In this document: positions 1-64,000 of the stretch, piece by piece
Layout: every line of letters begins with the position of its first letter
How positions within the stretch are numbered: the stretch's first letter is position 1
IMG/VR virus record: IMGVR_UViG_3300006990_000013
Coordinates: 53,771-117,770 of that record
DNA from: a virus
Direction: 5' to 3' (one strand)
Length of the DNA stretch: 64,000 nt
Translations under genes and position numbers: made by a program
The notes under the pieces: generated by a model
What the model was told of the DNA's origin: nothing
The model's input: only the letters and a program-made list of their open reading frames with translations
The model's database searches: none

Positions 1-1
1 A

Positions 2-100
2 CCTTTGGGGATCTATGACAACTATTACGAAACTCAGGAGTTTCCGAACGGTATTGAAACTACCATAAATACATATAACTTAACTATTACAAAATCTTAG
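2..100 (+). CDS. 3' end of virion structural protein, paralogue of next gene
   Basis: An open frame enters from the left edge and stops at TAG 98-100. Its last 32 residues end in TQEFPNG...TTI...Y.L.ITKS, which matches the C-terminus of the following protein (TQEFPNGVPTTIKSYGLYVTKS-like). The two genes are therefore tandem paralogues 15 nt apart. Only the C-terminus is visible, so the function (tail-fibre or decoration protein) is inferred from the neighbour. Confidence 0.8.
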   Translation, partial: PLGIYDNYYETQEFPNGIETTINTYNLTITKS

Positions 101-115
101 AGGGAAATTTTTAAA

Positions 116-1093
116 ATGGCAGTGCGAGCACCCTTATACTGGGATGGAACCGAAGTCCAAGAAATGTCAATTGCGCAGGTTACTGCGATTTGTGAACGCA
201 TGAACAATGCGTACTCTGGTAACGAGACCGTAACGCTCTCTGTTGTTGCATCCGCAGGTACATTGACTGCGATGGATGATACGAGATACCAAGCAGGTAC
301 TTTCACAACAGGTACAACTGCATACGCAAACGAAGCATCGACACCAGATATCTCCACGATCACCACGACATTTGATAAAATCTCTCAGTCAAAATCTAGT
401 CCCGCTTCATATCCAGTAGATGTCAATAAAAGTTATCCTTGTTATTGGGACACGGCGACTGGTGAGATCAGAGCGATGACTCAACAGGACATGATCGATA
501 CTTTTGTTGATCAGGCGACTGATTTACTTGCGGCAGGGAACACAGAGGCGGACACCTCAAAGAAGGCAGGTTCTTATACAATTAGTACAAGTAACTCACT
601 TGCAGGCGCAACTCTTGTAGATGCAGCCCCAATATATACAGATACACGTGCAGATGCAGATGTGTATACATCTGGTGGTATTCCAGAAGCGCAAGACCAA
701 CCAGAAGACGTAAACAACTACTATCTACACCAGTGGAATGGTGATGCAGCTGCAGGCGCAGATGTGCCACTCATGATAAATATAACTGGTGGCGTAACAG
801 ACTTACAAACATACTCAGATACGGACTGGGACTTTATCCTATCGGAATACATTCGATACGCAACTGAGAATGAAACTGGTCAACGAATCAACTTTGAAAT
901 ATACGAAGTTGGCAGTGAACCCGCTGGTGCAAACCTCTGTGGAACTGCAATTGTTGATACAACGCTTGACGGATCGTCTGCCAGCGGGTATACTACACGT
1001 CTAGTAAATGCAAACGACTATAGAACACAGGAATTCCCGAATGGGGTTCCAACAACAATTAAATCATATGGTTTATATGTCACTAAAAGCTAA
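116..1093 (+). CDS. Putative virion structural / tail-fibre-like protein
   Basis: 325 residues rich in Thr, Ser, Asp, Ala and Tyr, poor in Lys and Cys, with no transmembrane segment, which is typical of beta-rich phage fibre or virion surface proteins. The N-terminus (MAVRAPLYWDGTEVQEMS) and the pseudo-repeat around residue 110 (YPCYWDTATGEIRAMTQQD) share a (YPxYWDxxxxEIxxMT) pattern, so the protein seems to hold an internal duplication. The ATG follows AGGGAAATTTTTAAA. It is a tandem paralogue of the truncated gene before it. No enzymatic motif was seen; the structural role is inferred. Confidence 0.7.
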   Translation: MAVRAPLYWDGTEVQEMSIAQVTAICERMNNAYSGNETVTLSVVASAGTLTAMDDTRYQAGTFTTGTTAYANEASTPDISTITTTFDKISQSKSSPASYPVDVNKSYPCYWDTATGEIRAMTQQDMIDTFVDQATDLLAAGNTEADTSKKAGSYTISTSNSLAGATLVDAAPIYTDTRADADVYTSGGIPEAQDQPEDVNNYYLHQWNGDAAAGADVPLMINITGGVTDLQTYSDTDWDFILSEYIRYATENETGQRINFEIYEVGSEPAGANLCGTAIVDTTLDGSSASGYTTRLVNANDYRTQEFPNGVPTTIKSYGLYVTKS

Positions 1094-1112
1094 CTGAAGG
1101 AGTGAATTGAAA

Positions 1113-1625
1113 ATGGCTGAATTTAGTAACAACATTATTGATGTGTATTTTTTCGATCAGGAAAAGTCAATTATCAATGTTGAATGGAGAGGATCTGATG
1201 ATAAGATCCGTAGGTTTTTCGTAAACGTCGATGAGACTGATGCGAACTATCAAGACCTCATTGCAGAGGGTTGGAACGAAACTAAGGTAGAACAGTCTAC
1301 CAAAGAGTATCGTCGTCGTGCACGTAAAGCATTCGAGAAAGAATGTATGTTGATTGCCGCTCGTGAAGGCATCATTGATACTTCTGAACTTGGTTTCAAA
1401 AAGATCTACAACTTCCTAAAACTTGAAGAAGACAAGATCGAAGCGGAAAAACTTTTCAAGTTTAAGATTGAAGCGTTTGATGAAGAAGCAGTCGTCCAGT
1501 GTGAAGACACTTCTGTAAAACGTGCAATCCGCCAAGCGAAAACCTACAAAGAGGTTATCGATCTAGTTATTGCTTTGGGTGAACCTGAAGGAGCGGATGA
1601 GTCCGACACAGAATCGGAAGATTAA
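1113..1625 (+). CDS. Hypothetical protein, acidic C-terminus, possible tail-fibre accessory
   Basis: 170 residues. The N-terminal part is a small beta-type domain (NNIIDVYFFDQEKSIINVEW), followed by a charged helical segment and an acidic Glu/Asp/Ser tail. ATG 1113 is preferred to the upstream in-frame TTG because GAAGGAG lies about ten bases upstream. Its place directly behind the structural paralogues suggests a virion or fibre-assembly role, but I recognise no family. Confidence 0.6.
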   Translation: MAEFSNNIIDVYFFDQEKSIINVEWRGSDDKIRRFFVNVDETDANYQDLIAEGWNETKVEQSTKEYRRRARKAFEKECMLIAAREGIIDTSELGFKKIYNFLKLEEDKIEAEKLFKFKIEAFDEEAVVQCEDTSVKRAIRQAKTYKEVIDLVIALGEPEGADESDTESED

Positions 1626-1629
1626 AAAT

Positions 1630-2328
1630 ATGAAAATTTTTGTTGTGAGAATCGGGAACAAATATGGGCCCGAATATGAAGACTATATTGAATCGAAACT
1701 AGGAGACGACTATGAAGTCGTCTGGATTCGTGAACCTTACGATAATCGTGTAGAACTACAATGGAACAAGATGTCTGTAATGGATATGGACATCGATGAA
1801 CCAGTGTGCGTAATCGATATCGATCTTCTTCTGATTAACGACTACAAAAAGTGTTTTGATTTTCCTGTGGAACGTGGACAGTTTCTTGCTATGCGAGCAT
1901 GGTGGAGAGACACTCTGCATCCAGACTATTCTTTGAATGGTGGTTTCTACAAATACTATCCGAATGATTGTCGGTACATCTACGAGAAGTTTATGACAGA
2001 CGTAGAACACTGGCAGAAATTCTACATTCGTGCAGGCATCACAAGTGGGCCTGTGAACGGTGAACAGTATTTTGTTGAGGATGCGGTTAAAGAAGAACTG
2101 GAACTGATCTATCTACCATCTGCATGGCAGACACGGTGGTTGAGTCAGAATGATGTACTTCCTGATCTATACACTGAGTGGCAAAACCGTTTCAATAAGA
2201 AATATGAAGCCGTTACTGGTAATGAGTATGCGTGGTTTGGTGACTTTCATGAAGACATCAAGTTAGTACACTTTACGCATGAAATGAATCTACCCCACAC
2301 ATGGAAGTATTATAAACAATACACCTAA
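1630..2328 (+). CDS. Glycosyltransferase-like protein (GT-A fold, DxD)
   Basis: 232 residues from ATG 1630; an upstream in-frame ATG at 1570 lies inside the previous gene and is rejected. Features fitting a GT-A glycosyltransferase are VCVIDIDLLL (DxD-type metal/nucleotide-sugar site near residue 64), an RAWWRD block, NGGF and GxVNGEQ. It is clearly homologous to the 8454-9242 protein, which has RRWWSR, NGGF and GKVNGEQ at matching places. Sugar donor and acceptor are unknown. It opens the 24 kb accessory block. A perfect inverted repeat (AGACGAC/GTCGTCT, 1704-1723) lies in its 5' coding part. Confidence 0.65.
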   Translation: MKIFVVRIGNKYGPEYEDYIESKLGDDYEVVWIREPYDNRVELQWNKMSVMDMDIDEPVCVIDIDLLLINDYKKCFDFPVERGQFLAMRAWWRDTLHPDYSLNGGFYKYYPNDCRYIYEKFMTDVEHWQKFYIRAGITSGPVNGEQYFVEDAVKEELELIYLPSAWQTRWLSQNDVLPDLYTEWQNRFNKKYEAVTGNEYAWFGDFHEDIKLVHFTHEMNLPHTWKYYKQYT

Positions 2329-2330
2329 AC

Positions 2331-2343
2331 GGAAGAACCTTCC
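2331..2343 (+). other. Short hairpin in the intergenic gap
   Basis: GGAAG-AAC-CTTCC forms a perfect 5-bp stem and occupies most of the gap before the radical SAM start at 2350. The GGAAG arm is the only Shine-Dalgarno-like sequence available, so folding could limit initiation. Small and possibly fortuitous. Confidence 0.3.
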
Positions 2344-2349
2344 TATATT

Positions 2350-3765
2350 ATGAAAATTAAAACTGAAAAAGAAAAACCAGATCTTATCGCTCTAAAAGAT
2401 CATGATGCTGATGCGTATGCGTCTACTCCTCATGATTACTTCAAGAAGGGTGAACCTGATCTGAACTATATGTTAGATGAAGTCATCAAAGATAAAGGTG
2501 ATTTCTTCTGCTCCCAGCCTTGGGTTCATATGTACATGCCAACATATGGATTCCAGCATATTTGTTGTAATACAAGTATGAGTGTGAAGAAACATATTTC
2601 CCAAGCAACCTTTGAAGAACTTTACAACGAACCAGAGTTCACCAAACTTCGTGAAGAGATGGTTGGTGGCCACAAGGATCGTGAAAGAACTCTGAAGACG
2701 TGTGTTAGATGTATTCAAACAGAACATCGTGGGTTTCCTTCCCTGCGAGAGTCCTATAATAGATCTGCAAACAGAAACACCCAAACAAAAGACGAGATGG
2801 GTAAACTCGTTAGTAAAGTCAAAGAAACTGGCGATGGGAATATTGGGCTACCAGAAAAACTTCACACGGTTGAACTCAAAGTGTGGGGAAACTATTGTAA
2901 CCTTCAGTGTCTAATGTGTTCTGTAGAGGACTCGTCTTCTGTTGCAGAAGAACAGATGGCACTGGGTGAGATAGATGCAAAGGGTATTAAAGAACGTGTA
3001 ACATTGCGTACAGGTATTGAACCACCCTTTACCCCACCTTTGATTCGATATCAAGACAACTACATCGATGAAGATCAGTACTGGGGCATTATTGATCGTG
3101 CAGTACGTATCAAACTTATCGGTGGAGAAACTTTTCTTCAAAAACAAAATATTCAATTGTTAGAACATCTTGTCAAAACAGGCAAGGCGAAGGATAAAGA
3201 ACTTATCATCTTCACAAACAACTATGGATATCCACGTATGGAATACGTGCGAGACCTTCTACGCAACTTTAAATCAATTGCGTACAAATGTTCTATGGAG
3301 TTATGGGGTGAGAAGAATGATTACATTCGTTACCCATCAAAGTGGGATGAAGTACATCGTAACATGAAAATGATGGCGAAGATCCCTCAGTTACAAGTGT
3401 TGCCAACTTGCACACTAAATCCAATAACAATAGGATATGTACATGAGATCATCGATGGGGCGGCACAGTTCTCAGATGTCATGCCAAACTTCTCATCTGT
3501 ATCAAGACCAAAATGGTTTACTGCACACTGCATTCCAGATGATGTCGTGGATTTCTATCTGGACAGATATTATAGTCTACCGTACGAGATGATTCACCTT
3601 TGCACAAAGGCGATTGAAACTCTGGAACAACGTGATTTCAAAGAAGACAAGTACAAGAAGATGATCAACCATATCACACGTAGAGATAAACATCGTAAAG
3701 ATAACATCTTGAATTTCTTTCCAGAGTGGAAAAACCATTTCAAGGATCCTTATTATGATAATTGA
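2350..3765 (+). CDS. Radical SAM protein with N-terminal twitch-type cluster site
   Basis: 471 residues. The radical SAM cluster motif CNLQCLMC (C183, C187, C190) lies mid-protein and is followed by KLIGGE, the usual GGE SAM-binding strand. Upstream are C54 (FFCSQPW), C72-C73 and C118/C121 (TCVRC), the arrangement expected of an N-terminal twitch/SPASM-like auxiliary Fe-S domain seen in many 'twitch domain' radical SAM proteins. Such enzymes generate a 5'-deoxyadenosyl radical; the substrate cannot be told from sequence. It overlaps the next radical SAM gene by 11 nt, so the pair is probably co-translated. Confidence 0.85.
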   Translation: MKIKTEKEKPDLIALKDHDADAYASTPHDYFKKGEPDLNYMLDEVIKDKGDFFCSQPWVHMYMPTYGFQHICCNTSMSVKKHISQATFEELYNEPEFTKLREEMVGGHKDRERTLKTCVRCIQTEHRGFPSLRESYNRSANRNTQTKDEMGKLVSKVKETGDGNIGLPEKLHTVELKVWGNYCNLQCLMCSVEDSSSVAEEQMALGEIDAKGIKERVTLRTGIEPPFTPPLIRYQDNYIDEDQYWGIIDRAVRIKLIGGETFLQKQNIQLLEHLVKTGKAKDKELIIFTNNYGYPRMEYVRDLLRNFKSIAYKCSMELWGEKNDYIRYPSKWDEVHRNMKMMAKIPQLQVLPTCTLNPITIGYVHEIIDGAAQFSDVMPNFSSVSRPKWFTAHCIPDDVVDFYLDRYYSLPYEMIHLCTKAIETLEQRDFKEDKYKKMINHITRRDKHRKDNILNFFPEWKNHFKDPYYDN

Positions 3766-4798
3766 TAATCAGTTCAATTTAAAAAAGATGGACTCTGAGA
3801 TTACTAATAGATGTAATGCTGCATGTACATTGTGTCCACGTACGGGCACATATCCAGGCGGGTTGGGTAAAGAAGTTTATAACTCAGGCCCATTGGATAT
3901 ATCTCTGGATGTGATAGAAGAATGTCTTGGTTGGCCAATTAAGAAGTGGCAGTATTGTGGTAACTACGGTGATCCGATGGCCCATCCAAAGGTGTTTGAC
4001 ATTGCAGAGATGGTATCCAAATCTACAGTAGATGCACAACAGTTCGACACAAATGGTTCTATGAGATCCACTCAATTCTGGAAAGAGTTGGGTGGACTTC
4101 CTAATAATATGATAGTGAACTTTGCACTTGATGGACTAAGTGATACAAACCACATCTACAGAACCAACACCAACTTCGAAAAGATCATTGAAAATGCAAA
4201 AGCATTCATGGCAGGTGGTGGTATTGCACGTTGGATCTTTATTGTTTTCAACCACAATGAACACCAAGTAGAAGAAGCCAGAGACATGGCAAGGAAACTT
4301 GGGTTTGATAACTTTGCTTTCAAAAAGACTTCTAGACAACTAGAAAAAGGTTCGACAACTGCAAAGAAAGAATATAAGAAGTCGTCAAAGTCTGAGACAG
4401 TTACCAAATCAGTAACTGCAACTAAGAGACCAGAGTTCCAAGCGGATACGATCAAGAGAGGTGTTGTTGAACATGTTGTCTCTTGTAAGGCACTTGGACA
4501 GAAGAAAATGTATGTGACTCCAAAGGGACAATTGATTCCCTGTTGTCACGTTCACCAAGATCTCTTTAAGAACGAATACAATCCAGAATTCCGTAGTAAG
4601 AACGATGAGATGAACTTCACAACTTGGCTGGATGAAAACAACGTCAAGTACGATCTCAATAAGTATACCATATTTGAAGTGATGAAGTCTTACAGAGAAA
4701 ACCTTGACTCGATTGAAGACAGGTGGTTTAGAAGATCTTTACGTTCTTGTAATAAAAAGTGTGGGAGCAATCTAAGAAATGAAGTCGTTAATTATTGA
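3755..4798 (+). CDS. Radical SAM protein with SPASM-like C-terminal cysteines
   Basis: 347 residues. The N-terminal cluster motif is CNAACTLC (C20, C24, C27). A TIM-barrel core follows, with GNYGDPMAHP as the GGE-like segment. The C-terminal region carries more cysteines (VSCKALG, IPCCHVHQD, RSCNKKCG), as in SPASM-domain radical SAM enzymes that bind auxiliary [4Fe-4S] clusters and modify peptides, sugars or small molecules. A Lys/Ser/Thr-rich insertion (about residues 198-222) is unusual. Translationally coupled to the radical SAM gene upstream. Substrate unknown. Confidence 0.85.
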   Translation: MIIDNQFNLKKMDSEITNRCNAACTLCPRTGTYPGGLGKEVYNSGPLDISLDVIEECLGWPIKKWQYCGNYGDPMAHPKVFDIAEMVSKSTVDAQQFDTNGSMRSTQFWKELGGLPNNMIVNFALDGLSDTNHIYRTNTNFEKIIENAKAFMAGGGIARWIFIVFNHNEHQVEEARDMARKLGFDNFAFKKTSRQLEKGSTTAKKEYKKSSKSETVTKSVTATKRPEFQADTIKRGVVEHVVSCKALGQKKMYVTPKGQLIPCCHVHQDLFKNEYNPEFRSKNDEMNFTTWLDENNVKYDLNKYTIFEVMKSYRENLDSIEDRWFRRSLRSCNKKCGSNLRNEVVNY

Positions 4799-4892
4799 CT
4801 ATTATTATAATATCAAAACATATTTTGTGGGTTGGTATTATAAAGTATCTAAGAAAGAAACTGATGATGAATTTATTTACGAGGATGATTAA
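4779..4892 (+). CDS. 37-residue microprotein, paralogue of the ORF at 25225
   Basis: Starts inside the 3' end of the upstream radical SAM gene in another frame (ATG 4779) and ends TAA 4890-4892, overlapping the next ATG by one base. The sequence has a hydrophobic/aromatic N-terminal half and ends DDEFIYEDD. It shares the pattern Y-x-I-(K/R)...F..W......E-x-F-I-Y-E-(E)D with the 36-residue ORF at 25225-25335, which also starts inside an upstream 3' end. Stop-start coupling on its 3' side supports translation. Function unknown. Confidence 0.55.
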   Translation: MKSLIIDYYYNIKTYFVGWYYKVSKKETDDEFIYEDD

Positions 4893-5608
4893 TGAGTCTT
4901 TTTGATCTGATCGAAGAAAAACGTAGACACGTTAGAGAATATATGACAAAGGTGCCTCCAAGGGAAATTGTTGAGGACTGTCTATGGAAAGCGTGGAAAA
5001 CATCTCCTTCTAAAAACAACTTCATGGCATATCGTGTGGACGTTTATGGGCCTGATAAACAAGAAGAGAAAGAGATTATCTGGAACCTTGTTCTGAAGAA
5101 TCACATTCGTGCAGAAGAACGTGCACAACGAGATGGTAGAATAGAGTTTACTCAGAAGGGTGAACCAAATCCTTTCTACGAACATGTAAAACTCAATCCC
5201 TATTTGTTTGTTCTCCACAGTAGAGTGGCAAAGAAAGCGAATAGGTTCTACGCACATCAAATAGAAAGAGGTCACTTTGCAGATCAGATGTATCCAGATC
5301 TAGTCGAAAGACTGGTGGATTCTGTGGCAGTTGACTGTGGACTATTCTTATCTAACCTTACCGCTGCACTTCTGGAACACGACATAGACGTTTCTTACAA
5401 TTCTTGTTTCCTCAGAGATCCCGCCATCTGGCGTTCTGCTGGACTTGATCATGTTGAGTATCGTCCTATCGTTATGATGAGTGCAGGGTACGCTGCAAAA
5501 TATAGACACGAGTGCCTCACTGAATGGAACATGGATGGATGGGATGTTAAACCAGACATCGAAGAAGTTATAAAATGGGTGGGCGAAGATGTTACTAACA
5601 CTGGGTGA
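4892..5608 (+). CDS. Nitroreductase-like flavoprotein A
   Basis: 238 residues. The architecture fits the nitroreductase (FMN) superfamily: an N-terminal RRHVREY helix with the R-x-x-R/Y entry, a W...SPSKNNFMAYRV segment, a central insertion, then VAVDCGLFLSNLTAALLEHDIDVSYN and a GY-type C-terminal strand (MSAGYAA). Related to the products at 6413 and 59878. Members reduce nitro, quinone or oxime groups or oxidise peptide azolines; the substrate here is unknown. TAATG coupling to the microprotein upstream. Confidence 0.65.
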   Translation: MSLFDLIEEKRRHVREYMTKVPPREIVEDCLWKAWKTSPSKNNFMAYRVDVYGPDKQEEKEIIWNLVLKNHIRAEERAQRDGRIEFTQKGEPNPFYEHVKLNPYLFVLHSRVAKKANRFYAHQIERGHFADQMYPDLVERLVDSVAVDCGLFLSNLTAALLEHDIDVSYNSCFLRDPAIWRSAGLDHVEYRPIVMMSAGYAAKYRHECLTEWNMDGWDVKPDIEEVIKWVGEDVTNTG

Positions 5609-6401
5609 TAGTTTTACCGTAAAGAGATATGACGGTGATAAACCTTGGTCTGAACAACTTGCAGAGAAACTGGGTATGGAATTACTCAATATATCTCACG
5701 AAGGCGAGTCCAACTCTTATATGTTCCGTAATGCGATATGGGCATTGACAACACAAGATGTTGAACTATGTGTCATATCTCTGACAAACTGGGACAGGTT
5801 TGAACTTCCGTACTCAGACTATGGTCTAAAGGGTTCTGGAATGTACGACAGAACAAAAACATTTAAACCAAAAAACTGTTGGGATGAAGATAATCCCTAT
5901 TCAAAGCTTTACATTGCATACTATTCTATGTTATACTACGTAGATACAACCTCTTCGTATATCATTGCGATTGACAACTTGTGTAAGGCAAAGGGCATTC
6001 CTCTGATCTTTACACAACCTCTGTTGCCTTTCAACGTGAGAATCAAGGCGGTTAAAACTGGAGAACTGGACTTTTTGTTTTCAAAGAATATGAATGCTAT
6101 GGGTGAAGACTACATTGAAAATATTTCGTTGTTCCGTCATGTTGATAAATCACTATTCTGCATGTTCAAACCAACTGCGCAAACAATACTCTTTGGTAAG
6201 GAAGATGGTATATCTGAAAAGACTTACGACAACATGTTCAGTTTCTTCACAAGGAACCATCCAGAATATGTGATGGGTTATCATAATAAATACATTTATA
6301 AAGGTGGGCAGGCTTTTAGAAAATCATGGGATGGTCATCCTAATTTGAAAGGTCACCAAATGATATCTAATATTGTTTATGATCACTATATGAATATGTA
6401 A
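5589..6401 (+). CDS. SGNH/GDSL-type hydrolase A
   Basis: 270 residues. Block I is LLTLGDSFT (S8 as nucleophile) and block V is DGHPNLKGHQMI near residue 250 (Asp-x-x-His in the classic order), so an active esterase or acyl/acetyl-transferase is plausible. The gene overlaps the nitroreductase-like gene by 20 nt. Two paralogues occur at 23726 and 24483. SGNH enzymes in glycan or lipid pathways often add or remove O-acetyl groups; that role here is inference. Confidence 0.7.
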   Translation: MLLTLGDSFTVKRYDGDKPWSEQLAEKLGMELLNISHEGESNSYMFRNAIWALTTQDVELCVISLTNWDRFELPYSDYGLKGSGMYDRTKTFKPKNCWDEDNPYSKLYIAYYSMLYYVDTTSSYIIAIDNLCKAKGIPLIFTQPLLPFNVRIKAVKTGELDFLFSKNMNAMGEDYIENISLFRHVDKSLFCMFKPTAQTILFGKEDGISEKTYDNMFSFFTRNHPEYVMGYHNKYIYKGGQAFRKSWDGHPNLKGHQMISNIVYDHYMNM

Positions 6402-6412
6402 AGGAGAACTAC

Positions 6413-7117
6413 ATGTCTGTTGCAACAACGTATGCAGATCGAAATCAAACACGTTACTTTGATCAAAACGAAGTTCCTGATAAAGAACTAATTGAAAAGT
6501 GTCTACTCAAGACTCATGAAATTGTCATGTCAAAACAGAACTTGATGCCGTATCAGTGCCATATTTTTGGCCCTGATGATTATGATATCAAAAGACGGTT
6601 CTATGAACTGGCAAGTACGGTAGAGTACGCTGATCCTGAGAAGAGACAGTTCTACCGAATGGAGAGATTAGAGAAACATGAACGTTTCTTTGATAAACAA
6701 AAAAGATTCCCGAATGGTAACAGTCAATTGTTTGCGCCGTGGGTTCTTGTATTCTCACCACGTAAACCAAAACCAAACAAACTAGTTCAAGACTACCTTG
6801 AAGGTCAACACGAGATGAACTATGAGGACATCAAAAACTATGACAGTGGTGCATCCAAGATGGAGATTGGGATGTTCGCTGCGTTGTTGGGTGGTGTATG
6901 TGTAGATGAGGGTCTGAATGTTAGTTACACTGGGTGTATCAACTCACGTGCATTGGTCGAAGAGTTTACATGGTGTAAGTCACAACCTGCAATTTCAGTA
7001 AGTATTGGGTATCCCCATACTGAACTTAATGATCGTTACCTTTATAATAAAGTATTCTTCAAAAACAAAGGTGAAGATAAACCTAAGCCGGAAGAAATAT
7101 TTCACTGGATGGATTAA
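6413..7117 (+). CDS. Nitroreductase-like flavoprotein B
   Basis: 234 residues, preceded by AAAGGAGAACTAC. It has the same layout as the 4892 product: RNQTRYF at the N-terminus, VPDKELIEKCL, then SKQNLMPYQCHIFGP, and the C-terminal half MEIGMFAALLGGVCVDEGLNVSYTGC with ISVSIGYP. N-terminal segments match the 59878 product (RYQTACF, IPDKELIEKIL), so the two are close relatives. A redox role with FMN is inferred from fold; substrate unknown. Confidence 0.65.
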   Translation: MSVATTYADRNQTRYFDQNEVPDKELIEKCLLKTHEIVMSKQNLMPYQCHIFGPDDYDIKRRFYELASTVEYADPEKRQFYRMERLEKHERFFDKQKRFPNGNSQLFAPWVLVFSPRKPKPNKLVQDYLEGQHEMNYEDIKNYDSGASKMEIGMFAALLGGVCVDEGLNVSYTGCINSRALVEEFTWCKSQPAISVSIGYPHTELNDRYLYNKVFFKNKGEDKPKPEEIFHWMD

Positions 7118-7119
7118 AA

Positions 7120-8457
7120 ATGTTTGATGTGGTAACTGGAATCTCAGAAGGATTCCATGACGCCTGTAAGACTATTATCAAAGATGGTAAGATTGTCTAT
7201 GCAGGTCATGCGGAAAGATATTCTCGCATAAAGAATGATAAACACCTACACCCTGATATGCCTGAGACAGAAGGTGTAACTGTATTTTATGAAAAACCTT
7301 TCCTAAAAAATACCAGAAGATTATATGCAGGTCAGTCTTGGAAGAAACGTGGTAAGTATGACTTCACGGTTCCCCATCACTGGTCACATGCGTCTGCAGC
7401 TTATTACACTCGTCCCTTTGCTTTAAAGGAACCAGTCTGCGTTGTTATTGATGCGATTGGTGAGTGGGACACTGCATCTATCTGGTGGAGAAAGAAAAAG
7501 GTTTGGAGTATGAAGTACCCTACATCACTGGGACTTTTCTACTCTGCGATAACACGTCACATTGGACTTAAACCAAATGAAGACGAGTTTATCACAATGT
7601 GTCTCGCAGCGATGGGTGACAGAAACAAATATGACTTCGATCCCTATCTGTACTATCACAAGGGATATGACTTTGGTAAGGGTCGTAAAGAAGATATCGC
7701 CGCATCCGCCCAAAGAATACTTGAAGACGAAATCCTGAAGATCATGGAGAAAGCACGTTCTTACTCTCCTTATCTTTGTTATGGTGGTGGGGTTGCACTA
7801 AACTGTGTTGCGAACACAAAAATTAAAAAAATGTTTGATGATATGTGGATCTTCCCAAACCCATCAGATGGTGGTAGTTCTTTGGGTGCAGCGATATCTG
7901 CACTAGACCTTGGCCCGTACAGAACGTTGCAGATTGATAACATGTTCCTTGGACATGAAATAAAAGGCGAATTAGATGTTGCCAAAGTGGTACAAAATCT
8001 GGTACAATATAAAACATGTGGAGTAGCAAATGGTAAAGCAGAATTTGGCCCTCGTGCTCTTGGTAATCGTTCTCTCTTGGCCGATCCTAGAGTGGACAAT
8101 ATCAAGGACGTGGTTAATAAGGTTAAAAATAGACAAGGTTATAGACCGTTTTCGCCAGCGATACTAGAAGAATATGCGTCTGAGTATTTTACTGGCCCTA
8201 TGAATGAGTACATGCAATATGTCTCTCATGCGGAACATGATTACCAAGGGGTGATGCATGTTGATGGTACGTCTAGAGTCCAAGTCGTTAAAGACGATGG
8301 AAGCAACATGCGTAGAGTCCTAGAAGCGTGGTATGAAAAAACTAAATGCCCTATGTTACTAAACACATCACTTAACATAAAGGGTAAACCTATCGTGAAT
8401 AATGAACGAGATGCAAAAGAATTTGAAAAGGTAACAAAGGTTCCAGTAGTAACATGA
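7120..8457 (+). CDS. NodU/TobZ-family carbamoyltransferase A
   Basis: 445 residues. The N-terminal Kae1-like domain has the metal-binding histidine motif PHHWSHASA (H86, H87, H90) and VCVVIDAIGEWDTASIW. The C-terminal YrdC-like part carries FGPRALGNRSLLADP, the signature of O-carbamoyltransferases that use carbamoyl phosphate and ATP through carbamoyl-adenylate to modify sugars or antibiotics. At 445 residues it is somewhat shorter than typical members (about 550). It sits among radical SAM, nitroreductase and glycosyltransferase genes, so a carbamoylated glycan or metabolite is likely. Paralogue at 20222. Confidence 0.88.
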   Translation: MFDVVTGISEGFHDACKTIIKDGKIVYAGHAERYSRIKNDKHLHPDMPETEGVTVFYEKPFLKNTRRLYAGQSWKKRGKYDFTVPHHWSHASAAYYTRPFALKEPVCVVIDAIGEWDTASIWWRKKKVWSMKYPTSLGLFYSAITRHIGLKPNEDEFITMCLAAMGDRNKYDFDPYLYYHKGYDFGKGRKEDIAASAQRILEDEILKIMEKARSYSPYLCYGGGVALNCVANTKIKKMFDDMWIFPNPSDGGSSLGAAISALDLGPYRTLQIDNMFLGHEIKGELDVAKVVQNLVQYKTCGVANGKAEFGPRALGNRSLLADPRVDNIKDVVNKVKNRQGYRPFSPAILEEYASEYFTGPMNEYMQYVSHAEHDYQGVMHVDGTSRVQVVKDDGSNMRRVLEAWYEKTKCPMLLNTSLNIKGKPIVNNERDAKEFEKVTKVPVVT

Positions 8458-9242
8458 TGCACATCTTAACACTAAAGGTTGGGAAAAAATATAGTTCACA
8501 ATACGTGAATAAATTATACTTGTCTCTTAAAGACAACTCAACTGCTCCTTTTAAGATGTACTGTTACACAGATGATCCAGAAGGTCTAATAGAAGACGTA
8601 GAAGTAATTTACAATCCGTTCATGAAGTTTCTACTTCAGTGGAACAAGGTGGAGTTTCATTCCGCAGAATTTGGTGACATCCCACAAGGCGAACATTGTC
8701 TTATCATGGATATTGATCAGATTGTCATTGGAGACTTTGATCCAATACTAACTCACCAACTTGAAGAAGGTCAGTTCGGATGTATGCGTAGATGGTGGTC
8801 TAGACTACAGGAAGACTGTCCAATCAACGGTGGATTTCAGATGTTCCGTAAGGGAGACACTGATCACATATGGCAGAAATTTAATGCAGACTCAGATTTT
8901 TGGCAACAATATTATCTGAAGAATGGTCTGGCATTCGGTAAAGTAAATGGTGAACAGAACTTTATTCACCAGTTCGCACAAGAGAACAGACATTGGTTTC
9001 CAAAAGAATGGTTTGGGAAGTATGACTCTGATCAAATGGAAGTGATACAGAAACAATGGATGGAAGAGGTCAATACATATGAACCGTTCTATCTTGGCGA
9101 CGAGTTTGCTGAATCAGTTAAGTTGGTTCACTTCGCCGCCTCATATAATATGATGCATAAACAAAACCTCTATATTGTTAGAAAGTATTGGGGTGCAGGG
9201 GAATTTGATGCTAAGAGTTATTTGCGTACGCACAGGAAGTAA
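8454..9242 (+). CDS. Glycosyltransferase-like protein (GT-A fold), paralogue of 1630
   Basis: 262 residues, ATGA overlap with the carbamoyltransferase. Contains HCLIMDIDQIVIGDF (DxD near residue 84), RRWWSR, NGGFQMF, and GKVNGEQNF followed by a C-terminal SVKLVHFAAS, matching the 1630 product block for block. Fits a metal-dependent nucleotide-sugar transferase. Acceptor unknown. Confidence 0.65.
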   Translation: MMHILTLKVGKKYSSQYVNKLYLSLKDNSTAPFKMYCYTDDPEGLIEDVEVIYNPFMKFLLQWNKVEFHSAEFGDIPQGEHCLIMDIDQIVIGDFDPILTHQLEEGQFGCMRRWWSRLQEDCPINGGFQMFRKGDTDHIWQKFNADSDFWQQYYLKNGLAFGKVNGEQNFIHQFAQENRHWFPKEWFGKYDSDQMEVIQKQWMEEVNTYEPFYLGDEFAESVKLVHFAASYNMMHKQNLYIVRKYWGAGEFDAKSYLRTHRK

Positions 9243-9786
9243 GTATGATGAGTGGTATGAACACAACCTAAAACATATGGTTGACACGTACTCTGGTTTG
9301 AAGTATGATGAGTTCGTCTGTATTGATGAAGATCTCTATGATGACGAACGTGGTGTTTTTAACAAACTTCAAATGTTTGATAAATATAAGGACGGTCAAA
9401 ACATCTTTTTTGATTTGGACGTTGTAATTAAAGGCGATTGTAATCACTTCTTGAGAGATGAGTTTACATTGTGTCACGCACATTGGCGTGAACCATTTCA
9501 TACTCCTCTGAATAGTTCCATAGTTTCATGGAATGGAGATGCATCTCACGTAACTGAGGCATTTCACAAGGATGAAGAGTATTGTCTATTATTTTACAGA
9601 AGAGGAATCGATCAGTATATTTTTGAGAATACAAACTACGATATGTACTCAATAGAAGATAAATACGTATCATACCAAACTGTATTAGAAGAGACTGATG
9701 CGCCGGTATACTTATTTAACCAAAGATACAAAAACATGCAGAGAGATAAAGCATGGTTCTCAAAGTATCTATTAGAGAGAAAGTGA
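9208..9786 (+). CDS. Glycosyltransferase-like protein, short
   Basis: 192 residues from ATG 9208, which follows GGGG and overlaps the previous gene by 35 nt. NIFFDLDVVIKGD supplies a DxD-type motif (about residue 71), with NSSIVSWNG in the position of the NGGF block of its neighbours. It is probably a divergent third member of the same GT-A group. A near-consensus sigma70 pair TTGACA-17-TATGAT lies at 9281-9309 inside it. Confidence 0.55.
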   Translation: MLRVICVRTGSKYDEWYEHNLKHMVDTYSGLKYDEFVCIDEDLYDDERGVFNKLQMFDKYKDGQNIFFDLDVVIKGDCNHFLRDEFTLCHAHWREPFHTPLNSSIVSWNGDASHVTEAFHKDEEYCLLFYRRGIDQYIFENTNYDMYSIEDKYVSYQTVLEETDAPVYLFNQRYKNMQRDKAWFSKYLLERK

Positions 9787-9791
9787 AATAA

Positions 9792-10433
9792 ATGTTTGAG
9801 ACACTAGTTGTTGCAATACTGATCGGGATAGTGTGGAGTGAAATCATCTCTCACTTCGGCGCATCTATATTGTTGCACCGATACTACTGTCATAAACAAT
9901 TCAAAGTCCCTGTCTGGTTTGAATGGGTTGGTTTGTTTATGTTATCTGTGGCGTACATTAGGACGCCTATTGGTTGGATTGCATCACATAGAATGCATCA
10001 CCATCATTCAGATTCAGATAAAGACCCACACAGTGCAAAGCATGTAGGGTTTTGGAAAGTACTATTGACAATATGGGACATCCCAAGCATACCAACAAAG
10101 TATGCAAAAGATTTGTTTGCAAACCCTAGACTTGTTTTCTTTCACAATCATCATTTAAAAATTCTTATCGCACATAACGTTGTTGCGTTTCTAATCAGTC
10201 CTTACTTCTGGGTGGCATATGCACTTGTTCCATTCATCTTTGCGAAAGTCGGATTTGGTTTGTTGAATACAATCGGACATCGAACTGAGGGAGGCGCAAA
10301 TGTCCCTTGGTTAAATTTCTTTATCGCTGGAGAAGGGTATCACAAGAATCACCACGAGAATTCCAAACGTGTAAGACTACACAAGTGGGATACTGGTGGA
10401 TGGTTAGCTGAAAAATTATTTGTGAGAGATTAA
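9792..10433 (+). CDS. Membrane fatty-acid desaturase A (delta-9 type)
   Basis: 213 residues. It has the three histidine boxes of acyl-lipid/acyl-CoA desaturases: HRYYCH, HRMHHHH and HKNHHEN, which bind the di-iron centre. Hydrophobic segments lie before the first box and between boxes two and three. Shorter than cellular enzymes (about 260-320) but with all boxes present. It would introduce a double bond into host membrane acyl chains or into a lipid intermediate. Paralogue at 14372 has the same boxes. Confidence 0.85.
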   Translation: MFETLVVAILIGIVWSEIISHFGASILLHRYYCHKQFKVPVWFEWVGLFMLSVAYIRTPIGWIASHRMHHHHSDSDKDPHSAKHVGFWKVLLTIWDIPSIPTKYAKDLFANPRLVFFHNHHLKILIAHNVVAFLISPYFWVAYALVPFIFAKVGFGLLNTIGHRTEGGANVPWLNFFIAGEGYHKNHHENSKRVRLHKWDTGGWLAEKLFVRD

Positions 10434-10436
10434 ATT

Positions 10437-12095
10437 ATGAAAATTCAGATGGGATCATTCAGTATCCCAAGAAGTTTGCCTTACATCCCCTATAGTTCTG
10501 CAGTCTTGGAATCTTATGTTAAGAACAGAGACGATCCACCTGCCTGCGAATTTTTAGAACCCATCTACAAATACGATGACATACCAGATCCAGAATGTGA
10601 AATTTTGGGTCTGACTTGTTATGTCTGGTCGCAAGATCACGTCGATCAAATCGCCAAGGATCACAAAGAGAAATATCCGAACTGTACAATCATGTATGGT
10701 GGCCCGAACATTCCTGTATCTCCCACTGAGTGGTTGAAGTACGAGGGAGAACGTCCTTGGGTAGATGTATTTGTCGCAGGTTCTGGTGAAGAGATCTTTG
10801 TGCAGTTGTTGAAAGAGTATCCAGACTTTACTCAGAAGTGGTATAAACTGGAGAAAGATGTAAAGCGTTACACATACGAAACTCCAACACCTTACGTGGA
10901 TGGCACGTTAGATAAGTTCCTCAAACGGAAAGATGAAAAGTTTGTTGCAGTATTAGAAACCAATCGTGGTTGTCCTTTCAAGTGTGCGTATTGCGACTGG
11001 GGAGATGCGACTGGTGGTAAGGTTTCTAAGTATGATGGAGATGTCAACTACAAGACACTCGACTTGATCATGGATTCAGAAGCGATGACAGGTATTAAGA
11101 TCATCGATGCAAACTGGGGAATGTACGAGCGTGACCTAGACATGACAAAGTACATGAGAGACCACAAGAGAGAAGATGTGTTTGTCAGTTTGTGTGGTAC
11201 TGCAAAGAACAGTATCAAATATGTACCAGAGATTTCTAAGATCTTCTTCCAAGATAACTTCGCTGCAGAGAGTGGTCACTGGACTCCTCTGAAGTTGGGT
11301 ATCCAATCTTGGTCGGAAAAGACACTGGCATATAATGATCGTTCAAACATCAAAACATCTCAGTTAGAATATCTACTCAATTACTATAAAGACAATGACA
11401 TTCCTTACCACAGTGAATTGATCCTTGGTCTGCCTGGCGAAACACCAGAGTCGTGGTTGTACACGTTAGACAAAGATCATGGACACGGTGTGGAGACTCA
11501 AGCGTTCCATGCATTAGAAGCGGTTCCTAATATGCCTCTCTTGTTAGACCATAGAGAAGAGTATGAACTGGAGTTGCATTCCGCATATGCCCTGAGAGAG
11601 AATATCTATTCTGTTCATCCTAAGTTTTATCACAGGAATAGAGACTTGGTGTATGATGACTTCAATGAAAACGTCGATAAAACAAAGATTGTTAGAAAAG
11701 ATCTTATCAATTCATGTTTTTCGTTTTCACATGAAGAACTGTTGACCATGTACGACTATACTTGGTGGATGAATACCTTTAACAACACGAAACTATTACC
11801 AGACATAAAGAAACCGAGCGAAGACATTCTACGGTTCTTTGATAACTTGGACAAGATGCCTTTCTGGAAATCACGAGTCGAAGAACATCGTGCGCACTGG
11901 AGAGAAGCAATGATCGAAGGAAAGATCCTTAGTGCTGGGTCTTTGCGTTACTGGTTCCACACAATGTTTCGTGCAGACGAACTAATGTATGTTGGTGAAA
12001 ACTTTGAACAAGCACAAGACGAAATGGGAAGAAAGTTTCGTCCGTTCAAAAAATCTTTGAGAGTTTACGATTATGAATATACCATTCCTCACTAA
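10437..12095 (+). CDS. B12-binding-domain-type radical SAM protein
   Basis: 552 residues. The N-terminal Rossmann-like domain (about 30-150) resembles the cobalamin-binding fold (LGLTCYVWSQDH, then MYGGPNIP, then FVAGSGEE) and the radical SAM core begins with CPFKCAYCDWGD (C179, C183, C186). SELILGLPGETPESW is the late barrel motif common to this group. I do not see the DxHxxG base-off motif, so cobalamin use is doubtful. Possible reactions include methylation, ring rearrangement or methylthiolation; substrate unknown. Confidence 0.82.
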   Translation: MKIQMGSFSIPRSLPYIPYSSAVLESYVKNRDDPPACEFLEPIYKYDDIPDPECEILGLTCYVWSQDHVDQIAKDHKEKYPNCTIMYGGPNIPVSPTEWLKYEGERPWVDVFVAGSGEEIFVQLLKEYPDFTQKWYKLEKDVKRYTYETPTPYVDGTLDKFLKRKDEKFVAVLETNRGCPFKCAYCDWGDATGGKVSKYDGDVNYKTLDLIMDSEAMTGIKIIDANWGMYERDLDMTKYMRDHKREDVFVSLCGTAKNSIKYVPEISKIFFQDNFAAESGHWTPLKLGIQSWSEKTLAYNDRSNIKTSQLEYLLNYYKDNDIPYHSELILGLPGETPESWLYTLDKDHGHGVETQAFHALEAVPNMPLLLDHREEYELELHSAYALRENIYSVHPKFYHRNRDLVYDDFNENVDKTKIVRKDLINSCFSFSHEELLTMYDYTWWMNTFNNTKLLPDIKKPSEDILRFFDNLDKMPFWKSRVEEHRAHWREAMIEGKILSAGSLRYWFHTMFRADELMYVGENFEQAQDEMGRKFRPFKKSLRVYDYEYTIPH

Positions 12096-12789
12096 ACCTT
12101 CTGTTAAGTTCTATTCCGAAGAACCTATCATCACAGAAGAGTATCCTATCTACCCTGCGAAACAATATAAACGCAAATGGGTAAAGAACTGCGCTAGTGC
12201 ATTTCAAAAGTACCGTAAGGTTACTGATGGACGTGCATCTGTTATCTCTGCAGTCAAATGTCCTGGCATCCGTAATATTATGGAAGAGGGATGGATCGCA
12301 CAGACGTGGCATGATTTCACTATTGAAACAAAAAGTGACGGATATGAAATATTCTATCCAAATGCGATGAAAGACTTTCTCAAAAGAATTGAATATAAAC
12401 ATCGTCCCATCGAAGTATTCGATACACGAAAAGGCCCAATGAAAGTTCCCACAGGGCGCAATCACAATCATATATTTAAGATTCATATTCCGTATTGTTT
12501 CGACATTCCAAATGGATATGAGTTGAGAATATTACCAGTTGCATATGATGACAACCCTCAGTTCACTGCATGTGCAGGTTCTTGTGAAGGGTTCCAGTCA
12601 GAATTTAATATTCATATTTTCTGGCACACTCCAGAAGGTCGTGTAACGATTCCCGCTGGAACGCCTCTTTGTCAGATTGTTCCCATGCGTAAAGAGAAGA
12701 TAAAGATAGAGACAGGGATCGCAGATGAACCGACACTCAAAAGGTCGAGGAGAAACCTATTACATAGGAGTAATAAGTTTACACTATGA
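12073..12789 (+). CDS. Hypothetical beta-fold protein
   Basis: 238 residues; starts 23 nt before the previous stop. Near residues 190-215 is FWHTPEGRVTIPAGTPLCQIVPM, which looks like the end of a jelly-roll or dUTPase-like barrel and resembles the DUF6065 type, but I cannot confirm it. Upstream segments hold alternating beta strands and Trp/His residues (IAQTWHDFTIET). No catalytic motif is certain. The position between a radical SAM gene and two oxygenase/transferase genes suggests it belongs to the same pathway. Confidence 0.45.
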   Translation: MNIPFLTKPSVKFYSEEPIITEEYPIYPAKQYKRKWVKNCASAFQKYRKVTDGRASVISAVKCPGIRNIMEEGWIAQTWHDFTIETKSDGYEIFYPNAMKDFLKRIEYKHRPIEVFDTRKGPMKVPTGRNHNHIFKIHIPYCFDIPNGYELRILPVAYDDNPQFTACAGSCEGFQSEFNIHIFWHTPEGRVTIPAGTPLCQIVPMRKEKIKIETGIADEPTLKRSRRNLLHRSNKFTL

Positions 12790-13385
12790 GTTATTCGAAA
12801 TTATCCCTACACAAAAAACTTGATCTACCTTCTCACACTTTTACAACTACCGAACCAAGTCCAGAAATCGAATACCTGTTTGACAAGGTTGGTTCGTTGA
12901 ATGATTACAAAAGAAGATCCCACAACTACGTGGTAGACAAGACTTTAAAAAAACGAACACTGGCGTATTCAGTTACGACAGTAAACGAGCAACCTGTATT
13001 AGGTTCTCTTGCATGGACACGCCCTCTATACAATGGTGTCATAAGACTTTGTACACGATATTGTATAGATCCAGAATGGGCGCATCTGAACTTTGGAAAG
13101 GGTACAGATGGAATGAGACTAGATACGATGGATCATATAATACAACAACTGAAAGTTTGTCAAGAACTAGGACACAATGACTTCTTTGTTGGGCGTAATG
13201 ATAAGTCTAGAGGTCGTCGTTCTCAAAAAATTGCAAAACAGATAAGTAAGTATACAGGTATAGATTGGAAGGTATCTGACACAGAAGTCTTGTGTTCTAT
13301 GGGTATCGAAGATGACCAATCGTGGCAATATATAATTTATAATGGAAGGAAGGATTTTAATTATGAAAGTGAGTTCAAGAGGTAA
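12786..13385 (+). CDS. Hypothetical protein, possible GNAT-like acyltransferase
   Basis: 199 residues, ATGA-coupled to the gene before it. A central segment (VLGSLAWTRPLYNGVIRLCTRYCIDPEW) reads like the beta4-beta5 hairpin of GNAT enzymes, and GKGTDGMRLDTMDHIIQQL could be the CoA-loop helix, but the usual Q/RxxGxG/A is not exact. Treated as hypothetical with a weak acetyltransferase guess. Confidence 0.4.
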   Translation: MSYSKLSLHKKLDLPSHTFTTTEPSPEIEYLFDKVGSLNDYKRRSHNYVVDKTLKKRTLAYSVTTVNEQPVLGSLAWTRPLYNGVIRLCTRYCIDPEWAHLNFGKGTDGMRLDTMDHIIQQLKVCQELGHNDFFVGRNDKSRGRRSQKIAKQISKYTGIDWKVSDTEVLCSMGIEDDQSWQYIIYNGRKDFNYESEFKR

Positions 13386-14397
13386 CTACTCAGTATACAT
13401 CGATGATGTGAACTTTGACGAAATGACAGATGACCAATGGATGGAGATCGGCAAGATCCACATGGCAAATCTGGTTACTATTATTCGCAACTGTAATGTA
13501 AAACAAACAGAAGCGGCGAAGTATGTGAACAAATGGGGCCCGTCCCGATACAGTGGGATGTATTATATCTGTTCAAACTATCCAGATCTAACTGCAAAAG
13601 AAATCATTTCATTGTCACTAAAGGGCGATGATAGAATTGCAGACTATCATCGTGCGTTGGTAAAAAACCGTTTCAAAACAAAAGGCCCTGCAGGGACACA
13701 ACGAGTCACTGACATCAAAGATAAGAAAGGTGACCACACAGGCATCTTCCCTGATGGTGAATTGAAGTGGCACAGTAACGAGGCAGGGAATCATATCTTT
13801 GCGCCTGGCGTTGCGTTGTTGGGTGTACAGAACATGAAGGGATCATCTACTGGGTTCCTTGAAACTGCAACATTCTACGAAGAGTGTTCTGAGACTTTAC
13901 GTTCTGAGTTGGATGACATGATTTGTATTCATCGTCACAAGCCTGGCATGTTGCACGTCAAAGACTTGGGTGATCAAGACGAAATGATGCGTATTAACAT
14001 GAACCCTGAGAATGAGACTTATATCCCTATGGTGATTCAGTCGCCTGGCGGTATTCGTGGTATGCATTACTCTATCAATACTGTAGACGGTATTGTCGGT
14101 ATGTCACAGTCAGAAAGTGATAAGTTTTTTGAGATGATCAACGAAGAGTTGATGCGTCACGCATGGGATCACTGGTACGAGAATGATAACGATTGGTTGT
14201 TCTTTGACAACAGTATCACTAATCACCGTAGACTTGGTGAAGTGAAAGACAGACTTGGGCTACGAGTCCAACACGGTTATGAGAATATTGAGATTGAAAA
14301 CTACAATCCCTACTTCCAAGAAGAACACGCAAAAATATATACAGAACGTCTAGCGGAGTTAAAAGAATTCAATGAGAACCATTTTGGCGCAGGTTAA
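13363..14397 (+). CDS. TauD-like Fe(II)/2-oxoglutarate oxygenase
   Basis: 344 residues. ATG 13363 is preferred because GGAAGGAAGG lies just upstream; ATG 13342 lies before that site. WHSNEAGNHIFAPGVALLG resembles the first metal-binding block of the TauD/TfdA family, and WLFFDNSITNHRRLGE the distal DNxxxxHxR block with the third histidine. The usual HxD is HSN followed by Glu, so the facial triad is non-canonical or uses the Glu. Expected chemistry is hydroxylation or desaturation with succinate and CO2 release; substrate unknown. Confidence 0.75.
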   Translation: MKVSSRGNYSVYIDDVNFDEMTDDQWMEIGKIHMANLVTIIRNCNVKQTEAAKYVNKWGPSRYSGMYYICSNYPDLTAKEIISLSLKGDDRIADYHRALVKNRFKTKGPAGTQRVTDIKDKKGDHTGIFPDGELKWHSNEAGNHIFAPGVALLGVQNMKGSSTGFLETATFYEECSETLRSELDDMICIHRHKPGMLHVKDLGDQDEMMRINMNPENETYIPMVIQSPGGIRGMHYSINTVDGIVGMSQSESDKFFEMINEELMRHAWDHWYENDNDWLFFDNSITNHRRLGEVKDRLGLRVQHGYENIEIENYNPYFQEEHAKIYTERLAELKEFNENHFGAG

Positions 14398-15169
14398 GTC
14401 TTTTCATAACATAAAATTACTGAGGGGAGTCCAATATCTTAGTTGGGCTTCCGTTCCGTTTGTCTTGGTCTATCCTTCGACGTTCAGTCTGCCTGCATTT
14501 CTTGTTGGTGTGTTCTTCATTACTATGTTGGGTTCGTCTGCAGGGTTGCATCGATACTTTGGACACAAATCGTTTAAGACTGGAAAGTTGAGACACTGGT
14601 TTCTTGGTCTTGTAACGACATTGTCCACACAGGGATCTATTCCATTCTGGGTACAATACCATCGTGCACACCACGTCTTTACTGACACAGAGGACGATCC
14701 GATATCACCCACCTTCGTGGGGTTCTGGAAATCCTTCTTCTCTATTCAAGACATCAACAGTTACAAAGGCATCAGTCCTAAAAACATTGCAAGGGAGATG
14801 AGAGACCCTGCAGTGAAATTTTTTCATGAGTGGTACTGGATTATTATCTTGACATACGTTTTGATTCTTGGTATAATAGAGCCAACGCTTTTGATAAATG
14901 CTTATTTGCTGCCTGTGTTCATGATCAGGTTCACCTTTGGGCTTCAGAATACATTTGGGCATGGTATACCTGTTTTCTTTGGATACCGTAACCACGAGAC
15001 GAAAGATAAGAGTTTGAACAGCATCTTTGTAAATATCATCACGTTTGCACTGGGAGAGACACTCCATAACAATCACCATGCAAACCCTGCAAAATACAAC
15101 TATCAGGAAAGATGGTATGAACTGGACTTGACAGGATTTGTAATTAAAAGGTTTTTCTCAATTGTATAA
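14372..15169 (+). CDS. Membrane fatty-acid desaturase B (delta-9 type)
   Basis: 265 residues with hydrophobic segments at about 20-55 and 140-190, and three histidine boxes HRYFGH, HRAHH and HNNHH, as in stearoyl-CoA or acyl-lipid desaturases. Longer and more canonical than the 9792 paralogue. Overlaps the oxygenase by 26 nt. Two desaturases in one phage block suggest a lipid-linked product or membrane remodelling (inference). Confidence 0.88.
   Translation: MRTILAQVKSFHNIKLLRGVQYLSWASVPFVLVYPSTFSLPAFLVGVFFITMLGSSAGLHRYFGHKSFKTGKLRHWFLGLVTTLSTQGSIPFWVQYHRAHHVFTDTEDDPISPTFVGFWKSFFSIQDINSYKGISPKNIAREMRDPAVKFFHEWYWIIILTYVLILGIIEPTLLINAYLLPVFMIRFTFGLQNTFGHGIPVFFGYRNHETKDKSLNSIFVNIITFALGETLHNNHHANPAKYNYQERWYELDLTGFVIKRFFSIV
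14849..14877 (+). promoter_or_regulatory. Exact sigma70 promoter inside desaturase B
   Basis: TTGACA (14849-14854), 17-nt spacer, TATAAT (14872-14877). Located within coding sequence, about 285 nt before the SDR gene at 15162. A 12/12 match with ideal spacing is very unlikely by chance. Confidence 0.6.
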
Positions 15170-15722
15170 CATATTTGTTACTGGTCATACAAGTGGTATT
15201 GGTAAGGCTATTTACGATCATTTAGATAGTCAAGGGTATCATGTAGAAGGTGGTAGTAGATCTAACAATTGGGATATCACTAAGGAAACAACTGCGAACT
15301 ATATCAAGGATAAGTTTGACGTTCTGATTAACAATGCATATCATTCAGACGGACAAGTTAAACTCTTGAAGAACGTATATAATGGGTGGCAGAAAAAGAA
15401 AAAGACCATTATCAATATTGGTAGTTGGCACAAAGACCATTTATCTGGTCGTCCCTTTTCTTCTCTCAACTATAACGTAGATAAGAAAGCATTAGAGACG
15501 TACAGTTTTTGGATCGCTGCAAACGATGACACCTGTCGTAGTATGATGTACAACGTTGGGTTTGTAGACACCCCTACGTCAAGGAAACACATGGACGGTT
15601 GGTCTGAAGAAAAACAGAAAGAAGTCTTGACTCGATGTATGGATCCCAAAGTGATTGCAAGAACAATACAATTTATGATAGAGAATGAATATAATATTAA
15701 GGAACTGACACACCATGCCTAA
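15162..15722 (+). CDS. Short-chain dehydrogenase/reductase
   Basis: 186 residues; no ATG nearby, so TTG 15162 (8-nt overlap with the desaturase) is the likely start. FVTGHTSGIGKA is the TGxxxGxG NAD(P)-binding loop, NNAY corresponds to NNAG, and SxxNxxK (SSLNYNVDKKA) replaces the usual YxxxK: the tyrosine is at N-Y-N-V-D-K (YxxxK kept as YNVDK). About 60 residues shorter than typical SDRs, lacking much of the substrate lid. Oxidoreductase in the accessory pathway. Confidence 0.75.
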   Translation: MYNIFVTGHTSGIGKAIYDHLDSQGYHVEGGSRSNNWDITKETTANYIKDKFDVLINNAYHSDGQVKLLKNVYNGWQKKKKTIINIGSWHKDHLSGRPFSSLNYNVDKKALETYSFWIAANDDTCRSMMYNVGFVDTPTSRKHMDGWSEEKQKEVLTRCMDPKVIARTIQFMIENEYNIKELTHHA

Positions 15723-16593
15723 ACTAAAATCTACACCTTTCTTTGTTTGTCCAGAGAGAACATGTGGAACTGTTCTTTTTCAAGAGATGAAAAAACACGT
15801 AGAACAGAAATATAATCTCAAGAGTGGTCACACTGGAGATAACCTGCCCTTCAACGATTTCTTTTTAGACTATAGTACTGACTACAGTTTCCACACAAAG
15901 AAATCGGCGGAAGAAGTCAACACTGAGTTACAACTCGTTAGAAAAGGAGATGACATCACTGTCCAACAAGTATTCCCTTGGTTATTCAGATCGAAAAAAG
16001 ATCGTGCAATGCATAAGGTAAATGTGTTGAGACAGTTGAAGGAAGATGGTATAGAGTTTAATGTGAAGGCAACTTCCTCTATCACATATGTCTTAGAAGA
16101 ATGTATGGAACTCTATAAAGATAGAACTTGGGTCATCACCCTTCGTAGAAATGTATTGGATCATCTGAAGAGTTACGCTATCTGGTACGAACACCAGAAA
16201 CACATGAGTGGTAGAAATGTGGACTGGCAGTTTGTGGAAAGACTGATGAACAGAAAAGATAAGATTCAGATTTCCAATCACAGCTGGGATCATGTCGGTA
16301 TCTTCTTTGAAGAGTTATACAACATCTATGGGTTGCCAGATATATTAGATGCAAACCACATCGACTATCAGGTTCTTTACTATGAGGATATCATAGATGA
16401 GAAGACTCGACACAGTTATATAAATCATATGTTCTTGTCTGATGCGTGGAACAAGAATCAACCTGATAATATTGATAAAATCGTACCTAAAAGAATCGAA
16501 AAAGATTACGAAAATATTATGAAAGATCCTGAACGATTTAACCGAAGAATAAATAGCATCGTATGGCCAGAAATGAATGGTGGCCTTAAATAA
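15715..16593 (+). CDS. Sulfotransferase-like protein
   Basis: 292 residues, overlapping the SDR by 8 nt. VCPERTCGTVLFQEM near the N-terminus matches the 5'-phosphosulfate-binding loop position of PAPS sulfotransferases (P-x-x-x-x-GT), and WVITLRRNVLDHLKSYAIW fits the 3'-phosphate block (R...S). Would transfer sulfate from PAPS to a sugar, lipid or small molecule. A second, different sulfotransferase-like gene is at 35033. Confidence 0.65.
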   Translation: MPKLKSTPFFVCPERTCGTVLFQEMKKHVEQKYNLKSGHTGDNLPFNDFFLDYSTDYSFHTKKSAEEVNTELQLVRKGDDITVQQVFPWLFRSKKDRAMHKVNVLRQLKEDGIEFNVKATSSITYVLEECMELYKDRTWVITLRRNVLDHLKSYAIWYEHQKHMSGRNVDWQFVERLMNRKDKIQISNHSWDHVGIFFEELYNIYGLPDILDANHIDYQVLYYEDIIDEKTRHSYINHMFLSDAWNKNQPDNIDKIVPKRIEKDYENIMKDPERFNRRINSIVWPEMNGGLK

Positions 16594-16604
16594 AGGGTAA
16601 ACAC

Positions 16605-17423
16605 ATGGAAATGAAAAAAAGACAACATTTGCCTTTGATGGCAAAACTAAATTTTAAAGTGGATATCGATAAACTACTCAAAGAGTTCTATGAGTTTGGT
16701 TACGATAACTTTGACATGTATAATGGACTGAGTTATGGTAATAACACAGAAGATGGTCTTGTTGTTCGTCGTGTCCTTTTAGAATATTTCCTTACTGATG
16801 AAGAGAAGGAAGCAAGAAAAGATAAACTCGTCGCAGACGGTGGTGAAGCATATAAGATGTTGTGTCTCACAGAGTTCAATGGTGATCCAGAGAAACATAA
16901 CAAAAACCTTGCACAACAGTTAGAGGGTACTGATCTATCACCTCAACAGTTTGCGAGACGTATGGAGAAGATCAGTGATCCTTCTCATCCAAACTATACA
17001 CCTATTGCCGACGAGAAACTATACGACAAACGCAACGAGTTCTGTAAAGGATACGTAGACGAAGTACTTAACATGATCGAAGAGAATATCGGTCACGTTG
17101 CACGTACACGTTACGCTGTTCTTAAAGCAGGAGAGGAAATCAAACCTCACCTAGACATTAACACAGACAAAGCGGTTCGTATTCATATTCCACTGATCAC
17201 ACATGAGAATGCAGTGATTGGTACTAAGGGTAAAAAACGCACATATGAAATGCATCTGCCTGCAGATGGAAGTGTGTGGTTCCTAAATCAAGGTTACGAA
17301 CACTGGGTCAAGAACGATAGTGATGTGGACAGAGTTCACCTCGTCGTTGTTGTCACAGGACAGAAGGGTATCCTTGAGGCAGATGAACAGTACTGGGATA
17401 AAGAAGAACTAGTCGCAGCCTAA
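16605..17423 (+). CDS. Aspartyl/asparaginyl beta-hydroxylase-like oxygenase
   Basis: 272 residues. The C-terminal 120 residues match the AspH-type 2-oxoglutarate oxygenase domain: AGEEIKPHLDINTDKAVRIHIPL (HxD), then GSVWFLNQGYEHWVKN (distal His) and DRVHLVVVV (2OG-binding Arg). The N-terminal 150 residues are charged and specific to this group. Family members hydroxylate Asp/Asn side chains or small molecules. AAAGGG precedes the ATG. Confidence 0.8.
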   Translation: MEMKKRQHLPLMAKLNFKVDIDKLLKEFYEFGYDNFDMYNGLSYGNNTEDGLVVRRVLLEYFLTDEEKEARKDKLVADGGEAYKMLCLTEFNGDPEKHNKNLAQQLEGTDLSPQQFARRMEKISDPSHPNYTPIADEKLYDKRNEFCKGYVDEVLNMIEENIGHVARTRYAVLKAGEEIKPHLDINTDKAVRIHIPLITHENAVIGTKGKKRTYEMHLPADGSVWFLNQGYEHWVKNDSDVDRVHLVVVVTGQKGILEADEQYWDKEELVAA

Positions 17424-18298
17424 TGTTATATGTCCTTTGTACAAGCAAACCTTCTGATGGTTTGCTTCATTATAGTTATGAATATACACATAAATTAAAC
17501 GAAGCGGGAATGGAGACAAAGTGTCTCTTTTTCCCTTCCGAAGGTTTTACTAAACAAGATTACATAGATGCGATAAACAATAAGTATCGGGTCTATGATC
17601 ATGTCATGTTCGATGACGAAATTGTGACCGTTTGGGATCATGATGGGTGTTTCATTTTGAACAGGTCAATGGTCACCCTGCCGTACCACAATCGCAAAAA
17701 GTACACAGAGAAACAACGGTTCATACTCAGTGAGTTATGCAACAAATTGATCTCGACTTACTCCACCAACCATCCAGAACAAGCATATCAGGCTGCATTA
17801 ATGTATTTTAATGCAAATTATGTTGTTGACATTTGTGATAAAGAAGTGTATAATGATGGTGTTGGTGAAAATTTTGAGAAGCGTATTAACTTTTCTCTGT
17901 ACAAAGACATTGTCCACGAACCAGTTTGTGAACACTTGTTCCTTGGTACGAACAGAGAATACTATGATACGGTTCTTGGACAGTATGAAAATTATGCAGA
18001 TCCAGCAGTGATTGTATATGAGAATCAGAAGGGACTAGAAGTATTCAGACATGATTTGAAACACATCTACGTTCCAGTTGACAACCTGTGTGGTCTGTTC
18101 GAGAAGTATGTTTACACCAAGACTGCATTTGATCCAGCGCCAAGACTTTTGCAAGAATGCAAGTACTATGGCAAGGAACTGATCTACGCAAGAGATCCGT
18201 CTATGGTAGACGGTGGTAGTGTCTATTATAAACGTGATCTGAAAGAACCAGATCTTACAGCGGTGTTTAACGCCATTGATATATTGAAGAGGAAGTAA
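17423..18298 (+). CDS. Hypothetical protein, possible GT-B glycosyltransferase
   Basis: 291 residues, TAATG coupling. The N-terminus (LYVLCTSKPSDGLLHYSYEYTHKLNEAG) reads like a Rossmann sheet of a GT-B protein, and APRLLQECKYYGKELIY near residue 240 resembles the donor-side R/E...E region of glycosyltransferases. No single catalytic motif is decisive. Directly precedes the sugar aminotransferase, which supports a sugar role. Confidence 0.45.
   Translation: MLYVLCTSKPSDGLLHYSYEYTHKLNEAGMETKCLFFPSEGFTKQDYIDAINNKYRVYDHVMFDDEIVTVWDHDGCFILNRSMVTLPYHNRKKYTEKQRFILSELCNKLISTYSTNHPEQAYQAALMYFNANYVVDICDKEVYNDGVGENFEKRINFSLYKDIVHEPVCEHLFLGTNREYYDTVLGQYENYADPAVIVYENQKGLEVFRHDLKHIYVPVDNLCGLFEKYVYTKTAFDPAPRLLQECKYYGKELIYARDPSMVDGGSVYYKRDLKEPDLTAVFNAIDILKRK
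17826..17854 (+). promoter_or_regulatory. Exact sigma70 promoter upstream of the DegT gene
   Basis: TTGACA (17826-17831), 17-nt spacer, TATAAT (17849-17854), inside the 17423 gene and about 450 nt ahead of the aminotransferase at 18302. Same strand as all nearby genes. Confidence 0.6.
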
Positions 18299-18301
18299 AA
18301 A

Positions 18302-19408
18302 ATGAGTATCTCATATGATGCATGGGATCGTGAGTGGAAAGCCAATGAAGTCGCATACTACGGTCTACTTGATAAAGCAATGCAAAAACCATATGATGGT
18401 AGTGTTGAGTTTTTGGAACAGAACATTGAGATGTTCACTGGACGTTACTATGCGGTAGGTGTTGCCAATGCAACTGATGCGTTATACTTTGCACTCGTGT
18501 CAAAAGGTATTGGACAGGGTGATGAAGTTATTGTAACTAACTTCTCATGGATATCTTCTGGTACTTGCGTAACACGTTGTGGTGCAACGCCTGTGTTCTG
18601 TGACATCGATTTGGATACTTATCACCTATCTTTTGAATCTGTGAAACGTATGGTTTCTCCAAAAACCAAAGCACTGATCTGGACACATCTGTTTGGTTCA
18701 ATGTCAGACACTCGTGAAGTTGAGGAATGGTGCAGAGACAAAGGTATTCTCTTTGTAGAAGATGCAGCGCAGTCTGTTGGTTCATCTTTGGATGGTCGTA
18801 AAGCAGGCAATATCGGTGACTGTAGTGTATTCAGTTTCAATTCAAATAAAGTTATCGCAGGTATCGCAGGCGGTGGGATGTTCTTGACAAATGATAAAGA
18901 TCAGGCAAATGCCGTTATGTCTCTACGTAGACATGGTAAAGTCGGTGAGTCATTTGATACTGAACACGGTGTAAACTCCAAACTGTATGTACCAAACGCA
19001 GAGGTTATCGCCCATCGTCTTAAGTTCATGACGGTATGGCAGAGTAAACGTCAAGAGATTGCAAAACTATATGACGCTGCATTCAAAAAGATGCCGATAG
19101 AAATACAGAAACAAAAACCTCGTTCTGTTCTCCAACACAACTACCACAAGTACGTTGTACGTTTTGAGGATCGGGAGACTCGTGACTTTATTAAGAAGTC
19201 TATAAAACAAACAGGGAAGTTCAAACCATCTGTTCACTACGGTTGTCCACTTTCAGATCATGGTTGTTTTGATAACATAAACTTTCGTAAAGATGACACG
19301 CCTAATTCCAAGACCGCATCACAGACGATAATGTCACTACCTATCCATCCTTTCCTTACAGACGATGAGATAAATACCGTTATAGAATCAATCGTGGGAA
19401 TATTATAG
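18302..19408 (+). CDS. DegT/DnrJ/EryC1/StrS-family PLP aminotransferase
   Basis: 368 residues, full length for the family. GVANATDALYFAL (PLP phosphate-binding turn), VEDAAQS (Asp that contacts the pyridine nitrogen) and FSFNSNKVIAGIAGG with K183 as the Schiff-base lysine. These enzymes aminate keto-sugars (or, in antibiotic pathways, cyclitols and imines) from nucleotide-linked precursors. Its presence beside radical SAM, carbamoyltransferase and methyltransferase genes suggests amino-sugar or aminocyclitol-type modification. Confidence 0.88.
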   Translation: MSISYDAWDREWKANEVAYYGLLDKAMQKPYDGSVEFLEQNIEMFTGRYYAVGVANATDALYFALVSKGIGQGDEVIVTNFSWISSGTCVTRCGATPVFCDIDLDTYHLSFESVKRMVSPKTKALIWTHLFGSMSDTREVEEWCRDKGILFVEDAAQSVGSSLDGRKAGNIGDCSVFSFNSNKVIAGIAGGGMFLTNDKDQANAVMSLRRHGKVGESFDTEHGVNSKLYVPNAEVIAHRLKFMTVWQSKRQEIAKLYDAAFKKMPIEIQKQKPRSVLQHNYHKYVVRFEDRETRDFIKKSIKQTGKFKPSVHYGCPLSDHGCFDNINFRKDDTPNSKTASQTIMSLPIHPFLTDDEINTVIESIVGIL

Positions 19409-19409
19409 T

Positions 19410-20222
19410 ATGAGTTCAGAAAAATTTGGATTTGGTATCGACTTCTATTTGACAAAGTCGTGTAACAAATCTTGTCATTATTGTACTGCATGGACAACTG
19501 AGATGAGAAATCTCGACATTGACATGGAGTTCGCAGCCCCTCTTCTTAAATGGTTATCACCATACAAAGCAAGAATCAATCTTCTTGGTGGAGAACCTGC
19601 ACTTACAAACAACTTAGATGAGATGATTGCAGAGATTAAGAAGTATCCTAATCTCACACCAGTTGTATTGTCTAACAGTTTGATCAGAAAATTTTACCCT
19701 CACATCTTAGAAGATCCAGCCGTCCACTATGTGGAACATTTGGTATTGGACTTCTATGAAGATCGTATTGAGAAGTTGGGCAACTATGACTTCCTAGAGG
19801 AAAACGAAAATAATAATTACAATGTGATTATCATGACTCCTAACTTCGAATTGTATAAGAAGAAACATGGACTCATGGAACTGCATCACAAGAATACCTT
19901 GTTTAAAGAGTATAACTCAAGATCGCCCACTTACTCTACATTTGATCAGGAACCAGAGATGGTGAGACGTTTGTGTTCTCTCTTCCCTCGTGTTCCAGTA
20001 ATTGATTTTGAAATGAAAAAAATCCGACACTGTAGTAAAAAAGTTATCAACGGTTCTCGTCACTTTGATGTGACACAGGAGAACATTGATAAGATGATGA
20101 ACTTCGATCTATTTGAATTCGAAAAGTACTGTCAAATGTGTACAGAGAAACTGTCTCGCAGAGGTAGTAAGATCGAAGCAGTGATGATGGATAAAATACT
20201 TGATAGGATGACAACAGCATAA
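19410..20222 (+). CDS. Radical SAM protein
   Basis: 270 residues. The cluster motif CNKSCHYC (C18, C22, C25) is followed by NLLGGEPALT, the GGE motif. C-terminal cysteines (RRLCSLF, RHCSKKV, KYCQMC) may bind a second cluster. Smaller than the other three radical SAM proteins. A weak late-promoter-like GATAAATA lies 33 nt upstream of the ATG inside the DegT gene. One base overlaps the carbamoyltransferase start. Confidence 0.82.
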   Translation: MSSEKFGFGIDFYLTKSCNKSCHYCTAWTTEMRNLDIDMEFAAPLLKWLSPYKARINLLGGEPALTNNLDEMIAEIKKYPNLTPVVLSNSLIRKFYPHILEDPAVHYVEHLVLDFYEDRIEKLGNYDFLEENENNNYNVIIMTPNFELYKKKHGLMELHHKNTLFKEYNSRSPTYSTFDQEPEMVRRLCSLFPRVPVIDFEMKKIRHCSKKVINGSRHFDVTQENIDKMMNFDLFEFEKYCQMCTEKLSRRGSKIEAVMMDKILDRMTTA

Positions 20223-21820
20223 TGGCACAGATCTTTGCCCAACCCCTAAACTTACATGATCATAACACATTCGACGGAAAGACACACATACAGTACGAGA
20301 GATACCCTGTATCATATCGTCGTAAACACTGTCACTGGCGGATAAAATATAACGAGAAGAATCCAGAACATCTCAGAATGTTGGATCAACAAATTCCTTT
20401 TCAAGACATGTATAATGAATTGTTTGATCAAAACGCTGACTCTGAAACTATCCTCGCAATGAACCACACACTGAATGGTCTGAAACTGTACGGTGCGGAT
20501 AGGTTTATTGAGAAGTTCGATGAATTTGGTAAAGATACCATTGGGTTCAGACCAAAAAACTTGTGGGACTATCAGGCACAAGGTAATGTGTATTACACTG
20601 ATCACCACCTCGCCCATGCAGCGCACACGTTCTTGTCTTCTGGTTACGAAGAGTCGGATATTTTTATCATCGATGGCGGTGGTAATATGTTCCGTTCTAT
20701 CTTCGTTGACTCTAAAAAACAAGAAGTCGTTGATCTAAGTGATCATCTACCATTGGGTTGGTTGTGGAATGTCATGACAAAAATTGGAGACTTTGGTGTA
20801 CTTCAAGAAGGTAAACTTATGGGACTCGTGGGGTACGGTAAGTTCGACATTCGTTGGTATGAGATATTCCATCTTATGTTTGAAGAGTTCTGGAATCAGT
20901 CAGGTAAGTATTGGCCAGATCATCCATACTTCGAATCCTTCATGAAGAATGATAGTTGGAAAGTTGACATGGCTCATACTCTACAACAGTTTACCTTAGA
21001 CAAGATTGAAGAGATTGTATTACCATTGAAGACATCTAACAACCTATGTGTTGCAGGGGGTGTTGCATACAACGGTTATATGAATGAGATGTTAACCAAA
21101 CACTGGGATAACGTTTATGTACCTTGTGCGCCTGGCGATGAGGGACAATCTATTGGTCTGTACATGCACGCTAACTATGTTCTCAATGGAGAGGTAGACA
21201 TCCCACCAATTTATATGGGGGATGAGTATGAAGTCGATCCACAGATCTTTGAAGGTTTGTCTGCAGAAGAGATGGACTTTGATGACATCTGTTTAGTCGT
21301 TGCAAAAGAGATTGCGAATGGTGCAACAGTTGGTTGGCACCAAGGACGTGCGGAGAGTGGTAATCGTGCACTGGGTAATCGTAGTATTCTTGCAGATCCA
21401 CGTGATGCTAGAATCAAAGACATTATCAATGGACGTATCAAGATGCGTGAAGACTTCCGTCCGTTTGCACCTAGTGTTCTGGTTGAACATTATCAAGACT
21501 ATTTTGATACAAACCAACCAAGTCCATTCATGTCACGTATCATGCCTGTCAAGGAAGATAAGAAAGAGGTAATCCCTGGCGTCACTCACGTCGATGGAAC
21601 CGCTCGTATCCAGACTGTTGATAAAGAGACTAATGAGAGATACTACAAAGTTATCGATGCATTCTATAAAGAGACAGGTGTTCCTATGCTTGTTAACACC
21701 AGTTTCAATTGCCAAGAACCTGTGGTGGAGACACCGAAGAATGCAGTGGATACATTCAAGAGAACAGGACTTGATATTCTTGTGGTGGGGAATTGGTTAG
21801 TTAGAAAATGGAAAAAATAA
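20222..21820 (+). CDS. NodU/TobZ-family carbamoyltransferase B
   Basis: 532 residues, near full family length. TDHHLAHAAH (H128, H129, H132) is the Kae1-like metal site, IFIIDGGGNMF and LCVAGGVAYNG are nucleotide-binding strands, and SGNRALGNRSILADP lies at the start of the YrdC-like domain. Transfers a carbamoyl group to a hydroxyl. Coupled by TAATG to a radical SAM gene. The 445-residue paralogue at 7120 also sits near radical SAM genes. Confidence 0.9.
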   Translation: MAQIFAQPLNLHDHNTFDGKTHIQYERYPVSYRRKHCHWRIKYNEKNPEHLRMLDQQIPFQDMYNELFDQNADSETILAMNHTLNGLKLYGADRFIEKFDEFGKDTIGFRPKNLWDYQAQGNVYYTDHHLAHAAHTFLSSGYEESDIFIIDGGGNMFRSIFVDSKKQEVVDLSDHLPLGWLWNVMTKIGDFGVLQEGKLMGLVGYGKFDIRWYEIFHLMFEEFWNQSGKYWPDHPYFESFMKNDSWKVDMAHTLQQFTLDKIEEIVLPLKTSNNLCVAGGVAYNGYMNEMLTKHWDNVYVPCAPGDEGQSIGLYMHANYVLNGEVDIPPIYMGDEYEVDPQIFEGLSAEEMDFDDICLVVAKEIANGATVGWHQGRAESGNRALGNRSILADPRDARIKDIINGRIKMREDFRPFAPSVLVEHYQDYFDTNQPSPFMSRIMPVKEDKKEVIPGVTHVDGTARIQTVDKETNERYYKVIDAFYKETGVPMLVNTSFNCQEPVVETPKNAVDTFKRTGLDILVVGNWLVRKWKK

Positions 21821-22527
21821 ACTTATATAATAACACCATAGATCTTGACTATATGCGAACGTTAGTCAAATTTGGAGAAAGGTTTCCAGATCGTCAAAGT
21901 GATATCTGGGACTCTGTTTCTGCAAATCAGTTTGTTTCTAAAAAAGAACTGTTGACAACCATACTAGAAAGTGGTATATTAACAGAGAAACTAACGGTAA
22001 TAGTTATTGGATCTTGGTATGGATCTATCATCGTTCCTGTAATTGCGCCTTTGGTGAAGAAAGTAGTCTTGTTTGATATTGACGAACAGACAACACATAT
22101 GGCGTCAAACCTACACGATTATGATAACTGTGTTTACAGTACAGTGGACGTTACAAAATATAAGTCTGGAGAATTCGACACCGACAATCTGTTAATTATA
22201 AACACATCGTGTGAACATATGCAATCTATGTGTGATGTATTGGCACTTCAAAAATGCCCTTGGAATCACAAAAGAACGCACTTTGCGTTTCAATCAAATA
22301 ACATGTACGGTATCGAAGGACATGTGAACTGTAAAGACACAATAGATGATTTTAAGAAAGAACTGCCACCTCGTCATCTAATTTTAAAACAACAAGGAAT
22401 AACTGAAGAACGTGGCACCAGATATTTCTTATTCGGCATGTTACCGCCCAATCAATCGATGAGATCAAATGGATCACGTCAGTTGAATTTGAGGCAGAGA
22501 ACAGAGCAAGGGGTTAAAAGAAAATGA
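21808..22527 (+). CDS. SAM-dependent methyltransferase-like protein
   Basis: 239 residues, 13-nt overlap with carbamoyltransferase B. TVIVIGSWYGSIIVPVIAP resembles motif I of class I methyltransferases, VVLFDIDEQTTHMA the acidic loop of motif II, and NLLIINTSCEHM motif IV. A basic C-terminal tail (RQLNLRQRTEQGVKRK) is unusual. Acceptor unknown. A near-consensus promoter TTGACA-17-TATATT lies at 21952-21980, ahead of the heme oxygenase. Confidence 0.6.
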   Translation: MEKINLYNNTIDLDYMRTLVKFGERFPDRQSDIWDSVSANQFVSKKELLTTILESGILTEKLTVIVIGSWYGSIIVPVIAPLVKKVVLFDIDEQTTHMASNLHDYDNCVYSTVDVTKYKSGEFDTDNLLIINTSCEHMQSMCDVLALQKCPWNHKRTHFAFQSNNMYGIEGHVNCKDTIDDFKKELPPRHLILKQQGITEERGTRYFLFGMLPPNQSMRSNGSRQLNLRQRTEQGVKRK

Positions 22528-23060
22528 GTAATTTAAAAGAACTTACGTGGGAACATCATGAGAAGGCTGAGACATCTCAGTTCGCAACAACACTGATGAG
22601 TGGTGATATTACACCAAAAGAGTATCAGGAGTATTTGTTCAATCAGATGGTTTGTTATGGTGCACTTGAAGGTGCGGTAGATCTACCAGAAGAATACAAA
22701 CGTGTGTTTCGTGCAAACGCAATCTTCGAAGACATGCATGAACTGATGAAAGAATTCAATCTTCAACCGATTGAAACTGCACTAGAAACAACTGTAGAAT
22801 ACGTGAACTATATTGAGAGCATTAAGAATGACAACCATCGTCTTCTTGCACACTTGTATGTACGTCATTTTGGTGACTTGCATGGTGGTCAGATGATCTC
22901 AAAGAAAGTGCCAGGCAGTGGTAAGTATTATCAGTTCGAAGATAGATATGAACTAATCAAAGGGATGCGTACATTACTTGATGATTCGATGGCAGACGAA
23001 GCAAGAATTTGTTTTGATTTTGCATTTCGATCTTTCGAGGAAATGAGCACAGATGAGTGA
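22524..23060 (+). CDS. ho1: Biliverdin-producing heme oxygenase
   Basis: 178 residues. HEKAE near the N-terminus gives the proximal haem-ligand histidine (H12), and FGDLHGGQMI is the distal-helix GDxxGGQ signature. It opens haem to biliverdin IX-alpha, Fe and CO using reduced ferredoxin. It is followed, with an 8-nt overlap, by the bilin reductase, as in phage ho1-pebS and ho1-pcyX pairs. Shorter than cyanobacterial Ho1 (about 240) at the C-terminus. Confidence 0.92.
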   Translation: MSNLKELTWEHHEKAETSQFATTLMSGDITPKEYQEYLFNQMVCYGALEGAVDLPEEYKRVFRANAIFEDMHELMKEFNLQPIETALETTVEYVNYIESIKNDNHRLLAHLYVRHFGDLHGGQMISKKVPGSGKYYQFEDRYELIKGMRTLLDDSMADEARICFDFAFRSFEEMSTDE

Positions 23061-23733
23061 GCACGCTGATAAGTTAAAAGGATTCGCATTTTTTCTCGAA
23101 ACACAATTCGATAAATACCTCAACCAATGGGATAATAAAAAACACTTCCAACACCTTCATGGGTGGCAAGATGATTTTTGGAATAGTGATCTCGTTGAAA
23201 AATGTCATCTTAAAACGATTGACTTGTTAGAAGAACGTAAACTATGGTTACTACATCTTAATATATTTCCACGGCCAGGCTGGGACATCCCTATCCTTGG
23301 TTGTGATATTGTTGCAGGCCCTAATAAGATTAGTGGTGCGTTCTTTGATTTTTCTCCAGTTGTCCATGATGATCACGAAATGTGTAAACACTTCAATGAT
23401 CAGACACAAAAGTTTACTTGGAAGAAACCACGTGAACTGCCTCCTTGGGCAAAGGAGATCTTCAGTGACCACATGATGGCAATCGGAAACGTGCGTGGTG
23501 AGGAAACAGATAACTTCCTTCTTGCCATTTCCCAATTAATATGTTATTATCTAAAGAACATGGAAGATAAAGCAGTGCAGGTAGATTTCTCTACACGAGA
23601 GATCCTCAACAAGTATTGTATTAATCAGAAGAAGAATGATCAGTTGCACAACAGTATACGTGCAATGGGTATCAGTGACGAAGCAAAAGACTACTATGTA
23701 AACAACGTATTATTTGAAGAGATCAATGACTAA
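23053..23733 (+). CDS. pcyX: Ferredoxin-dependent bilin reductase, PcyX-like
   Basis: 226 residues. PILGCDIVAGP and the following GAFFDFSPVV match the FDBR core; D99 is at the position of the catalytic Asp that protonates biliverdin. The NIFPRP strand and C-terminal KYCINQKKND block are also FDBR-like. The family includes PcyA, PebA/B, PebS and the marine-phage PcyX, which makes phycoerythrobilin. Assignment to PcyX rather than PebS rests on the non-cyanophage context and needs a tree. Would act on biliverdin from the gene upstream. Confidence 0.85.
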   Translation: MSEHADKLKGFAFFLETQFDKYLNQWDNKKHFQHLHGWQDDFWNSDLVEKCHLKTIDLLEERKLWLLHLNIFPRPGWDIPILGCDIVAGPNKISGAFFDFSPVVHDDHEMCKHFNDQTQKFTWKKPRELPPWAKEIFSDHMMAIGNVRGEETDNFLLAISQLICYYLKNMEDKAVQVDFSTREILNKYCINQKKNDQLHNSIRAMGISDEAKDYYVNNVLFEEIND

Positions 23734-24490
23734 AACTTTACTTACTCTTGGGGATAGTTGGACAGACAGTGAATATCCTGGCTATGCACCCAACGGTGTA
23801 GTAACTTGGGCTGAACAAGTAATAGAAAATATGGAAGGTTGGAAACTCGTCAACCTTGCAAAAGAAGCATCTGGTAATGAAAAAATTATGAAGATTGGTG
23901 TAGACTATCTTCGTGACAATACACCAGATGCAATCTGCGTGTTGTGGTCAGAACAACATAGAGAGGATTTCTACAATCGTCATAACTTGATGCCTATCTC
24001 TGCACTGTATAATAAATTGTGTGATCCGAAGACTACAGAGATATACAACGTTCAGGCGGTTTATGATTCTCTTGTGAATACAAACTTACACTTAAATGTG
24101 CCTAGAGAATATTTTAGAAACCTCTACATTCTTCAAAGTTTTGCAGACATGAAGGGTATACCGATATATCACGGACAGGGTACTAAGTTGTGGTCGAAAT
24201 GGATCTACAATAAGATGGGCAAGAAAGTTGGAAACCGATTGTGGCGAGAATGGTTAACTGCATTCATAGAGTGTGAGTACTTTGAGATGTTTGATAAAGA
24301 TCCCAAAAACTTTGTGGGATGGCCTATGCAAATTGGTATTACCAGTAAGGGGTTTTCTTTCACCGAAAGGTTTGATGGTAGACACAGAATATCTGGTGAT
24401 GATCCACACCCTAATACAAAGGGACATGAAATGATTGCTTATGAGTTCTTGAAGAAACTAAAGGCAAAGGAAACAATCGTCAATGCCTAA
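23726..24490 (+). CDS. SGNH/GDSL-type hydrolase B
   Basis: 254 residues. ATG 23726 is chosen over a TTG at 23714. Block I is LLTLGDSWTD, with DDPHPNTKGHEMIA near the C-terminus as block V. Probably an esterase or acyltransferase. Overlaps the bilin reductase by 8 nt. A sister gene follows at once; the two share the GDSW/GCSW start and HPNTKGHE end. Confidence 0.72.
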   Translation: MTKTLLTLGDSWTDSEYPGYAPNGVVTWAEQVIENMEGWKLVNLAKEASGNEKIMKIGVDYLRDNTPDAICVLWSEQHREDFYNRHNLMPISALYNKLCDPKTTEIYNVQAVYDSLVNTNLHLNVPREYFRNLYILQSFADMKGIPIYHGQGTKLWSKWIYNKMGKKVGNRLWREWLTAFIECEYFEMFDKDPKNFVGWPMQIGITSKGFSFTERFDGRHRISGDDPHPNTKGHEMIAYEFLKKLKAKETIVNA

Positions 24491-25253
24491 ACTTCTTGCA
24501 GTAGGATGCAGTTGGACAGATCAGAACTACAACACTCCAGTTAACGACGAACATGGTATAAAGACATGGCCGACACTTCTTGGTGAGTCCTTGGGGTACG
24601 AAACCATTAACATGGGCATATCTGGTTCTGGTAACAACAGTATTATGAAACAGGCAATCAATGGTATCCACAGAGAGAATCCCGATTTGATCTGTGTCTT
24701 GTGGTCGAACCAAGGCAGAATTGATCTATGGAACTTCGAACACCTCTTGCCATTCAATCTATTTTTTGGTAATATACAGAATATAGAAAGGTGGTCATCG
24801 TTAACTCAAAAGTTTGCGGCCACGATGGTAAGGAGACTTATACACGATGAGGAAGATTTAAATGTTATTGACGAGTTCTTTAGAAATATGTTTATTCTTA
24901 ATGACATTGCAACTCATAGGAACATACCGATATACTTTGGTACGGCTATAAAAATATGGCCTCACACTCATTATAAGGTTCAAAGCAAGAACGTTGATGA
25001 GGTTAAACGATATAAAAGATTCATGAAAGAGTGGATTAGAAACTCCTACTTTAATGAGTTCGATAAGAAAAAGTATAAAGAAAAATTTATCGGGTGGCCG
25101 TGGTTAGAAGAAGTGGGTGGTTTTACGATGGAAGAATTGTTGAAGGATAAAGATCGAAATCCGATACATCGTATCTCAGAAGAAGATAGTCACCCCAATA
25201 CAAAAGGACATGAGGTAATCGCAAATGAGTTTCTTAAGAAGATTAAAATATAA
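24483..25253 (+). CDS. SGNH/GDSL-type hydrolase C
   Basis: 256 residues, tandem paralogue of hydrolase B (8-nt overlap). Block I reads LLAVGCSWTD, so the GDS Asp is replaced by Cys while the nucleophile Ser is kept. Block III has GSGNNS and block V SHPNTKGHEVI. May be active with altered geometry. Role in the surrounding pathway is inferred. Confidence 0.7.
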   Translation: MPKLLAVGCSWTDQNYNTPVNDEHGIKTWPTLLGESLGYETINMGISGSGNNSIMKQAINGIHRENPDLICVLWSNQGRIDLWNFEHLLPFNLFFGNIQNIERWSSLTQKFAATMVRRLIHDEEDLNVIDEFFRNMFILNDIATHRNIPIYFGTAIKIWPHTHYKVQSKNVDEVKRYKRFMKEWIRNSYFNEFDKKKYKEKFIGWPWLEEVGGFTMEELLKDKDRNPIHRISEEDSHPNTKGHEVIANEFLKKIKI

Positions 25254-25335
25254 AATCCGAATTTTTTTCGCAAGATGGGATAAAGATGAGGAACCAGAAA
25301 CATTCATCTATGAAGAGGAAGATACAGGCAAATGA
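25225..25335 (+). CDS. 36-residue microprotein, paralogue of the ORF at 4779
   Basis: Starts (ATG 25225) inside the 3' end of hydrolase C in another frame and ends TGA 25333-25335, overlapping the gp33 ATG by ATGA. It begins MSFLRRLKYKIRIFFARWD and ends in an acidic EPETFIYEEED segment. Amphipathic basic N-terminus, acidic C-terminus. It shares the ...FIYE(E)D ending and spacing with the 4779 microprotein. Coupling at its stop codon makes translation likely. Function unknown. Confidence 0.6.
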   Translation: MSFLRRLKYKIRIFFARWDKDEEPETFIYEEEDTGK

Positions 25336-25586
25336 ATACAACTGTGGTGTCACTAACACCAGAAAAAATACATCACGCTATTGCAGAACAAATCGCAAGA
25401 GGCGTACCATACATTGACGCATTGATTACTTACGCAGAAAAGAACAATCTGGAAATAGAATCTGTGGCTGATGTGATTAAAAAGTCCTCTATTCTGAAGG
25501 AAAAGATTCGCAGAGAGGCAACTGAACTTAGAATGGTAAAGAAACCCGAAGAAGAACAGCTTGATGTAACAACATTATGTGATTGA
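25332..25586 (+). CDS. gp33: gp33-like late transcription co-activator
   Basis: 84 residues. GVPYIDALITYAEKNNLEIESVADVI followed by LKEKIRREATELRMV lines up with the central and C-terminal parts of T4 gp33 (SYLEATTAFLEENSI, then EKIQSEAIDENLLR). T4 gp33 bridges RNA polymerase beta-flap and the gp45 clamp for late transcription; the hydrophobic C-terminal clamp tail here would be the Leu-Asp-Val-Thr-Thr-Leu-Cys end. Fits the T4-type late promoters elsewhere in the window. Confidence 0.75.
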   Translation: MNTTVVSLTPEKIHHAIAEQIARGVPYIDALITYAEKNNLEIESVADVIKKSSILKEKIRREATELRMVKKPEEEQLDVTTLCD

Positions 25587-25587
25587 T

Positions 25588-26289
25588 ATGGCCAACTTGG
25601 AACCTCTAGGACTTCGATCATCAGAAGATCCTATTGAAAATATTAAAACAGTACTTGACAACTATGACCATATTGGTATATGGTTGAGTGGTGGTGCAGA
25701 CTCAGCGTTGGGTTTGTATTTACTTCAGATGTATAATACGAATACAACTATCTTGCCTTTGCATGGTATGGACATTCGTAGATGGAGAGATGGTCAAACA
25801 AAACTTTCTGAGGGTGCAACTGAAGACATCATAAAGGTGATAAGGAAAAGACAACCAGAAAAGTCTCATCTACTTCACGATATGTATTGTTTTGATTATG
25901 AAAAAGAGGACTGGGAGACTAAGGCAAAATATCACCAACCAGTTGAAGATGGGTTACGTGCAGATGGGACAATACAAGTCGCACTTAATTTTGTGACAAA
26001 GAACCCTCCAATCCAACTCCATAATCAACAAGAACCACGTAGAGATAATAAGAAAGCAAAGGTTCGGAGACCTTTCGCTCGACGTGATAAAAAATGGGTT
26101 GCAAGTTTGTATGAAGAATATGACTTGATGAAAGACCTATTCCCACTAACTGTATCTTGCATTTCGCCATGGGATGAACCATGCAAACAATGTTTCTGGT
26201 GCAAGGAAAAGAAGTGGGCTTTTGGAATGTATGATGGTGGAATTAAAAATGATCGAATTACCAAAATATATAAACGACGAGTCGTATAA
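25588..26289 (+). CDS. PP-loop ATPase, QueC-like
   Basis: 233 residues. HIGIWLSGGADSALGLYLL is the SGGxDS PP-loop that binds ATP, and the C-terminal CISPWDEPCKQCFWC gives Cys-x7-Cys-x2-Cys-x2-Cys, like the zinc site of QueC (preQ0 synthase). A second member, with the last Cys missing, is at 54246. Either nucleoside/DNA modification or an unrelated adenylating role is possible; no QueD/QueE/FolE was recognised here. The 3' end overlaps gp59. Confidence 0.65.
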   Translation: MANLEPLGLRSSEDPIENIKTVLDNYDHIGIWLSGGADSALGLYLLQMYNTNTTILPLHGMDIRRWRDGQTKLSEGATEDIIKVIRKRQPEKSHLLHDMYCFDYEKEDWETKAKYHQPVEDGLRADGTIQVALNFVTKNPPIQLHNQQEPRRDNKKAKVRRPFARRDKKWVASLYEEYDLMKDLFPLTVSCISPWDEPCKQCFWCKEKKWAFGMYDGGIKNDRITKIYKRRVV

Positions 26290-26845
26290 GGTATACGTAA
26301 CATACCTTGCAATGAAGAGACATTTCACTTCACCAAAGTACGATTATCATAAATATAATGGTAGAGTAAGTGCATCGTTTGACTCTTTTAAGAAGCGAAC
26401 GGATGCATATTATTTTGCAAAACTGTCAAAGAATGATGACTATGAGAACGTCCTTCTCGCACACATGATCAAGAATCCAAACACTTGGATACGAGACGTT
26501 GTCGAGGATGACTACATTTACTTTGACTGGAAGAAAAAGATAGATGCGCTTGGCTATACCTTCAAGTCTGAACTCAAAAATTTAGACGACGACTGGAAGA
26601 CAAATTTCATATCGCATGGTGGACAACACCCTTTGATTTTGACGTTGCGTTTGCAACAGAAGATCTCCTTGGAGACGTTTACCATATTGACCCATGTCGC
26701 AAATATTTTTGATTATTGGGAGCAGAATTTGCTTGACAAATACGTGGCTTCTGATATAATACAACAATCAAGAAAGTACTTTCCCTTCTTGATGTTGGAT
26801 GTGAAACGATTCAAGACTATGGTCAAGGATCACTTTGACATATAA
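26249..26845 (+). CDS. gp59: gp59-like helicase loader
   Basis: 198 residues from ATG 26249; an upstream in-frame start lies inside the PP-loop gene. YKVYVTYLAMKRHFTSPKYDYHKYNGRV...RTDAYYFAKL follows the T4 gp59 N-terminal pattern, and ISLETFTILTHVANIFDYW matches the gp59 C-terminal ISFETFILLDSFLNIID segment. gp59 loads gp41 helicase onto gp32-coated forks. Its place just before gp32 is the T4 order. Confidence 0.85.
   Translation: MIELPKYINDESYKVYVTYLAMKRHFTSPKYDYHKYNGRVSASFDSFKKRTDAYYFAKLSKNDDYENVLLAHMIKNPNTWIRDVVEDDYIYFDWKKKIDALGYTFKSELKNLDDDWKTNFISHGGQHPLILTLRLQQKISLETFTILTHVANIFDYWEQNLLDKYVASDIIQQSRKYFPFLMLDVKRFKTMVKDHFDI
26733..26760 (+). promoter_or_regulatory. Exact sigma70 promoter ahead of gp32
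   Basis: TTGACA (26733-26738), 16-nt spacer, TATAAT (26755-26760), inside gp59 and about 130 nt before the gp32 ATG. Would give gp32 an independent strong transcript. Confidence 0.6.
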
Positions 26846-26873
26846 CACAACGCAAATACAACGTAATACAACG
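26845..26873 (+). promoter_or_regulatory. Direct repeats in the gp32 leader, candidate gp32 operator
   Basis: Three copies of A(A)YACAACG (26845-26852, 26855-26863, 26865-26873) lie about 10-11 nt apart in an unstructured A-rich leader just before the GGAG site (26881-26884). T4 gp32 represses its own translation by cooperative binding to an unstructured A/U-rich leader. Operator function here is inferred. Confidence 0.4.
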
Positions 26874-26891
26874 CTATAAAGGAGAATAATT

Positions 26892-27836
26892 ATGGCATCA
26901 GACTTTAACGCACTCAAGAAGAACCGTTCTAAGTCATTAGACAAGTTGAATGCTCAACTTGACAAAATCACCACAAAATCATATGCAGATCCCAATGAAG
27001 GGAAGTTTTGGAAACCAACTCGTGACAAAGCGGGTAATGGGTTTGCAATCATTCGTTTCTTGGCACCAACCCAAGGGGAAGAAGTGCCGTTTGTACGTAT
27101 CTGGGATCATGGTTTCCAAGGGCCAACAGGTCAGTGGTATATCGAAAACTCTCTGACTACACTGAATCAAGACGATCCAGTATCAGAGTATAACTCAAAA
27201 CTGTGGAACTCTGGTGTGGAGTCCGACAAGGAACTCGCACGTAAACAGAAACGTCGACTGAAGTATGTGTCGAACATCTTGGTGATCAAGGATTCAGCGA
27301 ATCCTGAGAACGAAGGTCAAGTCTTCATGTATCAGTACGGTAAGAAGATCTTTGATAAACTCAACGATCTGATGAACCCTCAGTTTGAGGACGAGACTCC
27401 AGTAAACCCATTCGACTTCTGGGAAGGTGCAAACTTCCGTCTGAAGATTCGTAAGTTCGAAGGTTACCCAAACTATGACAAGTCAGAGTTTGATGCGCCA
27501 TCAGCACTATTCGAAGATGATGCAGAAATCGAATCAGTATGGCAAAAGCAACACAAGTTGCAAGACCTTCTGGATCCGTCAAACTTCAAATCATATTCTG
27601 AGTTGAAGGAAAAGTTGTACCGTGTCCTCGCATTGGATGACGCTGGCCCAACTGCACCTAGTGCATATGATGATGAAGACGATGGACTGAATCTTGGGGC
27701 ATCAATGCCTTCATCCGCTCCTACTCCATCACCTACGATGGCGGACGATATCCCTTTTGATACCGCTCCTAGTTCAATGAATGTTGATGACGATGATGAT
27801 GATCTTTCAATCTTCAAGGAACTCGCTAAAGGATAA
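26892..27836 (+). CDS. gp32: Single-stranded DNA-binding protein gp32
   Basis: 314 residues. Basic N-terminal cooperativity segment (LKKNRSKSLDKLNAQLDK), then an OB-type core with KFWKPTRDKAGNGFAIIRFLAP, FVRIWDHGFQGPTGQWYIENS and FRLKIRKFEGYPNYDKSEF, and an acidic C-terminal tail (DDDDDDLSIFKELAKG) that recruits replication partners. The cysteines of the T4 zinc site are absent, as in marine relatives. AAAGGAG precedes the ATG. Confidence 0.96.
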   Translation: MASDFNALKKNRSKSLDKLNAQLDKITTKSYADPNEGKFWKPTRDKAGNGFAIIRFLAPTQGEEVPFVRIWDHGFQGPTGQWYIENSLTTLNQDDPVSEYNSKLWNSGVESDKELARKQKRRLKYVSNILVIKDSANPENEGQVFMYQYGKKIFDKLNDLMNPQFEDETPVNPFDFWEGANFRLKIRKFEGYPNYDKSEFDAPSALFEDDAEIESVWQKQHKLQDLLDPSNFKSYSELKEKLYRVLALDDAGPTAPSAYDDEDDGLNLGASMPSSAPTPSPTMADDIPFDTAPSSMNVDDDDDDLSIFKELAKG

Positions 27837-27842
27837 GACGGT

Positions 27843-28157
27843 ATGAGTAGTAAACAAACTTCTGATATTATCGATTTCGATTTTGGATTCAGCTTTATTG
27901 ATGATGAAATCGAAGAGGTAAAAGAAAAAGCAGCGTCCGCTGAGGGCACTGCTGAAGAACTTGAAACACAACTCAGTAATCTCATGAATGAGAAGATTAG
28001 CTTAGAAGCAAGACTGGATAAACTGTTTAACTCAGTTGTTCCCTTCCTTGACAATCTATGTAAATCACCAGAGAAGAGTACAATTTTCTGGCCTGACCGT
28101 GTTGACAAGATCGACAACTACAAACAAAAGTTAAAGGCTATCGCTGAAGGAGATTAA
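27843..28157 (+). CDS. Small acidic coiled-coil protein between gp32 and uvsX
   Basis: 104 residues. An acidic DFDFGF start is followed by a predicted coiled coil (EIEEVKEKAASAEGTAEELE...LMNEKISLEARLDKLF). Placed 6 nt after gp32 and 1 nt before uvsX, so it is probably co-expressed with the recombination genes. I know no function for it. Confidence 0.65.
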   Translation: MSSKQTSDIIDFDFGFSFIDDEIEEVKEKAASAEGTAEELETQLSNLMNEKISLEARLDKLFNSVVPFLDNLCKSPEKSTIFWPDRVDKIDNYKQKLKAIAEGD

Positions 28158-28158
28158 G

Positions 28159-29220
28159 GTGAGTCTATTAGATAAAATGCTCAAATCAGGAGCAGTGAAG
28201 ACTTCTTCAATTCTTTCTAAGTCAAAGTTTTTCGAGGCGAAGGATCCCATTCAAACGGAACTTCCCATCGTTAACATTGCATTTAGTGGATCATTGAAGG
28301 GGGGATTAATCCCCGGCCTAACTGTAGTTGCAGGGCAGTCAAAGTCATTTAAGACTTTGCTGTCTCTGTACTGCATGAAGGCATATCTAGATAAGTACGA
28401 AGAAGGCGTGGCATTATTGTACGACTCTGAGTATGGTATTACACCAGAATATCTAGAAAGTTACAACATCGACACCAACCGTGTTATACATATTCCTGTA
28501 GAAGATGTTGAACAACTAAAGTTCGACATCACTAAGAGGTTGGACGAAGTAGACAAAGGTGATCGTGTATTCGTCATGATTGACTCTGTTGGTAATCTTG
28601 CATCTAAGAAAGAAGTCGAAGACGCTAAGAACGAGAAGGCAGTTGCCGACATGTCTCGTGCGAAAGCGTTGAAGTCTCTCTTCCGCATTATTACACCTAA
28701 GTTGACTGCAAAAGACATCCCTTGTCTTGCAATCAACCACGTCTATCAGGAAATCGGAATGTTTCCTAAGGCGATTGTATCTGGTGGAACTGGTATCTAT
28801 TACTCCGCAAACCAAATCTTTATCATCTCTAAATCGCAAGAGAAGGATGGTACAGATCTCGCAGGGTTTAAGTTTACTATCAACATCGAAAAGTCACGCT
28901 TCGTGAAAGAGAAGTCCAAACTTCCATTCACAGTTCTCTATGAGTCAGGTATTCAGAAGTGGTCATCATTATTTGACCTCGCACTGGACGCAGGGTTCAT
29001 TGCCAAATCTACACAGGGATGGTATAATCTCGTAGATATGGATAGCGGTGAAGTTATCGAACCACGTCGACGTTTGAAAGATATCGAACAAGATGACGCA
29101 TTCTTTGAGAAATTGGTTGCCAACGATGACTTTAACGTGTATATTGAGCGCAAGTTTAAATTAAACATGGCACAGGCTGAAGATGATAGAAACAACGATA
29201 CTGACGAACCTGATTCTTAA
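28159..29220 (+). CDS. uvsX: UvsX RecA-like recombinase
   Basis: 353 residues; GTG start after GAAGGAGATTAAG. GLTVVAGQSKSFKTLL is the UvsX-type Walker A (GxSKSFKT), ALLYDSEYGI the catalytic Glu region and VFVMIDSVGNL Walker B. Contains an acidic C-terminus. Forms presynaptic filaments on gp32-coated ssDNA for recombination-dependent replication. Overlaps gp41 by 38 nt. Confidence 0.95.
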   Translation: MSLLDKMLKSGAVKTSSILSKSKFFEAKDPIQTELPIVNIAFSGSLKGGLIPGLTVVAGQSKSFKTLLSLYCMKAYLDKYEEGVALLYDSEYGITPEYLESYNIDTNRVIHIPVEDVEQLKFDITKRLDEVDKGDRVFVMIDSVGNLASKKEVEDAKNEKAVADMSRAKALKSLFRIITPKLTAKDIPCLAINHVYQEIGMFPKAIVSGGTGIYYSANQIFIISKSQEKDGTDLAGFKFTINIEKSRFVKEKSKLPFTVLYESGIQKWSSLFDLALDAGFIAKSTQGWYNLVDMDSGEVIEPRRRLKDIEQDDAFFEKLVANDDFNVYIERKFKLNMAQAEDDRNNDTDEPDS

Positions 29221-30601
29221 TGAGGAATACTACCGAAAGGTATATCCTTATCTGAAACCAGATTACTTTGAAGACTCAAATCTGCGCAAGGTGTTTGACA
29301 CCTTCGCAGACTACGTTGAGAAGTACAAAGAGCAACCTTCCTTGGAAGCTCTTAAACTCACACTAGACAAAAGAAAAGACTTCAACGAAGACAGTTACTC
29401 ACAAGTGATGTCTGTGGTCAATACTTTTGCACGTGATGAGGAAACAGATAACAAGTTCTTGGTTGATGAAACTGAAAAGTTCTGCCAAGACCGTGATCTG
29501 TATAATTCTATACGGCAATCAATTCAGATTCTTGAGGGTGAAGGGGGTGGACTCGAAAAGGGTTCCATCCCCAAACTTCTTTCAGACTCTCTTGGGATTA
29601 GTTTCGACACCAGTGTTGGACACGACTTCCTAGAAGACTTTGAAGGTAGATATGAATTCTATCACCGTAAAGAAGAACGCATCCCCTTTGATATTGACAT
29701 CCTTAATAAGATTACCAAAGGTGGTCTGCCTCGTAAGTCTATGACTGTACTACTCGCCACGACTGGTGGTGGTAAGTCATTGATCAAATGTCACATGGCT
29801 GCGAACCATCTCATGTACGGTAAGAATGTTCTGTACATCACTATGGAGATGGCAGAAGAAGAGATTGGTAGACGTATTGATGCAAACATCATGGACGTGA
29901 CTATTGATGAGATATCAATCACTCCACGTGATGTGTTCGAGAAACGTATGAACAGGTACAAGTCTAAGACGCCAGGCAAGTTGGTCATTAAAGAATACCC
30001 AACTGGTTCTGCACACGTTGGACATATGCGACATCTGTTAAACGAACTTCGTATGAAAAAGAATTTTCAACCAGATATCATATTTGTTGATTACCTCAAC
30101 ATCTGTTCATCTGCACGTGTTCGTGGCGCAGCCGCAGCCAATTCATACACATTGGTGAAATCTATAGCAGAAGAGGTACGTGGTCTTGCGATGGAATTTA
30201 ATTGTGCTGTGGTTACTTCGTCTCAATTCAATCGTGATGGTTATGGGAATAGTGACGTTGACCTTACTAATACTAGCGAAAGTATGGGGATAACACACAC
30301 AGCAGACGCAATCTTTGGTCTAGTTACGACAGAAGAACTGGATGATCTTGGTCAGATTATGATCAAACAACTCAAAAATCGTTGGGGAGATCTTGGTTAT
30401 TACAGAAAGTTCCTTGTAGGGGTTGACAGATCCAAGATGAAGATATATGATTTAGAAGAGAGTGCACAGGACAATATCGGTCAGTCAAGTGACGATAAAG
30501 TAAATGGAAACAAGCCTGATGACACTCCCCTATTTGATAAAACTTCTATTGGTACAACCAAGAAGAAGGACATTTTCAGTATGACTGAAGGCCTTCAATA
30601 A
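29183..30601 (+). CDS. gp41: Replicative DNA helicase gp41 (DnaB family)
   Basis: 472 residues. The start MIETTILTNLILNEEYYRKV matches T4 gp41 (ILSHLIFDEAYF..V). RecA-like core has Walker A ATTGGGKSLIKC, MEMAEEEIGRR (catalytic Glu) and IIFVDYLNICSS (Walker B), with the DnaB-type N-terminal helical domain at 1-150. Hexameric 5'-3' fork helicase loaded by gp59 and paired with the gp61 primase at 47605. Confidence 0.95.
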   Translation: MIETTILTNLILNEEYYRKVYPYLKPDYFEDSNLRKVFDTFADYVEKYKEQPSLEALKLTLDKRKDFNEDSYSQVMSVVNTFARDEETDNKFLVDETEKFCQDRDLYNSIRQSIQILEGEGGGLEKGSIPKLLSDSLGISFDTSVGHDFLEDFEGRYEFYHRKEERIPFDIDILNKITKGGLPRKSMTVLLATTGGGKSLIKCHMAANHLMYGKNVLYITMEMAEEEIGRRIDANIMDVTIDEISITPRDVFEKRMNRYKSKTPGKLVIKEYPTGSAHVGHMRHLLNELRMKKNFQPDIIFVDYLNICSSARVRGAAAANSYTLVKSIAEEVRGLAMEFNCAVVTSSQFNRDGYGNSDVDLTNTSESMGITHTADAIFGLVTTEELDDLGQIMIKQLKNRWGDLGYYRKFLVGVDRSKMKIYDLEESAQDNIGQSSDDKVNGNKPDDTPLFDKTSIGTTKKKDIFSMTEGLQ

Positions 30602-30602
30602 T

Positions 30603-30610
30603 GATAAATA
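30603..30610 (+). promoter_or_regulatory. Late-promoter-like GATAAATA
   Basis: GATAAATA (one mismatch to T4 TATAAATA) spans the gp41 stop region and lies 32 nt upstream of ATG 30643, the same spacing as the exact late promoters at 36465 and 45934. Confidence 0.5.
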
Positions 30611-30642
30611 GGATTACAGAAACACCTAAAACGAGTGAAAAG

Positions 30643-31701
30643 ATGAAATCCTTTAAACAACACCTCACCGAATCTATTAAGGCAGAGGACTTTGAGGCTG
30701 CTATTGTAATTGGTTGGCACGAAATCACAGGACAGGAACTGAATCCTAGTGATGCTGGTATATCTGATAAGGTATACCAGTCTCTCGTTGCACAACCAGA
30801 ATATATCGAAGCAGGCAAAAAGATTGCCACGTCTATCCAGAAACATTTCAAGTTAGGTAATAATGTGAAAGCAGAACAGTACGGACGTGCCAAGTCCAAA
30901 CTGACTGGTTTTTGGAAAGGATACGGTGCTTCAGATATCACACCAAAGACTGATATCCTAATCGGCGACAAAAGATTGTCTCTAAAGATTGGTATGGCAC
31001 AGTTGATGTCTGGTGGTAAATCAGAGTCAACTGCAACCTTTTATGCGGCTCTAGAAAAATCACAGATCAATGAATCTGCACAACTGGGTAAGGTAACAAA
31101 GATCTTTGACGACTTCGTCACTGCATCACTTGCGCCAGGCAAACTAAGACCTATCATCAAGTCAGGCGAGAATGAACTCGTCAACCGTGGTGAGAAGGCA
31201 CACAAATTAGTTATGCAAGAACTTGGTACTCTGTTCGAAGAGAACGAGAAGTTCAAGATTGAATTTGCACGTGAAGCAATGTCTGGTTTCATGAAGTACG
31301 GTGAGAACGCAAATGCTGCTGCAGAATTCATGGTGGTATCAGATCACTCAGGTTCCTCTACAAAGATTACATCAGTATATGACGATGCGTACTGTAAGAA
31401 GATCGCAGATCAGATGAAACTACAAGCACGTTTCAAAACGTCATCACGCAAACTCAAAGGTAAGAAGACAGGCGAGTATAACTTCTGGTCTGTCATTTCT
31501 CTTATCGTAGATGCGAAACTAAACGAAGACGTTGACACTCTTGATGAGAACATGTTTAAACGTATTGTTTCTAAAATCAAAGGTAAACTGGGTAACGCAC
31601 TTAAGAAGGCGAAGTCTTTTGTTAAATCAAAGGCATCAAACGTTCTTAAGTTTTTCGGCGTTGAACCCGATATCAAAGTAAACGACAAGGTAGAATTCTA
31701 A
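30643..31701 (+). CDS. Probable head-internal protein with capsid-targeting-like N-terminus
   Basis: 352 residues from ATG 30643. The in-frame ATG at 30601 would place a promoter-like motif inside the gene, so 30643 is preferred. MKSFKQHLTE resembles the T4 capsid-targeting sequence (MKTYQEFIAE type), with L-T-E as a gp21 protease site. The body has DITPKTDILIGDKRLSLKIG, where D...LK could belong to a PD-(D/E)xK-like nuclease, but the Glu is absent; that reading is weak. Lys-rich C-terminus. Likely packaged in the head. Confidence 0.6.
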   Translation: MKSFKQHLTESIKAEDFEAAIVIGWHEITGQELNPSDAGISDKVYQSLVAQPEYIEAGKKIATSIQKHFKLGNNVKAEQYGRAKSKLTGFWKGYGASDITPKTDILIGDKRLSLKIGMAQLMSGGKSESTATFYAALEKSQINESAQLGKVTKIFDDFVTASLAPGKLRPIIKSGENELVNRGEKAHKLVMQELGTLFEENEKFKIEFAREAMSGFMKYGENANAAAEFMVVSDHSGSSTKITSVYDDAYCKKIADQMKLQARFKTSSRKLKGKKTGEYNFWSVISLIVDAKLNEDVDTLDENMFKRIVSKIKGKLGNALKKAKSFVKSKASNVLKFFGVEPDIKVNDKVEF

Positions 31702-32945
31702 TGCAAAAGTTCAGTCAGTTTACTAATTTGTTATCAGAAGAAAAAAACCTTCACATGACACATGCAGAGGATGCAGTGATAGATGGTGGAGTGACTGGTA
31801 CACGCAACGTAATTAATTACCTTCGTGCAATTAGAGATATGTTAGGTGGTAATACCAAAGCGCCTGTAAACCTTTCAGTGAAGTGGGATGGTGCGCCTGC
31901 AATCTTTGCAGGGGTTGATCCATCAGATGGTAAATTCTTTATTGCAAAGAAAGGTGTATTTAACAAAAACCCAAAAGTCTATAAGACTGCCCAAGAAATT
32001 GATGATGATAGTTCTATTAAAGGTGACCTCAACTCCAAATTTAAAGTAGCACTTTCAGAGTTCTCAAAACTTGGAATTGAAGGAGTGATACAAGGTGATT
32101 TCCTCTATACTACGGAAGATCTTTCGACAGATGCTATTGATGGAGAATCGTATGTTACTTTCCATCCTAATACGATTGTTTATGCGATACCAAAGAAAAG
32201 CGAACTCGCTAAAAAAATATCAAGATCCAAGATCGGTGTGGTCTGGCATACAGTCTACAGAGGAGAATCTCTTGAGACAATGTCTGCAAGTTTTGGAGAG
32301 AAGATTACACCTAATCTCAAAGAAATAAAATCTGTATGGGCAGTTGATGCCGTATTCGAAGATAAGTCTGGTAGTGTAACCATGACTGCAAAAGAAACGG
32401 CGGCGGTGACTAAGAAACTGAGTGCCGCTGGAACGATCTTCAGAACAATCAAAAAAGATATCCTTAATGAGTTGGGAAACAACGAAGAGTTGAACCTACG
32501 TGTTAACACGTTCATTAATACTAAAGTTCGTGAAGGACAACGTATTGGTAATCCTAAAACATTCGTTAAGGGACTTGTAAAATATATTCAAGACTACTAT
32601 CAAAAAGAAGCCGACAAAAAGAAAACTGAAAAGGGTAAGAAGACGCAGACAGATAAGATGTCTAAAGCGTTGACAATGTTCAGTGACAAGAATACCAAAG
32701 AGATCGAAAAGGTATTCGAACTCTACAATCTATTAGTCGACACCAAGTTGATGGTTCTTGACAAACTTAATAAAGTAGATAGTCTAAAGACATTCTTAAA
32801 AACCTCAAAAGGATACGAAGTAACCAACCCAGAGGGTTTTGTTGCAATGGATCACTTGGGTAAGAACTCTCTTAAACTCGTTGATCGTCTTGCATTCAGT
32901 AAGGCAAACTTTGATCCACAATATATCAAAGGGTGGCAGAAATAA
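31701..32945 (+). CDS. Ligase-like nucleotidyltransferase with capsid-targeting-like N-terminus
   Basis: 414 residues, TAATG coupling. MQKFSQFTNLLSEE resembles a capsid-targeting sequence with an L-S-E cleavage site. NLSVKWDGAPAIFAG gives the KxDG adenylation motif of DNA/RNA ligases and capping enzymes (K61), followed by FFIAKKG, EGVIQGDFLY and KIGVVWHTVY at positions consistent with motifs III-IV. The C-terminal third is Lys-rich helical. Suggests a ligase or capping-type enzyme carried in the virion; activity is unproven. Confidence 0.65.
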   Translation: MQKFSQFTNLLSEEKNLHMTHAEDAVIDGGVTGTRNVINYLRAIRDMLGGNTKAPVNLSVKWDGAPAIFAGVDPSDGKFFIAKKGVFNKNPKVYKTAQEIDDDSSIKGDLNSKFKVALSEFSKLGIEGVIQGDFLYTTEDLSTDAIDGESYVTFHPNTIVYAIPKKSELAKKISRSKIGVVWHTVYRGESLETMSASFGEKITPNLKEIKSVWAVDAVFEDKSGSVTMTAKETAAVTKKLSAAGTIFRTIKKDILNELGNNEELNLRVNTFINTKVREGQRIGNPKTFVKGLVKYIQDYYQKEADKKKTEKGKKTQTDKMSKALTMFSDKNTKEIEKVFELYNLLVDTKLMVLDKLNKVDSLKTFLKTSKGYEVTNPEGFVAMDHLGKNSLKLVDRLAFSKANFDPQYIKGWQK

Positions 32946-33313
32946 TGGCAAACGTACACTACCTTAAACGATCACATAACGAAGCAGTAATAAAAGTATA
33001 CGTGACAGACTCATCTGGTGACACAATTGATGTGGCATTGTCAGACCTTATTGCTGATGGGGAAACATTTGACGCAGGTACGGCTTCGGTAACTATTAAA
33101 GAAATCTTCTGGGGTTGTAAACACAATAAACACATAGACATCTCACGATGGGATGGAGCAAATGCGCACGGTCATTACTATCTCGTAAACTCAGGTTCTC
33201 ACGAATATGTTGGCTTTGTGGATGACGTGTACTCAGATAGAGATATAAGAATCATAGGTGATAGTGAATTCCATTGTATAATGAAATTGACTAAGGTTAG
33301 TGGATACTCGTAA
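32945..33313 (+). CDS. Beta-rich virion-associated protein
   Basis: 122 residues from ATG 32945 (TAATG with the previous stop). ANVHYLKRSHNEAVIKVYV and IFWGCKHNKHIDISRWDG, together with GHYYLVNSG, are typical of small beta-sandwich structural proteins in marine T4-like phages. No enzyme motif. Structural role inferred. Confidence 0.6.
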   Translation: MANVHYLKRSHNEAVIKVYVTDSSGDTIDVALSDLIADGETFDAGTASVTIKEIFWGCKHNKHIDISRWDGANAHGHYYLVNSGSHEYVGFVDDVYSDRDIRIIGDSEFHCIMKLTKVSGYS

Positions 33314-33337
33314 CAGTGTTAGAAACGGAGAACAGTT

Positions 33338-33688
33338 ATGTTGAGAAGAATACCAGCAGTATTGTTAGGTATTTTCCTAACAGTACCATTTAATGCACAG
33401 GCTGAACAGTTTGTGATGCCCATTGGGTTAAGGTGTGACACTGATGTCAACAACATCATAGACATGGTTCAAACAAAATATGGTGAAATTCCTTTCGCCA
33501 GTTCCGAAACTTTGGTACAAGTAGTACCACAGGGTACATGGTTGCCAGGCGTTACCTTGCAGTTTATCAATCCCACATCTGGTTCATTCAGTATGATTAT
33601 GATGGACGAAGCAACAGGTGCAGGGTGTATGGTACTCGCAGGTCAAAAAATGACTTCCGTTAACGGTTATAAACCAACTACTAAATAA
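33338..33688 (+). CDS. Secreted/periplasmic hypothetical protein
   Basis: 116 residues. The N-terminus is a clear Sec signal peptide: positive MLRR, hydrophobic core AVLLGIFLTVPF, and NAQA-EQ as a signal peptidase I site near residue 22. The mature part has two cysteines (C34, C98) that may pair. CGGAGAA precedes the ATG. Exported phage protein of unknown role, possibly host-surface or superinfection related. Confidence 0.65.
   Translation: MLRRIPAVLLGIFLTVPFNAQAEQFVMPIGLRCDTDVNNIIDMVQTKYGEIPFASSETLVQVVPQGTWLPGVTLQFINPTSGSFSMIMMDEATGAGCMVLAGQKMTSVNGYKPTTK
33681..33687 (+). promoter_or_regulatory. Late-promoter-like CTAAATA
   Basis: CTAAATA spans the stop codon of the secreted protein and lies 24 nt before the methyltransferase ATG. 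Two other CTAAATA sites occupy the same stop-codon position (53013, 60612). Weaker than TATAAATA. Confidence 0.3.
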
Positions 33689-33711
33689 AAGAAAAACTTG
33701 GAGATTAGATT

Positions 33712-34275
33712 ATGGGAATGATACGTGATCGTGGACATGATGGTGGAAATACTTGGCGGTGGTTAGTCATCGAAAAGATGGTACGTCAAAACGGATGGAC
33801 TAAGGGCGCAGAACTTGGTGTGTGGCAGGGACAAACCTTCACGCATCTTGTACGTACTTGTAAAAACCTAAATTTGATTGGGGTAGATCTTTATGCACCT
33901 CAACCACAAAATAATGGGCCAGAGAAATGGACTGCAGGTGAAAACGGACACCCTTGGGATCACGAAACATATTACAATCGTATGAAACAGTTTTGCGCAC
34001 AGTATCCAGATCGTGCATTTATTCATAAGGATTATACTACAACGGTAGCAGACACATTAGAAGACGAGAGTCTCGACTTTGTTTTTATCGATGCAGATCA
34101 TGGTTATGAAGGATGTTCACGTGATATTGACGCATGGGCTCCAAAGGTGCGTAAAGGTGGATATGTCATGGGACATGATATTCACTTTGACACTGTTCTC
34201 AAAGCCGTGACAGAACGTTACGGTGATAACTATAACGTAGAAGACGACTTCATTTGGTGGGTAGAAAAACAATGA
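33712..34275 (+). CDS. Class I SAM-dependent methyltransferase
   Basis: 187 residues. GAELGVWQGQTFTHLVR is motif I (GxxxGxxT type), LIGVDLYAP the acidic loop, and LDFVFIDADHGYEGCSRDIDAW the motif IV region, matching the Methyltransf_24 group (O-methyltransferases acting on sugars or catechols). First gene of a small sugar/sulfate-transfer island (33.7-36.5 kb) set between virion genes. Confidence 0.8.
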   Translation: MGMIRDRGHDGGNTWRWLVIEKMVRQNGWTKGAELGVWQGQTFTHLVRTCKNLNLIGVDLYAPQPQNNGPEKWTAGENGHPWDHETYYNRMKQFCAQYPDRAFIHKDYTTTVADTLEDESLDFVFIDADHGYEGCSRDIDAWAPKVRKGGYVMGHDIHFDTVLKAVTERYGDNYNVEDDFIWWVEKQ

Positions 34276-34922
34276 ATATCGAAAAGAAAATAACTCAGAT
34301 CTGGATTGGGCCAAACCCTGCGCCGAAGGCATGGATGGATACTTGGAAAGAAAAACATCCAGAATGGGAATATGAAATATTTACAGATCAGATGTTGAAG
34401 GATCGCAAATGGATGAACCAACATCTCATCGAACACTATTATAATAACAAGAGATGGGCAGGCGTTTCAGATCTTATCCGTTACGAACTACTACTAGAAC
34501 GTGGGGGTTTCTTTCCAGAGGCAGACATGGAGTGTTATCATAACACTGATGAACTGTTTACTTCCCCACCACATATTGCATATACTTGTTATGAAAACGA
34601 ATTGTATCGTGCAAACTTTGTACAACCAATTCTTGCTTGCAATCCTGGCAATATGTTTGTTCGTATGTTGGTAGAGACACTACACCAACTTCGTGCAGAT
34701 CAACTGCATTACGAACCATTCAGATCTACAGGTAATGAGTTCTTGAGTAAACATATTCCAATGAACCTAGACAAAGTAAAAGTCTGGCCTTCACATTACT
34801 TCATCCCACAGTTCTATGTACGTGAGTCGAAGAGATATGACGGTACTGATAAGGTCTATGCGGAACATCATTGGGGTTCTACTGGAATGCCTTGGACAAA
34901 ACAGTACTCAACTGCTACCTAA
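34272..34922 (+). CDS. Glycosyltransferase with DxD motif (Och1/TcdA-like)
   Basis: 216 residues from ATG 34272 (ATGA overlap). KITQIWIGPNPAPKAWMDTWKEKHP is the typical start of the Gly_transf_sug family, SDLIRYELLLERGGFFPEADME carries the RYxxLxxxGGxYxDxD pattern with Phe-Pro-Glu instead of Tyr-x-Asp. Transfers a hexose from a nucleotide donor to a glycan; host-surface or virion glycan target is inferred. Confidence 0.8.
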   Translation: MNIEKKITQIWIGPNPAPKAWMDTWKEKHPEWEYEIFTDQMLKDRKWMNQHLIEHYYNNKRWAGVSDLIRYELLLERGGFFPEADMECYHNTDELFTSPPHIAYTCYENELYRANFVQPILACNPGNMFVRMLVETLHQLRADQLHYEPFRSTGNEFLSKHIPMNLDKVKVWPSHYFIPQFYVRESKRYDGTDKVYAEHHWGSTGMPWTKQYSTAT

Positions 34923-34942
34923 TGCATGGTGACAGAGGAAAT

Positions 34943-35032
34943 ATGCTCACCGTAAAGGTAATGGTTATTCTATGTGTGGTTTTACACTTTGTAGTCATAC
35001 CAATATGGATGTGGAGTTTAGGATTACATTGA
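34943..35032 (+). CDS. 29-residue single-pass membrane microprotein
   Basis: ATG 34943 is preceded by AGAGGAA. The product is almost entirely one hydrophobic segment (VKVMVILCVVLHFVVIPIWMW). Stop TGA 35030-35032 abuts the sulfotransferase ATG at 35033. Fills the only gap in this island. Function unknown. Confidence 0.5.
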   Translation: MLTVKVMVILCVVLHFVVIPIWMWSLGLH

Positions 35033-35794
35033 ATGTTTATATCACACAAATACAAATTTATTTTTCTTAGAGTTCCGAAGACTGCCTCAACTAGTCTTTC
35101 GGAATTCTTTGTTCGTAACATAGACGATCCAGATGCATTTTACACAGACGTAGATGATGCAAATCTTGATGGGACTGTGCCTCATGGTAAACTCAAAGAG
35201 ATTAGAGGAGTACACGAACACTACAAACCTTTCTCACACCTACATTTAAATCTAAAAGAACTCGTTGATTATGGTATAGTAACACCAGAACAAATCAACG
35301 AGTATTATTGTTTTGCGGTTCTCAGAGATCCTATTGAAAGACAAAAGAGTTTTTACTACTTCTTTAAGAAGTGGGAAGATGAGAGATCTGGTAAGAAACC
35401 CTATGATATAGACGATTACAAATTCATGGCACCTAATGGGTGGTTCGATGGTGACAAGGCAACAGGTGAAGATAACTCTAAACTACTTCAGAGCGATTTC
35501 CTCATGTATGATGGTAAACAACAAGGTGAGTATTGGTTATATGAAAACCTATTGGTTCATATACAGTCCTTTATGGATGATATTGGCGTGCCTATAAATC
35601 ATAAGTTGAAAAAACACAAATCAAATTTTAGAGTAGATAAAATTGATGAGTCCAAGTCATTTAATTTTGATCACCAAGCAATCACCACAATGAGACATTA
35701 TTATAAAAACGACTTCAACTTATATTCATTATTAAAGAGACAATATCATGCAGACACAACGAGCTTACATACTTACAATAGACAAACCAATTAG
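35033..35794 (+). CDS. Sulfotransferase family protein (PAPS-dependent)
   Basis: 253 residues. FIFLRVPKTASTSLSEFF is the 5'-phosphosulfate loop (PKTASTS) and YCFAVLRDPIERQKSFYYFF the 3'-phosphate block (RDPxxRxxS), as in carbohydrate sulfotransferase family 2. Flanked by glycosyltransferases, so a sulfated glycan is the likely product. Overlaps the next gene by 47 nt. Confidence 0.82.
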   Translation: MFISHKYKFIFLRVPKTASTSLSEFFVRNIDDPDAFYTDVDDANLDGTVPHGKLKEIRGVHEHYKPFSHLHLNLKELVDYGIVTPEQINEYYCFAVLRDPIERQKSFYYFFKKWEDERSGKKPYDIDDYKFMAPNGWFDGDKATGEDNSKLLQSDFLMYDGKQQGEYWLYENLLVHIQSFMDDIGVPINHKLKKHKSNFRVDKIDESKSFNFDHQAITTMRHYYKNDFNLYSLLKRQYHADTTSLHTYNRQTN

Positions 35795-36473
35795 TCGTGA
35801 ATACGCACAACACGCATCTGCTTCTTGTGATGAGATAGGTCTCAACTGGGAGTACTTCGAAGGTTGGTGTGATATCCCTGGCGTTCTTGCATGGGCAAGA
35901 TCGGGGATTAATTTGCGTATAAACGAGGGGAGACCAATTAAACTTCCCCCTGCAGATCTGGATTACCCACCAAATCCAAACTTACCTATGGGTGAGAAAG
36001 CAGAGTGTTGTACGGTTGGTCATGCTGCAATATGGAAAAAGATTGCAGAGGGTGAAGAGGATGTAGGTATCGTGTTAGAACATGATGCAATTATGTTACA
36101 TCCTGTGAACATTGAAATACCAGAGAATAATATGGTTGTTTTGGGATACAAACTAGACAAACCTAATAGGTACGATCATTTGACTGCAGGCCCTGCAGTG
36201 AGACTTGTACCAATCAGAGGACATGAAGGTGCACATGCATATGCGATGACTAAGAAAACAGCGCAGATATTGATTGATGAGATCGAAACAGGTGGTCGAT
36301 TGGGGTGTGTAGATAATGCATATTTCATCTTAAATCAAAGACGCACAAAGGTTCCTCTATGTATCGCAGACCCAACACCCGCTTTAGGTTGGTTAAGGGC
36401 ATCTACTATTTGGCAGGAATCTGCACATGTTAACTACGAATTTCTTGATTCATTCAAACAGAATTATAAATAA
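35748..36473 (+). CDS. Glycosyltransferase family 25-like protein
   Basis: 241 residues. ECCTVGHAAIWKKIAEGEEDVGIVLEHDAIML follows the GT25 (LPS galactosyltransferase) pattern of S/C-H-x-x-x-W...VLEDDA, with EHDA in place of EDDA. AHAYAMTKKTAQILID fits the acceptor-side helix. Acts on glycan surface chains by analogy. Its stop codon is embedded in an exact late promoter for the next gene. Confidence 0.6.
   Translation: MQTQRAYILTIDKPISREYAQHASASCDEIGLNWEYFEGWCDIPGVLAWARSGINLRINEGRPIKLPPADLDYPPNPNLPMGEKAECCTVGHAAIWKKIAEGEEDVGIVLEHDAIMLHPVNIEIPENNMVVLGYKLDKPNRYDHLTAGPAVRLVPIRGHEGAHAYAMTKKTAQILIDEIETGGRLGCVDNAYFILNQRRTKVPLCIADPTPALGWLRASTIWQESAHVNYEFLDSFKQNYK
36465..36472 (+). promoter_or_regulatory. 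Exact T4-type late promoter
   Basis: TATAAATA at 36465-36472, 32 nt before the ATG of the 1351-residue fusion, with AAGAGAATAATC as ribosome site downstream. Same spacing as the promoter at 45934. Confidence 0.75.
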
Positions 36474-36504
36474 ACAGTAAAACACAAATTACAAGAGAAT
36501 AATC

Positions 36505-39500
36505 ATGTACAACCTCAAAGAAACTGACAAAAAAGAAAAGAAGTCCAAGAAGAAGGATGTGTTGAAATTCAAAGAGTTTGACCCTTCTCAGTACATCGAA
36601 ACAGAACCGACACTCAAAGAAGCAAAGAGTGATACGGTTGTGTTTTCTTTTGGTCGTATGAATCCAGTGACTATCGGTCACGAGAAACTTGTTAACAAGG
36701 TTAAGTCTGTTGCTAAATCCATGTCAGCCGATTCACGTGTCTATCTATCGCACACGCAGAATAATCAAAAAGATCCCCTCAGTTATAAAGACAAATACCG
36801 ATTTGCGAGGAAAGCATTCGGGCCAATCATTATACAATCAAAAGCGAGACAAGTATTCCAAATCGCAGCCGAACTCGAAAAGGCGGGATACAAGAACATC
36901 GTCATGGTTGTTGGATCTGATCGTGTAGAAGAGTTCAAAAGAATTCTAGACAAGTACAACGGTAAGGACTACGACTTCGCATCTATCAAAGTTGTATCTG
37001 CAGGTGAACGTGATCCTGATGCAGAAGGTGTTGAAGGAATGTCAGGTACAAAACTAAGAGGTATTGCCAAAAAGGGACAGTTTGACGACTATACAGATGA
37101 GAAAGGTAAGAAACAATTCGGTTTCAAAAGTGCCGCTGCATCTAAGTTGTCAGACAAAGACAAGATGGCAATGATGAAACTTGTTCAGAAGAACCTCGCA
37201 GAGGCGGAACTTCAAGAAGCGTTGACCAGACAACAACGTATGCAACGTGCACGTACATTCCGTAGAATCAAACATAAGATTAAAAAGGGACGTGAACGGG
37301 CGGCAAGAAAACGTGCAGGTATCGACAAGTTGCAGAAACGTGCCGCAAAGGGTGCAAGAAATCTCTTGAAAAAGAAAATGACTAAGGGACAAGACTACAA
37401 ACAAATGTCTTATGGTCAAAGACAACAGGTCGATAATCGTCTGAAGAAAGTATCTCCTGCCCGTCTAAAAGCATTATCTAAACGTCTCTTACCTTCAGTG
37501 AAGAAGAAAGAGATGGAACGTATTAAGAACCGTAATAACAAATCTGAGGGTGTTGCACAGGACAGACAAGTCAAGGACATGCCGGGCACACAGCCAAAAA
37601 AGTACTATAGCGGGCTTGATAAAAAGGATAAGGAATCACGTGCAAGACAGTTTGCACGACAGGCGAAAATGTCTGATGATGATCCACGTGCTTACAAACC
37701 CGCTCCTGGCGATAAGGAAGCGAAGACCAAACCGTCAAAACATACTAAGAAGTTTCAACAGATGTATGGTGAAGCAGATGCAGTTGCGGCTGCAAGAGAA
37801 CGCATCAAACGTGAGAAACAGTCTGATAAAGATAAACACGATGCAATGATGGATCGTGCAAGAACTCAGGATACCAGATCTAAGAATCAAAAGACTGAGG
37901 CAATCTCCCCTGCACAACAGGCTGCGATTGCTATTGCAAAGAAAGCAAAAGGTCAGAAACCTAAGAATGAAGATGGCGATCCATGTTGGGATACTCACAA
38001 ACAAGTTGGTATGAAGAAAAAGGGCGGCAAGATGGTTCCAGATTGTGTCCCTAAAAACGAATCAATTGCAGAAGAAGTTTCTCAGAAACAGATCAATGAC
38101 CTAGAGAAATTTGCAGATCGTATTCTTGCGAAGTTCAAGATTGACGTGGAGTTTACTAAACACTTCGTTGATAGAATGAACGACAAGAGAAACACACCAG
38201 AAATTAAAGTTGCAGAACTTCAAAAGTTATTTAAAAAGATACAGAAGAATAAGGGCAAAGATGTTAAAGACAATGAGGGTATTGAAGCAGTTCTTAAAGA
38301 TCTGTCATCTGACTTAAACCTTCCAGTTGTAATTAAAACAAAAGGTGACGAGATCGAACTCGTCAATAAGACCATTATGAGAAAAAAAGATTTTAAAACA
38401 CCTTCTAAGGTAATCAAGTACGAACAGTTTTCAAACATGGACGAAGCATCACGGGCGGACATGAGAGTACGTAAAAGACCACACATGATGTTGAAGGCAG
38501 GGAATGCTGGAGTCAAGTTCGATGGTCGTTTCAAAATGTACAAGAAGAAACAGGTACTGAAAGACGAAGAGAAACCGTTGGAAGAATCATTTGAATCTAT
38601 GGAGAACATGATCTTCGATCTAATGGAATCAACTGAAGCCGTGATTGCGGAAGATTCAGGCGAAGCACTTAAGAAGAAAGCAGAAAAATCTGGAATGCCT
38701 CTTGGTATTCTAAAGAAGGTTTTTGATCGTGGTGTTGCCGCATGGAGAACAGGACATAGGCCTGGCACTACTGCAACTCAGTGGGGTCTTGCACGTGTCA
38801 ACTCATTTGTAACTAAGTCTAAAGGTACTTGGGGTAAAGCAGACTCTGATCTTGCCGCAAAGGTTAGAAAAGAATCTGTTGATGAGGAAAAAGAATTAGA
38901 AAAAATCTTAACTACGGATGGTCGCATGAAATCGTTTAAAGAAAAACTCAGAAAACTGGGTTATAAAAAAATCGACGAAGGAAAGTCTTCTTCTGGATAC
39001 GAACTGTACCACAATGATTTCTCCTCTGCAATGAAACATGCATACAAACATGCGAAAGACAAACTGAAAGTGGATATCGATCCTAATGAGATCGATGACA
39101 AAGTTGCGACTGGGCCTCGTAAACCTTCTAAGGGTAAAACGAATTCATATCGTTTGATGGATAAGTCTGGTAAGAAAGCTGTACAGATCCAAGTGTACAA
39201 CATGGACGGTAAAAAATACGAACTGAACATGTACAAGGAAGACTTGGATGAAGCACCTAGACGTAAAAGAGCACCTAAAATTGGTGTTGACTCTATTGCT
39301 GTTCAACGTGCAAAAGATAGAGCACACAACGATGCTATGGGTCGTACAAAGACTGGACGTAAGAAACCAGTACGTACAATGACATCTACTCAACGTTCAC
39401 TTGCGTCATTACGTGGGGAAGAAGTAGAAAACATTGATGATCAGTTTGACGCCATCATCAAAGAGGCAGAAGCAAACAAGAAATCTTATGGTGACCTTGT

Positions 39501-40560
39501 AGTAGAACTGACTGCCGCCGAGAAAAAACTTGTCAACCAAATGTATGACAAGAAAGGTAACCTCACACCACTTGGTAAAAAGGTTATGAATCATGGTAAG
39601 AAAAAAGGTGACAAGGGTTACGTAGAATCAGTGGAAACACTAGAGGAAGGTGTAAACGATCCTGGCATCTTTAAGGCAGTGTTCCTCGCAGGTGGGCCAG
39701 GCAGTGGTAAATCATTTATGGTTGGTAAGACTGCATTGACTTCAATGGGATTGAAACTGATCAACTCAGATCCTGCCTTCGAAGCGCAGTTGAAAAAAGT
39801 TGATTTGAAACCAACACCAGAAGACATCTTCACCGCTAAAGGACAGGATGCACGTGCAAAGGCGAAAGCACTTACTGACAAAAAACAGGCACTTGCACTC
39901 GCAGGTAGACTTGGTCTGGTAATTGACGGTACTGGTAAGGATTACGAGAAAATTGCAAACCAAGCGATGTCACTTAAGAAGTTGGGTTATGAAGTAGGAA
40001 TGATCTTCGTAAACACAAACTTGGAGACTGCAATCTCACGTGATGAAAAACGTTCTAGAACACTTGGTGCGAAAGAAGTAACCAAGATGTGGAATGCAGT
40101 ACAGAACAACATTGGTAAGTTCTCATCACTGTTTGGTGCGAACATGCAGATCGTTGATAACTCAGAAGGTGCAGACTTTGAGAAGGGTGCAACCAAAGCA
40201 TATAAACAAATGAAGAAATGGGTTGCAAAAGAACCCAAGTCTCCAATGGCGAAAAAATGGATTGCCTCTGTGAAAGCACAACGTGGTATCACAGAAGACG
40301 ATTTAGGTAAAATGATTAACAGTATGGTAGAGAGCAAAGATCAGGAAGATCTTTCAAAAACAGCTTCACTATTTGAAAAGGATATTGTAATGGTTCGTGA
40401 AGGTTTGGACGTGAAAGAGAGTAAAGTACTTGAGTTGGGGAAACCAGAGACTACGAAGAAATATAAAACTGAAACGCCTGGCGAGAAGCCGACGACAGAA
40501 CCTCAGAGGTTTTCGCAGAGAATTAGAGAAAACATTCTCCGAAACCAAAGAAGAAAATAG
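36505..40560 (+). CDS. Giant multidomain virion-type protein: nucleotidyltransferase + phage domains + P-loop kinase
   Basis: 1351 residues, Lys-rich. Domain 1 (about 44-230): cytidylyl/NMN-adenylyltransferase-like, with FGRMNPVTIGH (residues 49-59) and EGMSGTKLR (178-185, ISSTxxR-like). Residues 245-345: very basic helix-rich segment. About 490-515: DPCW...KQVG...PDCVP motif common in phage head proteins. About 550: FTKHFVDRMND domain. About 722-782: DUF5824-like (GILKKVFDRGVAAW...GTTATQWGLARVNSF). About 1060-1230: P-loop domain (AGGPGSGKS, then LVIDGTGKD), zeta-toxin/kinase-like. Driven by a late promoter, so probably a head or injected protein. Parts are often separate genes elsewhere. Confidence 0.78.
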   Translation: MYNLKETDKKEKKSKKKDVLKFKEFDPSQYIETEPTLKEAKSDTVVFSFGRMNPVTIGHEKLVNKVKSVAKSMSADSRVYLSHTQNNQKDPLSYKDKYRFARKAFGPIIIQSKARQVFQIAAELEKAGYKNIVMVVGSDRVEEFKRILDKYNGKDYDFASIKVVSAGERDPDAEGVEGMSGTKLRGIAKKGQFDDYTDEKGKKQFGFKSAAASKLSDKDKMAMMKLVQKNLAEAELQEALTRQQRMQRARTFRRIKHKIKKGRERAARKRAGIDKLQKRAAKGARNLLKKKMTKGQDYKQMSYGQRQQVDNRLKKVSPARLKALSKRLLPSVKKKEMERIKNRNNKSEGVAQDRQVKDMPGTQPKKYYSGLDKKDKESRARQFARQAKMSDDDPRAYKPAPGDKEAKTKPSKHTKKFQQMYGEADAVAAARERIKREKQSDKDKHDAMMDRARTQDTRSKNQKTEAISPAQQAAIAIAKKAKGQKPKNEDGDPCWDTHKQVGMKKKGGKMVPDCVPKNESIAEEVSQKQINDLEKFADRILAKFKIDVEFTKHFVDRMNDKRNTPEIKVAELQKLFKKIQKNKGKDVKDNEGIEAVLKDLSSDLNLPVVIKTKGDEIELVNKTIMRKKDFKTPSKVIKYEQFSNMDEASRADMRVRKRPHMMLKAGNAGVKFDGRFKMYKKKQVLKDEEKPLEESFESMENMIFDLMESTEAVIAEDSGEALKKKAEKSGMPLGILKKVFDRGVAAWRTGHRPGTTATQWGLARVNSFVTKSKGTWGKADSDLAAKVRKESVDEEKELEKILTTDGRMKSFKEKLRKLGYKKIDEGKSSSGYELYHNDFSSAMKHAYKHAKDKLKVDIDPNEIDDKVATGPRKPSKGKTNSYRLMDKSGKKAVQIQVYNMDGKKYELNMYKEDLDEAPRRKRAPKIGVDSIAVQRAKDRAHNDAMGRTKTGRKKPVRTMTSTQRSLASLRGEEVENIDDQFDAIIKEAEANKKSYGDLVVELTAAEKKLVNQMYDKKGNLTPLGKKVMNHGKKKGDKGYVESVETLEEGVNDPGIFKAVFLAGGPGSGKSFMVGKTALTSMGLKLINSDPAFEAQLKKVDLKPTPEDIFTAKGQDARAKAKALTDKKQALALAGRLGLVIDGTGKDYEKIANQAMSLKKLGYEVGMIFVNTNLETAISRDEKRSRTLGAKEVTKMWNAVQNNIGKFSSLFGANMQIVDNSEGADFEKGATKAYKQMKKWVAKEPKSPMAKKWIASVKAQRGITEDDLGKMINSMVESKDQEDLSKTASLFEKDIVMVREGLDVKESKVLELGKPETTKKYKTETPGEKPTTEPQRFSQRIRENILRNQRRK

Positions 40561-40571
40561 GGAGTAACTAA

Positions 40572-40727
40572 ATGATTAACTGGATTACAAAACGTTTAAC
40601 TGAACGTACCACATGGGATGGAGCAGTATTGGTTGCAACAGGTGTTGCAATGATTCTAGTTCCTGTAGATCTAATCGCATATGCCGCAATCTTCTACGGT
40701 GCATGGACAATGTGGAAGTCAGAGTAA
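40572..40727 (+). CDS. 51-residue membrane microprotein
   Basis: ATG 40572 follows GGGAGTAACTAA; the stop TAA ends one base before the nuclease ATG at 40728. After a polar start (MINWITKRLTERTTWDG) it has a hydrophobic stretch AVLVATGVAMILVPVDLIAYAAIFYGAW, enough for one or two membrane passes. Fits tightly between its neighbours. Function unknown. Confidence 0.65.
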   Translation: MINWITKRLTERTTWDGAVLVATGVAMILVPVDLIAYAAIFYGAWTMWKSE

Positions 40728-41162
40728 ATGTATGAATACAAAGTTAAAATCCTTCGTGTAGTAGACGGTGACACAGTAGATGTGGACATCGATCTAGGTT
40801 TTGGTGTATGGTTAAAGAAGGAACGTGTACGTATTATGGGTATTGATACTCCAGAGTCACGTACGAGAGATAAGGTCGAAAAGAAGTTCGGTATGGCTGC
40901 AAAGAAATGGGTAAAAGATCATATGCCTGTTGGTAGTCATCAGATTCTGAAGACTGAGATCGATAAGTCTGGTGAAGACAAAAAAGGTAAGTTTGGTCGC
41001 ATCTTGGGAGACTTCCTCTTAGATGATGGTGAGGAAAGACTCACTGAAAAGATGACCGCCGCAGGGCATTGTGTCCCTTACTTTGGTGGATCTAAAGAAG
41101 AAGTTCAGGCGTTACATATGAAGAACAGAGAACGTCTAATGCTGGAAGGTGTTGTAAAGTGA
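40728..41162 (+). CDS. Thermonuclease (SNase) family nuclease
   Basis: 144 residues. VVDGDTVDVDIDLGFGVW and RVRIMGIDTPESR are the OB-fold nuclease signature with the active-site Asp and Arg; GRILGDFLLDDGE holds the second catalytic Arg. Lacks a signal peptide. Ca2+-dependent phosphodiesterase for DNA/RNA. Sits within the late, putatively head-packaged gene group; it may degrade host DNA or be delivered with the genome. Confidence 0.9.
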   Translation: MYEYKVKILRVVDGDTVDVDIDLGFGVWLKKERVRIMGIDTPESRTRDKVEKKFGMAAKKWVKDHMPVGSHQILKTEIDKSGEDKKGKFGRILGDFLLDDGEERLTEKMTAAGHCVPYFGGSKEEVQALHMKNRERLMLEGVVK

Positions 41163-41551
41163 AACGTTTTAAACAATATACTGTAGAAAATTTTGGTTTG
41201 TACGAGGGGGTAACAGTTCCCCTCGAATCTCCTATGATAGAAATAGATCCTATCGTATGTGAAGAGAAAGAACCAGAACTCAACTCTCCAAAAAGAAATA
41301 GTGGGGATGGCAAAAAGTATGTTGTTTATGTAAAGGATCCGAAGACAGGTAATGTCAGAAAGATAACATTTGGGGATGAAAAGGGTGGATTGACATCTAA
41401 GATTGGTGACAGAGATGCAGCACGTGCATTTGCAAGTCGTCATAGTTGTGATACTAAGACCGATAAGATGACGCCTGGATATTGGGCGTGTCGTCTACCG
41501 AAATATGCAAAACAGTTAGGATTAAGTGGTGGCGGAGATTACTTTTGGTAG
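41159..41551 (+). CDS. Phage conserved protein with capsid-targeting-like N-terminus
   Basis: 130 residues; GTG start overlapping the nuclease stop (GTGA). MKRFKQYTVENFGLYE resembles a T4 capsid-targeting sequence with L-Y-E as protease site. The C-terminal domain (KKYVVYVKDPKTGNVRKITFGD, then DRDAARAFASRHSC...TPGYWACRLPKY) is a conserved module of marine phage proteins, with two Cys and aromatic residues. A perfect stem CGAGGGG/CCCCTCG lies in the coding sequence at 41203-41225. Probably a head protein. Confidence 0.65.
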   Translation: MKRFKQYTVENFGLYEGVTVPLESPMIEIDPIVCEEKEPELNSPKRNSGDGKKYVVYVKDPKTGNVRKITFGDEKGGLTSKIGDRDAARAFASRHSCDTKTDKMTPGYWACRLPKYAKQLGLSGGGDYFW

Positions 41552-41795
41552 GCCATTTCGTGATGATGGGGGGTCAAGACGGTTTGACCATTTACGGGAT
41601 GACTATGTTTGGCACAGAGATCATTACGACAGAACAGTACGTGTCATTGATGGGAACGGATGGCAGTTCCAGTTCGACGGATGTTTGCCCTTCCTCATCA
41701 GAAAGGGAACAACCTTCAGAATAGAACGTGGTGTGTACCACAGACTTATAAAGGGCGTTGACGAACTTCACATCAATATTATAGAACATAAATAG
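41526..41795 (+). CDS. Small cupin-like protein
   Basis: 89 residues from GTG 41526 (AGGA upstream), overlapping the previous gene by 26 nt. VIDGNGWQFQFDGCLPFLIRKG and FRIERGVYHRLIKG are the two halves of a small cupin barrel, with H at the second motif. Similar small cupin-like proteins occur in marine T4-like phages and are sometimes called phosphoheptose-isomerase-like. Binding or sugar role unproven. Confidence 0.6.
   Translation: MVAEITFGRPFRDDGGSRRFDHLRDDYVWHRDHYDRTVRVIDGNGWQFQFDGCLPFLIRKGTTFRIERGVYHRLIKGVDELHINIIEHK
41787..41794 (+). promoter_or_regulatory. Late-promoter-like CATAAATA
   Basis: CATAAATA (one mismatch to TATAAATA) overlaps the stop codon of the cupin-like gene and lies 43 nt before ATG 41838. 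Confidence 0.5.
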
Positions 41796-41837
41796 ATATA
41801 GTTAATTAACGATCCAAATAACCTTAAGGATAAAACA

Positions 41838-43970
41838 ATGGACTTTAAAGATAAAATAGACAGTCTTTTCGGTACTCTGGTGAACCAGAAACTAGAAGAG
41901 AAAAAGAACACAGCAGAAGACGCATCAAACGACAAGTCTGATGACGGCGAAGGTCTGGACAAAGCAGATCCTAAAGCTGCGAAAAAGAAATTCAAAGATC
42001 GTAAAGATAAAGATATCGACAACGATGGGGATATAGACAGTTCTGATAAGTTCTTGCACAAGAGACGCAAGGCAATCGGTAAAGCTATGGCCAAAGATCA
42101 GAAAGACGAATCTGTAAAAAAGTCTGATGCGGTAGACCTCAGTGAAGGTGACATGAAGTCTGCCGCTAAAGAACTGGAATCATATGCCAAGAAGTCTGGT
42201 GGAATCGATAAGAAAGATTTCATGAAAGCAGTGGCGATGATGAAAAAGGGTGATGCAAAGGGTCTTGCGAAGTTTACTAACGATCAAGATACAGAACCAC
42301 GTGATAAGATCATCGATATAGTTGCAAAACAAATCGGTGTACCCCAAGCAGAAAAGTTGTTTAGTGTCAGTATTCGTGAAGCAAAAGAGATGACTTCAGC
42401 GCAGAAGAAAGCGTTTGATAAACTGTACAAGAAACTAGATGGTGGCCCAGAACACCGTAAGATCAGACAGAAGATTCAGAATCCTGTCAAAGCAGATGAT
42501 GCATTTCATGCAATGGTTAAGAAGATGGTTATGGGTGAGGATTACTCTCCACAGGCTATCGTAACTGAAGCGGAAGTCGAAGAAGGTAAACGTGGGTTTA
42601 TCATGGCTGCAAAAGCTGCGAAGGCAAAAGGTGAAAAGACCTTTATGTTTGCAGGTAAAGAATATAACTGTGAAGACATCGATCTTGACGAGGCATCTAA
42701 AACTGTTGATGCAATGAAACAAATCGTTGACAAAAAACAGGCGATGAAAATCGACGGTGTTATGGTTGACATGTTCACTGCTTCTGCAGTTACGCAGATT
42801 TACGACAAAGTAAATGATGCGAACAAGGCGAAGATGGACAAGATGAAAGCAACTCAACTTGCAAACGTTGCAATGAAGTTGTTGAAGAAAGAAGAACTAG
42901 AGGAAGCTGCACAGATGTGTGAGCACTGTGGTAAAGTCCATGAAGGTTCTTGCATGGAAGAGATGAAGAACACTCATGCGCTTATCAACACTGCAGACGG
43001 TAACAAAGTTGTTGCAATGGCATCATCTGAAGATGGTGTTAAACAATCTAAAGCATCTGCACAACGTCCACCTATGTCAATCAAAGATAAGAACACTCTG
43101 AAGATTGTTAAACTCAAAAAACCTCTAAGTCAAAAGGCATCTGATAAAATAATGGGTCGTCCTTTGAATGAGGAAACACTTGATGAGAAAATGTCATTCT
43201 CACCTAAAGAGGTTAAGATGGCAATTGGTGTTGCATCAGATAAAAGATATGCTGGTGGTAACATGACAGGTGCAGTCAAGGCAATCGATAAAATCAAAAA
43301 GGGTTTGTCAGACCATCCACAAGTCGCTGCAGTTCTAAAGAGACAGAACGAAGAGAAGGTGGAGTGCCCTGAGTGCGGAGGTAAAGGTTGTGATCATTGT
43401 GATAACAAAGGTTACCACACAGAATCTAAAAAGATGGCACTTGCAAAAAAACTTGCAAAGGTATCTGCGACTTCTAAAAAGGGTAAATCAAAAGTAACTC
43501 TTAAGAAGGCGCCTTGGGACAAGAAAGAAACAGTCAATACTGAACCAGAATTAGAAGAAGCAAAAAACTATGAGTACAAGGGCGGTAAAGTCCATATCTC
43601 TAAGAAAGACTTCCGCAAGGTTCACAAAGACTTTAAGAATGCAACAAAGGGTAAAGAACGTATGATGATTCTTGATCCTAAAACGCAAGCATCTATATCT
43701 GTACCAGTTGTGTTTAAAGAAAGTTCTTTTAAAACCAAATTTAAGAATACCCTAAGTAAGAGACTTGCAGAAACAACTAAAACAGAAGAAAAATCTGATG
43801 AAGTTGCAAACAGATATAATGAACTTAAAACAATGCCGCCAGTGGAATTGATGAAACTTTATCAAAAGCATGAAAGCGATGCCGACATAGATAAGGTTAA
43901 GAAAATGAGCAAAGACGAGATGATCTCGAAAATTGTTGAAAAAGAATTTCAAAACCAAGGAGAAGAATAA
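41838..43970 (+). CDS. Large Lys/Glu-rich putative head-internal protein with zinc motifs
   Basis: 710 residues, highly charged. The N-terminus (MDFKDKIDSLFGTLVNQKLEEK) is a short helix with an L-E-E site like a prohead-protease target, then an acidic calcium-loop-like stretch DKDIDNDGDIDSSD. MCEHCGKVHEGSC (about 360) and CPECGGKGCDHC (about 510-522, DnaJ-type) could bind zinc. A C-terminal YEYKGGKVHISKKDFRKVH domain recurs in marine phages. Late promoter-like site upstream. Probably scaffold or internal head protein; function not known. Confidence 0.65.
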   Translation: MDFKDKIDSLFGTLVNQKLEEKKNTAEDASNDKSDDGEGLDKADPKAAKKKFKDRKDKDIDNDGDIDSSDKFLHKRRKAIGKAMAKDQKDESVKKSDAVDLSEGDMKSAAKELESYAKKSGGIDKKDFMKAVAMMKKGDAKGLAKFTNDQDTEPRDKIIDIVAKQIGVPQAEKLFSVSIREAKEMTSAQKKAFDKLYKKLDGGPEHRKIRQKIQNPVKADDAFHAMVKKMVMGEDYSPQAIVTEAEVEEGKRGFIMAAKAAKAKGEKTFMFAGKEYNCEDIDLDEASKTVDAMKQIVDKKQAMKIDGVMVDMFTASAVTQIYDKVNDANKAKMDKMKATQLANVAMKLLKKEELEEAAQMCEHCGKVHEGSCMEEMKNTHALINTADGNKVVAMASSEDGVKQSKASAQRPPMSIKDKNTLKIVKLKKPLSQKASDKIMGRPLNEETLDEKMSFSPKEVKMAIGVASDKRYAGGNMTGAVKAIDKIKKGLSDHPQVAAVLKRQNEEKVECPECGGKGCDHCDNKGYHTESKKMALAKKLAKVSATSKKGKSKVTLKKAPWDKKETVNTEPELEEAKNYEYKGGKVHISKKDFRKVHKDFKNATKGKERMMILDPKTQASISVPVVFKESSFKTKFKNTLSKRLAETTKTEEKSDEVANRYNELKTMPPVELMKLYQKHESDADIDKVKKMSKDEMISKIVEKEFQNQGEE

Positions 43971-44533
43971 TGCCACAATGGGGAGACACTGATACTCTGG
44001 CGGACGCACCAAAGTTCGAAACGCCAGTATTCACAATCGATGGATCCGATTCTGCAGTAGTAAGTGCAGTAGCGGACACTATCGTTCTACCAAATCACGC
44101 ACTGGAAACAGGCGTAAGAATAAGATATGATGCATCAAACGTAACACCAATCGTTGGTCTTACAGATGGTGAAATGTATTTTATCATTCGTGAAGACGAA
44201 AACACAGTTAAACTTGCAACATCGTTGTCAAATGCGAATGCAGGTACACAGGTAAACATCACTAACGTTGGTGATGGTACTGAAGATACTATTCAAGTTG
44301 CACCTGCTGATCTGTTCTTCGTTGACCAAGACGAGGCCGCAGTAGAAAGTAACCGTAATAAAGGTATCCGTACTGCAGGTTGGAATAGTGTAGTAGAATA
44401 TACTGATCAGAATGGTAACACACGCAGACGCATCGAACCACTGGTTGCAATGCGTAAGACTTCAGCAGATGCTGGAGACGCAGGTTTGACTGGAACAACT
44501 GGTGACGAAGACGCAACAGTTGCAGATAGTTAA
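43970..44533 (+). CDS. Beta-rich putative virion structural protein
   Basis: 187 residues, Thr/Val/Asp rich, one base after (TAATG) the internal-protein gene. Contains DTIVLPNHALETGVRIRYDAS and LTDGEMYFIIREDENTVKLA, a pattern typical of phage adhesin/baseplate decoration repeats. No Cys, no membrane segment, acidic disordered tail. Structural role is inferred. Confidence 0.65.
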   Translation: MPQWGDTDTLADAPKFETPVFTIDGSDSAVVSAVADTIVLPNHALETGVRIRYDASNVTPIVGLTDGEMYFIIREDENTVKLATSLSNANAGTQVNITNVGDGTEDTIQVAPADLFFVDQDEAAVESNRNKGIRTAGWNSVVEYTDQNGNTRRRIEPLVAMRKTSADAGDAGLTGTTGDEDATVADS

Positions 44534-44555
44534 TCTGGAAGTAGTTACCTAAATT

Positions 44556-44930
44556 ATGATATTAACAGAATCAACCTTTTTAATGTATGCAATGAAACAC
44601 TATGAGAATCCTCACTGTTCAGACATATCTGAATTCGAGGAAGACATGAAACGTTTCCAATATCTCAGGAAACTCTTTGGTCGATATAGACAAGAGAACG
44701 AGTTGAAGGAAAGGTTGATTCTGAATCATATGATAATCATATATAATGTGTTTGGGGAACAGGGAACGCCCATGTTATTCATGAAGTTGCCTGAATACCA
44801 CGAATATTTAAAACCTTTTGTAGAGTACTTAAACTATATGCCAACAATCATACGGTATGATGGCATTGGAATACATCAAGATAGTATCAATGCAGACAGG
44901 CATATAATTCAAGTACTTAAGGAAATCTGA
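44556..44930 (+). CDS. Conserved marine T4-like hypothetical protein
   Basis: 124 residues, helix-rich (EFEEDMKRFQYLRKLFGRYRQENELKERLILNHMIIIYNVFG). The order of this gene, the next (44930) and the gp67-like gene is typical of marine T4-like late regions. No catalytic motif; function unknown. Confidence 0.7.
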   Translation: MILTESTFLMYAMKHYENPHCSDISEFEEDMKRFQYLRKLFGRYRQENELKERLILNHMIIIYNVFGEQGTPMLFMKLPEYHEYLKPFVEYLNYMPTIIRYDGIGIHQDSINADRHIIQVLKEI

Positions 44931-45310
44931 TGGTAGTCGATTTATTTCTAGTATATTCTTTCATAAGGAAACTTGTCACACCATTTGACAAGTGGCCTGC
45001 ATATGAACAGGGTATCATAGATGATAAGGGTAAGATCCTTATCAAGAGAAAGAACTTTCTGAAGAAAGCTCAACGTGATGCGTTTGGGATCTTCGATCTC
45101 ATGATATTGAACCTCAAAAAAATACTTGCAAAAGTCCCTGGCGGACAATCAAAACTTGCATCCTATGCGGCTGCATTGTTTTTAATTAGAGAATGGCAAC
45201 ACTTTAGTGATGATTCGCTGTTGACAGAAGAAGTCAATGATGATATAATAGAGGAGTCACTAAAGAGATTTGAATGTGAATATTTGAATCCTCTACTAAA
45301 GAAGGAATAG
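44930..45310 (+). CDS. Conserved marine T4-like hypothetical protein
   Basis: 126 residues; ATG overlaps the previous stop by one base. Hydrophobic start (VVDLFLVYSFIRKLVTPFDKWPAYEQG), then a basic stretch and LASYAAALFLIREW. No domain recognised. A perfect sigma70 promoter is embedded near its end and would serve the genes from 45314 on. Confidence 0.68.
   Translation: MVVDLFLVYSFIRKLVTPFDKWPAYEQGIIDDKGKILIKRKNFLKKAQRDAFGIFDLMILNLKKILAKVPGGQSKLASYAAALFLIREWQHFSDDSLLTEEVNDDIIEESLKRFECEYLNPLLKKE
45221..45249 (+). promoter_or_regulatory. Exact sigma70 promoter before 45314
   Basis: TTGACA (45221-45226), 17-nt spacer, TATAAT (45244-45249), 64 nt before the 45314 ATG. Confidence 0.6.
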
Positions 45311-45313
45311 ATT

Positions 45314-45511
45314 ATGGCAATTGGTATGGCATTTATCGCAAGGTATTTTGGTGGTAGTACACCCCATGCGATTAGAGAATATTATGGGGTGGCGCCTGGC
45401 ATCCCATCTAGTGGAACAATTAGATGGTCGGATTTCGACACGTATTTTCGTAACAGGGGTATTACGCCTGGTTTGACATCAGTGGAATTCGAATTAACTG
45501 CAGACGTATAA
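45314..45511 (+). CDS. Small putative structural protein
   Basis: 65 residues after AAGGAATAGATT. Contains GIPSSGTIRWSDFDTYF, a phrase frequent at the start of phage tail-fibre or baseplate proteins (short beta-sheet with Trp-Ser-Asp-Phe). May be a fibre adaptor or decoration protein. Function inferred only. Confidence 0.55.
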   Translation: MAIGMAFIARYFGGSTPHAIREYYGVAPGIPSSGTIRWSDFDTYFRNRGITPGLTSVEFELTADV

Positions 45512-45520
45512 GGTAAAGTA

Positions 45521-45946
45521 ATGGCAAAGGGAACCATATTCAGAAAACCAGAGACTGCCAAAGAGTGGTCAAACCCTGAAGTACTCATTCAGGGTTATGG
45601 TCGTTTGAACCTTGAGACTTTGAAAAAGAAGATCGCCAAGGATCATGCAGACGCAATGCGTTTTTTGAAGATGGAGAACTATGATAATTACGAATATGCC
45701 ATGAAAAACCTCATGGAGTTTGTTCAAGCAGTCTTAGATGTTGAGACTGAAATGAACGCACCCAGATACAAACGTATGAAAAAGAGACTTAAAGAAGAAC
45801 CTGCTAACAATGTAGGTGGTGGTAAAGTCGCTGGACTGGGAGTTGGTGCACAAGGAGAGCCTGGCTTTACTAAGGCACAACAACGCAGATGGGTTAAGAA
45901 AAATCGTTCTAAAAGAAAAGATTTTGCCCAATTTATAAATAAGTAG
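45521..45946 (+). CDS. Basic hypothetical protein
   Basis: 141 residues, Lys/Arg rich at both ends, with a central helical region (AMRFLKMENYDNYEYAMKNLMEFVQAV) and a Gly-rich linker before a basic tail KAQQRRWVKKNRSKRKDF. Precedes the gp67-like gene; possibly a small head-core or nucleoprotein. No family recognised. Confidence 0.6.
   Translation: MAKGTIFRKPETAKEWSNPEVLIQGYGRLNLETLKKKIAKDHADAMRFLKMENYDNYEYAMKNLMEFVQAVLDVETEMNAPRYKRMKKRLKEEPANNVGGGKVAGLGVGAQGEPGFTKAQQRRWVKKNRSKRKDFAQFINK
45934..45941 (+). promoter_or_regulatory. Exact T4-type late promoter
   Basis: TATAAATA at 45934-45941 overlaps the end of the upstream gene, 32 nt before the ATG of the gp67-like gene at 45974, which has AGGAGATAACA as ribosome site. 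Confidence 0.78.
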
Positions 45947-45973
45947 ACAATTAACTTTTATTAGGAGATAACA

Positions 45974-46276
45974 ATGTCTGTAGAAAGTATTATTCAGTCG
46001 GCACTAGCGAATAATCCAATGCAAATGAAAAAAGATTTTGCGGATGAAATTTCTGGACGTGTACAGACTGCACTAGAAGCAAAGTATCAAGAAATGGTTG
46101 ATGCACAGGAATCAGTTGAAGAGTCCGTAGAGGACATGATCGACGCAGAACTCGACGAAGGCAAAGTCAAAGAAGAAGATGACATGGAGTCTGATGAAGA
46201 CGAAGATGATGATGAAATGCCTAAGAAGAAGAAAAAGTCTGACGACGATGAAGACGAAGATGAGGACGACGAATAG
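45974..46276 (+). CDS. gp67-like prohead core protein
   Basis: 100 residues. The helical N-terminal half (SVESIIQSALANNPMQMKKDF...RVQTALEAKYQEMV) and an extremely acidic Glu/Asp tail (residues 66-100, with one KKKKK cluster) give the same size and composition as T4 gp67 (80 residues, acidic tail). T4 gp67 is part of the prohead scaffold. The late promoter fits. Assignment is by architecture, not by detailed identity; the rest of the T4 order (20-67-68-21) is not next to it. Confidence 0.6.
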   Translation: MSVESIIQSALANNPMQMKKDFADEISGRVQTALEAKYQEMVDAQESVEESVEDMIDAELDEGKVKEEDDMESDEDEDDDEMPKKKKKSDDDEDEDEDDE

Positions 46277-46287
46277 TCGTTAAATGA

Positions 46288-46779
46288 ATGTTTGCCTCAA
46301 TTAAAATTGCTGCAGTAATTGTAGTCCTCGCTACCGGCGGGGTGGGTTACCTATACGTAACCAAACTTCAATCAGACTTAGAAACTGCACGTGCAAACGT
46401 GGCTAAGATGGAAGTTGCAGTTCAGACTGCAGAGGCAAGCATCAAAACTCTCCAAGAAGATACACAAAGACTTAATGAGTTAAATCAGGGTCTACAGAAT
46501 AATCTTCAGAGAGCGGAAGAGTACGGAGACGATCTCCGCCTAAAACTCCAGAGACATAATTTAACTGCAAGGGCTTTGAAAGACCCTGCTGATCTTGAAG
46601 GATCTATGAATGGTGCGACAGCAAAATTATGGCGTGAGTTGGAACAAGACACTGGTGGTAGTGGGAACGCTCCTCTGCCTAACTGGTTGCAGTCTGGTGA
46701 CTCCAGAACCGAAAGTAGTGACGGTGACGGAGATACAGAAGACGACAATTCCGACAGTAGCACGTCCAAAACCGATTAA
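46288..46779 (+). CDS. Putative i-spanin (Rz-like)
   Basis: 163 residues. N-terminal single membrane anchor (FASIKIAAVIVVLATGGVGYLYV, about 2-24), then a long periplasmic coiled coil (LETARANVAKMEVAVQTAEA...TQRLNELNQGLQNNLQRAEEYG) and an acidic Ser-rich tail: the shape of an i-spanin. Overlaps the o-spanin gene in another frame by 170 nt. With its partner it disrupts the outer membrane at lysis of Gram-negative hosts. Confidence 0.75.
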   Translation: MFASIKIAAVIVVLATGGVGYLYVTKLQSDLETARANVAKMEVAVQTAEASIKTLQEDTQRLNELNQGLQNNLQRAEEYGDDLRLKLQRHNLTARALKDPADLEGSMNGATAKLWRELEQDTGGSGNAPLPNWLQSGDSRTESSDGDGDTEDDNSDSSTSKTD

Positions 46780-46993
46780 CTTATCTGACACACGACTATA
46801 TGTCGTTAATGAGGGTAACATTGACGAATTCTTAGAGGAGTTCGAAAGTGTTAATGGTAATCGTGCGTTTGTTGCATTCTCAGTTAAAGATTATGAGAAC
46901 CTTGCCCTTAATATTTCTGAACTGCGACGATATATAAAGCAACAAGGTGAAATTATTTTGTATTATGAGGACGCTGTGAAACCTTCCCCTTGA
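46610..46993 (+). CDS. Putative o-spanin lipoprotein (Rz1-like)
   Basis: 127 residues, frame-shifted inside the i-spanin gene. TLLCLTGC is a lipobox (C27) after a short signal, so it should be an outer-membrane lipoprotein. The periplasmic part carries Pro-rich EPKVVTVTEIQKTTIPTVARP. Alternative start GTG 46634 is possible. Overlapping Rz/Rz1 gene architecture is a known hallmark of two-component spanins. Confidence 0.75.
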   Translation: MVRQQNYGVSWNKTLVVVGTLLCLTGCSLVTPEPKVVTVTEIQKTTIPTVARPKPINLSDTRLYVVNEGNIDEFLEEFESVNGNRAFVAFSVKDYENLALNISELRRYIKQQGEIILYYEDAVKPSP

Positions 46994-46999
46994 TAAATA
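46992..46999 (+). promoter_or_regulatory. Late-promoter-like GATAAATA
   Basis: GATAAATA overlaps the o-spanin stop codon. ATG 47079 lies 80 nt downstream, with a hairpin between, so its role is uncertain. Confidence 0.3.
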
Positions 47000-47039
47000 T
47001 CCTTAGTAATTAGGTATACTATTATTTGCGTAACAAATG

Positions 47040-47059
47040 AAACCCCGATTAGGGGTTTT
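47040..47059 (+). terminator. Rho-independent-like terminator after the spanins
   Basis: AAACCCC-GATTA-GGGGTTT forms a perfect 7-bp stem (47040-47058) followed by a short T run. It lies in the gap between the spanin cassette and ATG 47079. The T run is short, so efficiency is uncertain. This is also why an in-frame ATG at 47037 is rejected as start. Confidence 0.5.
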
Positions 47060-47078
47060 ATCAATTCCATCAAGGGGA

Positions 47079-47540
47079 ATGAACTTGTCAGAAGAATTAA
47101 ACCAATTAAAAATAGACATTGCTTTAATTAAAAAAGACATCCGTCAAATCGAGCGTTTCTTCAACAAGGTTGATGAGACTGTCGACGCTATGGCTGGGAT
47201 TGCAAAAGATCTGGCAGTTCAAGAACAGAAGAATGTTAACGCTAATCAAAAAATAAAGTTTCTTGATGCCAAGATTGATGAGAACACCAAGTCTCAGCTT
47301 GAAGCACGTCTTGTATTGGCAGACCAATTGGATGATACACGTATAGAATTTCGTGATGCACTCGCCAAGGTCTCCTCTGTGGACGAGGACGGTATCAATG
47401 AGGTATTCGAAAAGATCCAGTCGTTAGAAGACCGTGTAGTCGATCTAGAACGTGCCAGATGGTACGGTATGGGAGTCGCAGGCACAATTATCTTTATCCT
47501 AGGCATAATTTCTTTGGACTTTCTGCCTTTTAATGGTTGA
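47079..47540 (+). CDS. Coiled-coil protein with C-terminal membrane anchor
   Basis: 153 residues from ATG 47079 (AAGGGGA upstream). Helical coiled coil along most of its length (LNQLKIDIALIKKDIRQIERF, VFEKIQSLEDRVVDLERARW) and a C-terminal membrane segment YGMGVAGTIIFILGIISLDF. Lies next to the spanins; a holin-like or membrane-tethering role is possible but unproven. Confidence 0.6.
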   Translation: MNLSEELNQLKIDIALIKKDIRQIERFFNKVDETVDAMAGIAKDLAVQEQKNVNANQKIKFLDAKIDENTKSQLEARLVLADQLDDTRIEFRDALAKVSSVDEDGINEVFEKIQSLEDRVVDLERARWYGMGVAGTIIFILGIISLDFLPFNG

Positions 47541-47565
47541 CAAAGCTTTAATCTAGTGTTATAAT
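47537..47565 (+). promoter_or_regulatory. Exact sigma70 promoter for gp61 primase
   Basis: TTGACA (47537-47542), 17-nt spacer, TATAAT (47560-47565), 39 nt before the primase ATG 47605. One of the clearest, lying in a real intergenic gap. Confidence 0.82.
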
Positions 47566-47604
47566 CTCTCTAACAGTTAAACACACTTGGATACTTTTTA
47601 TATT

Positions 47605-48618
47605 ATGGTTGACTTTACAGATCTTCAGTACGCCCAGATGTTGTCTGGGCGCTTACAGAACTTTCGCATACGCAACACAAATCCCTACAAGATAAACTTT
47701 AGATGTCCTATCTGCGGTGACTCTCAGAAGTCACGCAGTAAGTCACGTGGTTGGTTGTTAGAGAAGGAGAACAAGTTCTTCTACTATTGTCACAACTGTG
47801 GCGCCAGTCACAACTTCTCCAACTTCCTCAAGACTGTAGACCACCTCATGTACAATGATTGGGTGGCTGAGAAGTTTATCAAAAAGGATAAAAAAGAACC
47901 TTTTTCTTTCAAAGATACTACCGAAAAGAAACTGACTGTTCTAAAGAAAAATCCCCTACGTTCTATAAAAAAAGTCTCTCAGTTGCATCACAATCACGCA
48001 ATCAAAAGATATATAAGTAAGAGACACATTCCGGCACGTCACCATTATCGTCTGTATTATACCAAGACGTTCAAGAAATGGATTAACGGAATTATACCTA
48101 ATAAATTCGACAACGTAGAGAAGGACGATCCTCGCCTAATTATCCCATTCATTGATCAAAACGGTAAAGTATTTGGGGTATCGGCACGTGGATTTGATCC
48201 TAATGGTCTTCGTTATTTGACTATAATGTTCGAAGATCGTCCAAAGGTTTTCGGTCTCGATACTGTTGACTTTAGTAAAGAGTATCATGTTGTTGAAGGA
48301 GCTATTGACAGTTTATTCCTCTCGAATGCGGTTGCGATGGCAGGCGCTGAAGGAAACGTCGACGGTTTCGATAATATTGAGAATGCTGTATTTGTCTTTG
48401 ACGCAGAACCACGCAACAAAGAGATACACAAACGAATGGAGAAGGTGATCAACAAAGGATACAGAATTTGTATCTGGCCTGAACAGACTTCGACAGTCGG
48501 TAAAGACATAAATGAGATGTATCTAAATGGCATGTCAAATGTCGAAGATATAATACGTGACAATACGTTCAAAGGTTTAGAAGCAACCTTTAGATTACAA
48601 AAGTGGAGAAGAACATGA
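47605..48618 (+). CDS. gp61: DNA primase gp61
   Basis: 337 residues from ATG 47605; the upstream in-frame TTG 47587 is rejected. Zinc-binding CPICGD and CHNCG (about 30-60), then the toprim-like part with VVEGAIDSLFLSNAVAMAG and VFVFDAEPRNKE (the catalytic acidic residues), as in T4 gp61. Makes RNA primers with gp41 helicase. The stop overlaps thyX as ATGA. Confidence 0.92.
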   Translation: MVDFTDLQYAQMLSGRLQNFRIRNTNPYKINFRCPICGDSQKSRSKSRGWLLEKENKFFYYCHNCGASHNFSNFLKTVDHLMYNDWVAEKFIKKDKKEPFSFKDTTEKKLTVLKKNPLRSIKKVSQLHHNHAIKRYISKRHIPARHHYRLYYTKTFKKWINGIIPNKFDNVEKDDPRLIIPFIDQNGKVFGVSARGFDPNGLRYLTIMFEDRPKVFGLDTVDFSKEYHVVEGAIDSLFLSNAVAMAGAEGNVDGFDNIENAVFVFDAEPRNKEIHKRMEKVINKGYRICIWPEQTSTVGKDINEMYLNGMSNVEDIIRDNTFKGLEATFRLQKWRRT

Positions 48619-49310
48619 AAGTTAGATTAATATCTTGCAGTCAACCTATCAAGGACAGCATCATTGGATTAGACGATGTACAGGACTTGATTGCATACTG
48701 TGCCAGAGTATCTAACCCCGATAACCAACTGAACTCTAAGACTTCAGACAAATTACTCAACTACCTTGCAAAACATAAACATTGGTCACCGTTTGAAATG
48801 GTGAACGCATGTATCGAAATTGAAACAACTCGTGATATTGCAAGACAACTACTACGACATCGTTCTATGTGTTTTCAAGAATTTTCTCAGAGATATGCTG
48901 ATCCTGTAAAAGAACTGGAATTCGTAAAACGTGAATGTCGTTTACAAGATCCAAAGAACCGCCAGAACTCTATCGAAATAGAAGGTGACCCCTCCTTGAT
49001 TGACAATCAGCAGAACCAAGACTTGATTGCTGAGTGGAATCGTAAACAGACTGGTGTAATTGAATTGGTGAAGAAGAACTACCAATGGGCAGTTGAACAG
49101 GGTATTGCAAAAGAACAAGCACGTGCTCTACTGCCAGAAGGTTTGACTGTATCAAGACTATATGCAAACGCAACAATCCGTTCGTGGATTCATTACGTTG
49201 ACTTGCGTTCTGCCAATGGTACACAAAAAGAACATATGGAACTTGCGAAGGCAGTAGGTAAGGCAATTACTGAAATATTCCCTCTCGCAGACAATTACAT
49301 TAACAACTAG
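48615..49310 (+). CDS. thyX: Flavin-dependent thymidylate synthase ThyX
   Basis: 231 residues from ATG 48615; a GTG at 48603 is rejected. RHRSMCFQEFSQRY is the ThyX RHRx7S signature. HWSPFEMVNACIEIE and ALLPEGLTVSRLYANATIRSW are further ThyX blocks. Converts dUMP to dTMP with FAD and methylene-THF. Clusters with gp61 and ribonucleotide reductase, giving a nucleotide-supply group. Confidence 0.95.
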   Translation: MKVRLISCSQPIKDSIIGLDDVQDLIAYCARVSNPDNQLNSKTSDKLLNYLAKHKHWSPFEMVNACIEIETTRDIARQLLRHRSMCFQEFSQRYADPVKELEFVKRECRLQDPKNRQNSIEIEGDPSLIDNQQNQDLIAEWNRKQTGVIELVKKNYQWAVEQGIAKEQARALLPEGLTVSRLYANATIRSWIHYVDLRSANGTQKEHMELAKAVGKAITEIFPLADNYINN

Positions 49311-49326
49311 AACATTAGGATCAACT

Positions 49327-51645
49327 ATGACGCAAGTAACCAAGAGAGACGGCTCTAAAGAACTCCTCGACATCGAAAAACTTCACAAGGTAGTTTTTCA
49401 CGCATGTGATGACATCACTGGTGTAAGTCCAAGTGAAGTAGAAATTAAAAGTCAAATTCAATTTTATGATGGTATAACGACGAAGGAAATCCAAGAGACG
49501 TTAATCAAGGCTGCGGCTGATCTGATTGATGAGGACACACCGAACTACCAATACGTTGGTGGACGTTTGATTAACTATGCACTTCGTAAAGAAGTATATG
49601 GCCAGTACGAACCATGCACTGTAAAGGAATTGGTTGTCAGGAACATCGAAAGTGGTTTCTATGATGAAGAACTTATAGATAAGTATAATGACGAAGAGTG
49701 GGCAAAGATTGACTCATTCATCAAACATGGTCGTGATGAGAACCTAACATATGTTGCCATGGAACAACTACGTGGTAAATACCTATGTCAGAACCGTGTC
49801 ACAGGAGAGATCTTTGAGACTCCACAGATGTGTTATGCATTAATTGCAGCCACGTTGTTCGCAGACTATCCTAAAGAAGAAAGATTAAAATGGGCGAAAG
49901 ATTATTATGACGCTATTAGTTTACACGATATTAGCCTTCCTACGCCCGTCATGGCCGGTGTCCGTACGCCTATGCGTCAGTTTTCCTCTTGCGTTCTTAT
50001 TGAGTCTGGGGATAGCCTTGATAGTATCAACGCAACTAGTTCTTCTATTGTCAAATATGTAAGTCAGAAAGCAGGTATTGGTATCGGTGGTGGTCAGATC
50101 CGAGCGATTGGATCTCCCATTCGTAAAGGTGACGCATACCATACAGGCATCATTCCTTTCTACAAACACTTCCAGTCTGCAACTAAGTCCTGTTCACAGG
50201 GCGGTGTTCGTGGTGGTGCGGCGACTATCTACTATCCTATCTGGCACTATGAAGTCGAAGATATGTTGGTATTGAAGAACAACAAGGGTACAGAAGAGAA
50301 CCGTGTGCGTCATATGGATTATGGTGTGCAGTTCAACAAACTCATGTACGAACGTCTCATCTCTGGTGGTGACATTACTTTGTTCTCTCCTAGTGACGTG
50401 CCTGGCTTGTATGATGCATTCTTTGCAGATCAAGATGCCTTCAAAGAAATCTATGAACGTGCAGAACGTAATACACGACTTCGTAAGAAAACTATCAAGG
50501 CAATTGATTTGTTCAGTTCCTTTATGGAAGAGCGTAAGAACACAGGACGTATCTATCTACAGAACGTAGACAATGCAAATGATCATGGTTCATTCCTACC
50601 AGAGGTTGCACCAATCAGACAATCGAATCTTTGTGCCGAAATAGACTTGCCAACCAAACCATTACATGATATAAATGACCCTGATGGTGAGATTAGTCTC
50701 TGTACACTGTCTGCAATCAACTGGGGTAATGTTCGTTCACCAAGAGACTTTGAACGTGCCTGTACTCTCGCTGTTCGTGGACTGGATGCGTTGTTGTCTT
50801 ATCAGAACTATCCTATCCTTGCGGCACAACTCTCTACGGAGAAACGTAGACCTCTTGGAGTGGGCATTATTAACTTCGCATACTTCATGGCGAAAAACGA
50901 TTTGACTTATCAGGACATCACCCCACAAGGTTTGTCACTGATTGATGAGTACGCTGAAGCATGGTCATACTATCTGATCAAAGCATCTGCAGATCTCGCA
51001 GCTGAGAAGGGCGCACCAAGTGGTGTTATGGAAACAAAATATGGACATGGTATCACACCAAACATGACATACAAAACTGATCTTGATGAGTTGGTTAAAC
51101 ATAAAGAACGTATGCCATGGAAGAGTCTGCGTAATCAGTTGAAGAAGACTGGTATCAGAAACTCTACTCTGATGGCGTTGATGCCTAGTGAAACAAGTGC
51201 GCAGGTTGCAAATGCGACGAATGGTATCGAACCACCTCGTTCATTGATTTCAGTAAAACAGTCAAAACATGGCGTTTTGAAACAAGTTGTGCCTGAGTAC
51301 AAAAGATTAAAGAATAAATATGATCTCCTATGGGATCAAAAGTCTCCTGTAGGTTACCTTAAAATTATGGCTGTACTACAGAAATATATTGACCAAGGTA
51401 TTAGTATCAACACCAGTTATAACCCTATCTTCTCAGAGAATGAAAAAATTTCTATGAGTGAGATGTTGCAACACGTATTAATGTTTTACAAGTACGGTGG
51501 AAAACAACTGTACTACTTCAATACGTATGACGGTCAGGGCGAAGTTGATGTCGACAAGATGATGCAAGAGACACCGATAGAACGATCTGAGTTCGAAGGT
51601 TCGGACGAAGAATATGACGATTATTGCGAAAGCTGCACGATATAG
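49327..51645 (+). CDS. nrdA: Ribonucleotide reductase alpha subunit (class I)
   Basis: 772 residues. SSCVLIESGDS (first catalytic Cys), RQSNLCAEIDLP (active-site Cys), LCTLSAINWG (second redox Cys), GPG-free barrel and a C-terminal YCESC pair for glutaredoxin reduction. N-terminal ATP-cone-like region (VTKRDGSKELLDIEKLHKVV). Complete for the family. Works with NrdB next to it and the glutaredoxin at 52786. Confidence 0.96.
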   Translation: MTQVTKRDGSKELLDIEKLHKVVFHACDDITGVSPSEVEIKSQIQFYDGITTKEIQETLIKAAADLIDEDTPNYQYVGGRLINYALRKEVYGQYEPCTVKELVVRNIESGFYDEELIDKYNDEEWAKIDSFIKHGRDENLTYVAMEQLRGKYLCQNRVTGEIFETPQMCYALIAATLFADYPKEERLKWAKDYYDAISLHDISLPTPVMAGVRTPMRQFSSCVLIESGDSLDSINATSSSIVKYVSQKAGIGIGGGQIRAIGSPIRKGDAYHTGIIPFYKHFQSATKSCSQGGVRGGAATIYYPIWHYEVEDMLVLKNNKGTEENRVRHMDYGVQFNKLMYERLISGGDITLFSPSDVPGLYDAFFADQDAFKEIYERAERNTRLRKKTIKAIDLFSSFMEERKNTGRIYLQNVDNANDHGSFLPEVAPIRQSNLCAEIDLPTKPLHDINDPDGEISLCTLSAINWGNVRSPRDFERACTLAVRGLDALLSYQNYPILAAQLSTEKRRPLGVGIINFAYFMAKNDLTYQDITPQGLSLIDEYAEAWSYYLIKASADLAAEKGAPSGVMETKYGHGITPNMTYKTDLDELVKHKERMPWKSLRNQLKKTGIRNSTLMALMPSETSAQVANATNGIEPPRSLISVKQSKHGVLKQVVPEYKRLKNKYDLLWDQKSPVGYLKIMAVLQKYIDQGISINTSYNPIFSENEKISMSEMLQHVLMFYKYGGKQLYYFNTYDGQGEVDVDKMMQETPIERSEFEGSDEEYDDYCESCTI

Positions 51646-51655
51646 GGAAAAAGAA

Positions 51656-52789
51656 ATGGGCGTTTTTGACACACAAAACAAAGCAGATCACACAAAAGTA
51701 AAAATGTTTTTGGATCCCACAGGGGGCCCAACCATTCAACGTTATGATCAGTTGAAATACAAATCCTTTGATAAACTGACTGATAGTCAACTTGGTTTCT
51801 TCTGGCGTCCAGAGGAAGTTGATATCTATAAGGATGCAAAGGACTTCAAAAGTCTTACTGAACATGAACAACATATTTTTACAAGTAACCTAAAGAGACA
51901 GATCCTATTGGACTCTGTACAAGGTCGTGCGCCCGTAGAGGCGTTCGCACCTATTGTAAGTTTACCAGAGATTGAGAACTGGATACAGACATGGACATTC
52001 TCTGAGACAATCCACAGTCGTTCGTACACACACATCATTCGTAACGTGTACAGCAACCCAAGTAAAGTCTTTGATGAACTTATGGACATCCAAGAGATTG
52101 TTGAATGTGCAGATGATATCTCTTACTATTACGACAAATTAATTGAAATGAGTATGTGGTACAACTTGTTAGGTGAAGGTACACATCAGATTAATGGCAC
52201 ACGTAATGTGAAAGTAGATCTCTACGAACTGAAAAAACTTCTTTGGTTGACATTGATGAGTGTGAACATTCTTGAAGGCGTACGTTTTTACGTATCTTTT
52301 GCATGTTCATGGGCATTCGCAGAACTCAAGAAGATGGAAGGTAATGCGAAGATCATTAAATTGATTGCACGTGATGAGAACCTTCACTTGGGTTCTACTC
52401 AGTTGATGTTACGTACACTCAAGAATAAAGACGATCCAGACTTTGCAAAGATCGCAGAAGAAACAAAAGACGAATGTATTAAAATGTTCGTCGACGCAGT
52501 AGACCAAGAGAAAGCATGGGCTAACTATTTGTTTAAAGATGGTTCCATGATTGGTCTTAACGCAGCCTTACTAAGTGATTATATTGAGTATATCTGCACT
52601 CGACGTATGAAACACGTTGATCTTGAATCTCCTTACAATGTTAAAAACAATCCTCTTCCTTGGACACAGAAGTGGATCTCAGGTGCAGAAGTCCAAGTCG
52701 CACCACAAGAGACAGAGATTACATCTTATGTTTCTGGTGGAACTAAACAAGACGTATCAGACGAAACATTCAAGGGGTTCAGCTTATGA
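51656..52789 (+). CDS. nrdB: Ribonucleotide reductase beta subunit (class I)
   Basis: 377 residues from ATG 51656, which follows AGGGAAAAAGAA; the earlier ATG 51614 lies inside nrdA. Di-iron ligands in ESxxIxH-like helices (FSETIHSRSYTHIIRNVY; FSLARDENLHLGSTQ-like RDENLHLG), with the usual helical ferritin-like fold. Provides the tyrosyl radical for NrdA. The stop is ATGA-coupled to the glutaredoxin. Confidence 0.94.
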   Translation: MGVFDTQNKADHTKVKMFLDPTGGPTIQRYDQLKYKSFDKLTDSQLGFFWRPEEVDIYKDAKDFKSLTEHEQHIFTSNLKRQILLDSVQGRAPVEAFAPIVSLPEIENWIQTWTFSETIHSRSYTHIIRNVYSNPSKVFDELMDIQEIVECADDISYYYDKLIEMSMWYNLLGEGTHQINGTRNVKVDLYELKKLLWLTLMSVNILEGVRFYVSFACSWAFAELKKMEGNAKIIKLIARDENLHLGSTQLMLRTLKNKDDPDFAKIAEETKDECIKMFVDAVDQEKAWANYLFKDGSMIGLNAALLSDYIEYICTRRMKHVDLESPYNVKNNPLPWTQKWISGAEVQVAPQETEITSYVSGGTKQDVSDETFKGFSL

Positions 52790-53016
52790 CAGTAGAAATA
52801 TACGGTAAAGACAATTGTGCATATTGCACGAAGGCAATTAATCTTGCGGAAATTCAACATATGAATTTTACCTATAAGAAACTTGGTGTGGACTTTAATC
52901 GTGACGAAATGTTATCCATGTTCCCATCTGCAAGAACTTTCCCTCAAATTAAAGTTGATGGACATTCGATTGGTGGGTATGAACAGTTCATGGAGTATGT
53001 CAAGAAGGCAGCCTAA
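52786..53016 (+). CDS. Glutaredoxin
   Basis: 76 residues. EIYGKDNCAYCTKAI is the CxxC active site (CAYC), with TFPQIKVDGHSIGGYEQF holding the cis-Pro and GG glutathione-binding motifs. Reduces NrdA. ATGA overlap with nrdB indicates translational coupling. A second, CVNC glutaredoxin-like gene is at 56200. Confidence 0.92.
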   Translation: MTVEIYGKDNCAYCTKAINLAEIQHMNFTYKKLGVDFNRDEMLSMFPSARTFPQIKVDGHSIGGYEQFMEYVKKAA

Positions 53017-53019
53017 ATA
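53013..53019 (+). promoter_or_regulatory. Late-promoter-like CTAAATA before hemA
   Basis: CTAAATA spans the glutaredoxin stop codon and lies 36 nt before the hemA ATG at 53056. A TCTAGA-TAT-TCTAGA hairpin (53022-53036) follows. Same stop-codon position as the CTAAATA at 60612. Confidence 0.35.
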
Positions 53020-53055
53020 CTTCTAGATATTCTAGAGTAATGGTAAAGCGAAAAA

Positions 53056-54249
53056 ATGATATCAAAAGATTATTTTGAAGACGTAATTCATCAATTTAAA
53101 ACCGAAGGCAAATATAGAGTCTTCAACGATATACTCAGAGAGCGGGGGAAGTTTCCCCGCTCAATCTGGTATGGAAAATATGCACCAAAAAACATTGTTA
53201 ACTGGTGTTCTAATGACTATCTCGGCATGGGACAAAATCAATATGTTATTGATGCCATGCATACCGCACTAGATCAGACTGGTGCAGGTTCTGGTGGAAC
53301 CAGAAATATCGGTGGTACATCACATTATCATGTGACACTTGAAGCAGTTCTTGCACAACACCACCAAAAAGAAAGTGCACTATTATTCTCCAGTGCATAT
53401 GTTGCAAATGAGTGGTCACTCATTGCACTCAGTCGTATTATCCCCAACATAAGATTTATTTCAGATGACAAGAATCATGCCTCATTGATTATGGGTATGA
53501 AACATAGTCGTGCGAGTAAGATGATCTTCAAACACAATAACATGGAAGATCTAGAACACTGTCTCAAACTGGCACAAATGGAAAACAAAACTCCATGTGT
53601 CGTGTTTGAATCTGTGTATTCTATGGATGGTGACGTAGGGAAAATTGAAGAAATATGTGATCTTGCAGATAAATATGGTGCAATCACTTATATCGATGAA
53701 GTACATGCAGTGGGTCTATATGGAGACACTGGTGGTGGTTATTGTGAAAAGTTAGGTTTAGTAGAGAGGGTAGATATTATAAATGGAACACTGGGAAAAG
53801 CCTTTGGGGTTCAAGGTGGTTATATTGCTGGGGATAGTATTGTCGTTGACGCTATTAGGGCCTTGGCTTCTGGGTTCATCTTTACAACAAGTATCTCGCC
53901 CGTCATCTGCGCTGGAGCAATCGCCTCAATCAAATATCTCAGTGACCACACTACCATCCGTCAAGTCCATCAAGAAAGAGCAAGCACCCTAAAAGAAATG
54001 TTGAAGTACGCAGGCATTCCAGTACATGAGAGTGCCTGTACTCATATCGTTCCTGTGATGGTAAACAATGCATTCAAGTGTAAAGAAGCATCTGACGATC
54101 TTCTAAATAATCATGGGATTTATATCCAACCTATTAATTATCCCACTGTCGAAGAAGGAACCGAAAGATTGCGAATTGCACCAACCCCATTCCATGATGA
54201 TGTGATGATGGTGGAACTCGTTCAAGCCTTGAAGAAAGTTTTGTTATGA
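53056..54249 (+). CDS. hemA: 5-aminolevulinate synthase (Shemin pathway)
   Basis: 397 residues, normal length. [35 protein letters not shown] (Asp contacting PLP) and [14 protein letters not shown] (K248 Schiff-base lysine) are ALAS/AONS-type signatures; [11 protein letters not shown] and DEVHAVG favour ALAS over KBL/BioF. Condenses glycine and succinyl-CoA to 5-aminolevulinate, feeding haem and hence bilins made by ho1-pcyX. Alphaproteobacterial-type C4 enzyme. An 8-bp GC-rich perfect hairpin (53140-53162) lies in the early coding region. Confidence 0.9.
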
Positions 54250-54932
54250 TTTATGAAAACAAATTTGGTAAGGTAGATATTCTACCAGATCCAGATTTTT
54301 GGGATGGACATATTATTGGTATTGCCATGTCAGGCGGTGCAGATAGTCTTATGTTATGTTACCTTGTTGCAAACACAATCAAGAAACTAAAACTAAATTC
54401 TTCTATACAACCTTACAATGGGTATGACATTCATGTACCACATGATTCTAATGCCGCCGTAAAAACTCTCCCTACTCTTATCAGAAAATTTCCTACTGTA
54501 GATATCAAGTGGCCTATCTCTACAGTGTTTAATTCTAATGGTGAGGATAACAAAATGGATTATATCACAAAACTCAGGAAGGCGCTTGCAGGTGCAACAT
54601 TCACGAGACACATTACTGGGATAACTCTTGGGCCACCATACAAGGTGCAGAACAGTTGGCCAAAAACGGTGAGTAACCAGAGGATTCGTAGAATACCAAA
54701 TTACATGAGTGAGTCAGAAAGTGCATGGGATGACTGGCCTTTAGAGACTACTCCATTCAAGAATATAGATAAAAGATTTGTAATACAATGTTACAAAGAC
54801 TTTAAACAAATGAAATTGTTTCATCAAACAGTTTCGTGCACCACACCAACCAATGGAAATAAACCATGTGGTAAGTGTTGGTGGGATTACGAGAGGGAAT
54901 GGGCCCTCAACGAAGTACAGAAAAGATTATAA
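54246..54932 (+). CDS. PP-loop ATPase, QueC-like, divergent zinc site
   Basis: 228 residues, ATGA-coupled to hem[20 protein letters not shown] is the PP-loop; the C-terminus [24 protein letters not shown] has only three of the four QueC-type cysteines (the last is Asp). Paralogue of 25588. Adenylates a carbonyl/carboxylate substrate by analogy; the exact reaction is open. Confidence 0.62.
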
Positions 54933-54990
54933 CATGAATCAATTAGAATCAGCATTCTTTGGAAAGAGGATCTGGGAAAAGGAAAGTAAA

Positions 54991-55410
54991 ATGAGTAAAA
55001 TTAAAAAGGCGTTTTGGTTTGTCTGTGGTATCCTGTGTTTAGGTATTGCTTATCTGGGAGTTATTCTGCCAGGCATTCCTTGGAGTACTCCTATTCTAGG
55101 TGCAGCGTTCTGTTTCGCAAAGTCTAGTGAGAAGTTCCACAACTGGATCATGAACCATAAGACCTTTGGCCCGTTTATCACAGAGTGGCAGACTTATAAA
55201 GTATATCCACAGAAGGCAAAGTATTTGATGATGGCAGTAATGTCAACATCCTTGGCGGCAATGTATTTCGGTACAGGCAATCCAAAGGCAACCTTATACC
55301 TGTTCATCTTGTTCGCATTAATTGTGACATGGGCATGGAGATTTCCTGGCTCAAAAGAAGAGTCGCAGAGACGAATTGATGCAGGTGAAAAACTGGGTTG
55401 GTTTAAATAA
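54991..55410 (+). CDS. DUF454/YbaN-like inner-membrane protein
   Basis: 139 residues from ATG 54991, with AAGGAAAG upstream; an in-frame ATG at 54934, one base after the previous stop, would add 19 residues. KKAFWFVCGILCLGIAYLGVILPGIPWSTPILGAAFCFAKSS is the DUF454 signature (ILPGIPWTPF-like), with a second pair of membrane helices (LMMAVMSTSLAAMYFG; ATLYLFILFALIVTWAW). Membrane role unknown. Confidence 0.75.
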   Translation: MSKIKKAFWFVCGILCLGIAYLGVILPGIPWSTPILGAAFCFAKSSEKFHNWIMNHKTFGPFITEWQTYKVYPQKAKYLMMAVMSTSLAAMYFGTGNPKATLYLFILFALIVTWAWRFPGSKEESQRRIDAGEKLGWFK

Positions 55411-55613
55411 TGGATGAGAGGGAGAAAACCATCAGGGACTTGAAGGTTAGGATAGAGGAGTTGCGTGTTCGTACTGGATACTACAACAACCCACCATCCA
55501 AACCCAACACTGATGACATTCCCCCTCTAACACCAAAGAGTCAGGCTCGTAAGAATGTTGCCACATCAGAGATGGATTCGTTAAAAGCAAAACTCATGGC
55601 AAAAAAGACTTGA
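55410..55613 (+). CDS. Small hypothetical protein
   Basis: 67 residues, coupled by TAATGG. N-terminal amphipathic helix (EREKTIRDLKVRIEELRVRTG), a Pro-rich linker and a basic C-terminal helix. Its last codons contain the -35 of the promoter at 55610. Function unknown. Confidence 0.6.
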   Translation: MDEREKTIRDLKVRIEELRVRTGYYNNPPSKPNTDDIPPLTPKSQARKNVATSEMDSLKAKLMAKKT

Positions 55614-55638
55614 CAAGACTTTTAATGTAGGATATAAT
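55610..55638 (+). promoter_or_regulatory. Exact sigma70 promoter for the 55676 gene
   Basis: TTGACA (55610-55615), 17-nt spacer, TATAAT (55633-55638). A transcript would start near 55645, so the in-frame ATG at 55640 would be excluded and ATG 55676 used. Confidence 0.8.
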
Positions 55639-55675
55639 TATGGATGATTTGAAATTTACAACGTGCGGAGATTTT

Positions 55676-56032
55676 ATGAAAGATCAAGAACAAGACAAAT
55701 ATGCTGTCGTGACAGTCATATCTCAATTCAGGCAACGGTATGTAATGCCTGTGAGTAAACTACAAGAAAAGAATACAACCATTAGTCTGAAGGATCATCC
55801 AGAACAGATCGTTCCTTGGGCAGAAGACGCAGTCACATGCGAAGAATCAAAAGAGTTCTCTCAAAAATGGTTGGGTGAACAGATTGTGGATACCTTTATT
55901 CTTGATGAAGAAAGAGCTCTTCAGTTGTTTGATCGTGATAATTCATACCTGTTGGAATGGACAACGGAAAAGAAATTAGAAAGTATTCAAGATTGTTGGG
56001 AGAAAAAGAAAGATGTCAACTCTAAGAAATAA
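55676..56032 (+). CDS. Conserved phage hypothetical protein
   Basis: 118 residues from ATG 55676, which has GCGGAGATTTT upstream and lies after the predicted transcription start; ATG 55640 would put the promoter -10 right at the start codon. Acidic, with W-rich segments (EQIVPWAEDAV, KWLGEQIVDTF). Known only as a conserved marine phage protein as far as I can tell. Overlaps the next gene by 20 nt. Confidence 0.6.
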   Translation: MKDQEQDKYAVVTVISQFRQRYVMPVSKLQEKNTTISLKDHPEQIVPWAEDAVTCEESKEFSQKWLGEQIVDTFILDEERALQLFDRDNSYLLEWTTEKKLESIQDCWEKKKDVNSKK

Positions 56033-56210
56033 ATTTCATACGTATTTGGAAAAGTATAAAACGGCAATTCAGTCAGAAATTGAATTAGGGCCTGATCACG
56101 AAGATACTAAGAATTATTTTCTTATAGCTAATCAGACAAAGAGATCGCTCCAAACTGATTTGCAGAAAGCAGAAGAATATCTAGAAAGTTTGGTAACAGA
56201 TGATGGTTGA
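56013..56210 (+). CDS. Small helical hypothetical protein
   Basis: 65 residues, mostly helix (FHTYLEKYKTAIQSEIELGP...KRSLQTDLQKAEEYLESL). Overlaps both neighbours by 20 and 11 nt, as in an operon of small early genes. No function known. Confidence 0.55.
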   Translation: MSTLRNKFHTYLEKYKTAIQSEIELGPDHEDTKNYFLIANQTKRSLQTDLQKAEEYLESLVTDDG

Positions 56211-56460
56211 AATTTTTGGAACTCCGAACTGCGTTAACTGTGAGAAGGCGATGCGGATTTCAAAGGAATATGGATATGACTACGAGTACAAGAACATCAC
56301 GTATAAACAATATCGTGACGAACTTGAGTCGTATGTCGGTGTTGCAGAGTATTACAATTTACCACTAGTCTTTGTTAATAAAAAGTACGTTGGACATTAC
56401 TCTGAATGGGCGCAATATATTGAAGATCATATGGGGGGATTCGGGGATCAACCGATTTAA
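56200..56460 (+). CDS. Glutaredoxin-like protein
   Basis: 86 residues (or 85 from ATG 56203). VEIFGTPNCVNCEKAM carries a CxxC (CVNC) active site, with LPLVFVNKKYVGHY at the cis-Pro region. Similar to T4 NrdC-type thioredoxin/glutaredoxin. Distinct from the CAYC glutaredoxin beside nrdB; partner unknown. Confidence 0.8.
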   Translation: MMVEIFGTPNCVNCEKAMRISKEYGYDYEYKNITYKQYRDELESYVGVAEYYNLPLVFVNKKYVGHYSEWAQYIEDHMGGFGDQPI

Positions 56461-56463
56461 GTT

Positions 56464-56691
56464 ATGGCAGGTAGAAAACTCAGAGAAGAAGCAGTTGGTG
56501 AACTGCAATTAGAAAAGAACGAGTTGGTTAGAGAAAACAAAGATCTCGTTTTTGAAAATGAATTAATTAGACGACAGAATACTATGTTGATGGAGACATT
56601 GGAAGCAGTTACAACTGATGAAATTATCTCAGATCCTAATGTTCTCTTTCGTCTCAAAACTGTTTTAAAAAATATTGAGGAAATGCAATGA
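56464..56691 (+). CDS. Small coiled-coil hypothetical protein
   Basis: 75 residues, almost all coiled coil (LQLEKNELVRENKDLVFENELIRRQNTMLMETLE). Preceded by a weak GGGGATCAACC site. Ends ATGA-coupled to the next gene. Function unknown. Confidence 0.6.
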   Translation: MAGRKLREEAVGELQLEKNELVRENKDLVFENELIRRQNTMLMETLEAVTTDEIISDPNVLFRLKTVLKNIEEMQ

Positions 56692-56906
56692 CGTGGGTAT
56701 TAGTATTCGTCTATCTTTATGGTGGGGTGTCTTATGCGGAAACGTATGATGAATATCCCTCTATGGTGACATGCTTTCAAGCCAGAGAAGAACTTGGTGC
56801 GGCCCAATCTGGACGCAGAGGGTATTTTCCAAATGGTCAACAGGCGCTGTGCATTCCGTACGATATCACAGCTGATGGAGTTACTCCATACGAACTAGAT
56901 GAATAA
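56688..56906 (+). CDS. Small exported hypothetical protein
   Basis: 72 residues. A short hydrophobic N-terminus (TWVLVFVYLYGGVSYA) with A-E-T as a possible signal peptidase site; the mature part has two Cys (CFQAR, LCIPYD) about 25 residues apart, probably a disulfide. Overlaps phoH by 8 nt. Function unknown. Confidence 0.55.
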   Translation: MTWVLVFVYLYGGVSYAETYDEYPSMVTCFQAREELGAAQSGRRGYFPNGQQALCIPYDITADGVTPYELDE

Positions 56907-57570
56907 ACTTCCTCAACTCAAAAAAATTCGTCCTCTTACAGACAATCAACAACTAACGTTTGATGCTTGGGAAAGAGGAAACAATCTGGTACTTGCAGGA
57001 TCTGCAGGTACAGGTAAAACCTTCCTTGGATTGTATCTTGCACTGAAAGATGTGTTTGATGGAAACACTCCATATAGGAAGGTTATTGTCGTACGTTCAG
57101 TCGTACCTACAAGAGATATGGGATTCTTGCCTGGCGATGAACAGGAAAAGAAAGACGCATACACTCGTCCCTACATTGGCATCACTGCAGAACTCTTTGG
57201 GAGATCTGATGCATGGTTAGGACTTCAAGTGAGTGAGAAAGTGCAGTTTGAATCCACATCTTTTATTAGGGGATTGACGTGGGACGATGCAATCATCGTA
57301 GTTGATGAAATGCAGAACCTCAACTTCCACGAACTTGACTCTGTCATAACACGTGTAGGTGAGAATACTAAACTCATCCTCTGTGGTGATTATTACCAGT
57401 CTGATTTCCACTGGGATACAGACAAAAAAGGGATCAGTAAATTTATCAAGATTATGAAAATGCTCGATAGGTTTAAAGTGATTGAATTCACATGGGAAGA
57501 CATCGTAAGATCTGATCTTGTGAAAGATTACATTATGGTTAAAGAACAAATGAAAATAAAAGGAGTATAA
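56899..57570 (+). CDS. phoH: PhoH-like P-loop ATPase
   Basis: 223 residues. LAGSAGTGKTFLGLYLAL is Walker A, IIVVDEMQNL Walker B, and LILCGDYYQSD the sensor region, with RPYIGITAELFG. Phage PhoH proteins are common in marine phages, and are often linked to phosphate stress or RNA metabolism; exact role unclear. Confidence 0.92.
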   Translation: MNKLPQLKKIRPLTDNQQLTFDAWERGNNLVLAGSAGTGKTFLGLYLALKDVFDGNTPYRKVIVVRSVVPTRDMGFLPGDEQEKKDAYTRPYIGITAELFGRSDAWLGLQVSEKVQFESTSFIRGLTWDDAIIVVDEMQNLNFHELDSVITRVGENTKLILCGDYYQSDFHWDTDKKGISKFIKIMKMLDRFKVIEFTWEDIVRSDLVKDYIMVKEQMKIKGV

Positions 57571-57573
57571 TAC

Positions 57574-57678
57574 TTGCAACGCCGTGTAAGAAAGAAAACA
57601 TCGATTGGCAAATCGGTTCGATCAAAACTTTTACGTAAAGGGAATGTACGTAAAAAATATAGAGGACAGGGAAAGTAA
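57574..57678 (+). CDS. 34-residue basic microprotein, TTG start
   Basis: TTG 57574 follows AAAGGAGTATAATAC; stop TAA 57676-57678 abuts the next ATG. About half of the residues are Arg/Lys and it ends KKYRGQGK. Basic enough to bind nucleic acid. Fills the whole gap between phoH and the membrane ORF. Function unknown. Confidence 0.5.
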   Translation: MQRRVRKKTSIGKSVRSKLLRKGNVRKKYRGQGK

Positions 57679-57879
57679 ATGTTTAGCAAACAGTGCAAGG
57701 CTCACTTAGAAGAAGTGGGTGAGACTGGACTTCAACATATGGGGAAGGCACTAAAGATTGCAGTTACGCTGCAACTACTCGTTCCAGTCGTATTAGTTCA
57801 TGCAGTCGCACCACGTTTTTTCACGAAGACTGCTTCAACTGTAATGAAAGATATCTTTAAAGATAGGAATAAAACATGA
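57679..57879 (+). CDS. DUF6356-like small membrane protein
   Basis: 66 residues. CKAHLEEVGETGLQHMGKALKIAVTLQLLVPVVLVHAVAPRFF: a conserved E-E-V-G...H stretch and one membrane segment, like the small DUF6356 phage proteins. Function unknown. Overlaps the next start by ATGA. Confidence 0.65.
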   Translation: MFSKQCKAHLEEVGETGLQHMGKALKIAVTLQLLVPVVLVHAVAPRFFTKTASTVMKDIFKDRNKT

Positions 57880-57968
57880 CTTTAATTTTTGAAAGAGTGG
57901 GCAACACTGTGTACGCACGAGAGTTTGGTTCACACCCTAGTACGAGGTGGGTATATAAAACGTTATGA
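57876..57968 (+). CDS. 30-residue microprotein
   Basis: MTLIFERVGNTVYAREFG...TRWVYKTL, a short beta-hairpin-like protein. Its start and stop both overlap neighbours as ATGA (57876 and 57965), leaving no other gap. Conserved coupling supports a real gene. Function unknown. Confidence 0.55.
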   Translation: MTLIFERVGNTVYAREFGSHPSTRWVYKTL

Positions 57969-58678
57969 AACGATTTATCTTCGATGTAGATGGGACACTC
58001 ACACCTAGTCGTTCAAAGATCAATACAGAATTTCTGGATTGGTTTCTTGATTTTTGCGACAGAGAAAAAGTGTGGTTAGTAACTGGTTCTGATTACCCAA
58101 AAACTCTTGAGCAGTTGGGTAAAGAACTATGTGAAAAAGTTGTGACTGTTTATAACTGTTCTGGTAACGATGTCTTCTTTAAAGGAAAACGTGTTAACAC
58201 TAAATCTTTTGAACCGCCCAAAGAGTTGTATGACTTAATGCATGGGTGGTTACAAAGTAGTTCGTTTCCATTACGCACAGGTAACCACATCGAAGAACGC
58301 AGGGGTACAATCAACTTCAGTATCGTTGGACGTAACTGTACACTGGGTGAAAGAAAACTCTATATTAAACATGACGAGGCAACTAGAGAACGTGAGTCTA
58401 TAGCACTTCAAATTAATATGGAGTTCCCTACTATCACTGCTGCAGTTGGTGGGGAAACAGGAATAGATATCTACAGAAAAGGTGGAGACAAGTCGCAAAT
58501 CCTAGATGACTTCGACGCTCCATATTCTGAGATCTATTTCTTTGGAGATAGGATGGAACAAGGGGGTAATGACTATCCCCTTTCCGTACATTTGAAATCA
58601 AAACAAGTTTTTGCAGTCAAAGACTGGAAAGACACTTGGGAAATACTGAAGACACTAGATCGTGGCGATAGTCTCTGA
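57965..58678 (+). CDS. HAD-IIB phosphatase/mutase, eukaryotic-type phosphomannomutase-like
   Basis: 237 residues. FIFDVDGTLTPSR is the HAD nucleophile motif (Asp8/Asp10), LVTGSDYPKTLEQLG motif II, INFSIVGRNCTLGER a cap-region signature found in the eukaryote-type phosphomannomutase family, and GGETGIDIYRKGGDK plus IYFFGDRMEQGGNDYP the C-terminal motifs (Asp of motif IV). Would interconvert mannose-6-P and mannose-1-P, feeding GDP-sugars for the window's glycosyltransferases. Lacks the ~10 residues often at both ends. Confidence 0.78.
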   Translation: MKRFIFDVDGTLTPSRSKINTEFLDWFLDFCDREKVWLVTGSDYPKTLEQLGKELCEKVVTVYNCSGNDVFFKGKRVNTKSFEPPKELYDLMHGWLQSSSFPLRTGNHIEERRGTINFSIVGRNCTLGERKLYIKHDEATRERESIALQINMEFPTITAAVGGETGIDIYRKGGDKSQILDDFDAPYSEIYFFGDRMEQGGNDYPLSVHLKSKQVFAVKDWKDTWEILKTLDRGDSL

Positions 58679-58981
58679 TAGAGTCCAACCTGCTGCTTCC
58701 AACGTTGTTTTGTTTACGTTTGTATCTGCAGGCCATGCACCACGGTAATCATCCCATGCAGAGTTCAACCAAGTTCTTTCGAACTCCATTGTTTGTGTTG
58801 ATTCGTTGAACGTGATTTCAATAAAGAAATCTCCAGTAATAGCTGCAGACTCTAAAGCATTAAGGTGATCAGAGTCACCACTTGCAATACAGATATCTCT
58901 GATCGCTGCAATTGCATCATCTTCGTTGGCGTAATTCACATCACTGGTGTTTACATAAGTCACTGTTTGTATGACAGACAT
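58655..58981 (-). CDS. Hypothetical protein, the only reverse-strand gene
   Basis: 108 residues, acidic (IQTVTYVNTSDVNYANEDDAIAAIRD..., W-rich end). On the minus strand the ATG follows AGGAGAATGAAAG, and an exact TATAAATA late promoter lies about 40 nt upstream. It overlaps the 3' end of the phosphomannomutase-like gene tail-to-tail by 24 nt. The late promoter suggests a virion or late function. No domain recognised. Confidence 0.75.
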   Translation of the reverse strand: MSVIQTVTYVNTSDVNYANEDDAIAAIRDICIASGDSDHLNALESAAITGDFFIEITFNESTQTMEFERTWLNSAWDDYRGAWPADTNVNKTTLEAAGWTLSETIATI

Positions 58982-59019
58982 CTTTCATTCTCCTAAACTG
59001 GATTGTAAGTTTACATAAG

Positions 59020-59027
59020 TATTTATA
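59020..59027 (-). promoter_or_regulatory. Exact T4-type late promoter, minus strand
   Basis: The minus strand reads TATAAATA across 59020-59027, 38 nt before the start of the 58655-58981 gene. Single exact late promoter found on this strand. Confidence 0.7.
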
Positions 59028-59050
59028 AAAGTAATAAACGGACTACTAAA

Positions 59051-59878
59051 ATGTTTTTCAACCGCTTCATGCAATTCACCACCCTGATCACTTCAATTGC
59101 AATTGCAGTTGTGGCGGCCTACTTTTCTGTAATAGGTCTCGCAACTATTTTTGCAGGTGCAGAACTTGCAGTAATCATAATGGCATCTATATTAGAGTTA
59201 GGTAAACTCGTAAGTGCAGTATGGTTGCACATCTACTGGAAGTCAGTAAGTCTTTTCAGTAAACTTTATCTGTTACTCGCAGTATTAGTACTTATGCTTA
59301 TTACGTCAATGGGTATTTTCGGATACTTATCAAAAGCGCATATCGAAACTGGTGCGTCTGGTGGTGAGTACAAGGCACAGATAGAACGTATTGAAAACAG
59401 AATCAATCGTCAAAACACAACTATCGCACGTGCAAATAAAACACTCGACGATCTTGACACTGCACTAGACAAGTACAATGAACTTGGTGCAGTTACCAGA
59501 GGATTGAATGCACGTAAGGATCAGACAGAACAACGTGCACAGTTGAACGCTGCGATTGATGAAGCGTATAACAAAATCGATGAATACAACGAAGATATTG
59601 CAGACATCAAAATCAACATTCGTGCATACGAGGTAGAAGTCGGCCCTATTAAGTACATTGCTGAACTCGTCTATGGTGACAGGGCAGAAGAAATGACAGG
59701 GGATGCGATTAGATATGTTATGTTACTCATCATCTTCGTATTCGATCCCCTTGCGGTTATCCTATTGATCACGTCTACCAAGGCAATCAAAGAACAGAGG
59801 AAACCACCAGTGAGACGATCTAAGAAGAACGTCTCTTACATTGACCCTAAAGATATAGTGAAGATGGACTCTATTTAA
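59051..59878 (+). CDS. Coiled-coil multi-pass membrane protein
   Basis: 275 residues. Three membrane segments at about 12-30, 32-50 and 68-90 (TSIAIAVVAAYFSVIGLATIF; LAVIIMASILELGKL; LYLLLAVLVLMLITSMGIFGYL), then a long coiled coil (IERIENRINRQNTTIARANKTLDDL...), and a fourth membrane segment (YVMLLIIFVFDPLAVILLI). Widely conserved in marine T4-like phages, sometimes called structural. Role at the host membrane likely but unproven. Confidence 0.75.
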   Translation: MFFNRFMQFTTLITSIAIAVVAAYFSVIGLATIFAGAELAVIIMASILELGKLVSAVWLHIYWKSVSLFSKLYLLLAVLVLMLITSMGIFGYLSKAHIETGASGGEYKAQIERIENRINRQNTTIARANKTLDDLDTALDKYNELGAVTRGLNARKDQTEQRAQLNAAIDEAYNKIDEYNEDIADIKINIRAYEVEVGPIKYIAELVYGDRAEEMTGDAIRYVMLLIIFVFDPLAVILLITSTKAIKEQRKPPVRRSKKNVSYIDPKDIVKMDSI

Positions 59879-60615
59879 TGAATGAACATGAATATTATGA
59901 ATCACTGAGAAATCGTTATCAAACTGCCTGTTTCAAACAAGACCAAATACCAGATAAAGAACTAATAGAAAAGATCCTCAAAGAGTCAGTCGAGTCGACG
60001 CCTGTATTCAATGGGGATTATCACTATGCAATCGATGTCTTTGGCCCTGAATATTCGTTCGACAAACGAAAGGTTTGTCTGCAAACTATAGAAGATAAAC
60101 GTTATCGAAAGATGTTTGACAGTCGTAAGAAGGGTGAGTATGGCATTTCTACACTGTATCATGAGTTATCTTTATTCGAACAACAGATCGAAGATTTTAA
60201 AATGAAGGAAAAGGGTTTCAGTGTGTTGGCAAAACATGCTAAAACTATGACCTTCAACATGCAAGTCATGGCGCCTTATCTCCTTCTCTTCAGATATTCA
60301 CCAGATCAGTTCATCCACTATGATAAGGAAGAAGGTTCTAAGGCGAAGAAGACAAAGTCAATACAGGCGTCCATGACTAATGCATATGCTATTAGTATCA
60401 TTGCAGACCACTATGGAGTTCAAAGTGGTTTCTGTGGATGTTTCATCCTCAACGACGAAAACGTAAATGAAGTTTTCTACAATGACGAAGACGTTTGGTT
60501 TATGATGGGTCTTGGTTATAAAGAAGATTGGTGTTACAGTGCAGAAGGATCTAAACATCATAGACTAAGACAAGAAGAAAAACCCACTCACGACAAGGTG
60601 GTGAACTGGGCCTAA
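59878..60615 (+). CDS. Nitroreductase-like flavoprotein C
   Basis: 245 residues, one-base overlap with the membrane protein. RNRYQTACFKQDQIPDKELIEKIL parallels the 6413 product, with QVMAPYLLLFRYS, AYAISIIADHYGVQSGFCGCF and FMMGLGY at the nitroreductase fold positions. Lies far from the main accessory block but clearly belongs to the same trio. Substrate unknown. Confidence 0.62.
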   Translation: MNEHEYYESLRNRYQTACFKQDQIPDKELIEKILKESVESTPVFNGDYHYAIDVFGPEYSFDKRKVCLQTIEDKRYRKMFDSRKKGEYGISTLYHELSLFEQQIEDFKMKEKGFSVLAKHAKTMTFNMQVMAPYLLLFRYSPDQFIHYDKEEGSKAKKTKSIQASMTNAYAISIIADHYGVQSGFCGCFILNDENVNEVFYNDEDVWFMMGLGYKEDWCYSAEGSKHHRLRQEEKPTHDKVVNWA

Positions 60616-60618
60616 ATA
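60612..60618 (+). promoter_or_regulatory. Late-promoter-like CTAAATA before the resolvase
   Basis: CTAAATA overlaps the stop codon of the nitroreductase-like gene, 26 nt before ATG 60645. Confidence 0.3.
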
Positions 60619-60644
60619 TCTCTATTAGACATGGAGATTTTATT

Positions 60645-61211
60645 ATGAACATAGCAGGCATAGATTATAGTTTGACTTCACCTGCCATATGTGTACACTC
60701 AGGTGACACGTGGGATTACAAAAACTGTCAGTTTTATTATATGGTAAAACGTGACAAATTGTTGCATCCAGAAAAACAATTCAATGCAACCATGTATCCC
60801 GAATATGACCACGACATCGAAAGGTTCGAAAAACTTTCAGACTGGTCTCTCAATATCCTCAAAAAACATAATGTTACAGACGCACACATCGAAGGTTATG
60901 CTTTCGGTGCAGTTGGTCGTGTCTTTCAAATTGCAGAGAACGCAGGGCATCTCAAGTATCAGATCCACAAAGCAGGTATGGTACAAGCGGTTCATGCTCC
61001 GACTGTGATCAAAAAATTCGCAACAGGAAAGGGTAATGCGACAAAAGAAAAGATGTATGATGCATTTTTTTCTGAAACAGGGGTTGACATTCGTGAAAAA
61101 GTTGGTATAATATCATTTAAACAATGGAACCCTATCAGTGACATTGTGGACGCATATTATATCGCAAAACACGGTTTTGTCAAGGAGAAAGAAAATGCAG
61201 ATCAGTCGTAA
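60645..61211 (+). CDS. RuvC-like Holliday junction resolvase
   Basis: 188 residues. NIAGIDYSLTSPAICVHSG (Asp7 on beta strand 1), DAHIEGYAFGAVG (Glu after the beta-hairpin) and ISDIVDAYYIAKHG (paired acidic residues at the end) are the RuvC/RNase H-like pattern with KGNATKE. Would cut four-way junctions in recombination or packaging. Other marine T4-like phages carry such genes. A sigma70 promoter is nested near the end. Confidence 0.82.
   Translation: MNIAGIDYSLTSPAICVHSGDTWDYKNCQFYYMVKRDKLLHPEKQFNATMYPEYDHDIERFEKLSDWSLNILKKHNVTDAHIEGYAFGAVGRVFQIAENAGHLKYQIHKAGMVQAVHAPTVIKKFATGKGNATKEKMYDAFFSETGVDIREKVGIISFKQWNPISDIVDAYYIAKHGFVKEKENADQS
61085..61112 (+). promoter_or_regulatory. Exact sigma70 promoter within the resolvase gene
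   Basis: TTGACA (61085-61090), 16-nt spacer, TATAAT (61107-61112), about 80 nt before ATG 61195. Confidence 0.6.
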
Positions 61212-61422
61212 GAGTTCCCTCACAGGTATCTATCGCACACGTGAGGTAAAAGTGAAAGAAAAAGATTATGAATTGTGGGAGAAGGGATACGCAAGTATCA
61301 TGGATGCTATGCCTTATCTGAATGAGAATGACCGAACGTTCCTCTTGGCAGGTATTACGGATGATGAGTGGAGACAGGCATTCTCATCTGAAATAAGTAG
61401 TATAGTAAACGACAAGTTCTAG
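61195..61422 (+). CDS. Hypothetical protein
   Basis: 75 residues from ATG 61195, which follows AAGGAGAAAGAAA; an earlier in-frame start at 61138 lacks a site. Helical, ending DDEWRQAFSSEISSIVNDKF. The nested promoter at 61085 is in the right place to drive it. Unknown function. Confidence 0.6.
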   Translation: MQISRKSSLTGIYRTREVKVKEKDYELWEKGYASIMDAMPYLNENDRTFLLAGITDDEWRQAFSSEISSIVNDKF

Positions 61423-61430
61423 GAGACCTC

Positions 61431-61613
61431 ATGGAAACGATATGGTTACTATTGACATATGTTGCAGGCACAGGTATCGGTTGGTATATCGGTAACAGTA
61501 GAAATATGGAACAAACTGTAGGCGCACTTATTGACCGACTTATCAAAGATGGTTATATTAAAACTAAAGGACACGGTTCAGACGCCGAGTTGTTGAAACA
61601 CTGGGAAGAGTAA
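61431..61613 (+). CDS. Small single-pass membrane protein
   Basis: 60 residues after TAGGAGACCTC. METIWLLLTYVAGTGIGWYIG is one N-terminal membrane segment with a GxxxG-like element, followed by a cytoplasmic polar tail. One base before the dNMP kinase start (TAAATG). Function unknown. Confidence 0.65.
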   Translation: METIWLLLTYVAGTGIGWYIGNSRNMEQTVGALIDRLIKDGYIKTKGHGSDAELLKHWEE

Positions 61614-62252
61614 ATGAGTATTATTATCTTTAATGGCCCACCCAAATCGGGTAAGGACGAAGCAGCGTCTTATTTCAAGAGACGTGGTTTTGCACATCTT
61701 AGTTTTAAACACCAACTATTTAAGGAAACAATCAATGAGTTTGATGTTGATACTATATGGTTCATGGATGGTTTTAATGACCGTTCTACTAAAGAACGTC
61801 CAGAAGATGAACTTCGTGGAATGTCTCGTCGAGAGGCAATGATCCACACATCAGAAGATGTTATCAAACCAAAATATGGTAAGTCATTTTTTGGTGACAA
61901 GGTCGCAGAAGAACTTGACATTGGCAACGAGTACGTTATCAGTGACGGTGGTTTTGTAGAAGAACTTGAACCTATCATTGATAAGATTGGTGCAGATAAT
62001 ATTCTTCTCGTCCAACTCGTACGAGATGGTTGCACATACGAACATGATTCCCGCCGATACTTTAACGGTTACTGTATTAAAGAATTCATCAATGGATATA
62101 AATCAGACTTTCAAACTCAGTATCTACTAGAAACTGAGATGCCTTTGACCACCTATCGCATATATAATAATGGAACCCTTTCTGGATTCCATCACTCCTT
62201 GGAGAAAATATACGAAATGGTCATCGGGAGAGAAGATGAAACTGACAGCTGA
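61614..62252 (+). CDS. Deoxynucleoside monophosphate kinase, gp1-like
   Basis: 212 residues. IIIFNGPPKSGKDEAASYF is the Walker A of T4 gp1 (GxxxSGKD), RREAMIHTSEDVIKPKYGKSFFGD the substrate-binding region, and VQLVRDGCTYEHDSRRYF the lid-like segment with Arg residues. Phosphorylates dTMP, dGMP and modified dCMP. Completes the dNTP-supply genes in the window. Confidence 0.85.
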   Translation: MSIIIFNGPPKSGKDEAASYFKRRGFAHLSFKHQLFKETINEFDVDTIWFMDGFNDRSTKERPEDELRGMSRREAMIHTSEDVIKPKYGKSFFGDKVAEELDIGNEYVISDGGFVEELEPIIDKIGADNILLVQLVRDGCTYEHDSRRYFNGYCIKEFINGYKSDFQTQYLLETEMPLTTYRIYNNGTLSGFHHSLEKIYEMVIGREDETDS

Positions 62253-62454
62253 ACAACATGGCGAAATGGTTTTTCATATCTTGTTTAATGATTATCACAG
62301 ACCCTTTGTAAAAGGCAAAGCGAACAAATCAAAGATTGAAGACCAAATTATAATCGGTATGTACAAAAAGGAAATCCCACCATGTACACAAGCAGACGTA
62401 GACATGGTAGTACTCTTAGTAAATGATCTTATCGCAAATGGTATTGACAACTAA
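62236..62454 (+). CDS. Small hypothetical protein
   Basis: 72 residues from ATG 62236, preceded by GGGAGAGAAG; starts within the kinase gene. Contains EQHGEMVFHILFNDYHRPF and a Lys-rich middle. The earlier in-frame ATG 62170 is rejected. Function unknown. Confidence 0.55.
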   Translation: MKLTAEQHGEMVFHILFNDYHRPFVKGKANKSKIEDQIIIGMYKKEIPPCTQADVDMVVLLVNDLIANGIDN

Positions 62455-62472
62455 TTAATATGGAAGTTCGTA

Positions 62473-63231
62473 ATGGTTGAGAAATTAGTCGGTATACCCC
62501 GGCCTAATATTGTGAACCTCAAAGAATGCGAGGATCGTCGAGAGTATATGTCTAATGCGCTTAGTGCATTGGGTGTAGACCTTGTACGGTTCTATCAATT
62601 TGAACGGTATGAAAACTCCAATGTAAAAGCCTTCTGTGATGACATGATCGAACCTTACTGGATCGACAAGGGTACAACAACCTCACACCTACTCACAATC
62701 AAAACATGGTTAGAAGAAACGGACGAAGAGGTTGGTCTGTTCATGGAAGATGACGTGGATTTCTCTACAGTCCAACACTGGAACTTCACCTTCGAAGAGT
62801 TTCTCTCAAGGATGGGTACAAAGTGGGGCGCACTACAATTAGGTATCGTACACGAAGGAACTCCTAACATGGTTCCTCGTAAACGTGAACAACAAGATCA
62901 TGGACTTCAGTGTTACATGTTAAAACGTAGATATGCAACTAAGTTAGTTAAGTTCTATTTCAATCAGGGGGATGACACGATACATTATAGAATGCCCGTT
63001 GGGGCGGCGTTGTCTTTAGAGAACGCAGTCTTGTGGGGGTTTGACAGAGTATTTACCTTTCCACTGTTTAACCACAATGTGACGGAGTTCACATCAAACA
63101 ACATCTTCAGTCCAAACGCACAGGTTCAAGCGTCTATAAGATCCTATCATACCATTAGAGCATGGTGGGAGAATACAGGCAGAAACCTCAGTCTGGATGA
63201 AATATTCGAAAACAACACAATAGATTACTAA
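62473..63231 (+). CDS. Glycosyltransferase (GT25-like)
   Basis: 252 residues after GGAAGTTCG. N-terminal VNLKECEDRREYMSNALSALG is the GT25 N-terminal pattern (VINLDRxxxR), and EEVGLFMEDDVDFS the EDD acidic motif, with MLKRRYATKLVKF. Transfers sugar to a glycan; target unknown. Precedes a second glycosyltransferase. Confidence 0.75.
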   Translation: MVEKLVGIPRPNIVNLKECEDRREYMSNALSALGVDLVRFYQFERYENSNVKAFCDDMIEPYWIDKGTTTSHLLTIKTWLEETDEEVGLFMEDDVDFSTVQHWNFTFEEFLSRMGTKWGALQLGIVHEGTPNMVPRKREQQDHGLQCYMLKRRYATKLVKFYFNQGDDTIHYRMPVGAALSLENAVLWGFDRVFTFPLFNHNVTEFTSNNIFSPNAQVQASIRSYHTIRAWWENTGRNLSLDEIFENNTIDY

Positions 63232-63242
63232 AAGGAAAAATT

Positions 63243-64000
63243 ATGAGCGTAGTATATAAAGGTCAAGTGATTGATTCTGAACTATCTAAAAACTCGTTTG
63301 GTGGCACAGAAATGATGCGTGAACGAGTTATCAAGAATGTAGACCCACAGTGGTTGGATAAAGTTGCAATTCACTTTTCTCGTCCACGTCAATTGTTCGA
63401 TGATGTATTGAACATCATGTACTGCCACGATCTTGCAGAAGATCCAGAGAATAATATTCTTGCGAATGGTGGATGGCAAAAGTTTGATCACTTTGTCTTT
63501 GTCTCTGCATGGCAACGTGACCAATACATAGATAGGTTTGGTATCCCTTATTCGAAGAGTACCGTAATCTACAATGCAGTGGAAACACAATATGACCCTT
63601 ATCAAAAAGATGTGGAAACAATTCGTTTCATTTATCACACTACTCCTCATAGGGGTTTGGAGCTTCTCGTTCCTATTTTTGATTCTCTATCTCAGCATTT
63701 TCCTAATATTCATTTGGATGTTTATTCGTCTTTTGGGATTTACGGTTGGGAACAGAGGGACGAACCATACAAACCTCTTTTCGAAAGAATCGAAAACCAC
63801 GAAAAAATGACCTATCATGGGCATCAACCCAATGATGTTGTCTTGGAAGCTTTGAAGAAGTCTCACATCTTTCTCTATCCAAACATCTGGAAAGAGACAT
63901 CGTGTATTGCAATGATCGAAGCAATCAAAAACCAATGTATTGTCATTCATCCAAACTACGGTGCATTGACAGAGACTGCGGCTAATGCGACAATCGTTTA
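63243..64000 (+). CDS. Glycosyltransferase family 4-like protein (3' truncated by the window)
   Basis: ATG 63243 after AAAGGAAAAATT; open to the window end, 252 residues seen. NSFGGTEMMRERVI is a GT-B N-terminal motif (GGxE), FIYHTTPHRGLELLVPIFDSL the GT1_gtfA/GT4 donor-binding strand, and LYPNIWKETSCIAMIEAIKN the E-x7-E motif of GT4. A retaining glycosyltransferase using nucleotide-sugar. Complete at the 5' end. Confidence 0.88.
   Translation, partial: MSVVYKGQVIDSELSKNSFGGTEMMRERVIKNVDPQWLDKVAIHFSRPRQLFDDVLNIMYCHDLAEDPENNILANGGWQKFDHFVFVSAWQRDQYIDRFGIPYSKSTVIYNAVETQYDPYQKDVETIRFIYHTTPHRGLELLVPIFDSLSQHFPNIHLDVYSSFGIYGWEQRDEPYKPLFERIENHEKMTYHGHQPNDVVLEALKKSHIFLYPNIWKETSCIAMIEAIKNQCIVIHPNYGALTETAANATIV

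Follow-up and report, generated by a model that had tools for sequence, protein, structure and literature searches.

Why does a T4-like marine phage carry a long run of biosynthetic enzyme genes beside its core genes, and do these genes serve one pathway or several? The window analysed here is a 64,000-nt stretch of a viral contig; positions count from its first letter, and g00 to g28 and gp33 all lie on its plus strand. Positions 1630-25253 are filled by 27 plus-strand ORFs of 178-552 aa, most of which overlap by ORF position; the 28 junctions counted from g01/g02 through g28/gp33 include only two gaps longer than 21 bp, one of 93 bp after g04 and one of 78 bp before gp33. The sequence-only reading had described about 30 tightly coupled biosynthetic enzymes beside the phage core, and these 27 same-strand genes running up to gp33 agree with it. 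The block is flanked by the tail-associated pair g00/g01 on the left and on the right by the late-transcription coactivator gp33 (25332..25586; Pfam Trans_coact 3.8e-13), where the phage core starts. By tblastn of contig ORFs against the cultured pelagiphage Mosig, the island continues beyond the 5´ edge of the window as far as about -18 kb, and spans from a tail-tube-like gene (about -19 kb) to gp33 on a contig that may be incomplete. Because two further IMG/VR contigs match positions 10222-33730 at 99.95%, this part is not an assembly artefact; for 1630-10222 a second assembly was not found among the loci fetched.

Judged from sequence comparison, the block is composed of several separately exchanged cassettes and is not one inherited unit. 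The genes themselves, the cassette boundaries relative to sister phages and the co-conservation within modules A and B are direct observations. The cassettes would be held in place by recurrent genes, with g00-g01-g02 as left anchor, heme oxygenase-bilin reductase-gp33 as right anchor and g10 between the two. The left anchor g00 (116..1093) is the second gene of a tandem pair (the first at about -853..100), a pair of a type present also in six sister loci, L262-L267. Searches of Pfam and PHROG with g00 gave no match; it is 39% identical to Mosig_00097, which lies near VrlC in Mosig. Its conserved neighbour g01 (1107..1625), of unassigned function, is 74-76% identical in sister phages, where it also adjoins g00. 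In L262-L267, g02 (1630..2328) is 78-80% identical and is directly followed on its 3´ side by g10 (9208..9786; phrog_1962 1.8e-4; 72-79% in sister phages), a glycosyltransferase common to sister phages with different cassettes. On the right, heme oxygenase g25 (22524..23060; Pfam 8.8e-18) is followed by the ferredoxin-dependent bilin reductase g26 (23053..23733; Pfam 4e-21), which is not a PcyA equivalog by the curated cut-off of NF002760 (106.5 vs 206 bits). A gp33 gene lies downstream of the g26 relative in 45 of 48 IMG/VR loci, and in sister phages other cassette combinations precede the heme oxygenase-bilin reductase-gp33 run.

Module A (g20-g24) encodes a GT-B glycosyltransferase, a DegT protein, a twitch radical SAM protein, a NodU protein and a methyltransferase, in an order that recurs in relatives including Mosig. 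Its signature gene is g22, relatives of which are encoded in 296 IMG/VR stretches. On the downstream side, g22 is accompanied by NodU g23 in 66 of 67 eligible loci (36/37 when counted by 90%-identity cluster) and by methyltransferase g24 in 59 of 62 (34/35); DegT g21 lies upstream in 49 of 57 (32/36) and g20 in 41 of 48 (31/35). A search for g22 relatives yielded no convincing bacterial genome and, among 50,697 phage records, the single match Mosig.

What might the five enzymes do? The AlphaFold2 model of g20 (17423..18298; pLDDT 90.2) shows a two-Rossmann GT-B fold; it aligns with PimA at Z 15.7 (rmsd 3.9, 248 aligned), and further GT-B enzymes come next in the ranking. DegT/DnrJ/EryC1 aminotransferase g21 (18302..19408) is assigned as proposed earlier (Pfam 7.8e-84, 282 bits vs 19.8); in PDB its profile matches glutamine--scyllo-inositol transaminase best (292 bits), and most of the next matches are sugar aminotransferases. 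In g22 (19410..20222), C18, C22, C25 and C189, C208, C241, C244 are invariant in 21/21 rows, which gives a CX3CX2C motif plus C-terminal auxiliary-cluster cysteines; we take the four C-terminal ones to be the mark of a twitch cluster. By sequence profile, g22 matches BtrN weakly (E 0.037), and viperins score better. Assignment as a prokaryotic viperin was rejected at 35.4 bits against the NCBIfam curated cut-off of 180. Foldseek places the twitch dehydrogenase SpeY first for the g22 model (E 1.3e-4, TM 0.42), the model itself being only moderate (pLDDT 68.6), while VIA-align gives AbmM, BlsE, SuiB, PqqE, BtrN and viperin Z 10.7-11.8 and SpeY a lower Z of 9.1 (34th). Because of the moderate model, the close ranks of these radical SAM enzymes and the better profile scores of viperins than BtrN, dehydrogenase activity of g22 is a guess.

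Both NodU-type carbamoyltransferases claimed earlier carry Carbam_trans_N and Carbam_trans_C domains above the Pfam cut-off, namely g23 of module A (20222..21820; C domain 3.6e-68, N domain 1.4e-16) and g08 of module C (7120..8457; 74% to L052). They are NodU/TobZ-type proteins with PDB relatives novobiocin carbamoyltransferase, GdmN and TobZ, and from these domains are putative O-carbamoyltransferases predicted to move carbamoyl to a hydroxyl; by the curated cut-off of NF041651, g23 is not a NodU equivalog (127 vs 1000 bits). For g24 (21808..22527) the methyltransferase call is backed by Mosig's annotation, while its PHROG match is weak (E 0.0076).

Module B comprises eight genes (desaturases, a B12 radical SAM, oxygenases, an SDR and others) that are syntenic in L214 and L215, neither of which shows module A nearby; paired identities below refer to these two loci. 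Its two desaturase-like proteins both match Pfam FA_desaturase: g11 (9792..10433; 7.3e-9; 88%/74%; 80% to Mosig_00080) and g16 (14372..15169; 4e-17; 53%/67%). Its two oxygenases are indeed of different families, g15 being a TauD protein with conserved H-S-N-E (13363..14397; Pfam 1.9e-12; 73%/76%; 40% to P-HM2) and g19 an aspartyl/asparaginyl hydroxylase-like protein (16605..17423; Asp_Arg_Hydrox 3e-11; 86%/83%). The B12-binding radical SAM g12 (10437..12095; 82%/78%) is KedN5/TokK/CysS-like, matching NCBIfam KedN5 at 4.1e-39, below cut-off, and PDB TokK at 5.8e-37. Unassigned g13 (12073..12789; 71%/62%) belongs to phrog_7084 (7.7e-36); g14 (12786..13385; 57%/65%) looks acetyltransferase-like by eye only and matches no family in Pfam, PHROG or NCBIfam. 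The proposed short-chain dehydrogenase g17 (15162..15722; 53%/61%) does have a Pfam match, at 1.1e-4, but below the cut-off.

Module C begins with the twitch-domain radical SAM g03 (2350..3765; NF033640), which lies below the Pfam cut-off and above that of NCBIfam (244 bits vs 170) and has six viral relatives at 50-58% identity. Radical SAM g04 (3755..4798; Pfam 1.5e-7; phrog_21308 3.5e-24) adjoins g03 in L301 and L302. The other members besides g08 are the SGNH hydrolase-like g06 (5589..6401; 45-47% in L052 and L053) and glycosyltransferase g09 (8454..9242; phrog_1962 1e-11; 57-59% in the same loci). Four radical SAM proteins were expected and four are found: g04 and g12 pass the Pfam cut-off, g22 falls 0.1 bit below it and g03 passes the NCBIfam twitch cut-off.

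Outside the modules, g05 (4892..5608; Pfam 2.1e-7, above cut-off; 52% to L008) and the divergent g07 (6413..7117; Pfam 0.0098, below cut-off) are nitroreductase-like as claimed, since g07 aligns with g05 and Mosig_00082. The three predicted SGNH hydrolases g06, g27 (23714..24490) and g28 (24483..25253; 50% to L052) keep Ser8, Asn42 and His250 in 7/7 aligned rows; g28 is the sole one with a Pfam match (Lipase_GDSL_2, 8e-5), and this is below cut-off. The motif of g18 (15715..16593), which is 25% identical to an opposite-strand ORF in L215, is presumably that of a sulfotransferase, although searches of Pfam, PHROG, NCBIfam and PDB all failed to match it. Glycosyltransferase calls stand for g09 and g10, whereas g02 is glycosyltransferase-like by weak similarity, with no family match in Pfam or PHROG and only 24% identity to the Mosig relative of g09. 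The earlier list of enzymes thus largely holds, with g18 resting on its motif; it misses heme oxygenase g25, bilin reductase g26 and GT-B protein g20.

A single joint pathway for the whole block, as first supposed, is not supported, given separate inheritance of the modules across relatives. Same-strand relatives of g11, g15, g16 and g17 occur upstream of g22 in none of 25 eligible clusters, and of g12 in two. On either strand, 29 wide-flank loci hold near module A relatives of g12 (8), g19 (7), g11 (4), g15 (2), g17 (2), g14 (1), g16 (1) and g13 (0). Because such single relatives occur, the split between A and B is not clean; in Mosig, the desaturase 80% identical to g11 adjoins module A on the opposite strand. 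Co-conservation in relatives, on which the idea of joint function had been staked beforehand, is absent for the block and present within cassettes. In all 21 gene pairs compared (19 island genes, 2 core genes), replacement sites differ far less often than silent sites, which are near or at saturation in most pairs; purifying selection acts on the island genes, and enzyme motifs are mostly intact rather than decayed.

We suggest, tentatively and as the best explanation, that exchangeable cassettes of this T4-like marine phage tailor sugar for a surface glycan. The reactions, their order, substrate, acceptor and benefit are all inferred. Module A would most likely tailor a sugar: g22 might oxidize a sugar hydroxyl to a ketone, g21 convert the ketone to an amine, g23 O-carbamoylate and g24 methylate the product, and g20 move it onto a glycan. 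Module C would supply a second carbamoyltransferase and esterase-like, radical SAM and glycosyltransferase genes, and module B oxygenase, desaturase and B12-radical-SAM chemistry. As acceptor, the surface glycan of the infected cell is the most likely, leading to altered receptors or exclusion of rivals. Of the modified-glycan idea in its original form, the sugar-type core survives (DegT, GT-B and NodU travel together) and the one-pathway block does not. Against the surface-glycan reading, none of the block's genes could be recognised as an NDP-sugar synthase, flippase, polymerase or ligase. A more specific version is doubtful: g22 and DegT would place an amine at a sugar position that is not activated, NodU and the methyltransferase would cap it, and a dedicated glycosyltransferase would transfer it, yielding a virus-specific monosaccharide present only in infected cells, with whole cassettes swapped at fixed junctions to change the coat as bacteria swap O-antigen islands.

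Genomes of the SAR11 host group lend weak support to the surface-glycan reading. NodU is present in 147 of 247 SAR11 genomes. By Pfam, one SAR11 locus (L296; like L295, chosen for holding two NodU genes) has an Asn synthase-GT1-epimerase-DegT-NeuB-NodU-NodU cluster, and another (L291) has O-antigen ligase, GT2 and GDP-mannose dehydratase near NodU. Such a setting does not hold in general: among 20 SAR11 NodU neighbourhoods, sampled at nearly regular intervals along the match list and searched with tblastn markers of limited sensitivity, at least one of eight glycan markers occurred in 4/20 and at least two in 1/20, the same as in control stretches (4/20 and 1/20). GC content is a further point against, about 40% in this phage and 30% in Mosig.

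The main rival, unlikely in our estimate, is that the cassette enzymes decorate virion proteins of the phage itself (tail fibres or g00-type proteins) within the cell, so that adsorption changes or the virion is hidden. This needs no export or ligation genes. Moreover, a g00 relative lies upstream of g03 in 5/6 loci found with g03, module B of L214 begins right after a protein with a major-tropism-determinant N-terminal domain, and the Mosig block sits between tail-fibre genes and g00/VrlC. All of this is neighbourhood evidence, however, and a g00 relative occurs in 7/29 g22 loci flanked by 8 kb or more on each side; AspH-like genes could act on proteins, yet AspH lies outside module A. Improbable, too, is a diffusible small molecule or natural product from the combined block or one cassette. 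Individual relatives do come from antibiotic pathways (TobZ, GdmN, TokK, CysS, KedN5 family), and PMC5705922 files a carbamoyltransferase C terminus from marine viral contigs under putative antibiotic synthesis, but the modules are inherited separately and no NRPS, PKS, ligase or assembly-line enzyme is among the genes given family names. It seems just as hard to believe that the auxiliary genes are an unrelated assortment, or stuffer DNA, and make no product together. Relatives do not conserve the full block, its composition differs between sisters, and a stuffer role was raised for cyanophage LPS clusters (PMC3037559); against this, module A order is fixed in most of 37 clusters, the eight module-B genes stand in order in three viruses, and the substitution pattern above points to selection. 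Least credible is hypermodification of DNA bases by the glycosyltransferase and tailoring enzymes, for although T4 DNA alpha-glucosyltransferase aligns with g20 (Z 13.3, rmsd 4.2, 268 aligned) and ranks first by query TM (0.53, E 0.011) among its best 50 Foldseek matches, and QueC-like PP-loop genes lie nearby, some 37 other GT-B entries reach a higher Z, and the records, which may be fragments, show a thymidylate-synthase-type gene in 1/10 (not this contig; control 9/14), a C5 methyltransferase in 0/10 (control 10/14) and TGT/DpdA (PF01702), the dpd-type mark, in 0/11 (control 14/14); for Tet/JBP the control itself gave no match.

Radical SAM genes of marine viromes tend to be named singly: PMC9301287 has ahbD, queE and queC calls, with ahbD function called speculative, and those of Mosig are annotated as molybdenum-cofactor enzymes. 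Module A places one such gene in a constant group together with glycosyltransferase, aminotransferase and carbamoyltransferase genes, and g22 thereby gains a testable role. Module A is widespread among ocean virus sequences; its product may be an aminated, carbamoylated sugar. Since Candidatus Pelagibacter ubique HTCC1062 is a host for Mosig, a possible rewriting of the host's surface glycan, or of the phage's own tail, during infection is open to direct test.

How does the block compare with known systems? Twitch dehydrogenases of the BtrN/SpeY type pair with DegT aminotransferases in aminoglycoside pathways. Similarly, g22 adjoins DegT g21 and has weak BtrN and SpeY matches, but its similarity is low. 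Mosig EXVC030M (MT647606, about 55-74 kb) has a g20 relative, a small radical SAM, SGNH, DegT, g22, NodU, methyltransferase and two glycosyltransferase genes in the same order by the g00 relative, besides the g11-like desaturase and TauD, AspH and nitroreductase genes. It differs in that module A identities are 38-56% and those of other shared island genes mostly 24-43%, g12 has no match, and its HO-FDBR pair and gp33 are located elsewhere. In the HemO-PcyX cassette of marine phages, with Mosig-like relatives, heme oxygenase adjoins a PcyA/PcyX-like reductase (PMC11480375) as g25 adjoins g26; here, however, the pair stands before gp33 at the island edge, and g26 is 33% identical to Mosig's reductase. 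T4-like cyanophages have large LPS gene clusters, and several of their genomes carry carbamoyltransferase genes (PMC3037559), but g22 matches no cyanophage among the phage records searched. Another precedent is the host recognition cluster of pelagimyophages, a large island of hypervariable content that includes glycosyltransferases and radical SAM cassettes and has a proposed role in host-surface alteration (PMC7029224, whose main text lacks the word "carbamoyl"). Our block is likewise hypervariable among relatives and has glycosyltransferases, but that cluster is defined between VrlC and neck gene gp14, and ours runs from the tail-tube-like gene to gp33; tblastn of contig ORFs against Mosig (0-87.6 and 92.0-141.5 kb) gave no VrlC or neck-gene match on the contig, which may be incomplete. 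The sequence-only reading that this is not a standard phage module needs qualifying: pelagimyophages are known to have hypervariable islands that contain both glycosyltransferase and radical SAM genes, and this block is a further variant of that kind.

The locus is, as far as gene order tells, a mosaic of exchangeable cassettes swapped at a fixed place, and as such of a known kind. In the window the order is g02-[g03-g09]-g10-[g11-g19]-[g20-g24]-HO-FDBR-g27-g28-gp33, where HO and FDBR stand for heme oxygenase g25 and bilin reductase g26. The sister phages share gp59 and the next four genes with the window virus at 73-92% identity. The viral locus L143 begins with g00-g01-g02-g10 and continues with a cassette consisting of g20, three genes of radical SAM type (including a PP-loop fusion), an unknown gene, DegT, g22, two NodU genes (358 aa and 540 aa) and a methyltransferase, after which HO-FDBR-gp33 follow. 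Between g02 and g10 the window carries seven genes more than L143, and between g10 and g20 nine more; neither arrangement is taken as ancestral. The loci L052 and L053, whose contigs end short of the left anchor (g00-g01-g02), read g09-g06-g08-one or two genes-g10-HO-FDBR-(SGNH in L052)-gp33, so that module A is absent from the interval between g10 and HO. The order of HO, FDBR and gp33 is itself kept in a set of 48 IMG/VR loci (L218-L261, L052, L053, L144, L040): gp33 lies 3´ of the reductase in 45 and heme oxygenase 5´ of it in 40, at least two of the three reductase loci without gp33 being cut off by the locus end.

The core of the block is module A, composed of the GT-B glycosyltransferase g20, the DegT protein g21, the twitch radical SAM protein g22, the NodU carbamoyltransferase g23 and the methyltransferase g24. 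A scan of IMG/VR seeded with a g22 alignment gave 296 encoding stretches, of which the best 80 were kept; the counts of loci and clusters around g22 refer to these 80, minus two identical to the window, and describe nearest relatives. Taking in only loci with enough flank, NodU is found 3´ of g22 in 66 of 67 and methyltransferase in 59 of 62, while DegT (49 of 57) and g20 (41 of 48) lie 5´ of it. Grouping of the same best 80 of 296 at 90% g22 identity results in 37 clusters, with NodU in 36/37, methyltransferase in 34/35, DegT in 32/36 and g20 in 31/35; these values lean upward, since any match makes a cluster positive and a negative needs a locus with enough flank. Scans seeded with NodU (46 loci; best 80 of 102) were left out of the co-occurrence counts. 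We regard module A as a newly delimited core cassette, apparently restricted to viruses.

A bacterial origin of module A was considered and rejected, because all three loci found in bacterial genome contigs look phage-derived. The g22-alignment scan that found them (L134, L135 and L136) is built on two short peptide patterns, which distant relatives can escape. The three belong to GTDB MAGs that carry the labels Rhodobiaceae, Pelagibacter and Gammaproteobacteria. L134 and L136 contain g00-type (tail-associated) and other genes like those of the cultured Pelagibacter phage Mosig EXVC030M; L135 (7.6 kb) contains module-A-type genes only, each with a match in Mosig. We interpret all three as phage contigs wrongly binned into MAGs, L134 and L136 clearly and L135 by its module A content only. 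The one match of g22 among 247 SAR11-family genomes is the same L135 contig.

The remaining genes follow other paths. Among 25 clusters from the best 80 of 296 g22 loci, g11, g15, g16, g17 and g08 never lie 5´ of g22 on the same strand, and g12 does so in two. When either strand and any identity are allowed, 29 wide-flank g22 loci hold g11 in 4, g12 in 8, g13 in 0, g14 in 1, g15 in 2, g16 in 1, g17 in 2 and g19 in 7. Module B (g11-g17 and g19) is separate as a set, yet these scattered relatives, together with a desaturase of Mosig, indicate that members of its families also occur in islands of this type. Five loci were found with the B12 radical SAM gene g12 as seed: one identical to the window, L214 at 82%, L215 at 78% and two at 27%. 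L214 and L215 have g11-g12-g13-g14-g15-g16-g17-g19 arranged as in the window, except that g18 is absent, and g20-g23 have no match in 21.6 kb of each. Module C (g03, g04, g06, g08, g09) is looser; g03 is next to g04 in L301 and L302, and one island of L300/L057 (a single contig) contains all five genes. A scan seeded with g07 found nothing. The TauD-family protein g15 (13363-14397) and its relatives, including that of cyanophage P-HM2, have H-S-N-E; the usual motif of the family is H-x-D/E. The P-HM2 relative sits between gp59 and gp32 and close to a phycoerythrobilin gene. The single joint pathway proposed in the sequence-only reading does not stand, modules A and B being separately inherited, and the conserved synteny in marine viral contigs that it proposed as a check exists within each of these modules and not for the block as a whole.

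The block as a physical unit beside the phage core, also proposed there, stands with corrections to its gene list. Its 27 plus-strand genes (g02-g28) span 1630-25253, almost all of them overlapping or separated by a few bases, and only two gaps exceed 21 bp (93 bp 3´ of g04, 78 bp 5´ of gp33). Most of the enzyme names are backed by Pfam, PHROGs and NCBIfam; the sulfotransferase g18 lacks such backing, with no match in the databases searched (Pfam, PHROG, NCBIfam, PDB), and heme oxygenase and ferredoxin-dependent bilin reductase, found by family scans, were missing from that list. The identity of g24 as methyltransferase is weakly suggested by a weak PHROG match and the annotation of Mosig. The window (G000:C1:53771-117770) is part of a linear virus contig of 117,770 bases, which is probably incomplete; major capsid, portal, sheath, terminase, neck and VrlC of Mosig have no match among its ORFs at E 1e-4. 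Positions 10222-33730 are repeated in two other IMG/VR contigs at 99.95% identity; for 1630-10222, a second assembly was not seen among the loci fetched. The island extends upstream of the window to about -18 kb (L004 17806-18426 and L005), with a radical SAM gene, a further nitroreductase-like gene, a methyltransferase-like gene and an endolysin (L005:7623-8498).

GC content of the block (38-41%) resembles the rest of the window, so composition does not point to a recent foreign origin. The late promoter motif TATAAATA occurs three times in the window versus 3.01 expected, never inside the block. In positions 1-19999 there are 55 sigma-70-like sites versus 56.4 expected and 21 terminator-like sites versus 11.3 (sd 3.2), the latter mostly within genes; a tRNA and Rfam scan found none. 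The genes appear to be maintained, because silent differences lie far above replacement differences in all 21 gene pairs compared. Since pS is very high (for 20 of 21 pairs, dS is infinite or around 2-3), the claim is limited to pN being well below pS; w, computable for seven pairs, is 0.05-0.20.

What could module A do? The model of g20 (pLDDT 90) has a GT-B fold closest to PimA (Z 15.7, rmsd 3.9, 248 aligned), followed by BshA; T4 alpha-glucosyltransferase scores Z 13.3. The DegT profile gives its top score to glutamine--scyllo-inositol transaminase and then mainly to sugar aminotransferases, and NodU is similar to novobiocin carbamoyltransferase, GdmN and TobZ. In g22, CX3CX2C and four C-terminal cysteines are kept in 21/21 sequences. 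Its moderate model (pLDDT 68.6) has the twitch dehydrogenase SpeY first in Foldseek (E 1.3e-4, TM 0.42), and AbmM, BlsE, SuiB, PqqE, BtrN and viperin at Z 10.7-11.8 in VIA-align, with SpeY at 9.1; the sequence profile ranks viperin-like enzymes above BtrN. g22 may oxidise a hydroxyl, and DegT g21 would then aminate the product. Because the three methods favour different enzymes, this oxidation is a plausible guess and not a result.

Two QueC-like PP-loop proteins are encoded in the window. The first (25579-26289), between gp33 and gp59, has SGGxDS and a C-terminal Cys cluster (PHROG 1e-9; Pfam 2e-4, below cut-off); the second (54246-54932) was found by a PF06508 search (below cut-off) and the SGGxDS pattern. 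L143 fuses a PP-loop domain to a twitch radical SAM at 6523-8832. By pattern, in a set that is not dereplicated, a PP-loop plus Cys ORF is present in 22 of 74 g22 loci and the fusion in 11. A WbuX-like sugar amidotransferase, our assumed candidate for these genes, was rejected, as no such NCBIfam match was found.

The cassettes may tailor a sugar for a surface glycan, although as a whole we hold this tentatively, with somewhat more doubt than belief. A NodU-type gene is present in 147 of 247 SAR11-family genomes (e.g. L292, L305-L324), commonly as a protein of ~611 aa. Our first look covered four of six fetched NodU stretches. By Pfam, two are glycan clusters, L296 with Asn synthase, GT1, epimerase, DegT, NeuB and two NodU genes and L291 with O-antigen ligase, GT2 and GDP-mannose dehydratase; L295 is glycan-like by eye only and L292 is not glycan-like. 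In an even sample, glycan markers occur within ~8 kb in 4/20 neighbourhoods versus 4/20 control stretches, and two or more markers in 1/20 versus 1/20, some of the sampled stretches being cut by contig ends (shortest 4.4 kb). Sixteen of the 20 show none of eight markers. Without an excess over controls, most NodU genes of SAR11 bacteria do not speak for a glycan target; we dropped them as general support, graded the sugar-tailoring reading lower, and consider the analogy with the host group a weak argument for a glycan acceptor. A serious rival is that the cassettes modify virion proteins of the phage itself, and they do often adjoin g00-type or tropism-determinant genes. Modification of DNA by the cassette enzymes is disfavoured, as a thymidylate-synthase-type gene was not found on this contig, C5 methyltransferase in 0/10 records and TGT in 0/11, the control responding in each search.

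Among cultured phages, the relation leads to Mosig. At the nucleotide level, the block has no match in 50,697 phage records; g22 matches one of these records, Mosig, which is also the best match of g23 (49%, tblastn). The order in Mosig is g20 relative, small radical SAM, SGNH, DegT, g22, NodU, methyltransferase and then two glycosyltransferases; a g00 relative and VrlC lie further on. Its desaturase Mosig_00080 adjoins its module A on the opposite strand and is 80% identical to g11 (9792-10433), versus 24-56% for other shared island genes, which suggests that the g11-type desaturase was exchanged more recently. The DNA polymerase of the window virus has its best matches in a Kyanoviridae phage and in Synechococcus phages, at ~44% identity, so this virus is a distant T4-like relative.

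Mosig was reported in PMC7892664 and compared with an OM43 phage in PMC9004378; a passage of PMC11480375 describes HemO-PcyX cassettes with Mosig-like origin. Searches of open-access literature on pelagiphage or phage radical SAM, carbamoyltransferase and DegT topics found no paper on a module A-type cassette. Related loci are treated in parts of several papers: the "host recognition cluster" of pelagimyophages (mean 44.6 kb) with glycosyltransferases and radical SAM cassettes, for which surface change against coinfection was suggested (PMC7029224); LPS clusters and carbamoyltransferases of cyanophages, with stuffer DNA raised as an idea (PMC3037559); and a carbamoyltransferase in marine viral contigs, filed under putative antibiotic synthesis (PMC5705922). 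The hypervariable mosaic locus is therefore of an already known kind, and what we add to it is its division into cassettes, their swap among sisters, a chemical hypothesis, and a quantified, delimited core cassette that is apparently restricted to viruses.
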